Of a stretch of 64,000 nt of DNA, positions 1 through 64,000 are shown one piece after another. Below the pieces are notes generated by a model, which ran no database searches, was not told the DNA's origin, and was given only the letters and a program-made list of their open reading frames with translations. The stretch's first letter is position 1, and the number at the start of each line of letters is the position of its first letter. Source of the stretch: Limnomonas spitsbergensis (Eukaryota; Chlorophyta; Chlorophyceae; Chlamydomonadales); NCBI GenBank assembly GCA_037349105.1, contig JAYJMM010000124.1, positions 6,990,001 to 7,054,000 on the forward strand, in the 5' to 3' direction. Position numbers and translations under genes: made by a program.

Positions 1-1490
1 ACGTCCACAACAAAAGTCAGAGCCTCCCATCCAAGCCTGCCCTGGTACAACTGTTGAAAGTCTGTGGCACCTTCCGGGGGGCCTGTCCAACCTCTCTCCC
101 TAAGCCTCTCCTTCACGCTAGGGCACTGGAAGCAGACATGCCGCGCATCCTCCACATGCTCGCCATCTCCCCTTGCCCAACACCGTTGGCAGAACCGTCC
201 GTGACGCTGCTGACCGCTGCGCCGTCCTCGAGTGTCAGCTGTGCTGACGGCGCCAAGCCGCAGCCTCAAGTTCGTGCGCACGCAAGCACACTCCCTTCGA
301 CTGGTGCGGCCCCAGGCCTGCGCCCGACGTAGACTGAAACCAGGTGCGGTAGGCCGCCGTAGAACGGTGTTCAGTGGCAGGATCTCTGGGGTCCCCTCTG
401 CCAGCTGGATCCAGCTGCGCCCGCTCGTATGCTGCATCAACTAGCGCTAGCACCTCTGGGACAGGTAGCGGCTGTAGGTCAGTCGCTGTCTGACGCAGTT
501 TGGGGACGGCTGATCCCAGCTCCAGCTCCTCCAAAGCACCTAGCGATTCCCTGCACCCAATTGCGCCCTCCGGTGCCCTGTCTGACAGCGAGCTCCATGT
601 CGGTCGCCATGGCAGCAGCCATGAGTGGGCTGTCTTGCTGTGCTGCTGGTGCGACCGCGGCGTTGTAGAAGCGAAGCACATGCTGCCACCAACTTCACTG
701 TAACGGCTGGATCTGCAGCTCCCTCATGACCCCCCAACTGGCAGCGGACGGTGGTAGCCCTGCAGCATGGCGCAGATGCTGGAGGAAGCTGGACTGCATC
801 TTGCTCTTGAGGCAATTCCGCGGCCTGAGGTGATCGGTGGCCCACCACATCACCGTCGTTCGCCGCAGGCGCTGCATAGACAGACGCCAACCGGATGCGT
901 GTAGGCAGATGATGCCTGAGGCGCACCTTGGTGGCCATGCGGCCGACACGCTGCAACGCGGCAGCCAAAGGCCCCTCTGTTCCTTGCATGGCCTTCCTCA
1001 TGCTGCCGCTCTAGTGCTGGATGATGCCCAAGAACTTGAATTCTTGAACACGCTTCAGCGCTATCCTATGGGGGCCGTACACGCAAGGATGGGCTGATTG
1101 CCGGCGCTGCGCTGCTAAGCGGCTGCCAAACTCCAATATCTCTGTCTTGCTGACGTTGACCTGGAGCTGTTTGACCGCCGCACATTCATGCAGGGCATCT
1201 AGCATGTGTTGCAGCCCTGCCTGGCTGCTGGCTAGCAGGGAGAGATCATCAGCATATAAGAGGCACCTGAGTCTTCGCCCCGCCCCCAGCACACTGCCCT
1301 CTGCCGGGCACTATGCTGCGATCTTGCCCGGCAGATCGCTGATATAGAGGCTGAAGAGGAGGGTGCTGAGTAGGCAGCCCTGCTTGATACCTCGTGTGCA
1401 AGGCTCAAGGCCAGTGCTTTTATGGCCGTATGAGCGTGTAGACTGCACCCTAGTGGGTGGATGCTATACAACGCTTTTAACCTCTTGCTT
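1..1490 (-). mobile_element. Decayed non-LTR (LINE-type) retrotransposon, reverse-transcriptase and C-terminal part
   Basis: The minus strand encodes the C-terminal half of a LINE reverse transcriptase. A segment near 1395-1330 reads GIKQGCLLSTLLFSLYISDL, the conserved QG-containing RT motif. It is followed near 1265 by the catalytic YADD box (LLYADDLSLL) and the downstream block VNVSKTEILEFG near 1150, then by FKFLGI. A variable C-terminal region runs toward base 1, so the 3' end and tail lie outside the window. The reading frame is broken: in-frame TAG codons lie at 1313-1311 and 1013-1011, there is a frameshift near 1450, and other frameshifts lie below 950. The upstream RT blocks and the endonuclease are absent, so the copy looks 5'-truncated and dead. 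The clade cannot be assigned from this fragment. Confidence 0.82.
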
Positions 1491-2616
1491 AAAACACATT
1501 TTGAGAGGGGAGGGCGTATTCCTCAAGCCGCGCTGGAGTTTTCTAAAAATTGTTCAGGTTTGAACTGTGTGCCAAGAACACACTTGATAAGCACCTGGCC
1601 AGTCGCCAGCTTGGCCATAGCTTGTAATACGCCCCCCAGCAGACCGCAAGGGCACCTTGTGTGGGGGGGGAGTGCTATTGCGCCTGTTTGTGTGCCACCA
1701 CAGGTGTAGCCTTCGATCAGTAAAGCTCTCGTCTCAATCTGGTGTCTTTAAAAGAATGCATCATGTTGAATGCATTTTTATTAAAATCGTTTTATTTTTG
1801 TGATCCACCCTCCTGCCCTATAACTTTGCCCCCCTTGATTCCATATCCCCCCCTGGGCCAAGAAATATTTTAAGCTGTCATCAAGCTCTACAACACATCT
1901 CACCGGAGGCCCAGCCTCCCCCCCCCTCCGGCCACGCCCACCCCTTTTCTCAGAGGCTTTGTTGAGGGCCAGTCTCTAGTGGACCTCAGGTGACGGACTT
2001 GGTCTTCTCTGCCTCTCCTTTCGTTCCTGTCCCCCCCTCTTATTTAGTCTGCTTTTCTCCCTTCTAACAGTTGGGCGCCACGCGGCCGTGCTTTGAGCGG
2101 GCCCAGAGGTGTGACGTTATTGACCCCAGCAGGCCGTTGCACGTCGATTCTTGTAAGTGAATGGGGGCTTATTTTGCCTCCCCCTCACGACTAATACAAG
2201 TTAATTTACCGAGTCAATAAATCATCAAGGTCTTGCCATGAGTACCGTCAAATATCACCAAACCCCGTCAATTACAGCATTGAGGACACCTGACCAGAGG
2301 GGCACAGATAAAACAAAATGGAAGTACAACTGAGCACCAATGCTTTCAATCTTCGAAGGTGGAAGCTTTGCTTGAAGAACGTCGATTTAGGCTTATCAGA
2401 TGCCTGTTCCAGATGCCTCATACCAGCTGTAATGGCCATTTGGCCACTCAATGGCTTTTGACTGCAACAAATACTCCTACGACCGATAGACTCCGGAGAA
2501 CAACCGGGAACAAACCAAAACATCATATCCCACATTCAATATGAGACCGAAACCTGATCAGGAACATAACAGTGACCCAATTATGCAGGGACACAGGATT
2601 GTTCTCAGGAGCACGA
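1491..2616. other. Non-coding interval between LINE relic and 14-3-3 3' end
   Basis: No gene is recognisable on either strand. C-rich tracts occur around 1640-1670 and 1915-1930. On the minus strand a TGTAA pentamer at 2276-2272, about 340 bases beyond the 14-3-3 stop codon, could be its polyadenylation signal, since TGTAA is the usual green-algal signal. That assignment is a guess from position only. Confidence 0.4.
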
Positions 2617-4192
<1,576 letters not shown>

Positions 4193-5682
4193 TGCAATGT
4201 CAGGGCTTTTTGTGATATGGTCGCAGGGGTTCGCAGGTTGGACGGGATAATATCAATTACTCGTGTAAAAGAGGTTTGAATAGACAGAGAACATAGGCTG
4301 CCTCATGTGCGGTAGCTTGATGATGCAAGTGACGAGGCGGGCAGTACCGTACATCGGAGTGTGAGGGTCTTGTCCTGTGGTTTTGTCTCAAGTGTTTTCA
4401 ATCCTCCGACCAACATGCCTGTAAGAGCATCATCATTGTGCTGTAAACCTTAGCGCCATCCCAATTTTAATCAGGGTCACAGCTGTATTCTTTCATGCTC
4501 TACCCAGGGCCATCTTGCTACTTGCTACTGGAGGATGTGACATACTGACATCCCAGGCGTTCAATATTCCCATACATCGGTACTTTTCGCACCATGACTA
4601 TGAGCTACGATTATTATAACTGCAGGTAATATCAGTTTTCAATTATTGCTGCATGGTTATTCACATCAGGTGCAAGTTCCATGATAAACCACAGCTTTAT
4701 GTCCTCAACATATGCCATGTCCTAGCCTGCCAACGCTCTCTTTTACTTGTTGTCATCCCCTCTCAACCAGTCACTTTATTTTATAACATTCTTGATTTCC
4801 GATATTGGTGCATAGCATTCCACTCTTGCTGTATCACTGAAATACTTGAGACTGATGCGCCCTTCAAAATACTACACAATAAGCGCTCCGCAAGCATGCC
4901 AAAATCCCAGGGCAGCACACTGAATACGACAGGTGCTGCAATCCATGCTCTGATAGACAGCATTTGATGCATACATCTATGAGATTCATGTACCCAGGAA
5001 CCATGCCTGCCCAAGACTCGGGACTCATTACCGGTATGACAATTTTCATCGGTTTCCATGCCACGCTTGTCCATGAGATTGTGACCATGACCCTGCCTTC
5101 AACACCGCAAATCAATAAATTGCACTTCATGTTCTAGTGACTCGGAACATGATAAGCTTGAAAAAACTTGGCATAATCTGGTATTCTTTGGGATACCGGT
5201 CAATCACAAAATATTTGAAATATACGTGAAGGAATCGTCGAGTTCATCTCCCTGAATCCCCCTGGCTCCCAGCATCAATTTATTCAGGCACATTTTCTAT
5301 ATGCCTTGGTAACGGCTCATCCTACTTGTTCGAATGCATACAAAAAAATGTCTATGGTAGAGAAATACAAAATAGTGAAAGAGCAAGTTATCAGGAAAAT
5401 TTCTTACCTATAAAGCATTTTTTATTGATTGCCGGTGCTGCCATACCAGTCCCTGAGAATTCTGTGCTAGTGGCATCAGGCCAAAGCAGGGGAGCAAAAG
5501 TATCTACCTTTTTATCCACATCCACAGCGAAGTGTCATCAGGCCCCCCATTGGGAAACCCATTCACACCAAGAACGCGTAGTCGAACCATCCATGCTGAG
5601 TGGTGGGAACCTCCAGGTTGCCTACTGGCTGAGTACATTCACACTCAAACCTCGCACCCTCTGCCATGAGTCTGCGTGCTCC
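4193..5682. other. Intergenic region: 14-3-3 upstream / TAPT1 downstream
   Basis: About 1.5 kb without a recognisable coding exon. It must hold the 14-3-3 promoter and 5' UTR and the 3' UTR of the TAPT1-type gene. A TACCGGTA palindrome lies at 5029-5036. No clear TATA box or RNA gene was identified. Confidence 0.4.
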
Positions 5683-8600
5683 TCAGTCCATCTTGTGCCG
5701 CACTGGGTGGACCTGTCCTGCAGGCACCTGGGGCTGCTGTGTCTGCAATTCAGCCGCATCCAACACCGACGCCTCCCGCTTAGAGTTACGCTCCAATCCT
5801 ACCGCAGCAGTTCGGCCAGCTGCGATGGATGCTGACCTGGCGAAGCTACGGACTTGATGCGTGTTGCTGTAGCTTTCTGAATAGCAATGGGCCACCCATT
5901 TCAGTGCGTAGCCAAACCCTGCCTTGAAGAGCAACAAGGGCACCCACAGGAGGACCACCAGCAGGGCACGGAAGGAGACCTGATGAGGGCAGTGATGGTG
6001 GAGGCAATCCTTGCGTCAGAGCACAAGGAAAGGGAGGTACGCATCAGAAACAACAGCAGTGTGTTCATACCAATGCACAGGCAGTCCCTCAACAACAGGG
6101 CATTGCATATTATTAATATAAAGGAACTGGTACATAACTGCTCTTGCAATGCAATGGTTTTTGAAGATGAATCTTTTCCCATCATTTCCCCGTGATTTAG
6201 AAGAGTGCTCTTTTCCTTTTTACACCTGCAGCATTGTCGAGTCCAGACGAAGCCAGAAGAGTGTCAACGCCGACCTTAGCAACAGAGAACAGCAGGCCAG
6301 GTGGTGGAAACCCAGCTGCTTGTGCATGTTGTGAGACTGGCTGACTGTCACCTTGTCGCACAAGTCCTAATGCACAACATGGGATTAATGGGAAGGCAAG
6401 AGAAGTGGTCAAAGTAATAGACTTGCAACACACAGACCAATGTTTTTTATTACAGCTCTTAACAAATGGCTGAATAGAAAGCAACTCAGCATGACATGAT
6501 GTGAGCTAGCAAAGATTGGGTTTGGAAGCAGCGAGTCCAAAACTGACATCTCCTTTAGAGAAAGGATACAAAGACATAAATAACTTTTGCGTCTCCCCTT
6601 TTGACTTTGGACCCCCGGACGGATGGCATGGCAGCTTGTGCACAGGCGGGAAGGCAGATATATAGCAATTCGAACTTGCTGTCCCACCTTCATGTATTCT
6701 CGGTAGATTCCTGGCCTCACGTCCGTAAACTTGCCGAGCACAGCATGCTTTGTGATGTCGATGACCAGCTCTGCAGCCAGGATGCGAAGAGATTCCCCGA
6801 GGATGAGACGACTGCAATGAGAGGGGCAAGCAAGCTGGGCTGGAGCACGGCCAGGGGTATGGACTGATGCCTCCAGGCTCAATTGGGATGAGAGAGGCAA
6901 TCAAGTGAGGCTGGGTTGATGTGGACAGGGGTGTAATGAAAGTGAGATACATGGGCCGAAGCCTCTGAGGAGGGCACATGACATGCCAACAAACAGAGGG
7001 GAAGCTCGTGCAGTCACGTGTGCCTACACAGCTGGCTTTGGAAAATAACATCCCTGCACACAGTTTGCGCCCAGGAGCCACGGAAGCCAGGCTCCTTTCC
7101 ACCCCGCACCTGGGTGTCCACGTCGATCCGCTGTCCATATCCTCGACAACGACAAACACGAGGATGCAGATGAGCTGGAAGCGCTCCACTACGTCCATCC
7201 ACACCTGAAGATGGATACATAAGGGCAGGGTGAGGAATATCATGCCAAAAGGCTGATCACTACCAACCACGTAACGATACCACATCCATCCAAACATGTG
7301 AATAGCGGATATAGTATGGCGAGGAACGGCATGCCGCAATGTAGCTGTCCACAAACCAGCGTCTGGTTACCGTACATTGAACAAGCTCATCGATTCAGTA
7401 CCAGCCTTCCTCAGTCTGCTCGTTACAAGAGCCGTACCAGCCCTGTAATCCTCGTCGGAGAGACCAGCAAGCAACACCCCAGCCTCACCAGCCTACGGAT
7501 CCGCTCCACATCCCAGCGTTTAAACACGTTGCCCTTGATCTCCACGAAATTGGATGCAATAAGCAGACCCACCAGGCCGTTCCTCCTTGAGTTTAGGGCC
7601 ATGGCTAGCACCAATGCCTGCACCACGCAGCACGGCCAACATTGTCACCCACAGGATCAAAAGCACTTTCACAGCAATAATCTTGGGATGCTCAGCAGGC
7701 ACTAGCTTCAGCCCCTGAAGATGTGGTAGCATAAATTTGCTGCCAGGTATCTGGGCAGAGTCAACAAAGGTTTACTAACTTGTTATTGACTGCGTCTATA
7801 CTCCGCCATAGCCCCTAACCTCAATGCATCAGGGACCCAAGCAGCTGCACATTAGGTTCAGGAATATTTGTGCCCTTACCTCGCACATGAGGATGACGGC
7901 ATGGAGCAGCACCACGACGAATGCAACAATTGCGTCACATACTACGTAATGCAGCTCCCTGCGTCCCATGGCCCACATGGTGCAGGTGCCAGACAGGGCC
8001 TCCATTACGTCAAGCCCAAAGTTTCCGACAATCTGGACAGCAGGGTGGAGATGAAACAAGGACGTAAGGCATGCTGTTGCAAAGCTTCAGGAGGGCACAT
8101 CAAATCCGAGCACTCTTGTTACTAGCCTGCCCCATAACTCCCTTACCCTGGTTTCGTCATTTAAAAATTATGCCCTCCCCACCTCCCTCACCCATTACAT
8201 GCTCCCTCTCACCCGTTCTGAGATCTCAAGGACTGCTGTCAGTACGCTCATTTTGAGGAACTCATTGACTATGATGTCTTTGAGCCAGTAGTAAATGAAG
8301 CCCGGGGGAATGGAGCGCAGGGACATCGTGGCAGAGAACAGAATAAGCAGACAAAGCAAGTCGAACACTTGGCTGCCACCTGGTATAGAGCAGGTACAGA
8401 AAAAGGGGGGTGGGGACAAAAAGGCTGAGGGACCTGTAAGACGGACAATCAAATGATAGGACGGATTTTGTGTTGGTCATAATTTCATTAAGCTATCCTC
8501 ACATCCGATTGTTCGCAAGTGCGCTTCATGGGTTGGAATACAATGGATAGATAAGTGCATCAGCAGATGTGTGGTAGCATCGGCAAAGCTGTGACCATGT

Positions 8601-10562
8601 GAACAATTCACAATTCAGTTACACGAGACCCTGGGTCCTAGTACTCACTCAGGACTGGTGCGCTTTTCCCCCGCATCCGCGAAAAAATTGTCTTCAAAGC
8701 TAGCACACAACGGAGCGGGAGCAGTGTCACAACACCCTGTCAGGACCGCAGGAGGGCAGTCAGAGAGAGTCAAGGGCAGGGCCATTGACCCTCTTCCATC
8801 ACAAGTAGGAGGACACCATCAAGCTGCATATCAGGCACAGAAACAGCACAGCCTGAAACTCCCAAACTCCTTGCTCATCAAGAATTGCAACCTAGCACAT
8901 CTTCATCATGAACGCCGCATATCCAAATCTGAAATCATAAATGATCAGCTCACCAGCAGTGAATAATTTAGGGTGCTTCAGCCTCGCTCGCTGAAGCTAC
9001 AGCATGGCCTACGGCCGACAGATCGGTACAGCAAGCCCTGCTGCTTGGTCCACTAGCCGCACACCGGTCAATTCTTCGTCCCAATTGGCTTAGTGGTGGC
9101 CGCCCATCAGAGTACTGAAGGGAGTATGGCGCAGCGGCGAAAACTAAATAAACACTGCTAAATCAGCTCAGTGATGGCCGCCCAGCAGCGCACCCATGGG
9201 TGGATGGCGCGCACCAAAACAAACGCTGCTCACCAGAACACAGTCAGTGCACAACATGAAGCTAAACTCAATGAGCCTCTCGAGCTGAAACGGTACAAAG
9301 ATGAGGAAATTGTACCTGTGGGCATCAGCAGCATGGGGCACAGCAGCATGGCCGTGGGTAGATCAAGGGAGGAGCACACAAGGAAACACCATGGAACCAC
9401 AACAACAGGACAGTGGGCATGAGGAGGAAAGGGGCAGCAAGCAAATCACATATCCAGCCTACATTTTCAGATTTTTTAAAACGCAGGTCCAGATCCTGAC
9501 GTTTGAGCCGCGCTAAGTGGGGGAGATCCTCAGCATTGCCGGGACCTGCACATAGAGTCAGACTGGCTCCCTTTTCACCGACTACGCATGTCGCATGCGT
9601 TTGTACCACTCACACTCTGTCCCGCTCTGTCTGGCCCCACACCACATCAGCAGTCGGCAGCTTCTCCCCCGGGTGCGACTCAGCATGCAAATAGGCGTAG
9701 AATGTCTGCATCTGCTCCGCGCTGGCATGGCCACCTGCCGTAGCGCTCACGCCAGCGGGCCCCCCACTCGATCGGTTCAATAACGGAGGAGGCACTACTG
9801 CTGGGGGAGACAAGAAGCAGAATTTAGTATCAGGTGCGCGCCAGGGGTCTACCTCTGACCCCCCCAGACATGCAGTTCACATCCAGCTGTCTGTACGACA
9901 AGCTCTCAGCATCGCATCCTCTACTTGTGGCTGTGATTTCAGCACCCACCGACACTGGGTTGTCTTGAGGACGCTGCTTGCGATGCCTCTGGGTCTGTGG
10001 TCTCTGATGGCAGCCTCCCCGGCTTAGGAAGGCCATCAACCTGCTGCTCAATGGGGAGCAGTTTGCAGCTTGCTGGGTCATGCTCAGCGGAGAAGACGGA
10101 GCATGAGGTTGGCCGCAGTGCACGCAATGCAGCAACATCCATGGGCTGTGAATGAAACAGTGTCTCCTTGCTTTGCTGCATGGGCATCATGGCTGTGGGG
10201 GTGCTAAACGGGGAGGTGAGGGCCTCCATGCTAGGGATGCATGTCGAAGAGGAGCTGGTCTGAGCCACAGACACAGCTGTGAGCGTCCTTCTGGTCCCAT
10301 GGGCAATGAGAGTGACGCCACCCTCGGAAATAGTGGTCTGCGGCGGACGAGACAATGCGGGTCCAGCTGATTGAACATACGGGCAAGGCACCGGGTGCAA
10401 CTCCTCGACACTTTTGCTGTGGGGACGTGGAGATAGGAAGCTGTCTGGCTCGGTTCCAGATTTTTGCTCGGTTGGCTTCAATGCATTTGTTTTACTGCGC
10501 GATTCATCGCCTGCCACACTTGGTTGGAGATCATTGAGGCCGACGGAGTCTCTATGAAGCAT
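5683..10562 (-). CDS. TAPT1/POD1 family multi-pass membrane protein
   Basis: Homologue of animal TAPT1, plant POD1 and yeast Emp65 (former DUF747), multi-pass proteins linked to the ER or cilium base. Eleven exons on the minus strand: 10562-9950, 9800-9614, 9315-9234, 8736-8649, 8379-8213, 8032-7880, 7617-7489, 7204-7110, 6811-6688, 6366-6226, 5979-5683. Phases agree and sum to about 691 aa. Residues 1-250 are polar, low-complexity and not conserved. The family core follows: FVPFQLERLIEF (exon 3), TLLPLRCVLAL (4), KMSVLTAVLEISER (5), FGLDVMEAL (6), SNFVEIKGNVFKRW (7), DVVERFQL (8), DITKHAVLGKFTDVRPGIYR (9), and hydrophobic segments in exons 10 and 11. The chosen start gives a long N-terminal tail, which is variable in this family and less certain. 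All introns are GT-AG. Confidence 0.9.
9084..9250. repeat. Diverged ~82-bp direct duplication in TAPT1 intron 3
   Basis: Two related segments begin near 9088 and 9170. Both contain GGCCGCCCA, a later GGATGGCGC/GTATGGCGC block, and an AAACACTGCT/AAACGCTGCT block. They differ at many positions, so this is an old local duplication. The second copy abuts the donor of exon 3. Confidence 0.35.
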
Positions 10563-11588
10563 TGATATGTTTATGATTCGAACAAAGCATTGAGGAGATA
10601 ATGTAGAGACAATCCCTGTGTCTTTGATTGAGTATTTCTTGGTGACGACGAACTGTCAGTAGCTGAGAGCTTTCTGCTACCCACGCATGCATGTGGGTAG
10701 CAAAGGGCAGGCCCATCGGCATGAACCCGCCCCCAATTTCCCCTGAAGCTCCCCTGTCACAGCTTTTCTCTTTGTTGAGCCCTCAAGCCGGAACGGCGTT
10801 ACAGTCTTCGGTAGAAGGGATGGCACGAGGACAAGGATCGCACAGATGAGGCAGATTTAGCCCCAAGGAGCCCCAGGGCAAGGCATTTCGGCATCGTGCA
10901 TGTCCGCTGCTTTCACCATACCGGTATGAGTCATTTATTTGCCCACTTTGAATGCCTGCTGGCAGCTGCGTTGTTCACTGCGAATGGCCGATGCGCTCCC
11001 GGCTTGCTGTGCAGCGCATGCACCCCTTGCCGCACCAGTGCTATCATCCAGCTCGAAGCAATGTGCACCATGCATCACTGCTACCATGCAGCAGTATTAA
11101 CGTGGGTCCTGCATGCTGTAAACCGATAGCGCGTAACAGTTGTTTATATGCTCGCAACCTGCAACCGTGCTAGCTTGGAGGCGTGTGACCACGATTTCAT
11201 TATGCGCGCTTCCCGACGGGTCAACTCTCCCAACAAATACCGGTATCATACGGCTCTGGCATCTTGATGTTTCAGCATGAGATTGAGATGAGAACCAAAC
11301 CGTTGCTTGCCTCATGCCATGGGCTACTGGTATTGTTTCTGTGGTACATAACATGCACCAAGTTAAATACTTTACAGTCCAGTGGAGCATCACAGAAACA
11401 CCAAACCCTGGGTATACAGCCTGGTGAAGGTGACACCGGATCAGCTGCTGATGGAGGCCCATCAAGTGAACAGGTGGCTCAATGCTGGCGCACTTGCTAT
11501 TCTCTTGAGGGATAAAGGCTGAGGACACAGACCAGTTTCTTTCCTAACATCTAGATTATGTCAAAAAATGTACATAGCGACAGAGGGC
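10563..11588. other. Intergenic region upstream of the TAPT1-type gene
   Basis: About 1 kb with no supported exon. It should contain the TAPT1 promoter and the 3' flank of the pherophorin-like gene. Two TACCGGTA palindromes lie at 10919-10926 and 11238-11245, both inside short imperfect palindromic contexts (for example CATACCGGTATG). Nothing else was recognised. Confidence 0.4.
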
Positions 11589-14500
11589 TCACTTGCTAGG
11601 GGCTGCGTTCCTCAGCTTTATCTCCTCAGATACCTTGCCTTGCAGGTTCGCCAGCTGGGTGAGATCTAGACTTAGATAGATCCTCGAGGACACATGTACT
11701 ACATGTAAGCTCCCTGGGCGGGGCTGGTGGGCAGCCCACAGGCGGTGAAGGCGGAGGGGGTGGGGAGCAGCAGAGCGCCGAGTATGAACTTGAGCATGAG
11801 GCGCAGACGAGATTGCCGTTTCGGTCGTAGGACGTGATAGTTGCATAGCATGGCAACTTAGCCAAAGCGACAAACTGTAACAGACCGGCCTTGTTCAGCA
11901 CCAGTTCCATCACAAGAGTTGCATCGATCGTGCTCAACATGGTTGCGAACACCTGCCCGGGGTGGATGTGAGAGAAGCTTGTGTGCCAAGGAAGGGTTCA
12001 GGGGAATGGAGCGCATGGGCGTGATCATGCTGCTACGCAGAAGGAGGGGGAATGAAGGGGGAAGGTCCCAGCAAAAACAGGCGCTTCAAAGCAGCATCGT
12101 CGGATGCATAGTAAGACACCTGTGCTTAATGTGCCAGCCAGGGCCTGTTGGCTTAATGTGACAGCCAGGGCCTGTTACCTGTGCGCTCCAAACGTTGAGT
12201 GCAATATTAAATGACAGAGAGCATGTGGGAACGTTCAGTATACCCGTGTTGACCTGCATCCGTATCAGCAGTGGCCGTTCAGTCATGCAATCAACATGCA
12301 TAGAAATAATTTGTTTAAGAACTGTACATATTAGGCCTACCAGTGCTGCAGCCAAATGGGCAGGGACCTTAATCTGTGCCGCAGCCCCCAAGGCATATCA
12401 TTAATCAATTCTTTCAAATAAAGCAGGCAAGGCACCCCAATGCAAGGCACCCGGTCTCCCTGACTCACATCGGCTATTGCAGCGCTGAGTGCTAGTTGAA
12501 GCTGCGTGCATATGAGCCCTGATGGGTCCGGGTAGTTCACAATCAAGGCGACAGAACCCTAAGAGCCATTCAGAGGCATGGTGAGCATGCTGGTTACCAT
12601 GAAGGGTATCGCAGGCAATCAGTCATATGTGTCCTGATGCTACAAAGATGGCTAAGCAAGGTACAGAGAATTTAATGACTATTCCGGTGACAGAAGAATA
12701 AGTGAGGAGCAGAATTTCGTGAGGCAAATGAATGACGTTCATAAGCTTTTAGTTGAAAGGCAGCAAATGAACAGATCAAGACCAGAGAGATGAATTCTTA
12801 CCAAAGGTGGGGGGCTGGGTACAGGAGGGGTCGGGGGTGGTATGGGTGGCTAGGGGGGAGAGGGTGGGGGCCGAGGAGATGGGGTGAGAGGGGTGGCAGG
12901 ATGTGGAGGGAAAGGGAAAGGAGGAGAAGGGGGGGGGGAGGGGGGGAGGGGGAGAGGGGAGGATTAGGAGGCAGAGGAGAGGGTGGCTTGAGTGGAGGAG
13001 TAGGAGGCTTTGGAGAAGGGGAGGGAGGTGGAGGCGAAGGAGGAGAAGGCGAAGGGGGAGAGGGCTTTGGTGGAGAGGGCGGTGACGGGGGGGACACAAA
13101 AACGCAGGACAACAAAACGCAAGCATACTTTCAGTCAAGTCTGTCCTATGATCTGGGGACTTGCAAATTGTGACGGGTTTTAAAGCCGATTGTGTGAGGC
13201 TTATTTAAAAAAAACGATTGTGTGAGTCAAGGGTTCGAGATAGGGCAAACATGGCCCATGCACTTCATGATAAAATCTATGACCTGATCAAAAATGGCAT
13301 ATCAATGACAAGATTATTCATTCAGGGTGTGTGGACAGTTCGACGTAGATTATGCGTTTAAATTGTTGGCTCTTGTGACATTTGAATGACTCATAAAGAT
13401 CGATCCTAGGTCGTTGAGGGATAAGACTCACCAGGGCATAGAAATCCACCAGTGACCCAGCTGTTGTGGCGTCTGTTGTCATGCGATAGAACAAAATATC
13501 GCGGAAATCCTGTTGCATGGACAGGCATGCAGGCTAACATTTGTGTCACCACATGCGACAGGTTTGCACACACATGATTCATCACTTTGTCAATTATGAT
13601 GCAACAGACAGCCAGTTTTCAGTCAGGGGCACAGCTGTGCTTTAAGCGCATCCTAAGCCGAGCAAAATTACCTGACTGGCCACAATGCCAGTAGCGGCCA
13701 CGACTGAGGGGTTATCGGTTTCCATGCATACGAAGTTCTTGGAGATCTGTGGAGCAAGGAACATTGTGAGGAAAACATTATGAAGATTGATGATGAGCAA
13801 GCTATATCAATGTGTGTCTAAATTTTCTTGACATTTACGTAACTGCACACACTTCTGCACATTAAACAAAACTGCATTCAGAATGTTGTTCTTCATTAGA
13901 GGCAACAAGTATGGGTATGAAGGAGGCATCTAGCCACGCATCCTGAGACCTGCCTTCTTGGCATGTAGGGTTAGCAGGTTGCAAGAACCAAGCACTGTTG
14001 TGACAAACTGAGGAAGAAGGATCATTCCCCCAATACATGTATGCCCCGCAGCACGCTCTCACTCCGTCATTGATCAGGTGCTGCCATTGCTTACCTGTAT
14101 GCCTTGCCCATACGCCGCTGTCAGTTGATAGAGGAAGTAGGTGCAGGGGTTCATCACAAGGATGGGCCCCGCTGTCCGATTAACAAAGGCATTGATGGTG
14201 CAGGGCATGGAAGGCGGAGGGGGGGAGTGGGCGGAGCGAGCGGCGTCTTCGGTGTGGTGGTGAGCATGCATAGTTCAGCATCGGAAAGGTGCATGGAGTG
14301 CCTGGCAAGATGTGCTGCATGGGCAGGCCTGCCATGCGAGCACCGGCAATAAGCGCGATAACCCCTGCAGGAATGGAGGAGAAAACACTCAGAAGAGGAG
14401 CGCCTGATCATGATGGGGACTCTTCTTGCTTCGCCGTTTTCGTTATGCTTTAATTTGTATTTTTCAAAGCTGATGCCTGCTTCATCCCCTGCAGCTCACT

Positions 14501-16011
14501 GTCTGGACTTTTCCTTCAAATTGCCCACATCTCTGCACAGCTACCGCATGTAATACTGATGTGACGCTCTCTACCGGTTAGCGTTACGATGTAAATCCCT
14601 GCATCCTCACCTGTAAACGAGCTTCCTATACTTGGGTAAAAGAAATCAGTATAGCTGGCCTCAGATGAACATGGCACTCCCAGAGCACTCAAAAGTCCCT
14701 GAGAGGAGGATGATTGATGGTGGAGCGGACGGAAAAGATTAATGCACTGTGACTGCTCAGCTTTTCTAGTAGAATAGCAGCTTCGACAGAAAGAACATTC
14801 ATGACATTTTTGTTTGTGTAAGGGGTTCTCCTGATTCTGCTAATTGTGCTGCCAGCCTTAGGTCCAGGATTAAACGATGGAACTTAATTGTGACTCTTAA
14901 TAATAGAGTCACAAACCTTGGTCACTCCATGAAAATGACTGGTGAATGTCCCCAGGAACAGCCATGGTTCTCAGGTTTAATCTGCATAACAGTAGTTAAC
15001 TTACATCCCATACAGACGATTGGTTAAGCTTTAGGAAATATGCTTGCATGTCCAACACACTCAAGAAAGTCACCTGCAAGGGCAAGCAAGGCAGGGAGAC
15101 AAACTATGACTGTACTAAACATGTGCAATATATTCTGCATATCTTGATTATGTCATGCTTGTGGGCACTAGCACAGGACAAACCCCTGGTCAGCTGTCCA
15201 CAGTATTGGTTGCTCTACCATGCAATGGTATGCAAGGCATCTCCATTAAAACCGAAATCAGGAAATGTGGTTCAGTTGAGATCAAACTCTTACACTGACC
15301 CAGCAGAGCACTTCACAGAGCATGAAAGAGTATGTCCCAAGAAAAAGCAGTTATGTCCTCCCCAGCTGAGGGCTCCTGTCAGATTAGCCTTTCAGATGAA
15401 ACCTCCCGTGTCCCATGTCCAGTATGCTTTGAGGTCATGGCAGCCACCTACTGTGAAATTTGCCAAGGATTGTATGGGCATACTGCTGCGGGGGGTGGAT
15501 ACCACTACACAGCCTGTGGTAGGTACGAGCACCAATGGGCCAACAGGGATGAATGGTCGCAAGAGGGTATCCAGCTGTGAGCAGCTGGCATCATTCAGCC
15601 TGACGTTGCTTCCATCTGGCACAGCAATGGTGACCACAGCTGAATGGCAGGAAGGAGCAACAGATACAGCTTTATACGAGCAGCTTCGTAAGGCATGACA
15701 GCAGAGGGCTGGCCAGTTCCTAGCACATGGGAATTGCAAGACCGCATGCATGGTGGCTTGCAGCAAGGCCACGATGTGTACCGGTATTTGTGGCGTAATT
15801 ACGCTACAGGTACTACTGGTACCAGCCAGTATTTACCACTCCTGACAGACTCATCACCTTAGAAGTGAGTTGGAGGGATCCTTCATCGAGACTCTAGGAA
15901 GGCTGCAGATTTCCGAAATTCACCAGGGAAAGTGGGAGCATTGATGGATACAGAGCTCGAGATGCCGGCTATTAGCACCGCCATCAAGGTTGACAGGGTA
16001 GCCGGTGTCAT
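11589..16011 (-). CDS. Putative secreted proline-rich, pherophorin-like protein (model unresolved)
   Basis: A first exon at 16011-15924 encodes a convincing signal peptide (MTPATLSTLMAVLIAGISSS, then VSINAP), suggesting secretion. Downstream exon-like pieces on the minus strand include 15705-15455 (PSCHSAVVTIAVPDGSNV and a later ASCSQL), about 14700-14606, 14271-14095 (PCTINAFVNRTAGPIL), 13746-13672, 13509-13432, a proline-serine rod at 13107-12800 (SPPSPPSPPKPSPPSPSPP), 12558-12469 (GLICTQLQLALSAAIAD), and 11955-11626 ending in CSPPPPPSPPVGC. Alternating cysteine-bearing globular pieces and (S)PPP rods resemble the hydroxyproline-rich pherophorins of volvocine extracellular matrix, but the family signature FPFCNC was not found. 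Reading frame changes at C-runs near 14220 and 12930, so there may be extra introns, assembly indels or a pseudogene. It could be more than one gene. Confidence 0.38.
12124..12177. repeat. Two-copy 27-bp tandem duplication
   Basis: Two adjacent 27-base copies (12124-12150 and 12151-12177) both begin GCTTAATGTG and share CAGCCAGGGCCTGTT. They differ at one internal base and at the last base. They lie in a probable intron of the pherophorin-like gene and look like a recent replication slip. Confidence 0.8.
12800..13107 (-). repeat. (S)PP-coding low-complexity tract
   Basis: A 300-base stretch is almost purely purine on the plus strand (GGA/GGG-rich) and pyrimidine on the minus strand. On the minus strand one frame encodes repeated SPP/KPP/PPP. 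A G-run near 12930-12960 separates two proline-rich frames. This is the kind of sequence found in algal hydroxyproline-rich cell-wall proteins, and is treated as part of the pherophorin-like gene. Confidence 0.6.
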
Positions 16012-17068
16012 CTGAATGGTGGACGAGCGTGTGAGGCAGGAAGGGCAGATGACCTGAGCGCCCCTGGCCGAGCAACAATTTCGTTATACCTGTATCACAC
16101 CCTGAAACCCTGTGCAACAATATGTGCGCCTGCACCACCATAACTGGATTTTGAGCATGCACGGGACTGACGTGACTCTGCCTACCGGTATTGCGGGGAT
16201 ATCTGTCGCTCACTCGCGCTCTCTTGTCAGGATCAGATAATCTCTGTTGCCCCAATTGTCTAAAGGAAATTGCGCGAATGACAAGAAAGAAGCGTTGGTA
16301 AAATCTACGCACCAACCTCTCGACAGGGTTGCATAATGCAACATCCTTGCAGAATCTCCCCGCAGGCGCCCGCCAATGGTTGCTCCGTTGCTCGTCTCCC
16401 CCCCCCTCACACACACAGCTTGCATCAATGATAACGGTGCACGTTTCGTCAGCAACACGAAGCAAGCCATGCATTCAGCACATGTTCATCACAACGTGGC
16501 TGTATTGCGTCTCAGCCTTTGCACACACCACCTCTGCCCAAACGGCTTGCATGCATGCGGTTAAGGGAGCGGACTTTATCTGGAAATGGGGAGAAGGCAG
16601 AGCACGGTGGCCAAATATCAAAATATGACAGCGTCTGCTCACAGTATGCTTGCAGTTATTACATATGATTGATATGAACCAAATAAACAGACACAACTCG
16701 AATACCGTAGTAGGCTCTCCCAACGCCACCTGCATGCCCATACAAGCAAGCTTGGCATGCATGCCAACTTTTAGAGAAGCGCATTCCCTCCTGTCATGCT
16801 CGCAGATATGAATTAACTTGGATACCAGTGGGCACGAGAAAGGTTGCCATTATACTCGAGAAAGGTCGCCAGAAATCAAGTTCAGAGATTGAGACTTGGA
16901 CAGGTATGGCCCCTCAGCCAAAGCATTGGCACCAAACGAGGGTATCCCTGCCCCACAATTCGCCCTGAGAGAAAAGTATATACTGAAGCAGCTAGCTGAC
17001 TATCCCATTATCAAATACCGCGAACTGGGGAAGAAGTCTTGAGTTTCCAACTCACCCAGCCAATGTTC
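16012..17068. other. Intergenic region between pherophorin-like gene and RAD7-like gene
   Basis: About 1 kb with no supported exon. It should hold the promoter of the minus-strand secreted-protein gene and the RAD7 3' UTR. A TACCGGTA palindrome lies at 16183-16190. TTACA at about 16658-16662 would be TGTAA on the minus strand, about 400 bases past the RAD7 stop. Confidence 0.35.
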
Positions 17069-20000
17069 TTAGGCTGCACAGATCGTCCCTGTTCCGACAA
17101 TGCTGACCAAATTGTCGTTGCTGTGTCCATGCAGAAACTTGTTGCCCACATGTGAGCAGCCAAACAGTATAATGTTCGACAGGAGCCTGCACTTGTCTGC
17201 CACCAGACCCAACGCCTGCTCACTGACCCCTCGGCAGAAAGAGACATCCAGCACTTCCAAAGACTCCTTGCAGTTCATAGCCAGTGCCTGCACCATCAGG
17301 CACGAGAGTTTGTGGGAAGGAGGGCGTGACGCGGGTATACACCATTTCACTTTGAGCACCCTCAAGCACTCTTCTTCAAGAAAGTAGCAAACTAGCGGGG
17401 CACAAAAGCCTCCATGTTCACATTCGCATGCCATGAAGGGACAACTGGCACCCAATAGGATTACAAGATGGGCGGCACGATAGACACAAGTTCAGGTTAA
17501 GGTGTGAAAGATTCGAAATGAAATCAGAAGCAGGGAGCTGATTCTGACACAGATTGCTCCCTCACTCCTCCCTGCTCACCTGCATGGTCTTGTCCCCACA
17601 GCCATTCACCCCGCTGAGGAGGAGCCGCTGCAGACAGCCACGCTCCGCCACCATGGCCAGGGCCTCATCGGTGACCTTGCAGCGCCTTGCCGACAGGGCC
17701 TGCTCCGCGACAGGTTCGGTAAGCAGTTGGAAGCAGGGAATTAAGCAATGATACGGGATAGAATGCTTGGCTGTTCCTCACACACAACGTCCGTGCCTTC
17801 AGAATATAAACAAGACGATGCCTAGGTGCCTCCCCCTGCTGCTGCGTAAACCGGCTACACTCACCCTGAGGCCCTTGCAGCCTGCAGCCAGCGCGTACAG
17901 CCCAACATCTGTGACTTTGAGGCACTCATCCATGTGCAAGATCAAGAGGCCAGGGCAGCTCTGAGACAGAACCGTCATGCCCACGTCCGTCACCTGAGAA
18001 GATGAGGGTATACGATAAAATATACAACTGAGGCCATCAGGGCAGCACGAGGCTGATCCGAAAAAACAACGTGCTACTATTTGCATCCTATAATAATCTA
18101 CTTGATGTGCACCATTGATCCCAGCGTCCCCCACCTGGGTGTATGATATTCCAAGCTCCTCCAAGCACGGGGCTGTGGCTGCAGCCAGGAGGACGTCATC
18201 ATCCACCTATACGGAGCATGCCAGGCGCAAGACGACAAGCTTGGCTAGTAGCGTGACCAGGCTGTCAAGCAAGACAGCGGGACAAGTCATGAGGAGACGC
18301 TGAGGCTGAGACGTAAGCCGGAGGAAGTGCCCCCCCCCCCCTGGTGCTCCCAGTTCTCTTGCCTGGTCCATGCCATCCATCCTCAGGGCCTTCAGGCGCG
18401 TCATGCAGGGCAGGGCTGCAATCAGCATCTCCGGGGCAAGGCCGCGGCAGTCTTGAATTTCAAGACGGCTGCAAGGGTAGAGCCAGAGGCGGGCATGAAC
18501 ACATGTATGTATCATCGATCAGGCATCACAACAGCTGCAGGAGACATAAATCAGAAGGGGCAGGTCAATTACAAGCTCAAGCACAGGTGGCAGTGGGACC
18601 ATTCTCTTCACTTGCCACACCCGCAGTGGCGGAGCACCACATAGGGCAGCATCCAGCTTTTTCTACGAGCTTCAGGGTTGTGATGTTTTGGGACAGGGTG
18701 ACACGCTACTAGTCAACTCTTTCTTATGGCCGGCGTGCTCACTTCATCAAATCTCCTAAAGACAGATAAATAACATGGGTGTGAGGAATCACGAAACAGT
18801 GCAGCCTATGGGTCTGCGTCCACGCCATAATTACCATCATTCACATCTCAGCATCTCCTACCTCAGGTGCGGCAGCAGGTCCGGCAACCTCCCAATCGCT
18901 GAGCCAGTCAGGCGCGAGCCCTGAGGCACCGAGAGGGAGTGGAGGCCCGGAAGAGCGGACATGGCCTGCGCATTTGCAGCAAAAACCAACAGTGGAGCAA
19001 GACCAACAGACCACTGATCTTGTCCCCCCCCCAAGACATGTCTCTGCCGCTCCTCCAGTGTGTTAATCAGTGTGCACCAGGCACCTTAGGGTGGGGCTGC
19101 TGGGTGGCCACCACTGGGCCGTTTGGGTCCAAGCCATGATCTGCCTAAAGCCGGTGGTTTTAAAGGCAAGCACCAGGCCTGGGTGCACCCTGTCCTCATC
19201 GGCAGGAGGGGTGCTACTTAATTGCATCTCATCTGCTGGTCCACACCAAAAACCATACTGCCGTATTCACACTTGCGCTCACCGTCTCCAGACCTGCGTC
19301 TGACAGGCGGTATGCCCCCGCAAGTGTCAGGTGCGTCATCTTGGTCAGGGGGCCATGCTTTCCGAGCAGCTCAGCCTGGGGGTCTCCGAAGCCTCGGCCA
19401 CATACCCCTAGCTCAAGGCGCTCCAGCCTGACAGTAAATCCAGCAGGGGCAATGTAGGCAGAAAATGAAGAAACAGACAGGTACCCCAAGCCAAGGTGGA
19501 TAAAGGGAGCCCCCTATTTAGGCGCAAGCATACTTTATGGCTAGATGGCTGCAGAACCGAACGTTATCAGTGCAGGCAAGGTGTGATATCGCCAGGAGCA
19601 GCAAGCCTCCAGGGCCATCGGCCTCACCAGATTACGTCCCAACTCTGCTAAAATGACAATCATTGCTAACACACCACTAAATCACTGCCTTGCAACAAAG
19701 ACAATCAATGGCCATTCTACAGCCCTGCCGTTTCTTTTGCTCCCCTTCACCCCTCCCCACCCGTGCGTGACACACTCCTGTACCAGCTCCGTCATCGAGG
19801 CTGCGTCCAGCTGGTGACAGTCAGTAAGGACCACCTCCACTGGTGCGCCTGTAACAAAGAGCCGAGCTACCTGCATGCAGGGGCATCACTCAGCGAGCTC
19901 AGCATGCAGGGCAGCACAGGGTAGGTGGGAGAAAATGGGGCAGGCAGGGAGATGAATGCAGGCGATAATGGGGCGCAAGACATGCTTGGGTAGGAGGGAG

Positions 20001-22073
20001 GGGGGAAGGCACATATAAAGATGGCATAAGGAGGGTGAATTCACAGGAGGGTGCGCACACACAATATTTGGAGAGGAAAAGCACACGGGCGCGGGGTGGA
20101 TCGGAGCGGCACTGCCAAATGCAGTTAACTTCAGACGGGGCAGATGGATGTGGCAGCAAGGAAATGCATACAATGCAATACACTCGTATCGGGCAGCAGG
20201 AGGAAGCAGGATTGGGTCAGTGATGTTTGAGGTGCACACCATACCACCTTCAGCTGGCTGCTGTACACCCACCATAAGGATGGAGGGGTTAGGATTTAGG
20301 AACAGACCTCGACGGGCCTGCAGCTGGCAGCCCAAGCAGCAGGGCGTGCTGCAGCAGGACATTTCGGCCACAGGCCAGGGCGCATGGCCATGCAGCTGCA
20401 TCATACTAAATATGACACTGGATTGGGCCATTGCCTCATCGGGTGATTGGGTCAGGTCTTGTTATTGACTTGGTTTACAATCTATTATGTACCGGCAATG
20501 AATATTGCTACCCGTGCGACATGCATGCTCACCTCCTTGCTCATCTTGCGCATGGAGCAGACGTGAGCGGAAACCTTGACCTTCGAGTCCAGGGACAGGG
20601 CAAGGTGATTTTCACATAGACACAGCTTGAGAGAAACTCTGGCACAAAAGAGGGATTCTGAACGATGGGTGTAATCCAGAGCTGCCACGATTGTGGATGT
20701 GGCAGAGGCCATGCCCTGTCCCACAGCCAATAAATTCCCTAGGCCGCATTATGTTAGCATCCTTTCCACCCACACCCAACGTAGCTGCTACGTACCCTTA
20801 TAGTATCCGGCACTCCTGCAAGAGAGTCAATGCAGTCCACATACTCTGTCAATACAGCTTGGCACATGGAGAAGAGGGTGGGCACAGCTGGTGCGCCCTG
20901 GCGTGGCCCCAGTAAGGTGTTGCGGCTGGGCGACCACAGAGGCTTGCATGGCTCCGTCTCTGGGAGCATGCAGGAGAAGACGCAGCAGAGAGGATCAAGG
21001 GAGTGGGGCATCGGGATTGCAGGCAGTCAGGACATGCCAGCCAGGCACTCATTTGCAGTAGCCTCCTGATGCTCGCATATCAGCAGGTGGGTAGGCTCAT
21101 AGGTTTCCGCAAAAATGCTATTCTGCCAGCCTTTGCTGGCCAAGTTCTTTGTCCATGACGTAAGAATTAGCCCATGCATGGGTGTAATGGCCAGAATGTA
21201 CCCACCCTCCCCTTCCTCGCCCTGACGATCCCTTTCCTTCCTTTTGTCCTCGCGATCCTCCAGGGCCTTCTGTCTGGCATTCACAAGCTCCACGGCACTG
21301 CTCCAAGGCCCAAGAGTGCGAGCCTGTCGTCCATGTGAGATTCAGATCAAATGAGCAGACAATATGCACAGCTTAAGACGGGTAGAAAATAAGCCTGCTT
21401 GCAACACAAGGAAACACGGAAATGAAATGTGTCCATTCATAATACTGCATAATTGGCTGGGGGAGTACTTGATCATTTGCATGGAGTGGGTCCTTTTTCA
21501 TGCATGCATGGAGCATCCCCACAGTCTGTGCATGTTCACTCACCTCGTTGTTGCCAACATGGACATTGCTCCCGCCTGGCGCATCGTCATCCTCTTTAAA
21601 ATGTGCAAAGTGAGCAGCTCGCCTGACGGTTTGAGGGACAATGTAATTAATTTCAACAGTAACAGTGGCGGTTTCAGGGCATGAGTTCTGAAGCACATGA
21701 GGACGACATGCACATCATGAGCGGAGTCACATCTCTCCTACGCCCATCCTTCGGGGGAACACCCAGCAGTTCCTCATGTGTGTATAGCTAACATGATTCC
21801 ATGAATGATAAATCTGCCTTCCATATGAAAGCAGAGGCATTCGGGATAGGCCTGGGAAAGCTGTTTGCCCCAACCATGCAAGGTGGGAAAGTCCTGCCCC
21901 TAGGTCCAACCGTGTCCCAGTGACAACAGTGAATTAGTAGTCTTTTTCTCCGCAGATGTTCGGGGAAATCACCTTCTCGCGAGTTTGGCCATGTCCGCCC
22001 TGCGATCCTCAGGTGAGACACCTTCGGTGATGGGCTGGGTCGGCCCGCTCGGCCTAGACCTTTTGCTGGCCAT
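17069..22073 (-). CDS. RAD7/Rhp7-like leucine-rich-repeat protein
   Basis: Resembles yeast Rad7 / fission yeast Rhp7 (global-genome nucleotide excision repair, with Rad16) and their plant LRR homologues. Thirteen minus-strand exons: 22073-21973, 21622-21544, 21323-21206, 20959-20796, 20574-20533, 19870-19761, 19427-19283, 18965-18862, 18468-18363, 18206-18135, 17993-17865, 17699-17580, 17287-17069; phases agree, 502 aa. The N-terminus is basic with RRAAHFAHFKEDDD, then the plant-type block LGPWSSAVELVNARQKALED. The rest is cysteine-type LRRs, for example LTLAGAYRLSDAGLETV, VTDVGMTVLSQSCPGLLIL, LEVLDVSFCRGVSEQALGLV, and the diagnostic C-terminal LFGCSHVG then FLHGHSN. Intron 9 appears to start with GC (CAG|GCAAGA). 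The family call rests on remembered plant RAD7-like sequences; a generic AMN1-type LRR protein is the alternative. Confidence 0.85.
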
Positions 22074-22619
22074 ACTTGGCCGTGCAAAATTACAACTGAG
22101 GGCGAAACTCAAGGGCACGACCCTTGTAAAGTTCCTGAGGCCTCGACTAGCTTGATTGGATTCGGTAGTTGGGTGGGGCAAATTTGTTTGCAGCAGCACC
22201 AGATCAGACGCGCGGAATACACCACTCTTCGTTAGTGCTCATAGCACATCAGGAACATTACAGGGAGACACTCAGCTGATCAGCTAGTGCAAGCTGATCA
22301 GGTCACCCACTTGGCGATGGCAAAGTGACCAGTGATGCCACACCAAACCGGTACCCGTGTCCGTACTTCTGACAGCGTGTATGAACAGAGCACAAATGCC
22401 AACTTCGAGCCAGGAAATCTTGCTGACCCTCTTACCAGGCACACACAATGCGGTTATAAACCTTCTTGCTCTTCCGTGACGACCCGAAAGTTTTGACAGT
22501 GTATCCAGTTCGGTTACTTTCGAGGTCAAGCCTGCCAGTACCGGTACACACACATGGTGCTAGCGTGCATAGAATATCAACTGCTGTCCATGCTTGAACG
22601 TTTATAGGCGGTTGTTAGA
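22074..22619. promoter_or_regulatory. Divergent promoter region between RAD7-like gene and unidentified gene
   Basis: The two start codons are 546 bases apart and point away from each other, so this interval must hold both promoters and 5' UTRs. It contains a TACCGGTA palindrome at 22539-22546, about 75 bases before the plus-strand ATG, and a related ACCGGTACC at 22348. No TATA box is obvious. The regulatory role is inferred from position. Confidence 0.45.
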
Positions 22620-24491
22620 ATGCCAACCTCTGAAATCTACAAAGTTAAGGCTCACTTTGCCAAGGAGCAGGCCAAGGTACGTGTCTCTTTCACAAATGCT
22701 GTTCAGGTACCCACAGAGGCCCAGAGCTGGCAACATTCAAGGGATTTGGTAACATAGTACTGATTCATAAGGGTCATTCAATTTTTTTCTGGAGCAGGTT
22801 CAAAGTAAAATACTTGAAGTTCGATCTCACCTTCTAGACCAGCTACACCCACTTGTCCCAGAGCCCTGGGTCCATGTCGAGCTGCATGAGCCCCTTACTT
22901 TGTTTAAGGTGAGGGCACGTACTCGTGAGGTGAGACAGGCTAGCAGGGGAATGACGATTTTCATTACCAAATGCAGGTTATTGCTGTTGCAGGAGACAAG
23001 TTTGTCTCAGTGTTCAACGGTTCAACGTGCTACACACTAGGCAAATGGACCTTTGCAAAGCAGGGTGCAGCCAGCTGGCCCCCTCTTTCCTCTTGCTTGT
23101 ACGCATTTGCCACGCCCCAACAGGTCCGGTATATTATTGCAGAAGCGAACCCATTTCAGGCCGAGAACAGGCCTGCATGAATGAGACCTGTTCAGTAAAC
23201 CAGAACATAATAGTTGTATTTCTCAAGCATGCAACTGAGGCATACAACTATTTACTCCGCTATTTACTGTGCTCATGGCTTGAAACCACAAGTTTAAAAA
23301 GGCCTAAACTAGGTACCGATAATGAGGGGAAATCTTCGTCCCTTCAATTTTTTCTGGATCGGGTACCCTACGCAGGCCGTGGACGCCATTTTCCCCACCT
23401 GCAGCAGGCTGAAGGGCTTCCCCAAGGTACGAGAATGGAAGGTGCCCCATTGCCCACACGAGCCATCATTCATCAATCATCAATCATCATGCGGTTCTGA
23501 AGCAATAAGAAGATGCAAAAGCATGTGGATTTCAATCAGGGCCTCACAAAATTCCATATGGACCTGTTTCCACCCCTGCGATGACGATTGCATCCGGTCC
23601 TAGGTCTTGATTGAAGTGGAGGCACGTGGACACGCCTACATGAACCAGGAGACAGATGGCTTGTGGGCCCTGTCCAAGGTAGGCCTCAGTTACTGGTTAC
23701 CTAGACAGAGGGTAAAATGGTTCAAACCTAACCTGAGATTTTCCTGACGTGATGCGCATCTCTGGAAACTTGTGCTGATTTTCATTCCTTATTTCACACT
23801 TGCCTGCATGCTCCCCGAACACCGAGTCCTGCGATTGAACTATATTGGCTGTGCCCCCCACTCCCCCGCTGCTCTATAGCTGCGGTTTCGGTCAGTGGTG
23901 ACGCAGCTGGCACAGAGGGTGCCCTTGCACAGCCTCCGCACGCCTGCCAGCAAACAAAGTCGTACATCAACCCCGCCCGTCGCGTTGACGCCTCGCAGCG
24001 CCAGCACCGTCACAAAAGCCTGTGTTCAAGGCCGGGCCATTGACCATGAGGATGCACTGCTTCCAGCTGGACAGCACCTCGTGCCTTATGAGACCCCCTG
24101 CAGCCCGCAGCCTGCCGGCACATGGCCGCATTGGAGGGCATCAGCTGCAGGCAACGAGCACCTGCGCCAGATTACGAGACACGGCCTTGGCATGGCCAAT
24201 GAGGAACAGAAAGCCATCCCATGGCATGCCCACCTTCGTGATAGTTCTGTCCTGGACGCTGTCGACCCAGCTGTTGCCTGCAAGCCCGTATTCAGGCCAG
24301 CTAGTGGAGGCAGTGGCGGCATGGGGAAGCAGCTGGATGCCTGGTATGCACCTTTGTGGAGCCACGCTCCTCGTGCCCCGGAGGTGGTGGTGGAGGGGAA
24401 TGTGGCCGGCTTTGGGGGAGCGGGGGCTAGGGATGACAGGCGACCTGTTTTGAGTTTAAGGATGGCATCTGTAACTAATTTGAGCGGCTGA
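22620..24491 (+). CDS. Unidentified multi-exon gene
   Basis: I do not recognise the family. Supported exons are 22620-22676 (MPTSEIYKVKAHFAKEQAK), 22798-22908 (begins VQSKILEVRSHLLDQLHPLV), one starting at 22977 (VIAVAGDKFVSVF), probably 23375-23425 (AVDAIFPTCSRLKGFPK), 23604-23678 (begins VLIEVEARGHAYMNQETDGL) and 23880-24491 (LRFRSVVTQLAQRVPLHSL, then a polar serine/proline-rich tail ending TNLSG). Phases fit where both boundaries are clear; the end of the third exon is not resolved. The first two exons look helical and charged, the last 190 residues disordered. No signal peptide or membrane segment is visible. It shares a short divergent promoter with the RAD7-like gene. Confidence 0.45.
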
Positions 24492-26066
24492 CCTGGCCCT
24501 TTCTTCACTTCGGAGTTTGATTGTAGGTTGGCAGTCTTTAGAGGGGCATTGCCCTTGAAATGGAGAGATGAGCATGCATCATCTTGGGGGCCAGAACAAA
24601 TCTGCCGCATTGTCTCTTGTCAGAGCTTTGGACAGATTTCATAGTTACCTAGTCCATGAGGCAACAAGAATGCGCGTCCAGCTGATTTGAATGGGCTGCC
24701 ATTGTTTCGTTTTTATTGACAACCTGATGTCCTGCCATTAGCAGGGTTACACTTGAGATGCAAACACGCTTTGGGGAGGTGATGCTGGGAGGATACTTTT
24801 TAGTAAGGTGTGAATCCTGGCATCCAGCGGAAAGGTGGATGCCAGGATTCACACCACACCTCATGGGGTAAGGGCAGAAGGTGTGACACTTTGCGGCATG
24901 GAGGGCAGGCTAGGGAGATGAATGGTATGTGAAGAAACTGTGAACCATAGCATGAGGGTGCCTGATGTAAATTCAAAATATGCATTGCATAAATTATCAA
25001 ACTGAACAGAGGAACACTGCTCACTGAAAGTTGCAGAGCTCCTGAAGTGCTGACCGCCTGACCCCCAAAAAGGATAGTGCGGCTCAACAGCAGAGGAGCG
25101 ACGGCCTTGAACGAATTTTCAGCAGCTCTAGCAGCAGATGAGGCCCAGCCCTGAGGATACCGCCTAAGAAGTGAGGTCCTCACAGGCTGGATCAGCACAG
25201 AGTGGGCACTGAAAGCCTGCAACTATGACGTGCCTGCGACTACGGCATTCCACCTCTACAGGTCTAGGTGGCATGGCAATGTGAGCGAGCTGCTGCAGCT
25301 CTGTATTTGCAACAAGGTGTCTACTTATCAGGCCCTGGATGCCACCTCAGCACAAGCGGTGGATATTTGTCAGCCCCCTGCATGCTGACACTGGGGTTTC
25401 TCCCCTATGTCAAGAGTGCAACAGTCAAGGCTACTAGGCCCTTTCTAGGCTAAAACGGTAAGCAGGAGTCGGGCCATGTACTAAATTTCAGGGAAATAGC
25501 TTAAGCTTCATTATACCGTAGAGGAAATAAGTAGGTAGAGCACACATTTATCTTCGTATTTATGCTGTGCATGGAACCTGGGAGGGGCTGATGCCCAATG
25601 TGCTCACTGTCTCCTTGGGCTTCAGCAGACTACCGGTACTAGAGGGAGCTAAGCCCTGTAAGTCAGGCCTGTCCGACTGCTAAGCACAGAGAATAAAAGG
25701 GTTAAAATACAGGGTTACAGAGGAAAATCTGATCTGAGTTCTAGCACGGCTCATCGGTGGGTATTCAATGCTGACGGGGTACCCTGCGGGCGCGGAGTGT
25801 AGCATGGTATGGGGCTAGGAGGTATGAGATGTGTGAGCACCGAGCGCTAGCGCGAGCGACGCTGACGTGGAATCAGTTACAAGTGCTTGGAGACAACACT
25901 TGCAATATCACATATAGAGCATGTTCTTTTATTCCTTAATGTTTGTATTGGTTAGTTGACGAAGTGCTGGAACCGAAATGTGCTGCAGTCGAAGGCGAAG
26001 GCCATTGTGAACTGTTTATACTTTAGTTAAGCATCGGATTGAACTGCCTTCGCTTCGCCACGAATC
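24492..26066. other. Intergenic region upstream of the SDP1-type lipase
   Basis: About 1.6 kb without a supported exon. It contains a perfect 19-bp inverted repeat (24807-24855, listed separately) and a TACCGGTA palindrome at 25631-25638. The lipase promoter and 5' UTR should lie near its 3' end. Nothing else is recognisable. Confidence 0.4.
24807..24855. repeat. Perfect 19-bp inverted repeat (hairpin)
   Basis: The arm GGTGTGAATCCTGGCATCC (24807-24825) is followed by an 11-base loop (24826-24836) and its exact reverse complement (24837-24855). A transcript of either strand would form a stable 19-bp stem. It lies 316 bases after the stop codon of the unidentified gene. It could be a 3'-end hairpin, a small-RNA precursor, or a remnant of a foldback element. 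Confidence 0.85.
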
Positions 26067-29000
26067 ATGAAAAATGCGGAGCTGCATAAGTACAGGGGCA
26101 AGCTCTTGGACCCGCTTCTTTCGATCCAGGGCCAGCCATCCTCGTCCAAGCTGGCACAGTTCCTGATCCAGGTGCTGCTGGCACTCCTGTGGCGCCCCCT
26201 GATGACCATGTACAGCCCCCTGGGCAAGCTCCTGGCTGGCTACATCTGGGCTGGGAAGTGGACCTTCATGTTGACCCTGCATGTGCAAAGGACTTTCATG
26301 CGCCTGGTCGGCTGGCTGTCCTGCAGCCCATACATCAAAGATGCCAGACAGCCACGCCACCGCCACCCCCTGTTCATCGTCCGCTTGTTTCGCTTCTACG
26401 TCGCACCCTTGGACATCAAACGCTGGCACCTGCTGCTCGGTGAGGGTGCCTGTCTAGAGGGTAGAGGGCACGGATCTAAGACATATGCATGGTCAGTTGG
26501 TCACTGGTCAGGGGCTGCATTGACTGAACTGACCAAAGGGGTTTAATTGATCCGCAGTGTGAGCTTACCCTCATATCAACAACATTCGGTCACTGTGGGC
26601 TCTTAGTAGCTCCATCCATCCCTACCGGTCCACCTCTTCCCTCGCAGCCACCACGGCTGCTGCAGCACTGGTCTCATCCCTGGTGCGGCGAATCACACAG
26701 AACTTTGATGGAAGCTCCCATCGCAAACGAGAAGTCCAGCGCAAGATGGCAACTGCCTCAGATTACGAGCAGGCGAGCAAAAAGCCAGAGCCATGGGGCG
26801 TGAGGCTTTGATGTTTGCATGTTTGTTCCCTGCTTTTCCCCACACCTGTTTGTTGAGCGGATCTTCAAGGATTGATCCCACTTACGATGGGACAGCAAGT
26901 ATCTTTAAGCTGCTTCTGACATGCTCTCTCTTGTGCGCAGTGGCAAAGCCTGGCTCAGCAAGTTGAGAAGGAGGACAGACCAGTGGCGCACTCGCCGGAA
27001 AGTGCATCATCGGGGTGGATGGACTGGGGTCAGCGCCTGATCGGGACACGCGCCAGCGCACCGACACCAGTCACTGGAGCATTGGGTTGCGGTTTGAACC
27101 CAGTTACTCAAACTCCAAATCATCCTTTGCCTGACATCCCGACAGACGGCCTAGCCCGCACCTATGACCGCAAACTGCTTGCTGAGAAGATCGCACACCT
27201 GCGGCGCGTGAGAGAGACGGGCAACGTCAAGGAGATCATGTTTGCCCTGCGGCTGGACCTTGTGCGCAACATTGCCAACCTGGCCAAAAGGTGGGAAAGA
27301 TGAGAGGCGACGGTTTGGCCCTTATTAAGGTTGTTCGCCCCCCCTGTATATGTATGAAGGAGTGCCTCCCCCCCCCTGTCCAAGCTGTTCTACCTGACCT
27401 GCCTCTTGCTGCCCCGCCTTGCTCCCCTGCAGCAAGATGTATGACAAGTACTCGTTCATCCCAGAGCCCATCCAAGAGTACATTCAAGAGATCAAGGAAC
27501 ATCTCTTCCGGGTAGAAATTCAGAATGTGCCTGATCCAGATGTCCAGACGATTGACAGTCCATGGGGCATTTGGAGGCGCAGGGAACCTGTGCCAGCAAA
27601 TGCTGAACTTCGCATCAGACCTAGTGCCATTGCATCAGAGTGTCAACTCCCGTCCAGTCCAAAGCTCACAATGTGATACATAAAGCAGCTGATCTCCCCC
27701 CCTCCCCTTCTGCAGATACGTGATGCGCACCCCTCTGAGCTCCCCATCACTGAGAAGCTGTCGTTCTTCAGAGAGGTACGACACACATTCGGCAAAACAG
27801 CGCTGCTGCTCAGTGGTGGCGGGAGCCTTGGGACATTTCACGTGGTAAGCATGGGCATGAGATAGCATGCACGGACACGAAACAGCGTGTGTAGGCTCAT
27901 GGAATTGTGTTATTTGCTCCTTTCCATGGTATGGTTCGTTATGAACATTTGAAAGCTGTTGCGTTTGTTTGAGTGAAACTCCTTCCCTTCATGCCCCCCT
28001 TGCCCCTCACCTCATCCTTCAGGGTGTTGCAAAAGCTTTGTTTGAGAAACACATGCTCCCGAGGGTGCTGGCCGGCAGCAGCGCGGGCTCGATTGGTGAG
28101 AGGGCTCGTATGGCCTTAAAAGCTGAGCATGCTGGGTGGGGGATGACTGAATGAGTAGGGGAGGAGGGCAGTGACAAGACACTGGGAGGACAAATTGCTC
28201 ACAAAGGATTCGGGTGTTTGCTTGGCCCATTGTTTTCAAATATCTTACAGATCTTTGCTGTTGCTCTTGATCCATAACAAGACCTCTACCCTTCCAATCT
28301 TCCTCGTAACAGTATCAGCCATGATTGCCACGCGCAACGACTCTGAGCTGGAGGAGATGTTTGCGTCCATCCACCAGATTGACATGATGTTCTTTAACAA
28401 CAACTCAACGGCGCAGCTTGTCATGCACGTGATCAAGAAAGGCAGCCTGCAGGTGTGGGGGGCAGTGAAAGGCTGGGATTTTGGGAGCTGGGCAGGAGCA
28501 GTGGGGGGCAGTGAAAGGCTGGGCATATGGTAGCTGGGTAGAAGCAGTGGGGGCAGCATGCAATCCTTGGTTACATACAATATTTTAATGAATGAAAACG
28601 TGGGTGTTTATCTGTTTGGAATGGAATTGTATGTAACTAACGTGAGCTGGCTGTGCTGAGATGAGGGTGAGCACTACATGGCGTTTGTTAGCATGTGGGT
28701 GACAACAAGCATCATGATCTTTCTGTAGTGTGCGAGACTGCATGTTGCTGTTTCGGATCCCAGTGGTGATCCTTCTTCCAGAGCCAAGTGCTTGAGTTGG
28801 CCTGAGCATGAACCCTATCCAGGTGGACCTCCCCTGACCCCTTTCACCGCCTGTAATCCCTGCCTGCCAGGACATGGCCTTCATGATCAAGAGGTTGCGC
28901 TCGCTGCTGGGGGACCTCACCTTCCTGGAGGCATATGAGCGGACAGGTGGGGAGAATGGTGGGTAGGGGGGGGGGACCTCACCTTCCTGGAGGCATATGA

Positions 29001-32000
29001 GCGGACAGGTGGGGAGAATGGTGGGGTAGGGGGGGGGGACCTTACCTTCCTGGAGGCATATGAGCGGACAGGTGGGGACAATGGTGGGGTAGGGGGGGGG
29101 GGACCTCACCTTCCTGGAGGCATATGAGCGGACAGGTGGGGAGAATGGTGGGGTAGGGGGGGGGGGACCTCACCTTTCTGGAGGCATATGAGCGGACAGG
29201 TGGGGAGAATGGTGGGGTAGGGGGGGGGGATCTCACCTTCCTGGAGGCATATGAACGGACAGGTGGGGAGAATGGTGGGATTTGGGGGGGGACCTTACCT
29301 TCCTGGAGGCATATGAGCGGACAGGTGGGGAGAATGGTGGGGTAGGGGGGGGGGGACCTCACCTTCCTGGAGGCATATGAGCGGACAGGTGGCGAGAATG
29401 GTGGGGTAGGGGGGGGGGACCTTACCTTCCTGGAGGCATATGAGCGGACAGGTGGGGACAATGGTGGGGTGGGGGGGGGGGGGACCTTACCTTCCAGGAG
29501 GCATATGAGCGGACAGGTGGGGAGAATGGTGGGGTAGGGGGTTGGGACCTCACCTTCCTGGAGGCATATGAGCGGACAGGTGGGGAGAATGGTGGGGTAG
29601 GGGGGGGGGACCTCACCTTCCTGGAGGCATATGAGCGGACAGGTGGCGAGAATGGTGGGGTAGGGGGGGGACCTCACCTTCCTGGAGGCATATGAGCGGA
29701 CAGGTGGGGAGAATGGTGGGGTAGGGGGGGGGGACCTCACCTTCCTGGAGGCATATGAGCGGACAGGTGGCGAGAATGGTGGGCTAGGGGGGGGGGACCT
29801 TACCTTCCTGGAGGCATATGAGCGGACAGGTGGGGACAATGGTGGGGTAGGGGGGGGGGGGACCTCACCTTTCTGGAGGCATATGAGCGGACAGGTGGGG
29901 AGAATGGTGGGGTTTGGGGGGGGGGGGGACCTCACCTTCCTGGAGGCATATGAGCGGAAAGGTGGCGAGAATGGTGGGGTAGGGGGGGGGGGGACCTCAC
30001 CTTCCTGGAGGCATATGAGCGGACAGGTGGGGAGAATGGTGGGGTAGGGGGGGGGGACCTCACCTTCCTGGAGGCATATGAGCGGACAGGTGGGGAGAAT
30101 GGTGGGGTAGGGGGGGGGGGACCTCACCTTCCTGGAGGCATATGAGTGGACAGGTGGGGAGAATGGTGGGGTAGAGGGGGGGGACCTCACCTTCCTGGAG
30201 GCATATGAGCGGACAGGTGGGGAGAATGGTGGGGTAAGGGGGGGGGACCTCACCTTCCTGGAGGCATATGAGCGGACAGGTGGGGAGAATGGTGGGGTAG
30301 AGGGGGGGACCTCACCTTCCTGGAGGCATATGAGCGGACAGGTGGGGAGAATGGTGGGGTACGGGGGGGGGGACCTCACCTTCCTGGAGGCATATGAGCG
30401 GACAGGTGGGGACAATGGTGGGGTAGGGGGGGGGGGGACCTCACCTTCCTGGAGGCATATGAGCGGACAGGTGGGGAGAATGGTGAGGTAGGGGGGGGGG
30501 GACCTCACCTTCCTGGAGGCATATGAGCGGACAGGTGGGGAGAATGGTGGGGTCTGGGGGGGGGGGACCTCACCTTCCTGGAGGCATATGAGCGGACAGG
30601 TGGGGAGAATGGTGGGGTAGGGGGGGGGGGACCTCACCTTCCTGGAGGCATATGAACGGACAGGTGGGGAGAATGGTGAGGTTTGGGGGGGGGACCTTAC
30701 CTTCCTGGAGGCATATGAGCGGACAAGTGGGGAGAATGGTGGGGTAGGGGGGGGGGGACCTCACCTTCCTGGAGGCATATGAGCAGACAGGTGGGGAGAA
30801 TGGTGGGGTGGGGGGGGGGGGGACCTCACCTTCCTGGAGGCATATGAGCGGACAGGTGGCGATAATGGTGGGGTCTGGGGGGGGGGGACCTCACCTTCCT
30901 GGAGGCATATGAGCGGACAGGTGGGGAGAATGGTGGGGTAGGGGGGGGGGACCTCACCTTCCTGGAGGCATATGAGCGGACAGGTGGGGAGAATGGTGGG
31001 GTAGGGGGGGGACCTCACCTTCCTGGAGGCATATGAGCGGACAGGTGGGGAGAATGGTGGGGTAGGGGGGGGGGACCTCACCTTTTTGGAGGCATATGAG
31101 CGGACAGGTGGGGAGAATGGTGGGGTAGGGGGGGGGGACCTCACCTTCCTGGAGGCATATGAGCGGACAGGTGGGGAGAATGGTGGGGTGGGGGGGGGGT
31201 ACCTCACCTTCCTGGAGGCATATGAGCGGACAGGTGGGGACAATGGTGGGGTAGGGGGGGGGGGGACCTCACCTTCCTGGAGGCATATGAGCGGACAGGT
31301 GGGGAGAATGGTGGGGTAGGGGGGGGGGGACCTTACCTTCCTGGAGGCATATGAACGGACAGGTGGGGAGAATGGTGTGGTTTGGGGGGGGGACCTTACC
31401 TTCCTGGAGGCATATGAGCGGACAGGTGGGGAGAATGGTGGGGTAGGGGGGGGGGGGCCTCACTATCCTGAAGGCATATGAGCGGACAGGTGGGGAGAAT
31501 GGCGGGGTAGGGGGGGGACCGCACTTTTCTGGAGGCATATGAGCGGACAGGTGGGGAGAATGGTGGGGTAGGGGGGGGGACCTCACCTTCCTGGAGGCAT
31601 ATGAGCGGACAGGTGGGGAGAATGGTGGGGTAGGGGGGGGGGACCTCACTATCTTGAAGGCATATGAGCGGACAGGTGGCGAGAATGGTGGGGTAGGGGG
31701 GGGGACCTTACCTTCCTGGATGCATATGAGCGGACAGGTGGGGAGAATGGTGGGGTAGGGGGGGGGGGACCTCACCTTCCTGGAGGCATATGAGCGGAAA
31801 GGTGGCGAGAATGGTGGGGTCTGGGGGGGGGGACCTCACCTTCCTGGAGGCATATGAGCGGACAGGTGGGGAGAATGGTGGGGTAGGGGGGGGGGACCTC
31901 ACCTTCCTGGAGGCATATGAGCGGACAGGTGGGGAGAATGGTGGGGTAGGGGGGGGGGACCTCACCTTCCTGGAGGCATATGAGCGGACAGGTGGGGAGA

Positions 32001-35000
32001 ATGGTGAGGTAGGGGGGGGGGGGACCTCACCTTTCTGGAGGCATATGAGCGGACAGGTGGGGAGAATGGTGGGGTACGGGGGGGGGGACCTCACCTTCCT
32101 GGAGGCATATGAGCGGACAGGTGGGGAGAATGGTGGGGTAGGGGGGGGGGGACCTCACCTTCCTGGAGGCATATGAGCGGACAGGTGGCGAGGTGGTGTA
32201 GGGGGGGGGGACCTTACCTTCCTGGAGGCATATGAGCGGACAGGTGGGGACAATGGTGGGGTAGGGGGGGGGGGACCTCACCTTCCTGGAGGCATATGAG
32301 CGGACAGGTGGGGAGAATGGTGGGGTCTGGGGGGGGGGACCTCACCTTCCTGGAGGCATATGAGCGGACAGGTGGGGAGAATGGTGGGGTAGGGGGGGGG
32401 GGACCTCACCTTCCTGGAGGCATATGAGCGGACAGGTGGGGAGAATGGTGGGGTAAGGGGGGGGGACCTCACCTTCCTGGAGGCATATGAGCGGACAGGT
32501 GGGGAGAATGGTGAGGTTTGGGGGGGGACCTCACCTTCCTGGAGGCATATGAGCGGACAGGTGGGGAGAATGGTGGGGTAGGGGGGGGGGACCTCACTAT
32601 CTTGAAGGCATATGAGCGGACAGGTGGGGAGAATGGTGGGGTAGGGGGGGGGGACCTCACCTTCCTGGAGGCATATGAACGGACAGGTGGGGAGAATGGT
32701 GAGGTTTGGGGGGGGGACCTTACCTTTCTGGAGGCATATGAGCGGACAGGTGGGGAGAATGGTGGGGTAGGGGGGGGGGGACCTCACCTTCCTGGAGGCA
32801 TATGATCAGACAGGTGGGGAGAATGGTGGGGTGGGGGGGGGGGGGACCTCACCTTCCTGGAGGCATATGAGCGGACAGGTGGCGATAATGGTGGGGTAGG
32901 GGGGGGGGGACCTCACCTTCCTGGAGGCATATGAGCGGACAGGTGGGGAGAATGGTGGGGTAGGGGGGGGGGACCTCACCTTCCTGGAGGCATATGAGCG
33001 GACAGGTGGGGAGAATGGTGGGGTAGGGGGGGGACCTCACCTTCCTGGTGGCATATGAGCGGACAGGTGGGGAGAATGGTGGGGTAGGGGGGGGGGGACC
33101 TCACCTTTCTGGAGGCATATGAGCGGACAGGTGGGGAGAATGGTGAGGTTTGGGGGGGGGGACCTCACCTTCCTGGAGGCATATGAGCGGACAGGTGGGG
33201 AGAATGGTGGGGTAGGGGGGGGGGGGGACCTCACCTTCCTGGAGGCATATGAGCGGACAGGTGGGGAGAATGGTGGGGTAGGGGGGGGGGGACCTTACCT
33301 TCCTGGAGGCATATGAACGGACAGGTGGGGAGAATGGTGAGGTTTGGGGGGGGGACCTTACCTTCCTGGAGGCATATGAGCGGACAGGTGGGGAGAATGG
33401 TGGGGTAGGGGGGGGGGGGACCTCACCTTCCTGGAGGCATATGAGCGGACAGGTGGGGAGAACGGTGGGGTAGGGGGGGGGGACCTCACCTTCCTGGAGG
33501 CATATGAGCGGACAGGTGGGGAGAATGGTGGGGTAGGGGGGGGACCTCACCTTCCTGGAGGCATATGAGCGGACAGGTGGGGAGAATGGTGGGGTAGGGG
33601 GGGGGGGACCTCACCTTTCTGGAGGCATATGAGCGGACAGGTGGGGAGAATAGTGGGGTAGGGGGGGGGGGACCTCACTATCTTGAAGGCATATGAGCGG
33701 ACAGGTGGGGAGAATGGTGGGGTAGGGGGGGGGACCTTACCTTCCTGGATGCATATGAGCGGACAGGTGGGGAGAATGGTGGGGTAGGGGGGGGGGGACC
33801 TCACCTTCCTGGAGGCATATGAGCGGACAGGTGGGGAGAATGGTGGGGTGGGGGGGGGGGGGACCTCACCTTCCTGGAGGCATATGAGCGGACAGGTGGG
33901 GAGAATGGTGGGGTAGGGGGGGGGGACCTCACCTTCCTGGAGGCATATGAGCGGACAGGTGGGGAGAATGGTGGGGTAGGGGGGGGGACCTCACCTTCCT
34001 GGAGGCATATGAGCGGACAGGTGGGGAGAATGGTGGGGTAGGGGGGGGACCGCACTTTTCTGGAGGCATATGAGCGGACAGGTGGGGAGAATGGTGGGGT
34101 ACGGGGGGGGGGACCTCACCTTCCTGGAGGCATATGAGCGGACAGGTGGGGAGAATAGTGGGGTAGGGGGGGGGGACCTCACCTTCCTGGAGGCATATGA
34201 GCGGACAGGTGGCGAGAATGGTGGGGTAGGGGGGGGGGACCTTACCTTCCTGGAGGCATATGAGCGGACAGGTGGGGAGAATGGTGGGGTAGGGGGGGGG
34301 GACCTCACCTTCCTGGAGGCATATGAGCGGACAGGTGGGGAGAATGGTGGGGTAGGGGGGGGACCTCACCTTCCTGGAGGCATATGAGCGGACAGGTGGG
34401 GAGAATGGTGGGGTAGGGGGGGGGGACCTCACCTTCCTGGAGGCATATGAGCGGACAGGTGGGGAGAATGGTGGGGTAGGGGGGGGGACCTTACCTTCCT
34501 GGAGGCATATGAGCGGACAGGTGGCGAGAATGGTGGGGTAGGGGGGGGGGACCTTACCTTCCTGGAGGCATATGAGCGGACAGGTGGGGACAATGGTGGG
34601 GTAGGGGGGGGGGGACCTCACCTTCCTGGAGGCATATGAGCGGACAGGTGGGGAGAATGGTGGGGTCTGGGGGGGGGGACCTCACCTTCCTGGAGGCATA
34701 TGAGCGGACAGGTGGCGAGAATGGTGGGGTAGGGGGGGGGGACCTTACCTTCCTGGAGGCATATGAGCGGACAGGTGGGGACAATGGTGGGGTAGGGGGG
34801 GGGGGGACCTCACCTTCCTGGAGGCATATGAGCGGACAGGTGGGGAGAATGGTGGGGTCTGGGGGGGGGGGACCTCACCTTCCTGGAGGCATATGAGCGG
34901 ACAGGTGGGGAGAATGGTGGGGTAGGGGGGGGGGACCTCACCTTCCTGGAGGCATATGAGCGGACAGGTGGGGAGAATGGTGGGGTAGGGGGGGGGGACC

Positions 35001-38000
35001 TCACCTTCCTGGAGGCATATGAGCGGACAGGTGGGGAGAATGGTGGGGTCTGGGGGGGGGGGACCTCACCTTCCTGGAGGCATATGAGCGGACAGGTGGG
35101 GAGAATGGTGGGGTAGGGGGGGGACCTCACCTTCCTGGAGGCATATGAGCGGACAGGTGGGGAGAATGGTGGGGTAGGGGGGGGGGGACCTCACCTTTCT
35201 GGAGGCATATGAGCGGACAGGTGGGGAGAATGGTGGGGTAGGGGGGGGGGGACCTCACTATCTTGAAGGCATATGAGCGGACAGGTGGGGAGAATGGTGG
35301 GGTAGGGGGGGGGGACCTTACCTTCCTGGATGCATATGAGCGGACAGGTGGGGAGAATGGTGGGGTAGGGGGGGGGGGACCTCACCTTCCTGGAGGCATA
35401 TGAGCGGACAGGTGGGGAGAATGGTGGGGTGGGGGGGGGGGGACCTCACCTTCCTGGAGGCATATGAGCGGACAGGTGGGGAGAATGGTGGGGTAGGGGG
35501 GGGGGGACCTCACCTTCCTGGAGGCATATGAGCGGACAGGTGGGGAGAATGGTGGGGTAGGGGGGGGGACCTCACCTTCCTGGAGGCATATGAGCGGACA
35601 GGTGGGGAGAATGGTGGGGTAGGGGGGGGACCGCACTTTTCTGGAGGCATATGAGCGGACAGGTGGGGAGAATGGTGGGGTACGGGGGGGGGGACCTCAC
35701 CTTCCTGGAGGCATATGAGCGGACAGGTGGGGAGAATAGTGGGGTAGGGGGGGGGGACCTCACCTTCCTGGAGGCATATGAGCGGACAGGTGGCGAGAAT
35801 GGTGGGGTAGGGGGGGGGGACCTTACCTTCCTGGAGGCATATGAGCGGACAGGTGGGGAGAATGGTGGGGTAGGGGGGGGGGACCTCACCTTCCTGGAGG
35901 CATATGAGCGGACAGGTGGGGAGAATGGTGGGGTAGGGGGGGGACCTCACCTTCCTGGAGGCATATGAGCGGACAGGTGGGGAGAATGGTGGGGTAGGGG
36001 GGGGGGACCTCACCTTCCTGGAGGCATATGAGCGGACAGGTGGGGAGAATGGTGGGGTAGGGGGGGGGACCTTACCTTCCTGGAGGCATATGAGCGGACA
36101 GGTGGCGAGAATGGTGGGGTAGGGGGGGGGGACCTTACCTTCCTGGAGGCATATGAGCGGACAGGTGGGGACAATGGTGGGGTAGGGGGGGGGGGGACCT
36201 CACCTTCCTGGAGGCATATGAGCGGACAGGTGGGGAGAATGGTGGGGTCTGGGGGGGGGGACCTCACCTTCCTGGAGGCATATGAGCGGACAGGTGGCGA
36301 GAATGGTGGGGTAGGGGGGGGGGACCTTACCTTCCTGGAGGCATATGAGCGGACAGGTGGGGACAATGGTGGGGTAGGGGGGGGGGGACCTCACCTTCCT
36401 GGAGGCATATGAGCGGACAGGTGGGGAGAATGGTGGGGTCTGGGGGGGGGGGGACCTCACCTTCCTGGAGGCATATGAGCGGACAGGTGGGGAGAATGGT
36501 GGGGTAGGGGGGGGGGACCTCACCTTCCTGGAGGCATATGAGCGGACAGGTGGGGAGAATGGTGGGGTAGGGGGGGGGGACCTCACCTTCCTGGAGGCAT
36601 ATGAGCGGACAGGTGGGGAGAATGGTGGGGTCTGGGGGGGGGGGACCTCACCTTCCTGGAGGCATATGAGCGGACAGGTGGGGAGAATGGTGGGGTAGGG
36701 GGGGGGGGACCTTACCTTCCTGGTGGCATATGAGCGGACAGGTGGGGAGAATGGTGGGGTAGGGGGGGGGGACCTCACCTTCCTGGAGGCATATGAGCGG
36801 ACAGGTGGGGAGAATGGTGGGGTAGGGGGGGGACCTCACCTTCCTGGAGGCATATGAGCGGACAGGTGGGGAGAATGGTGGGGTAGGGGGGGGGGACCTC
36901 ACCTTCCTGGAGGCATATGAGCGGACAGGTGGGGAGAATGGTGGGGTAGGGGGGGGGACCTTACCTTCCTGGAGGCATATGAGCGGACAGGTGGCGAGAA
37001 TGGTGGGGTAGGGGGGGGGGACCTTACCTTCCTGGAGGCATATGAGCGGACAGGTGGGGACAATGGTGGGGTAGGGGGGGGGGGACCTCACCTTCCTGGA
37101 GGCATATGAGCGGACAGGTGGGGAGAATGGTGGGGTCTGGGGGGGGGGGACCTCACCTTCCTGGAGGCATATGAGCGGACAGGTGGGGAGAATAGTGGGG
37201 TAGGGGGGGGACCTCACCTTCCTGGAGGCATATGAGCGGACAGGTGGGGAGAATGGTGGGGTAGGGGGGGGGGACCTCACCTTCCTGGAGGCATATGAGC
37301 GGACAGGTGGGGAGAATGGTGGGGTAGGGGGGGGGGACCTTACCTTCCTGGAGGCATATGAGCGGACAGGTGGGGAGAATGGTGGGGTAGGGGGGGGGGA
37401 CCTTACCTTCCTGGAGGCATATGAGCGGACAGGTGGGGAGAATGGTGGGGTAGGGGGGGGGGGACCTCACCTTCCTGGAGGCATATGAGCGGACAGGTGG
37501 GGAGAATGGTGGGGTAGGGGGGGGGGACCTCACCTTCCTGGAGGCATATGAGCGGACAGGTGGGGAGAATGGTGAGGTAGGGGGGGGGGGGACCTCACCT
37601 TTCTGGAGGCATATGAGCGGACAGGTGGGGAGAATGGTGGGGTACGGGGGGGGGGACCTCACCTTCCTGGAGGCATATGAGCGGACAGGTGGGGAGAATA
37701 GTGGGGTAGGGGGGGGGGGGACCTCACCTTCCTGGAGGCATATGAGCGGACAGGTGGGGAGAATGGTGGGGTAGGGGGGGGGGACCTCACCTTCCTGGAG
37801 GCATATGAGCGGACAGGTGGGGAGAATGGTGAGGTAGGGGGGGGGGGACCTCACCTTTCTGGAGGCATATGAGCGGACAGGTGGGGAGAATGGTGGGGTA
37901 CGGGGGGGGGGACCTCACCTTCCTGGAGGCATATGAGCGGACAGGTGGGGAGAATAGTGGGGTAGGGGGGGGGGGACCTCACCTTCCTGGAGGCATATGA

Positions 38001-41000
38001 GCGGACAGGTGGCGAGAATGGTGGGGTAGGGGGGGGGGACCTCACCTTCCTGGAGGCATATGAGCGGACAGGTGGGGAGAATGGTGGGGTCTGGGGGGGG
38101 GGGACCTCACCTTCCTGGAGGCATATGAGCGGACAGGTGGGGAGAATGGTGGGGTAGGGGGGGGGGACCTCACCTTCCTGGAGGCATATGAGCGGACAGG
38201 TGGGGAGAATAGTGGGGTAGGGGGGGGGGACCTCACCTTCCTGGAGGCATATGAGCGGACAGGTGGCGAGAATGGTGGGGTAGGGGGGGGGGACCTTACG
38301 TTCCTGGAGGCATATGAGCGGACAGGTGGGGACAATGGTGGGGTAGGGGGGGGGGGACCTCACCTTCCTGGAGGCATATGAGCGGACAGGTGGGGAGAAT
38401 GGTGGGGTCTGGGGGGGGGGGACCTCACCTTCCTGGAGGCATATGAGCGGACAGGTGGGGAGAATGGTGGGGTAGGGGGGGGGGACCTCACCTTCCTGGA
38501 GGCATATGAGCGGACAGGTGGGGAGAATGGTGGGGTAGGGGGGGGGGACCTCACCTTCCTGGAGGCATATGAGCGGACAGGTGGGGAGAATGGTGGGGTC
38601 TGGGGGGGGGGGACCTCACCTTCCTGGAGGCATATGAGCGGACAGGTGGGGAGAATGGTGGGGTAGGGGGGGGGGACCTTACCTTCCTGGAGGCATATGA
38701 GCGGACAGGTGGGGAGAATGGTGGGGTAGGGGGGGGGGACCTCACCTTCCTGGAGGCATATGAGCGGACAGGTGGGGAGAATGGTGGGGTAGGGGGGGGA
38801 CCTCACCTTCCTGGAGGCATATGAGCGGACAGGTGGGGAGAATGGTGGGGTAGGGGGGGGGGACCTCACCTTCCTGGAGGCATATGAGCGGACAGGTGGG
38901 GAGAATGGTGGGGTAGGGGGGGGGACCTTACCTTCCTGGAGGCATATGAGCGGACAGGTGGCAAGAATGGTGGGGTAGGGGGGGGGGACCTTACCTTCCT
39001 GGAGGCATATGAGCGGACAGGTGGGGACAATGGTGGGGTAGGGGGGGGGGGACCTCACCTTCCTGGAGGCATATGAGCGGACAGGTGGGGAGAATGGTGG
39101 GGTCTGGGGGGGGGGGACCTCACCTTCCTGGAGGCATATGAGCGGACAGGTGGGGAGAATAGTGGGGTAGGGGGGGGGGACCTCACCTTCCTGGAGGCAT
39201 ATGAGCGGACAGGTGGGGAGAATGGTGGGGTAGGGGGGGGGGGACCTCACCTTCCTGGAGGCATATGAGCGGACAGGTGGGGAGAATGGTGAGGTAGGGG
39301 GGGGGGGACCTCACCTTTCTGGAGGCATATGAGCGGACAGGTGGGGAGAATGGTGGGGTACGGGGGGGGGGACCTCACCTTCCTGGAGGCATATGAGCGG
39401 ACAGGTGGGGAGAATAGTGGGGTAGGGGGGGGGGGACCTCACCTTCCTGGAGGCATATGAGCGGACAGGTGGCGAGAATGGTGGGGTAGGGGGGGGGGAC
39501 CTTACCTTCCTGGAGGCATATGAGCGGACAGGTGGGGACAATGGTGGGGTAGGGGGGGGGGGGACCTCACCTTCCTGGAGGCATATGAGCGGACAGGTGG
39601 GGAGAATGGTGGGGTCTGGGGGGGGGGGACCTCACCTTCCTGGAGGCATATGAGCGGACAGGTGGGGAGAATGGTGGGGTAGGGGGGGGGGACCTCACCT
39701 TCCTGGAGGCATATGAGCGGACAGGTGGGGAGAATGGTGGGGTAGGGGGGGGGGACCTCACCTTCCTGGAGGCATATGAGCGGACAGGTGGGGAGAATGG
39801 TGGGGTCTGGGGGGGGGGGACCTCACCTTCCTGGAGGCATATGAGCGGACAGGTGGGGAGAATGGTGGGGTAGGGGGGGGGGACCTTACCTTCCTGGAGG
39901 CATATGAGCGGACAGGTGGGGAGAATGGTGGGGTAGGGGGGGGACCTCACCTTCCTGGAGGCATATGAGCGGACAGGTGGGGAGAATGGTGGGGTAGGGG
40001 GGGGGGACCTCACCTTCCTGGAGGCATATGAGCGGACAGGTGGGGAGAATGGTGGGGTAGGGGGGGGACCTCACCTTCCTGGAGGCATATGAGCGGACAG
40101 GTGGGGAGAATGGTGGGGTAGGGGGGGGGGACCTCACCTTCCTGGAGGCATATGAGCGGACAGGTGGGGAGAATGGTGGGGTAGGGGGGGGGACCTTACC
40201 TTCCTGGAGGCATATGAGCGGACAGGTGGCGAGAATGGTGGGGTAGGGGGGGGGGACCTTACCTTCCTGGAGGCATATGAGCGGACAGGTGGGGACAATG
40301 GTGGGGTAAGGGGGGGGGGACCTCACCTTCCTGGAGGCATATGAGCGGACAGGTGGGGAGAATGGTGGGGTCTGGGGGGGGGGGACCTCACCTTCCTGGA
40401 GGCATATGAGCGGACAGGTGGGGAGAATAGTGGGGTAGGGGGGGGGGACCTCACCTTCCTGGAGGCATATGAGCGGACAGGTGGGGAGAATGGTGGGGTA
40501 GGGGGGGGGGACCTCACCTTCCTGGAGGCATATGAGCGGACAGGTGGCGATAATGGTGGGGTAGGGGGTTGGGACCTTACCTTCCTGGAGGCATATGAGC
40601 GGACAGGTGGGGAGAATGGTGGGGTAGGGGGGGGGGACCTCACCTTCCTGGAGGCATATGAGCGGACAGGTGGGGAGAATGGTGGGGTAGGGGGGGACCT
40701 CACCTTCCTGGAGGCATATGAGCGGACAGGTGGCGAGAATGGTGGGGTAGGGGGGGGGGACCTTACCTTCCTGGAGGCATATGAGCGGACAGGTGGGGAG
40801 AATGGTGGGGTAGGGGGGGGGGGGACCTCACCTTCCTGGAGGCATATGAGCGGACAGGTGGGGAGAATGGTGGGGTAGGGGGGGGGGACCTTACCTTCCT
40901 GGAGGCATATGAGCGGACAGGTGGGGAGAATGGTGGGGTAGGGGGGGGGACCTCACCTTCCTGGAGGCATATGAGCGGACAGGTGGGGAGAATGGTGGGG

Positions 41001-44000
41001 TAGGGGGGGGGACCTCACCTTCCTGGAGGCATATGAGCGGACAGGTGGGGAGAATGGTGGGGTAGGGGGGGGGGACCTTACCTTCCTGGAGGCATATGAA
41101 CGGACAGGTGGGGAGAATGGTGAGGTTTGGGGGGGGGACCTTACCTTCCTGGAGGCATATGAGCGGACAGGTGGGGAGAATGGTGGGGTAGGGGGGGGGG
41201 GACCTCACCTTCCTGGAGGCATATGAGCAGACAGGTGGGGAGAATGGTGGGGTGGGGGGGGGGGGACCTCACCTTCCTGGAGGCATATGAGCGGACAGGT
41301 GGGGAGAATGGTGGGGTAGGGGGGGGGGACCTCACCTTCCTGGAGGCATATGAGCGGACAGGTGGGGAGAATGGTGGGGTAGAGGGGGGGGACCTCACCT
41401 TCCTGGAGGCATATGAGCGGACAGGTGGGGAGAATGGTGGGGTAAGGGGGGGGGGACCTCACCTTCCTGGAGGCATATGAGCGGACAGGTGGGGAGAATG
41501 GTGGGGTAGAGGGGGGGACCTCACCTTCCTGGAGGCATATGAGCGGACAGGTGGGGAGAATGGTGGGGTAGGGGGGGGGGGACCTCACCTTCCTGGAGGC
41601 ATATGAGCGGACAGGTGGGGAGAATAGTGGGGTAGGGGGGGGGGACCTCACCTTCCTGGAGGCATATGAGCGGACAGGTGGGGAGAATGGTGGGGTAGGG
41701 GGGGGGGACCTCACCTTCCTGGAGGCATATGAGCGGACAGGTGGCGATAATGGTGGGGTAGGGGGTTGGGACCTTACCTTCCTGGAGGCATATGAGCGGA
41801 CAGGTGGGGAGAATGGTGGGGTAGGGGGGGGGGACCTCACCTTCCTGGAGGCATATGAGCGGACAGGTGGGGAGAATGGTGGGGTAGGGGGGGACCTCAC
41901 CTTCCTGGAGGCATATGAGCGGACAGGTGGCGAGAATGGTGGGGTAGGGGGGGGGGACCTTACCTTCCTGGAGGCATATGAGCGGACAGGTGGGGAGAAT
42001 GGTGGGGTAGGGGGGGGGGGACCTCACCTTCCTGGAGGCATATGAGCGGACAGGTGGGGAGAATGGTGGGGTAGGGGGGGGGGACCTTACCTTCCTGGAG
42101 GCATATGAGCGGACAGGTGGGGAGAATGGTGGGGTAGGGGGGGGGACCTCACCTTCCTGGAGGCATATGAGCGGACAGGTGGGGAGAATGGTGGGGTAGG
42201 GGGGGGGACCTCACCTTCCTGGAGGCATATGAGCGGACAGGTGGGGAGAATGGTGGGGTAGGGGGGGGGGACCTTACCTTCCTGGAGGCATATGAACGGA
42301 CAGGTGGGGAGAATGGTGAGGTTTGGGGGGGGGACCTTACCTTCCTGGAGGCATATGAGCGGACAGGTGGGGAGAATGGTGGGGTAGGGGGGGGGGACCT
42401 CACCTTCCTTGAGGCATATGAGCAGACAGGTGGGGAGAATGGTGGGGGGGGGGGGGGGGGACCTCACCTTCCTGGAGGCATATGAGCGGACAGGTGGGGA
42501 GAATGGTGGGGTAGGGGGGGGGGACCTCACCTTCCTGGAGGCATATGAGCGGACAGGTGGGGAGAATGGTGGGGTAGAGGGGGGGGACCTCACCTTCCTG
42601 GAGGCATATGAGCGGACAGGTGGGGAGAATGGTGGGGTAAGGGGGGGGGGACCTCACCTTCCTGGAGGCATATGAGCGGACAGGTGGGGAGAATGGTGGG
42701 GTAGAGGGGGGGACCTCACCTTCCTGGAGGCATATGAGCGGACAGGTGGGGAGAATGGTGGGGTAGGGGGGGGGGGACCTCACCTTCCTGGAGGCATATG
42801 AGCGGACAGGTGGGGAGAATGGTGGGGTAGGGGGTTGGGACCTTACTTTCCTGGAGGCATATGAGCGGACAGGTGGGGAGAATGGTGGGGTAGGGGGGGG
42901 GGACCTCACCTTCCTGGAGGCGTATGAGCGGACAGGTGGGGAGAATGGTGGGGTAGGGGGGGGGGAACTTACCTTCCTGGAGGCATATGAGCGGACAGGT
43001 GGGGAGAATGGTGGGGTAGGGGGGGGGGACCTCACCTTCCTGGAGGCATATGAGCGGACAGGTGGGGAGAATGGTGGGGTAGGGGGGGGACCTCACCTTC
43101 CTGGAGGCATATGAGCGGACAGGTGGGGAGAATGGTGGGGTAGGGGGGGGGGCCTCACCTTCCTGGAGGCATATGAGCGGACAGGTGGCGAGAATGGTGG
43201 GGTAGGGGGGGGGGACCTTACCTTCCTGGAGGCATATGAGCGGACAGGTGGGGAGAATGGTGGGGTAGGGGGGGGGGGACCTCACCTTCCTGGAGGCATA
43301 TGAGCGGACAGGTGGGGAGAATGGTGGGGTAGGGGGGGGGGACCTTACCTTCCTGGAGGCATATGAGCGGACAGGTGGGGAGAATGGTGGGGTAGGGGGG
43401 GGGGACCTCACCTTCCTGGAGGCATATGAGCGGACAGGTGGGGAGAATGGTGGGGTGGGGGGGGGGGACCTCACCTTCCTGGAGGCATATGAGCGGACAG
43501 GTGGCGATAATGGTGGGGTAGGGGGGGGGGGACCTAGCTTTCCTGGAGGCATATGAGCGGACAGGTGGCGAGAATGGTGGGGTAGGGGGGGGGGGGACCT
43601 CACCTTCCTGGAGGCATATGAGCGGACAGGTGGGGAGAATGGTGGGGTAGGGGGGGGACCTCACCTTCCTGGAGGCATATGAGCGGACAGGTGGGGAGAA
43701 TGGTGGGGTAGGGGGGGGGGACCTCACCTTCCTGGAGGCATATGAGCGGACAGGTGGGGAGAATGGTGGGGTAGGGGGGGGACCTCACCTTCCTGGAGGC
43801 ATATGAGCGGACAGGTGGGGAGAATGGTGGGGTAGGGGGGGGGGCATCACCTTCCTGGAGGCATATGAGCGGACAGGTGGCGAGAATGGTGGGGTAGGGT
43901 GGGGGACCTTACCTTCCTGGAGGCATATGAGCGGACAGGTGGGGAGAATGGTGGGGTAGGGGGGGGGGGACCTCACCTTCCTGGAGGCATATGAGCGGAC

Positions 44001-47000
44001 AGGTGGGGAGAATGGTGAGGTTTTTGGGGGGGACCTTACCTTCCTGGAGGCATATGAGCGGACAGGTGGGGAGAATGGTGGGGTAGGGGGGGGGGGACCT
44101 CACCTTCCTGGAGGCATATGAGCGGACAGGTGGGGAGAATGGTGGGGTGGGGGGGGGGGACCTCACCTTCCTGGAGGCATATGAGCGGACAGGTGGCGAT
44201 AATGGTGGGGTAGGGGGGGGGGGACCTAGCTTTCCTGGAGGCATATGAGCGGACAGGTGGCGAGAATGGTGGGGTAGGGGGTTGGGACCTCACCTTCCTG
44301 GAGGCATATGAGCGGACAGGTGGGGAGAATGGTGGGGTAGGGGGGGGGGGACCTTACCTTCCTGGAGGCATATGAGCGGAAAGGTGGGGAGAATGGTGGG
44401 GTAGGGGGGGGGGACCTCACCTTCCTGGAGGCATATGAGCGGACAGGTGGCGAGAATGGTGGGGTAGGGGGGGGGGACCTTACCTTCCTGGAGGCATATG
44501 AGCGGACAGGTGGTGACAATGGTGGGGTCTGGGGGGGGGGGACCTCACCTTCCTGGAGGCATATGAGCGGACAGGTGGGGAGAATGGTGGGGTAGGGGGG
44601 GAGGGGGACCTCACCTTCCTGGAGGCATATGAGCGGACAGGTGGGGAGAATGGTGGGGTAGGGGGGGGGGACCTCACCTTCCTGGAGGCATATGAGCGGA
44701 CAGGTGGGGAGAATGGTGGGGTAGGGGGTTGGGACCTCACCTTCCTGGAGGCATATGAGCGGACAGGTGGGGAGAATGGTGGGGTAGGGGGGGGGGACCT
44801 CACCTTCCTGGAGGCATATGAGCGGACAGGTGGGGAGAATGGTGGGGTAGAGGGGGGGGACCTCACCTTCCTGGAGGCATATGAGCGGACAGGTGGGGAG
44901 AATGGTGGGGTAAGGGGGGGGGACCTCACCTTCCTGGAGGCATATGAGCGGACAGGTGGGGAGAATGGTGGGGTAGAGGGGGGGACCTCACCTTCCTGGA
45001 GGCATATGAGCGGACAGGTGGGGAGAATGGTGGGGTAGGGGGGGGGGACCTCACCTTCCTGGAGGCATATGAGCGGACAGGTGGGGAGAATGGTGGGGTA
45101 GGGGGTTGGGACCTTACTTTCCTGGAGGCATATGAGCGGACAGGTGGGGAGAATGGTGGGGTAGGGGGGGGGGACCTCACCTTCCTGGAGGCATATGAGC
45201 GGACAGGTGGGGAGAATGGTGGGGTAGGGGGGGACCTCACCTTCCTGGAGGCATATGAGCGGACAGGTGGGGAGAATGGTGGGGTAGGGGGGGGGGACCT
45301 CACCTTCCTGGAGGCATATGAGCGGACAGGTGGGGAGAATGGTGAGGTTTGGGGGGGGACCTTACCTTCCTGGAGGCATATGAGCGGACAGGTGGGGAGA
45401 ATGGTGGGGTAGGGGGGGGGGACCTCACCTTCCTGGAGGCATATGAGCGGACAGGTGGGGAGAATGGTGGGGTAGGGGGGGGGGACCTCACCTTCCTGGA
45501 GGCATATGAGCGGACAGGTGGGGAGAATGGTGGGGTAGGGGGGGGGGAACTTACCTTCCTGGAGGCATATGAGCGGACAGGTGGGGAGAATGGTGGGGTA
45601 GGGGGGGGGGACCTCACCTTCCTGGAGGCATATGAGCGGACAGGTGGGGAGAATGGTGGGGTAGGGGGGGGACCTCACCTTCCTGGAGGCATATGAGCGG
45701 ACAGGTGGGGAGAATGGTGGGGTAGGGGGGGGGGCCTCACCTTCCTGGAGGCATATGAGCGGACAGGTGGCGAGAATGGTGGGGTAGGGGGGGGGGACCT
45801 TACCTTCCTGGAGGCATATGAGCGGACAGGTGGGGAGAATGGTGGGGTAGGGGGGGGGGGACCTCACCTTCCTGGAGGCATATGAGCGGACAGGTGGGGA
45901 GAATGGTGAGGTTTTTGGGGGGGACCTTACCTTCCTGGAGGCATATGAGCGGACAGGTGGGGAGAATGGTGGGGTAGGGGGGGGGGACCTCACCTTCCTG
46001 GAGGCATATGAGCGGACAGGTGGGGAGAATGGTGGGGTGGGGGGGGGGGACCTCACCTTCCTGAAGGCATATGAGCGGACAGGTGGCGATAATGGTGGGG
46101 TAGGGGGGGGGGGACCTAGCTTTCCTGGAGGCATATGAGCGGACAGGTGGCGAGAATGGTGGGGTAGGGGGGGGGGGGACCTCACCTTCCTGGAGGTATA
46201 TGAGCGGACAGGTGGGGAGAATGGTGGGGTAGGGGGGGGGGAACTTACCTTCCTGGAGGCATATGAGCGGACAGGTGGGGAGAATGGTGGGGTAGGGGGG
46301 GGGGACCTCACCTTCCTGGAGGCATATGAGCGGACAGGTGGGGAGAATGGTGGGGTAGGGGGGGGACCTCACCTTCCTGGAGGCATATGAGCGGACAGGT
46401 GGGGAGAATGGTGGGGTAGGGGGGGGGGCCTCACCTTCCTGGAGGCATATGAGCGGACAGGTGGCGAGAATGGTGGGGTAGGGGGGGGGGACCTTACCTT
46501 CCTGGAGGCATATGAGCGGACAGGTGGGGAGAATGGTGGGGTAGGGGGGGGGGACCTCACCTTCCTGGAGGCATATGAGCGGACAGGTGGGAGAATGGTG
46601 GGGTAGGGGGGGGGGGGGACCTCACCTTCCTGGAGGCATATGAGCGGACAGGTGGGGAGAATGGTGAGGTTTTTGGGGGGGACCTTACCTTCCTGGAGGC
46701 ATATGAGCGGACAGGTGGGGAGAATGGTGGGGTAGGGGGGGGGGGACCTCACCTTCCTGGAGGCATATGAGCGGACAGGTGGGGAGAATGGTGGGGTGGG
46801 GGGGGGGGACCTCACCTTCCTGGAGGCATATGAGCGGACAGGTGGGGAGAATGGTGGGGTAGGGGGGGGGGGACCTCACCTTCCTGGAGGCATATGAGCG
46901 GACAGGTGGGGAGAATGGTGGGGTAGGGGGGGGGGGGGACCTCACCTTCCTGGAGGCATATGAGCGGACATGGGCGAGAATGGTGGGGTAGGGGGGGGGG

Positions 47001-50000
47001 GACCTCACCTTCCTGGAGGCATATGAGCGGACAGGTGGGGAGAATGGTGGGGTAGGGGGGGGGGGACCTCACCTTCCTGGAGGCATATGAGCGGACAGGT
47101 GGCGAGAATGGTGGGGTAGGGGGGGGGGACCTTACCTTCCTGGAGGCATATGAGCGGACAGGTGGTGACAATGGTGGGGTAGGGGGGGGGGACCTCACCT
47201 TCCTGGAGGCATATGAGCGGACAGGTGGGGAAAATGGTGGGGTAGGGGGGGGGGGGACCTCACCTTCCTGGAGGCATATGAGCGGACAGGTGGGGAGAAT
47301 GGTGGGGTAGGGGGGGGGGACCTCACCTTCCTGGAGGCATATGAGCGGACAGGTGGGGAGAATGGTGGGGTAGGGGGTTGGGACCTCACCTTCCTGGAGG
47401 CATATGAGCGGACAGGTGGGGAGAATGGTGGGGTAGGGGGGGGGGACCTCACCTTCCTGGAGGCATATGAGCGGACAGGTGGGGAGAATGGTGGGGTAGA
47501 GGGGGGGGACCTCACCTTCCTGGAGGCATATGAGCGGACAGGTGGGGAGAATGGTGGGGTAAGGGGGGGGGACCTCACCTTCCTGGAGGCATATGAGCGG
47601 ACAGGTGGGGAGAATGGTGGGGTAGGGGGTTGGGACCTCACCTTCCTGGAGGCATATGAGCGGACAGGTGGGGAGAATGGTGGGGTAGGGGGGGGGGGAC
47701 CTCACCTTCCTGGAGGCATATGAGCGGACAGGTGGGGAGAATGGTGGGGTAGGGGGGGGGGACCTTACTTTCCTGGAGGCATATGAGCGGACAGGTGGGG
47801 AGAATGGTGGGGTAGGGGGGGGGGACCTCACCTTCCTGGAGGCATATGAGCGGACAGGTGGGGAGAATGGTGGGGTAGGGGGGGGGGGGGACCTCACCTT
47901 CCTGGAGGCATATGAGCGGACATGGGCGAGAATGGTGGGGTAGGGGGGGGGGGACCTCACCTTCCTGGAGGCATATGAGCGGACAGGTGGGGAGAATGGT
48001 GGGGTAGGGGGGGGGGGACCTCACCTTCCTGGAGGCATATGAGCGGACAGGTGGCGAGAATGGTGGGGTAGGGGGGGGGGACCTTACCTTCCTGGAGGCA
48101 TATGAGCGGACAGGTGGTGACAATGGTGGGGTAGGGGGGGGGGACCTCACCTTCCTGGAGGCATATGAGCGGACAGGTGGGGAAAATGGTGGGGTAGGGG
48201 GGGGGGGGACCTCACCTTCCTGGAGGCATATGAGCGGACAGGTGGGGAGAATGGTGGGGTAGGGGGGGGGGACCTCACCTTCCTGGAGGCATATGAGCGG
48301 ACAGGTGGGGAGAATGGTGGGGTAGGGGGTTGGGACCTCACCTTCCTGGAGGCATATGAGCGGACAGGTGGGGAGAATGGTGGGGTAGGGGGGGGGGACC
48401 TCACCTTCCTGGAGGCATATGAGCGGACAGGTGGGGAGAATGGTGGGGTAGAGGGGGGGGACCTCACCTTCCTGGAGGCATATGAGCGGACAGGTGGGGA
48501 GAATGGTGGGGTAAGGGGGGGGGACCTCACCTTCCTGGAGGCATATGAGCGGACAGGTGGGGAGAATGGTGGGGTAGAGGGGGGGACCTCACCTTCCTGG
48601 AGGCATATGAGCGGACAGGTGGGGAGAATGGTGGGGTAGGGGGGGGGGGACCTCACCTTCCTGGAGGCATATGAGCGGACAGGTGGGGAGAATGGTGGGG
48701 TGGGGGGGGGGGACCTCACCTTCCTGGAGGCATATGAGCGGACAGGTGGCGATAATGGTGGGGTAGGGGGGGGGGGGACCTAGCTTTCCTGGAGGCATAT
48801 GAGCGGACAGGTGGCGAGAATGGTGGGGTAGGGGGGGGGGGGGACCTCACCTTCCTGGAGGCATATGAGCGGACAGGTGGGGAGAATGGTGGGGTAGGGG
48901 GGGGGGACCTTACCTTCCTGGAGGCATATGAGCGGAAAGGTGGGGAGAATGGTGGGGTAGGGGGGGGGGGACCTCACCTTCCTGGAGGCATATGAGCGGA
49001 CAGGTGGCGAGAATGGTGGGGTAGGGGGGGGGGACCTTACCTTCCTGGAGGCATATGAGCGGACAGGTGGTGACAATGGTGGGGTAGGGGGGGGGGACCT
49101 CACCTTCCTGGAGGCATATGAGCGGACAGGTGGGGAGAATGGTGGGGTAGGGGGGGGGGGGACCTCACCTTCCTGGAGGCATATGAGCGGACAGGTGGGG
49201 AGAATGGTGGGGTAGGGGGTTGGGACCTCACCTTCCTGGAGGCATATGAGCGGACAGGTGGGGAGAATGGTGGGGTAGGGGGTTGGGACCTCACCTTCCT
49301 GGAGGCATATGAGCGGACAGGTGGGGAGAATGGTGGGGTAGGGGGGGGGGACCTCACCTTCCTGGAGGCATATGAGCGGACAGGTGGGGAGAATGGTGGG
49401 GTAGAGGGGGGGGACCTCACCTTCCTGGAGGCATATGAGCGGACAGGTGGGGAGAATGGTGGGGTAGAGGGGGGGACCTCACCTTCCTGGAGGCATATGA
49501 GCGGACAGGTGGGGAGAATGGTGGGGTAGGGGGGGGGGGACCTCACCTTCCTGGAGGCATATGAGCGGACAGGTGGGGAGAATGGTGGGGTAGGGGGTTG
49601 GGACCTTACTTTCCTGGAGGCATATGAGCGGACAGGTGGGGAGAATGGTGGGGTAGGGGGGGGGGACCTCACCTTCCTGGAGGCATATGAGCGGACAGGT
49701 GGGGAGAATGGTGGGGTAGGGGGGGACCTCACCTTCCTGGAGGCATATGAGCGGACAGGTGGGGAGAATGGTGGGGTAGGGGGGGGGGACCTCACCTTCC
49801 TGGAGGCATATGAGCGGACAGGTGGGGAGAATGGTGGGGTAGGGGGGGGGACCTCACCTTCCTGGAGGCATATGAGCGGACAGGTGGGGAGAATGGTGGG
49901 GTAGGGGGGGGGGGACCTCACCTTCCTGGAGGCATATGAGCGGACAGGTGGGGAGAATGGTGGGGTAAGGGGGGGGGACCTCACCTTCCTGGAGGCATAT

Positions 50001-53000
50001 GAGCGGACAGGTGGCGATAATGGTGGGGTAGGGGGGGGGGGGGACCTCACCTTCCTGGAGGCATATGAGCGGACAGGTGGGGAGAATGGTGGGGTAGGGG
50101 GGGGGGGACCTCACCTTCCTGGAGGCATATGAGCGGACAGGTGGGGAGAATGGTGGGGTAGGGGGGGGGGACCTCACCTTCCTGGAGGCATATGAGCGGA
50201 CAGGTGGGGAGAATGGTGGGGTAGGGGGGGGGACCTCACCGTCCTTGAGGCATATGAGCGGACAGGTGGGGAGAATGGTGGGGTAGGGGGGGGGGACCTC
50301 ACCTTCCTGGAGGCATATGAGCGGACAGGTTGGAGGCTGAAAGGGCTTGTGCTGCAGTGTGGAGAAGCTGTCTATGAGAATTCCTGTGATAGGAGATCCA
50401 TGGCCATTCAGATGACTAAGCATACCAATCCATGAGCTCATTGGTGACTTGTGGTGGCTGCGTGAACAGGTATCAGTCGATGCCGCTCAAGTCCAGTCAA
50501 AGCTGCTCATCCCCCTGATTGATCCTCCCCCTTCTCCTCCTTTGGCAGCTTCCTAGACATCCCTTCTGGCCCCCTCTCTTGTCCCAGGCCGTATCCTCAA
50601 CGTCACGGTCTGTCCAGCTGACACCAAGGAGCCGCCCCGACTCCTCAACTACCTCACCGCGCCTCAAGCTCTGATCTGGAGTGCGGTGGCGGCATCCTCG
50701 GCCTTCCCCGGCCTCTTCCCAGCTCAGGTGAAACTCACCGAGAGGGGTGCAGGGAGGGGCAAGGCAGTAGGCTGGGCAGAGAAATTTACTGAGAGGGGTG
50801 CAGGGTGGGGCAGGGCAGCAGGCTGGGCAGAGCGACTCACTGATGCAGGGCAAATCAGGGAGGGGCAGGGCAGCAGGCTGGGCCTCTCGTTTGACATCAT
50901 GTCAAGTGTTCACTGTGATTCGCTGTGTGCGCCATTGCACTCATATGCATTCTCCAGACCTTTGCCAAGCTGTTGGTCCCTTACACCCTTGCTCACATTA
51001 ACCCTGGGCTTCACACCTCCACCTCCCTACCTGTTTGTGACAGCACCTCCTAGCGCGCAACAGTGCAACGGGAGAAATCGTCACCTTCTCCGCCCAGCCC
51101 GGCGACAGTGGTGCAGAGAGGAGGTGGCAGGACGGGAGCCTGGAGATGGACTTGCCGACACAAGTGAGCGGAGGCTGTGCGTGCAGGGGACGGACCAGTG
51201 GATGCAAGTGTTTGGAGTCTGGGGCAGATAGGGACCAAGCTGGCCAATGGACACTGATCTCATCCATTTGACAAATCTTGGACTGCATCTGGGATCCGCT
51301 ACCTTGCTGCGATGCTCTGCTATAATTGGCGTGACGTGGCTGACGCTCATCCTGTATTCCCGCCTCTCCTTTCTCTGTGTGTTTCATCCACGGGGAAGTC
51401 AACCATGCCGCCTCAGTGTGTATTGTCATCGTTTACCCAGCTTCGAGCTTCTCATGCGCCCTAGGCCCTGAAATGTACACCTCTAGACTGCGAAGGCCTG
51501 ACCTCCCCCCCCCCTTCCTCTGAGCCGCTTTGTCCCTGTGCCCCTCCTGTCAGACCCTGGGGGAGATGTTCAACTGCAACCACTACTTGGTCTCTCAGAG
51601 CAACCCACACATTGTCCCGCTGCTCAACCTCAAGCGGGGGCTCAGCAGCAAGTGGTCCAAGATCCTGGAGTTGGAGCTCAAACACCGCTGCCAGGTGAGT
51701 AAAAAAGGAGAGGCTGAAAGAAGAGATTAAGTGATCTCTTGCGCGCGCGGGGGGGGGGGGGGAGTATGAGGGATGTGTCGCCAGCCACCAGCCTACCCAT
51801 TTGCCGGTTGGCCTGCCTCAGAAGTTACTTTCCTTTGTTTCTCTGCTACCCCCCGCAGATGCTCCAGCTGCTGCTGCCTGACTGGGTACCCTCCCGTTGG
51901 CTGTCCCTCTTCACTCAGCCGTGGGAAGGTGACGTGACCATGACACTCCCCATTGATGTGTGGGACCTAAACGTAGCCATCACCAACCAGACGAGAGAGG
52001 ACCTGCACAGACTGATCAAGGCAAGTGGAGGTGCTTAGGCTGCGTACCAACAGAGATATAAGAAGGAGCAGGGGCATGAGCAAAGAAGGGAGACCAGAGG
52101 CTGGCATGTCCCTCGGGAGGCAGTGACCATCATATCAATATGCATAAAGCAGTGCCCCCTTCATAGTCCATCCACATTCATTAAATGATTTGCATATTTC
52201 TTCATTGCGCCCCCGCTTGGTGCTTGCACTCATCCCCCCCCCCCTGTTCCAACTGGCCTTTAACTACTAGGTGGGTGAGGTGGCTGCCTGGGAGAAGCTG
52301 AGTGCCATCGAGTGCAACTGCACGATAGAGGCCACGCTAGACAGCTGCCTGGCCAAGGCGACCAACCAGGTAAGGCCTCTGGGGCATGTAACATAGATGA
52401 CTCAAGACAACATGCCGCTGCTCTGACGCATTTTCGGAACTGCGTTTTGCTTTGGAGAAGGACCCACTGTGCAGGCAGATGATCACACGCCTCCTGATAG
52501 CAGATGGCAAGATGAAGGCAAGATGATTATGACGCCTCCTGACGGCAGATGAGCGCGCTGCATCTTTAGCCTTCGTTTTTAGGCCAGAGCAGCCTGACAG
52601 GTCATGTATGAGGCCTCAATCTGGACGTAGCTGAGGTATAGCTGAACAGTTGCTGATTCATGAAACAAATAAACTGTATGCACCTGTTTCGATCCGCAGG
52701 TCAGAGGCAGGCCCGTGTCTCACATGCAGACTCGGATTCCATCATGGCTGCACATGCCTGCGCTCAGCATGCCCACGGTAGCATCCTGGGGTGGGAACCT
52801 CGCAGACATTATTAAGGTATGATGAAGCGGCAGGTGATTTCCAGTTCCAATTCAAGTTATTGTAGCATGCTTGGAGACCCATACGATGGACTGGTTGGAC
52901 ACCCTGCAGCTGCCTGAGAACAACTCCTGCCGGTTCCACCCATAGCAGGAGCAGGATGGCACGTGGGGCGACACGGAGGCTGAAGACGATGCGGATGATT

Positions 53001-53680
53001 TTGACGTGCCTCTTTACCACAAGTCCAAGTCCAATGACTTCCATGGGTTTGCTGGGCTAGCGCCCCTTGCCCCACGGCCAGGCATGGGGGACACCCAGGC
53101 AGCCTCTCATTTGTCCCCGCTTAAGCTTGCACCTGGTGCGAGCAGCGCGTCTGGTCAGAAATGCCCCACCTCTGGAAGTGGTGGCAACAGCTCTCGGTTT
53201 ACAAGCCAAAGCAGCTCTGGCTGTGGAGGCAGCAGCAGCAGCAGCATCTTGGCCAAGGACCTGGCAGGCTCCAACCCGGCAGGCAACCCACACGGCCGAG
53301 GCTCCTTAACCGGAGCATCTTCTGCTGTCACGGACGCATGCGTCACTGAAGTGCCTCTGCGCAAGGAAACAACAGATGTGTTGCAACCCAAAGCAACGCC
53401 TTTGGGTGCGTGGAAGCCAACATTGAGCTCCAACAGGGGGTCCAAAGCCACGGCAGTGGTCGCCGAATGCTCGGCCAGTAACAGCAGCCTTTCTGATCTG
53501 GCAGGGTCTTGGTACATGGGCAACACGGGCAATTTATCCAACCAGCTTAGCGAGGCTGATCTGATAGCCCTGGCGCGTATGGACTGCTCCGGAGGTGAAG
53601 GGGGCTCTGGCAGTATGGGGATGTTCTTCTCCCTGGCAGGCCAACGTGAAAGCCGGGGCAAGCGAAAGGAGGCCACTTGA
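26067..53680 (+). CDS. SDP1: SDP1-type patatin-domain triacylglycerol lipase
   Basis: Homologue of plant SUGAR-DEPENDENT1 and yeast Tgl3/4/5, which hydrolyse triacylglycerol at lipid droplets. Fifteen exons: 26067-26439, 26648-26772, 26941-27290, 27433-27511, 27716-27844, 28023-28095, 28313-28452, 28871-28946, 50588-50727, 51044-51163, 51554-51694, 51859-52020, 52271-52369, 52700-52816, 52949-53680. Phases agree; about 951 aa. The patatin core is intact: oxyanion loop [12 protein letters not shown] (residues 342-353), nucleophile elbow GSSAG (Ser372), catalytic Asp525 in [11 protein letters not shown]. Other matching blocks are [33 protein letters not shown] and [11 protein letters not shown]. 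The N-terminus is hydrophobic; the last 250 residues are polar and poorly conserved. Intron 8 is a 21.6-kb minisatellite. Introns 2 and 12 have GC donors. Exact start and exon 3 interior are the least certain parts. Confidence 0.95.
28450..28558 (+). repeat. Tandem repeat at the 5' splice site of SDP1 intron 7
   Basis: About 2.3 copies with a period of 46-49 bases begin at the exon-intron junction (CAG|GTGTGG at 28452/28453). Copies start near 28450, 28499 and 28545. The first two share GGGGGGCAGTGAAAGGCTGG and later AGCTGGG. The first copy includes the last CAG of the exon, so the repeat starts at the splice donor. Confidence 0.8.
28909..50330 (+). repeat. Exon-derived minisatellite array, ~340 copies of a 61-66-bp unit, filling SDP1 intron 8
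   Basis: Each unit contains a copy of the end of coding exon 8 (GACCTCACCTTCCTGGAGGC followed by ATATGAGCGGACAG), then the donor GTGGGGAGAATGG, then TGGGGTA and a G-run of about 7-14. The first copy is the real exon end (junction 28946/28947). The last copy stops at 50330, where GACAGGT runs into unique intron sequence (TGGAGGCTGAAAGG). Copy number is my estimate, span divided by about 62.8 bases. Copies are nearly identical. Recurrent variants are ACCTTACC for ACCTCACC, GACAATGG or GATAATGG for GAGAATGG, and linkers GGTCTGGGG, GAGGTTTGGG, GTAGGGGGTTGGG, GTAGAGGGG and GTACGGGG. Longer blocks are repeated at 952, 1197 and 1581 bases. No gene or unique spacer occurs inside. Long antisense reading frames here are by-products of the repeat. 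Confidence 0.98.
50728..50883 (+). repeat. Three-copy ~52-bp tandem repeat starting at the 5' splice site of SDP1 intron 9
   Basis: Copies at 50728-50780, 50781-50831 and 50832-50883 (53, 51 and 52 bases). The first begins with the donor itself (GTGAAACTCACC). All contain a TCAC/TTAC-TGA start, a GGGTGCAGGG or GGGCAAATCAGGG middle, and end with GGGGCA..GGCAGYAGGCTGGGC. They are diverged, so older than the intron 8 array. The unit is unrelated in sequence to the intron 8 unit. Confidence 0.85.
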
Positions 53681-54586
53681 GTAACCACTAATAAGATTGA
53701 GTTGTAAGCTGCGGGGTTCAAAAGAGCTATGTCTAATTTGCTGTGATTTTGCCAACGGTGTTGGCCATGATGCACATGTGTTGGGGATATCATGGCAGTA
53801 TGGCACTGCATGCAGAGCATTGCCCTTGATAGGATGTAGGATCTTTGGGGACATCTAGCAGACATCTAGTTTATAATTTGGTATCTTGTACCTCATTTGC
53901 AGTCGTGAGTCGTGACCCATGTGATGCGTGACATTAGGGGCAGTCAGGGAAATAAATGGAAATTACGCCGAAGAGTAGCTTGAGGAATACGGCACTGCAC
54001 GTGACACTATTACCGGTAGCCAGAGTCTCAGACCGGTATGCGGTAGCTTGCATTCTGTAACGTACGTTTTTTGTATGGACCATAATGTGTGGATTTCTTG
54101 CGGCTTGAACATTGAAGGCAAACCTGCTGTATGCCTCTTTCACTGCAGCATAGGTAATGTGAATTGTTTTACACAGGCAATCTATCGCTGGCGTCGAACG
54201 CGACGACTCGCTATCGACTAAAGGTGCTCCTCCTCCTCCTTCCTGAAGGCAAGAACATTTGATCAGGTAACTGAGGACATGTTGAGCTGTTCAGGCACAA
54301 ATTGCGCTTCCCGACTTCCGGAACAAAGCTCGGCCCCGCTTTTTAGAATATGCTCTGGTGTCCAACTTTTCAGCCGCCCAAACTTTTGAATATGACATAA
54401 GAGAAGTCCAGGACTAGGAACTCTGTTATCGGAATGGTGGTGATCGACGATATCCCTCGCATGGAGGGCGGCCGTGCCGTCACTTTCCCCAGTCCAAAGC
54501 CCCTACACCCGGGAGTGTAACCCTGCCATGCCCTGGTTTCAAGCCTCGACGCATCCCCAACACAGGTCTACTCGCATTTCGCGACC
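53681..54586. other. Intergenic region between SDP1-type lipase and eEF3
   Basis: Contains the lipase 3' end and the eEF3 promoter and leader. A TGTAA pentamer, the usual green-algal polyadenylation signal, lies at 53703-53707, only 23 bases after the lipase stop codon, which is unusually close. A TACCGGTA palindrome lies at 54011-54018 and a related GACCGGTA near 54031. A CAG|GTCTACTCG sequence just before the eEF3 ATG might mark a leader intron. Confidence 0.4.
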
Positions 54587-57500
54587 ATGACCAGTGATAC
54601 GCCCGAGCTCGACAATGGCTCAACGGCCGATGCCGACAGCAGCGTGCAGCAGGTATCCGAGCTGCTGGACCGTCTCGTCATGGGCAGCAAGGATGACCCA
54701 GCCGAGCTTGGTTACACCGTCGCCGTGACGGGCATTGCGGCACTTGAGAAGGTGCACACGACGGATGGAGCACCTGCAGCCTAGAGCCATGTGCACCTTG
54801 CACGCTGCACCTGCAGGAAGTGCATGATGATGTTTAGAGCTAGCACATGGTGGATGCTGCCTCTCACCGCCACACGCATGGCTAGTGATGAACATGAGCA
54901 GGGCACACCATGCAAGCCGTCCATGCCGGCATGCCGTCTTGACCCTCTGAACAGTCTCTCCCCTCCTGCTCCCCAGGCCAATGTCATGCAGCGCCTGCGC
55001 ACTGCCCTGGAAGACATGAGCAACCCCACTGCACGTGAGGGTGCTCTGTTGGCGATTAAGGGCCTCGTGGTGGGTGTCGGCAAGTCTGCAGAGCCCTACG
55101 TAGTCCCACTCATCCCAGTCATCCTGGATCGCGCGTCGGACAAGGTGCCGCCTATCAGGTGCGTCCTCTGTCCATCATCCTCATACCTGCATGCCAACAA
55201 AGCCCACAGAGCAGGGCATATCTGCTACCACCCGCATTTTCCCATCAGCCAACAAGTGCCCGTGCTTAAAAGGACCTAGTCTCACCAACATGACCCTTTG
55301 GCTCCGTAAGAGCATAGCGTAACCCAACAGGACGAGCCTATGCTTCAAAGGTCGCTGCCTGTGCATGGTGACCCTCAACTTAATAACTCATTGACCTGGC
55401 ACGCCAACGCTCAGGTGGGCCTGGCCCCTGCATGCTTGGTAGCCTGTCCAGAACACTAATCAGTCCTTGATACCTGCGCTGCCCTGATGTCTGTGTGATT
55501 CAGGGACGCCGCCAACGCAGCCGCCCAAGCATTTGGTGCTAATCTATGCCAGCATGCGGTGCCCCTGGTGATGCCTATGCTGTTTGAGGCCATGACTGCG
55601 CGCAACTGGCAGACCAAGGAAGCTGCGCTGAAGCTGCTCAAGCAGTTTGCCGAGGCAGCGCCAGCGCAGGTCGCATCCTGCCTTCCGGAGATTGTGCCCA
55701 CCGCAGGAGCATGCTTGATTGACCCAAGGGAGCAGGTGCGCGCGGGGTCATATGTCCAGGGGAGTGCGTGAAGGGCCTGTGAGCAATTTGAGGCGCTCAT
55801 GTCATTGACACTGACTCAGCAAATAATAGCCAATTCTGGTGGTAATTGAAGTTGTAAGCAGATTGCATTGGGCGCCAGCTGTCTTTCTCCCCATAACGAG
55901 GTTTGGATCTGAGGTTCAGCTCTTGGTGGTGTACAGGTCCTAGGCCTTTTGTCTGAGAGGCTGGTGTCTGGCCATCGACCAGGATATCTCCATATCTCTG
56001 CTTGAGTGCCTTGTTCTCCAAGTCGTGTGTGGGCGCTGCGGGGGAGGCATCCTCGGAATGCCTGTTTTACGCAGGATCAGGGTTCTGCAATGTTGCTCAT
56101 GTCATCTAGGCATCTAGCGCTAGATGTTAAGAGTGGCATCGCAGCACCCCTACCGTGTTGTGGCACTGCTGGGCTGATGGCCACTGCTGGGCAGATACTT
56201 CGCATGATAATAAGAGTCGTAAAATGTAGTCAGATCAAAGGGGTCCTCAAGTTTACACGCATTCCTCCACAGGTGAAGAAGGCTGCATGGAGTGCCATGA
56301 ACGCGTCCTTTAAGCTGAATGGCAACAAGGACATCGCCCCCTGTGTGGCAGCCATGCTCAGCTGCATTGCACACCCAGCGGAGGTGGGAGACACCATCAC
56401 CAAGCTCTCTGCAACGACATTCGTCCAGGCAAGGATTCAAAGGAAGGAAGGAGGGGTCAGCTGGGTGAAGCTGCAGGGGGAGGGGGGAGGATAAGGCTGC
56501 AGAGTGGGAGCACATGCCTGGCCATGAGCCAAACAAGTTTGCTGCGTGCCTGCCTCCGCTGCTTGGTTGACACATGCTCTTTTTATCACCATTCAAAAAC
56601 GATTGGAGGTCTCTCTGCGAGTGTTCTGCCTCCAATTCGTATGCTGTTTCCACTCCTGCTAATAAGCCCTCACTGTGCTCCCTGCTTCCCCCCCTACTGA
56701 TACCCTGCTCCTCTGCCCACTCTCTCCTGTCCCTAACTCCCTGCAGTCAGTGGAGACCCCTGCCCTGGCGATCATGGTGCCCTTGCTCATTCGCGGCATG
56801 AGGCATGGAGAAACGCCCATCAAGCGCAAGACTGCCGTTATCATCTCCAACATGGCCAAGCTGGTCAACAATCCGGAGGAGGCAACGGTCTTCCTCCCTA
56901 GGTGGGCGGGAGGGGGCGGGAGAGGGAGGTTATGAGAAGGAAGGGGGAGGAGAGGCAAGGATGTGAAAGAGCTGCGCAAGCTAACAAAAAGCAATGGCCC
57001 AGGCATGCTGTGGCCCAAGGAAGCACGTGCAACTTTCTGGCCCCACCTGGTCCCTCTGGGCAACTGATGGGGTCCTCAGGGTCAATCCTTGTCAGCCTCA
57101 AGCCAACTATCTAATGCTTGCCTTGTCCCCTCGTCGCCCAGATTGCTCCCCGGCCTTAAGCAGCTGTCTGAGGAGGTGGCTGACCCTGAGTGCCGTGACG
57201 TTGCCGCCAACTCACATGCGACACTGCTGCGCATTGAGACAGAGGCGGAGGAGGTCGTGAATGAGGCCAAGCACCTCGCGGTGGTGTCTAAGGAGTCACA
57301 ATTGGCTAAGCTGGTGGAGGTGAGACGGTGTGTGTGTGTGTGTGTGCTGATAACTTGATCAAGAGGGTCGTTCGCAGTGGTCAGGCTGGGCTGAATCGAG
57401 TCCAGGGAATCCCAACGATACCATGGCAGGGCAATGCTCTTTCACCGGGGAGATATGGTTGGGACGTTGTTTGCTGTTCATAAGCTGTGTGGGACATTGT

Positions 57501-60500
57501 GTTGGCGAGTGTCAGGTGTGTTGGTGGGTATTTGCGGGTGCTATTAAACGCAAAAGGTGTGACTCACTATTTCTTGGAAGCTCCCATCTCTCGTTGCCCC
57601 CCTGACTGCTCGGACATCTGCCCTTCCTCCCCCTGTACCCCCCCTGCAATCCTTGCCTCCTCAGGTGCTGGCCTCCACCACTCAGCTGGACACTTCCGCA
57701 ACTGCCATGCTGGAGTACGTCTCATCGCTGACCCTGAACCTCATCAGGGCCAAGAACTACAAGCTGGAGGAGTGGAAGGTGGTGAGTGGGAATCTGAATG
57801 GGATAAGCAGAAGCAATTCAGGAAGAAGCCCCCCAGCTGTGGTGTGCAGGTGGGGGGAAGAGCTGTGGTAGGTGTGAACGAAGAGCCTCGGCAGTCTCCT
57901 GTGGTCAGCGAGGAGGGGGCATACTGGTGTCTAGGTGTGATTCGCCTCCAGCACTGACCAAGGCTCGCCTGGTGTGCATCTTGATCATCGAGTAGACGTT
58001 TTACTGCCAGAAGAAAATAGGTGCCTTTGTCCAACAAAATAAGGCAAGCAATCCTTCATCCCTTGCCATCATGTAGTAGGCATACAGTCAATGAGCGCTT
58101 CTCCTCAGCTTTGATCTCACATTCTCACTTGTGCCAGCCCCCCACCCTGCATTCTGCCATGTGCTGCGCAGTGTGTCGCTGGCTACCTAGAGCCCTTCAT
58201 GACTGCTGACGAAGCGGACAAGGTGGCCAAGGAGTTCCGGCGGCGCTGCGAGGACGACTCGCGGTGTAAGGATGAGATTGACAACTACGATGACGGGCCG
58301 GGCGAGGAAATGGCGAACTGCGAGTTCTCGCTGGCATATGGTGAGAGAGGATGGCGGGCAGTTGGAATGGGCATGAGGACCTTGTTGGCTGCCTTCAACC
58401 TGGACCCTAAGCCTTGGACCTTCACGAAGTTGCTAGGATGCTGGTTGTGCTCTGATTATACTGTGTAGGAAACACCGGTCATAACTCGTAAGGTATGAAA
58501 TTATGTGGGGCTGAGGGTGTGATGGAGGGGACTAACAAATCGCCCACCTGGCTGGCTTATGAGAAGTGAAGGTGAATTGGAGTGTGAGAGAGGGGTCTTG
58601 GCCAGTGTTCCGGACAGGGGTTACCCTCTGCAATCTCTTATGTCGGTAGGCTCCTGTCTGTGGCATCATCGAGTATGCGCCTTCACTGATGCTCATAGTT
58701 CAAGCCAAGTAGGTGCCTGCCCCACCACAGTTCTTTGCCCCTAGGCCCCGGATAAAGAGGTGTTGACCCTGTCTGTGCCCTGCCCTCTCTCACTCCCCAC
58801 GTTGTGTACATGCAGGCGGCAAGATCCTCCTCAACAACGCTCGGCTGGTGCTGAAGCGCGGCCGCCGCTACGGTCTCTGTGGCGCTAACGGATCAGGCAA
58901 GAGCACCCTGATGAAGGCCATTGCTGCCGGCAAGGTGGAGGGCTTCCCTCCCGCGGATAAGATCCTGACGGTATACGTGGAGCATGACATCCAGGGCTCA
59001 ACGGAAGAGATGACGGTGAGCGGAGCATATGTTTTCTTTTGTTGTGACTCAGCCACAATTCAACTTCTTATTGGCCTCTGCAGCAAAAGGCCCAAGAGCA
59101 GCAACCATGCTGCTTGAGCCTGTGTCTGGAGGCCTGCGAAGGTTTGCCCCCAACTGACGACTAAGGGGGCTGCAGGGTGACCTGCCAAATCTGGACTAAT
59201 AGCCGAGAAGAGAAGCATCGATGGGGCTTGTGGGGAAGTTGAAGGGATGGTGAGCGGGATCAGGTTGGGACCTGAGAGGCAGTTGTTGCGTTCTCTCCAG
59301 GTGTCCTATAAACATCTGTTGGGACCAAGGGGAGTGGCATGGGCTGCTTTTTTAATTGCAGTGCCCCAGGTTAGGTCTGCCTCCCTGTCTCCTACACATT
59401 TGCGATTCGAACGGCCTAGTGAATTCCCCTCTGCTTCCTCTCCGCCTCTGCCCACAGGCCGTCAGCTTCATTTACCATGACCCCAAGCTGAAGGATATGC
59501 CCAAGTCGAACGTGATCAGGGTTCTGTCGGAGGTGGGCTTTGACGACGCAATGCAGGCGCGGCTGGTGACGGAGCTGTCTGGAGGCTGGAAGATGAAGCT
59601 GGCGCTGGCCAGGGCGATGCTGCTCAATGCAGACATTCTGTTGCTAGACGGTGGGTGGGCTCACAGGGGGGCCAGGTAGGGCGAGGGCGAGGGCGAGCGA
59701 GGGACAGGGGAGCGGAATTTTTTAGGCGGAGGGAAGATAAGGATGATAGGAGACAAGAGAGCAGGGGTGAAGCAAAACAGAATGTATTTATTTCTAGAAG
59801 GGTTCTGTAATGGATTTGACGTGTGCTGAACCTGAAAAATGCATGGGTCGCCACTGACATTTTGGTGGTAAGAGTGTCTTGCCTTCTTCGACTCGTGTGG
59901 TGTGTAACTTGAACATGTTGCTTCTTTGCATCCTGTTGCTAAATTGGTATGCCTGTTTGGCTCTTGTTTGCGCCGTTCAGAGCCCACCAACCACTTGGAC
60001 CATGCGAATGTTGGCTGGCTGGAGAACTACCTCGTGACGCAGGTGAGGGAGGGTACACAGAGGGATGAATGTAGGGAACACAGGTCAGGTCAAGGTCCTT
60101 GCAGTCTCCTTTCAGCCCAGTGTGCATGCTTTCCCCGATGCCATGGCCACATGTCTGATGCTGAAATGCTTAACGTGCTATGAATTGCGTTCCTCCCACC
60201 CCGCTGTCTTATGCACCTGATCTGTACGCAGACAAACCTGACGTGCATGATTGTGTCTCACGACTCCGGTTTCCTGGACACTTGCTGCACCGACATCTAC
60301 CACTACGAGAACAGAAGGCTCAAGCTGTACCGGGGGAACCTGTCAGAGTTTGTCAAGGTGCGTCCTTGGGGTTGGGCTTAAGGGAGGACAGACGTTAGCT
60401 TAAATGTTCTGAACTCTGTCTGTCCAGCTATTGCCATATTTCACTAGATGTGTGCCCATGAAGCTTAGCTTGTGGCCTAGCCAAGTGCTGCGTCTTCCCC

Positions 60501-63500
60501 TCCTCCTGCACATCCCGCTCTTGTTCACACTCTGTCTCCCCACTTCAGGTCAAGCCTGAGGCCCAGTCGTACTATCAGCTGGCCGCAGCCACCATCCGGT
60601 TCAAGTTCCCTGAGCCGGCGCCCCTGGATGGCGTGACCAGCCGCGAGAAGTCCATCCTCAAAATGGTCAAGGTGCGACATGAGGGAATAGGGGATAAGTG
60701 GGGAGGGGATAATGATGAGGCAGATGGAGTGCAATGGGATCTGGAATGCGGGCAGAGGCGGGGCAATTTTGGGGAAGTTTTATGGGTTGCAAAAATAGTG
60801 GGGGATGGATGGAAATATCAAATATGGAATGGAAGCCCAACCACTGTATCTCCTCGTGTTCTGCTCCTGCCCCCCTGTTGTTGAGCCCCGCCCCCCCTCA
60901 TCCTACACCTTCCGACCCCTCATCCCTCCCGAAACACCCTGTCTCACCCGACCCCTTAAACCCCCCCTTGACTCATCTCTCCCCCAGGCTGGCTTCACCT
61001 ACCCTGGCGCACCCAAGAAGGCGTTGACCGACATCACCCTGCACGTCCGCCTGAGCTCCCGCGTCGCTGTCATCGGCGCTAACGGTGCCGGCAAGTCCAC
61101 ACTCATCAAGATCCTGACGGCGGAGATGAAGGCGCAGGAGGGCAAGGTGTGTGCGCACGGAGGCATGCTGTCAAGCAAGGGGGCGGGAAGGTAGCACAAA
61201 TAAGTGTTGAGATATCATAACCACCTTCCCTCCAGGTCAGCTCTGAAGGGCAGGATCGCATGCCAGCTAGTGGCCTACCCCTACATGGCTGTCAGAGTGC
61301 CATGCCAGATACAAGACATTGCCCTCCACATCCGTCCTCTTTCCCCCTCCCTACTAGGTGGATCGTCACCCCAACTTGCGTCTCGCGTATGTGGCTCAGC
61401 ATGCCTTCCACCATCTGGAGGAGAGCTTGGACATCAGCCCCGTCCGCTACATCCTACGCCGCTACCTGGGCGGAGAGGACAAGGAGGAGTCGGCCAAGGT
61501 GCACCGCAACATGACGGAGGATGAGTGGGCCAAGGTCCGGAAGCAGGTGAGAGGGACAACGAGGAGGGGGCATGGAGGCAGGTCCTGTTTCTTTTGGGAG
61601 CTATATGTAACAACAGGAGCATGGGAGATGATTGTACATGAGGGAATGGACTGAGTGTGGCAAGTGAGCTGTGTTGAGGTGTTCCTGTCGCATCTCCTGC
61701 TGAGCTCTTCTGACTGAGACCCATGGCTGGCTGGCCTTCCCTGATGTGTGCCCTTCCCTCCTTCCCTGCCTGCCAGATCTGGGTGTTTGACAAGCAGAAC
61801 CGCGTTTTGGACAAGGTCGTGGGCCGCAGGAAGAAGCGACGCAGCTATGAGTACGAGGTGCGGGCAGGAAGGGCTGAGTGAAGGAGCATAATGACATTTG
61901 GGAAAGGCTGTGTGCCGCTGTTGCTGCTGCTGCGACGCCAGTGGGAGGTGTCTGTCGCTTATCTGTATCGCGCTGTTTCCTATTAGTGCACTCCGCTGCT
62001 GATATTGCTGTCTATTGGAATGAGGAGCGTAGCCAAGCGTATCAATATAAGTATATGATCTTGAGGCCCATCTTCCACTACGTTTGCAGGTTGCATGGGT
62101 GGGCCTCAGCTCTATTGCTTTCAACCGCTGGATCCCCAAGGAGGACCTGGTGGAACGGGGCTTTGAAAAGCTGGTGAACGAGTATGACGGGAAATTGGCG
62201 TCGGAGCAAAAGGTGAGACGTGGGGCGAGTCAAAGAGCAATGATGCTTGAACTGCAAGTCTGCGAGTCATGGGGAGATGTGTGGCATCTGATCCATGGCC
62301 AGGGCAAACATATGCCTTTTCCACCTATTTCACGCAGTTTGCTGAGTAGTCTGGTACAAGGGTACTGTTTCTGCCCCGATGCTGACCTTGTCTCCTCCCC
62401 CTCATCAGGTTGGCGAGGCCACCCGACCCCTCACCATGGTGTGCATTGAGGACTACCTTCGGGACTTTGGCCTGGACCCTGAGTTCGCAACGCACAGCAA
62501 CATCCGCGGCCTGTCGGGCGGGCAGAAGGTGGGAGAGGGCGCAAGATGCTTCGGAGAAGTGTGCAGGGAGGGCAGGATCCAGGGGGTGCCTCATTGTGGA
62601 CTCGCATAACCACCGTCTCCTCTGGTCTTCTTAGGAAAGTGTGCTCCTGGCCGGACATGGGGGTCCTATGAGTCATGTTTTTGGCAGAGCCCTACATAGC
62701 GATTAAGATGGTTGGGGCGCCCCCCCAGGTTTTCCCATGATCGACAGGGAATTATGAGAGGCTCTAGGGGTACCTGATTTATTAAGAAACCCCTTACGCC
62801 TCTCGGTCATTCCCTCTTGAAGCTGACGTGCGTTATGTGCCGCCCTTTTCATGCAATCCAGCAGCATCCTTGATTACTGTTCTGCTTGGAGGTTAGCCAG
62901 AGACGCCGACCCTGTCTCCCCAACACACCTTGCAGGTCAAGCTGGTCCTGGCCGCCGCCATGTGGAGCAACCCGCACATGCTCATCATGGACGAGCCCAC
63001 CAACTACCTGGACCGAGAGTCCCTGGGCGCGCTAGCACTGGCTATCAAGGAGTGGAGCGGTGAGTAGCGCTGTTGGGGGCATTGCGTCCTGTTGGGGGAA
63101 GCAAGGTGTCTTGCCGCTGATTTTGCTCCCACCAATGCCGTCATTTCGAGCCTTCAGGTGTCCTTGCGATCTCTCCAGAGTTTGACTCATACACCTCATG
63201 TCCCTCTGTGCTGCACTGTTTGATTAAATGCATGCCAGACCACCTTACGGGAGGCCACCGCCGGGCTGATTGGGACCAAACCTTGACAGGCGCACAGCTG
63301 TTGCCCAAACCCTGGCGGCCTACTGCGCTGTTTTGTGAATTGTAGCTGAACCTCTCCCTTCAAAAAACTGTGCTCTGTGCAGGTGGTGTGGTCATCATCA
63401 GCCATCACGCCGAGTTCACAAGTGCCCTGTGTAATGAGACGTGGCATGTGGCTGATGGCAAGCTCGCCATCACCAAGACAGATAAGGACGGGGCGATAGC

Positions 63501-63522
63501 AGAAGGGGAGGAGGAGGCGTAA
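54587..63522 (+). CDS. Translation elongation factor 3 (eEF3), ABC-F type ATPase
   Basis: Ribosome-bound ATPase that releases E-site tRNA and aids translocation. Twenty exons: 54587-54751, 54977-55158, 55504-55735, 56273-56428, 56747-56901, 57142-57319, 57665-57781, 58172-58340, 58816-59015, 59458-59650, 59981-60042, 60232-60357, 60549-60671, 60988-61146, 61358-61546, 61777-61857, 62090-62212, 62409-62528, 62936-63059, 63383-63522. Phases agree; about 997 aa (yeast is 1044). HEAT repeats fill residues ~20-340, a helical linker follows. ABC1 has Walker [10 protein letters not shown] (474-482), LSGGW (558) and LLLDEPTNHLD (578-588). ABC2 has GANGAGKST (716-724), LSGGQ (905) and [11 protein letters not shown] (926), with the chromodomain-type insertion containing [13 protein letters not shown] between. 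The C-terminus is short and acidic. Intron 4 starts with GC. The HEAT and insertion domains separate it from shorter ABC-F proteins. Confidence 0.96.
57329..57348 (+). repeat. (TG)n microsatellite in eEF3 intron 6
   Basis: An uninterrupted run of TG dinucleotides lies about ten bases inside the intron, just after the donor GTGAGA. It is a simple sequence repeat with no other visible role. Confidence 0.85.
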
Positions 63523-64000
63523 GTTTGTGGGTCTAGATTGCATTGCCTCTTTTGAAGATTTGGACCCTAGTACTTTCCAGAGGCGCAGCGTCTGACTCCT
63601 CTGATTCTTCAGCCTGGTGCCCGCTTCGCATGATCTCCAGTGTGGCTGGAGCCGAGGGAACGCACCTTAGCAAGCCATCAGAAGAAACAAGCTGGAATAA
63701 ATTAGTAAAGCAGCACCGTCGCGTCAGTGAGAGAAGTGTGATAGATGATTTTCTGTCTGGCGTAGCAGCGCTGTGCTTGCAGGATGTGGAATCCAGCTGG
63801 ACAAGTCTCAAATGTGGCCCAAATTGATTAATCACGTTACATTGAGCCGGATAGGTGTGGACTGTACTCCTGTATGGAGGTCAAAGATCCCACTTGCCAC
63901 AGCTTCTCATATTTTTTGTTTCAAGAAAATAGTTGCCCTTGTTGCTTCCCAGCTACCGTGCACTGCCCTACATAGGTCAGAACTCACCATCCTGTTAAAC
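63523..64000. other. eEF3 3' flank
   Basis: Follows the eEF3 TAA stop and should include its 3' UTR. A short open frame on each strand has no recognisable product. No TGTAA signal was seen on the plus strand in this stretch, so the polyadenylation site is not placed. Confidence 0.35.

Follow-up and report, generated by a model that had tools for sequence, protein, structure and literature searches.

The predicted intron 8 of a gene of Limnomonas spitsbergensis that by homology is an SDP1-type lipase gene (fat breakdown) contains 339 tandem copies of a 63-bp unit composed of the end of exon 8 and the start of the intron that follows it. The array is very probably a mirage-type minisatellite, in which the native exon 8/intron 8 boundary would have been duplicated, expanded to 339 copies, tolerated, and spliced out as part of one intron. 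As a natural experiment, it bears on how splice sites are chosen: 339 near-identical donors follow one another, nearly all of them strong, and the protein can be obtained from the first only.

Structure of the array and of the surrounding gene

The window, i.e., the whole stretch of 64,000 nucleotides that was analysed, was searched with TRF. Positions 28909..50330 (+ strand), located between SDP1 coding exons 8 and 9, were reported as a single array with a period of 63, 338.6 copies and 94% match. Anchoring on the exonic core yielded 339 copies at spacings of 59-67 bp without a break, in line with the approximately 340 copies that a first-pass annotation had claimed for this interval. In the TRF consensus, the unit comprises ~38 nt from the end of exon 8 and ~25 nt from the start of intron 8, and part of its leading G run can be assigned to either side of the junction. 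Thus, the splice junction indeed forms the repeat unit as previously proposed; the proposed intronic share of ~25 bases holds, whereas the exonic share is slightly larger than the ~34 bases given. The dinucleotides flanking the junction (AG|GT) are kept in 335 of the 338 full units. In the 260-Mb genome, 291 occurrences of a 26-bp junction word were counted, all on one strand, and the window likewise contains 291, which means that every exact copy sits at the SDP1 array.

All elements of the gene model lie on the + strand. Coding exon 7 (28313..28452) begins at the acceptor gtaacag|TATCAGCC, which was set by homolog alignment. The last ~38 nt of coding exon 8 (28871..28946), i.e., positions 28909-28946, supply the exonic part of the first repeat unit. 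This part is genuine coding sequence, as had been assumed. Donor 1 (ACAG|GTGGGG; 28947..28948) opens intron 8, which homolog alignment and comparison with a paralog predict to span 21,641 nt (28947..50587). Coding exon 9 (50588..50727) was likewise placed by homolog alignment. The reading frame is continuous from exon 8 to exon 9 and the join is gapless with respect to 12 homologs, confirming the earlier statements that exon 9 follows in phase and that the array lies within an intron. At 50329, the last copy carries a donor that differs from the others (ACAG|GTTGGAGG) and is weak (5.3 bits). This donor starts the non-repeated remainder of the intron (50329..50587), which measures 259 nt from this donor to exon 9 and ends in the exon 9 acceptor CCCAG. 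Two short tandem arrays detected by TRF begin 2 nt inside the adjacent introns: 46 bp x 2.2 in intron 7 (28455..28553; flank CTGCAG|GTGTGGGG) and 51 bp x 2.9 in intron 9 (50730..50883; flank CAGCTCAG|GTGAAACTC). Neither of them contains a copy of an exon end or a junction.

Among the 339 units, 102 distinct sequences were found, and blocks of up to 11 units recur in identical order. Both features look like the result of array turnover. The proportion of units with a unique sequence was 42% in units 1-40, followed by 19%, 10%, 11% and, in units 299-338, 15%. With respect to the mirage trait of homogenised inner units and less homogenised edge units, there was thus an excess at the left edge only. 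The array contains 108 G-quadruplex motifs on the sense strand and none on the antisense strand, a motif load that would be compatible with instability. No RNA family was matched in Rfam at gathering scores.

Donor strength and predicted splicing of intron 8

The median array donor scored 11.3 bits, exceeding 87% of 47 other donors. On the + strand, this value was reached by only one of the 1276 GTs at positions 101-26000 of the window. The idea that the array presents decoy donors in sense orientation was borne out. When all 339 donors were tried, an open reading frame into exon 9 was obtained from donor 1 only. The decoy donors are strong but probably unused.

We infer that the ~38 nt of coding end together with the ~25 nt of intron start were first duplicated in tandem, and that growth to 339 copies then occurred by ordinary minisatellite turnover including the duplication of unit blocks. 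The gene would tolerate the array because copy 1 remains joined to exon 8 and to the exon 8 acceptor. Later copies would offer a strong donor without a convincing upstream acceptor, so that exon definition would hold splicing at donor 1 and 21.6 kb would be removed as a single intron, with the array being a tolerated by-product. If splicing is indeed accurate, a strong case for exon definition in a chlorophyte would follow; any leakage would be readable copy by copy in long cDNA.

Other roles of the donors were considered. Binding of U1 snRNP protects transcripts from premature cleavage and polyadenylation (telescripting). Hundreds of U1 snRNP sites might thus shield the transcript or otherwise tune lipase expression, which is very unlikely. 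The strength of the donors and the conserved AG|GT speak for such a function, as does the fact that variation is lowest around the donor: the 20 alignment columns from -16 to +4 contain nine variant alleles, the minimum over all windows of this width in 56 columns (column-permutation P = 0.024, with the window picked post hoc). However, chance, gene conversion or polishing may account for the low variation, the paralog manages with a 173-nt intron and no array, and the long intron to be protected is made by the array itself. The more specific proposal that the 338 extra donors owe their retention to U1 snRNP binding and to an effect on the transcript, by protection from premature 3'-end formation or by dosage control of a lipid-store lipase, would make the array a natural U1 platform derived from a captured splice junction; it is likewise very unlikely. 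Alternatively, the array could be removed stepwise by recursive splicing, given that every unit has the formal structure of a GT...AG intron of 63 nt and that unit-to-unit splicing restores ACAG|GT. This geometry, with CAG|GT at the junction in 331 of 338 units, is all that favours a mode which we regard as very improbable. The acceptor-like site at the ACAG of the unit scored -2.2 bits, lower than all 48 collected acceptors, and 49% of the 1923 AGs at positions 101-26000 of the window scored at least as high. A recursive splice site array was therefore rejected, as no functional-looking acceptor precedes the regenerated donors.

The array might also be short in the cell and have been lengthened by the assembler. 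The published assembly was made with Canu from PacBio CLR reads with short-read polishing, and at 260 Mb it is larger than the 233 Mb estimated from k-mers. On the other hand, the read L50 (32.9 kb) is larger than the array, and 102 distinct units with a longest ordered run of 11 imply that the array contains no long perfect copies. Such an artefact is accordingly improbable, although the exact copy number could be off, and G-run lengths and unit variants within the 21-kb array could be misjudged in this one assembly, which was curated with a haplotig-purging pipeline. Finally, repeats at intron starts in several genes of the genome might indicate introners, i.e., copies of a mobile intron-forming element. 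Alignment of the first 60 nt of nine junction-copy introns revealed little similarity (in 36 pairs, the two highest scores were 21 and 18, with shuffled sequences reaching 19 and SDP1 at most 15), the 26-bp junction word is absent elsewhere in the genome, and the unit matches the native boundary of its own gene. With no sequence common to the unrelated loci compared, an introner origin is extremely improbable and was rejected.

Native origin of the unit and comparison with known systems

In an SDP1 paralog of the same genome (L036, C41), intron 8 is located at the same position, has a length of 173 nt and contains a single junction without an array. The intronic part of the unit aligned with the first 50 nt of this paralog intron with a score of 28, whereas the starts of 47 other introns scored no higher than 17. 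The unit thus arose by duplication of the native boundary between exon 8 and intron 8. No alignment above shuffled sequences was obtained between the 259-nt non-repeated part of intron 8 and the intron of the paralog (score 19; shuffles, mean 16.7, maximum 25). In the 119 codons of exons 7-9, dN and dS between the paralogs amount to 0.064 and 0.645 (NG86) or 0.062 and 1.233 (YN00). The low dN relative to dS indicates that the pair diverged under constraint and says nothing about the present constraint of the array-bearing copy. As the intron position is common to both paralogs, so far compared within the same genome, the intron is not new, and its gain by tandem duplication was ruled out.

The first-pass annotation was aware of no named class of elements built in this way, yet such classes have been described. 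According to PMC3087553, tandem repeats spanning exon-intron boundaries in amphioxus are called 'mirages'. In Adh3 and in the globin genes BflGb6 and BflGb9, they are likewise minisatellite-like and span a boundary, with AG/GT in many units. The SDP1 array shares these properties, having tandem boundary-spanning units of minisatellite size with a largely conserved AG|GT. Amphioxus units measure 10-72 bp (Adh3) or 150-160 bp (globins), as compared with 63 bp in SDP1. The BflGb6 mirage, however, has six and three units in two haplotypes and lies on the acceptor side, whereas the SDP1 array has 339 units over 21.4 kb on the donor side and resides in a green alga. Globin RT-PCR and Adh3 data reported in the same source suggest that regular splicing is undisturbed. 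The SDP1 array thus appears to be an extreme form of a kind of repeat known from lancelets; what is new are its scale and its host.

In human segmental-duplication genes, too, internal tandem repeats have been reported at exon-intron boundaries (PMC2812944). They are minisatellites as well, with on average four units of 30 bp, and are tied to novel intron formation, in contrast to SDP1, whose intron position is common to the paralog. Formal GT...AG units likewise result when introns are gained by duplication of an AG|GT segment, as described for potato RdRp (PMC4974935) and in the Rogers model of tandem duplication cited in PMC3087553; SDP1 shows no such gain. Introners similarly are intron-borne repeats in many genes (PMC9860276), from which the SDP1 array differs in that no sequence is common between the loci compared here. 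Among the papers listed on E. huxleyi introns and on Limnomonas spitsbergensis, none had a bearing on the array.

Boundary repeats elsewhere in the genome

The SDP1 array is not the only junction-straddling repeat in this genome. Repeats straddling the donor were present at 8 of 35 kinesin donors examined, and the SDP1 paralog has a small version, with the end of exon 9 copied downstream of its own donor. In a pair of neighbouring kinesin paralogs (L027 vs L028), an array of 89 bp x 8.9 covers a donor in one member and is lacking in the other. This suggests that boundary-straddling minisatellites, as in amphioxus and human, are also present in several green-alga genes.

Preferential seeding of arrays at donors was not supported. 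Junction copies were as frequent at donors (9/48) as in the intron just downstream (+60; 9/45; p = 1.0), and the difference between donor and acceptor junctions was not significant (9/48 vs 3/48; p = 0.12). Donor-like motifs in 108 minisatellite units (period 20-250) from 24 other stretches showed no clear excess over shuffled units (0.102 vs 0.127 at 8 bits; 0.037 vs 0.025 at 11 bits). The comparison of donor junctions with exon interiors at -50 was borderline (9/48 vs 2/48; p = 0.051). Nominal differences, at offsets chosen after viewing the table, were seen between donor junctions and acceptor-proximal intron at -50 (9/48 vs 1/48; p = 0.015) and between donor-proximal (+60) and acceptor-proximal (-50) intron (9/45 vs 1/48; p = 0.006). 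Tandem repeats make up approximately 17-21% of the genome in 240 kb sampled.

The intron 8 array and its host gene

TRF resolved a single tandem array at window 28909-50330, with a period of 63 bp, 338.6 copies and 94% match. When anchored on the exonic core of the unit, the array comprised 339 unbroken copies spaced 59-67 bp apart, in agreement with the roughly 340 copies claimed in the first-pass annotation. The array is flanked on its 5' side by coding exon 8 (window 28871-28946) and on its 3' side by coding exon 9 (50588-50727) of a gene for an SDP1-type triacylglycerol lipase. Matches to this gene were obtained with 1083 of the 7997 candidate proteins scored; the best had 51% identity across the whole query, and some proteins among the 120 matches listed bear algal SDP1 lipase names. 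Because exons 8 and 9 join without a gap in an alignment to 12 homologs, the array is intronic, as had been proposed. Intron 8 is 21,641 nt long, about 27 times the mean intron length of 788 bp given for L. spitsbergensis (PMC11228838). The consulted parts of that genome paper mention tandem repeats in the Methods and in connection with the mitogenome, and do not describe them at splice sites.

Antisense open stretches of up to 531 codons run across the array (window 28585-50441, minus strand); they probably arise mechanically from a unit near 63 bp and were not taken to represent a gene. Two SDP1 introns apparently start with GC instead of GT, at window 26773 (TACGAGCAG|GCGAGC, read against homologs) and at 52021 (CTGATCAAG|GCAAGT, by reading alone). 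Upstream of the gene, at 24807-24855, lies an inverted repeat whose two 20-nt arms match perfectly and are separated by a 9-nt loop (GGTGTGAATCCTGGCATCCA ... TGGATGCCAGGATTCACACC).

Origin, splice signals and history of the unit

The genome holds a further SDP1 gene (L036), on contig C41. Its intron at the position of intron 8 measures 173 nt and has one junction only, CGAACAG|GTGGGTGAAAGG. The intronic part of the unit aligned to the start of this intron with a score of 28, as against at most 17 for 47 other intron starts of the genome, which identifies the unit as the native exon 8/intron 8 boundary and not a foreign insert; the claim that a splice junction had been captured as repeat unit is borne out. 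The non-repeated part of intron 8 that follows the array in the window scored 15. Over exons 7-9 the two genes share 85% nucleotide identity, with dN and dS of 0.064 and 0.645 (NG86) or 0.062 and 1.233 (YN00). These values indicate a pair that diverged under constraint; they speak for the pair as a whole, not for the array-bearing copy since the array arose. In intron 9 of L036, unlike in the window's gene, the exon 9 end plus donor is copied downstream of its own donor.

AG|GT is kept in 335 of 338 full units. A matrix built from 47 other donors (SDP1 and ten kinesin loci) gave 11.3 bits for the common array donor, higher than 87% of those donors (left-out scores); within window 101-26000, one GT out of 1276 scored as high. 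The final copy is followed by a weak donor, GTTGGAGG (5.3 bits), and the unit's ACAG scored -2.2 bits as an acceptor, lower than all 48 acceptors. Exon 8 was extended to each of the 339 donors, the next GGT being used in the three units whose donor was out of place. An open frame into exon 9 was obtained from the first donor only (ACAG|GTGGGG, window 28947-28948); reading through past it led to a stop within the first unit. The exon 8 acceptor lies 76 nt upstream of this donor, and exon definition from there would maintain correct splicing. The mechanism that fits the sequence evidence best is a tolerated one, in which the exon 8/intron 8 boundary would have been duplicated in tandem while splicing stayed at the first donor.

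Among the 339 units 102 distinct sequences were counted, and blocks of up to 11 units recur in order, with prominent lags of 15, 19 and 25 units. The share of units whose sequence occurs only once is 42% among the first 40 and 10-19% in the rest of the array, so that its exon-proximal end looks older. Variants were fewest in a 20-column span around the donor that was chosen post hoc (9 alleles; P=0.024 by permutation), a low variation that may be without meaning.

Boundary repeats in this genome and in other organisms

A scan for other junction-straddling tandem units, as suggested in the first-pass annotation, showed further cases among kinesin and SDP1 genes of this genome. For the kinesin family 139 exon matches were found; the 10 loci analysed were selected for clustered matches and contain 44 of them. 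Local junction copies (a 30-nt junction word recurring at 24/30 identity within 2.5 kb) were present at 8 of 35 donors and 3 of 36 acceptors placed by reading; 9 donor and 8 acceptor matches were dropped without a confident site, some of them because repeats lie over it, which may make both numbers underestimates. For one acceptor (L026) the position used is that of the first occurrence and differs from the one next to the exon match, and one donor hit (L029, 3427) is less sure, lying well beyond the end of the exon match. With the SDP1 sites included, copies occurred at 9/48 donors and 3/48 acceptors, a difference that by itself is not significant (p=0.12); two further donors and one further acceptor had a copy at 23/30 identity.

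Control words in the intron after the donor had local copies at 6/48 (+20), 7/48 (+40), 9/45 (+60) and 8/44 (+100) positions, and at 4-5 of 41 from +150 to +300. The corresponding numbers were 3/48, 1/48 and 2/48 for exon interiors, 1-2 of 40-48 for the intron before the acceptor and 2-4 of 48 for the exon after it. On these counts, repeats span donors about as freely as they occupy intron starts; acceptor ends and exons are repeat-poor. Of two neighbouring kinesin paralogs, L027 carries an 89-bp array of 8.9 copies over an exon end and GC donor (2063-2848, gene-forward) where L028 has a single GT donor. TRF arrays in introns 7 and 9 of the window's SDP1 gene begin 2 nt inside the intron; there the exon end is not repeated, and the 30-nt word scan found no junction copy.

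The statement that no named element class has this structure was mistaken, because boundary-spanning repeats are on record, as far as the consulted parts of the papers describe them, as amphioxus mirages, minisatellite-like tandem duplications across exon-intron boundaries (PMC3087553), and as internal tandem repeats at exon-intron boundaries of human genes (PMC2812944). The array is a real, extreme example of this known kind, unusual in its scale (339 copies) and its host: within the limited literature searched, at the level of titles and abstract beginnings, splice-straddling minisatellites in an alga were not found.

Tandem repeat background of the genome

Tandem repeats covered 21% of the sequence in a further 24 stretches of 10 kb, of which 14 lie on contig C124, or 17% when one all-satellite stretch was left out. 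Donor motifs in 108 units from these stretches showed no clear excess over shuffles. One stretch (L002 1-10000; C124:100001-110000) is satellite over all 10 kb, with a 56-bp unit and a period of 168 bp for three units. In another (L018; contig C50:100001-110000), one and the same set of 159-, 36- and 24-bp arrays returns at intervals of 2.15-2.3 kb, as though the arrays belonged to a larger repeating unit.
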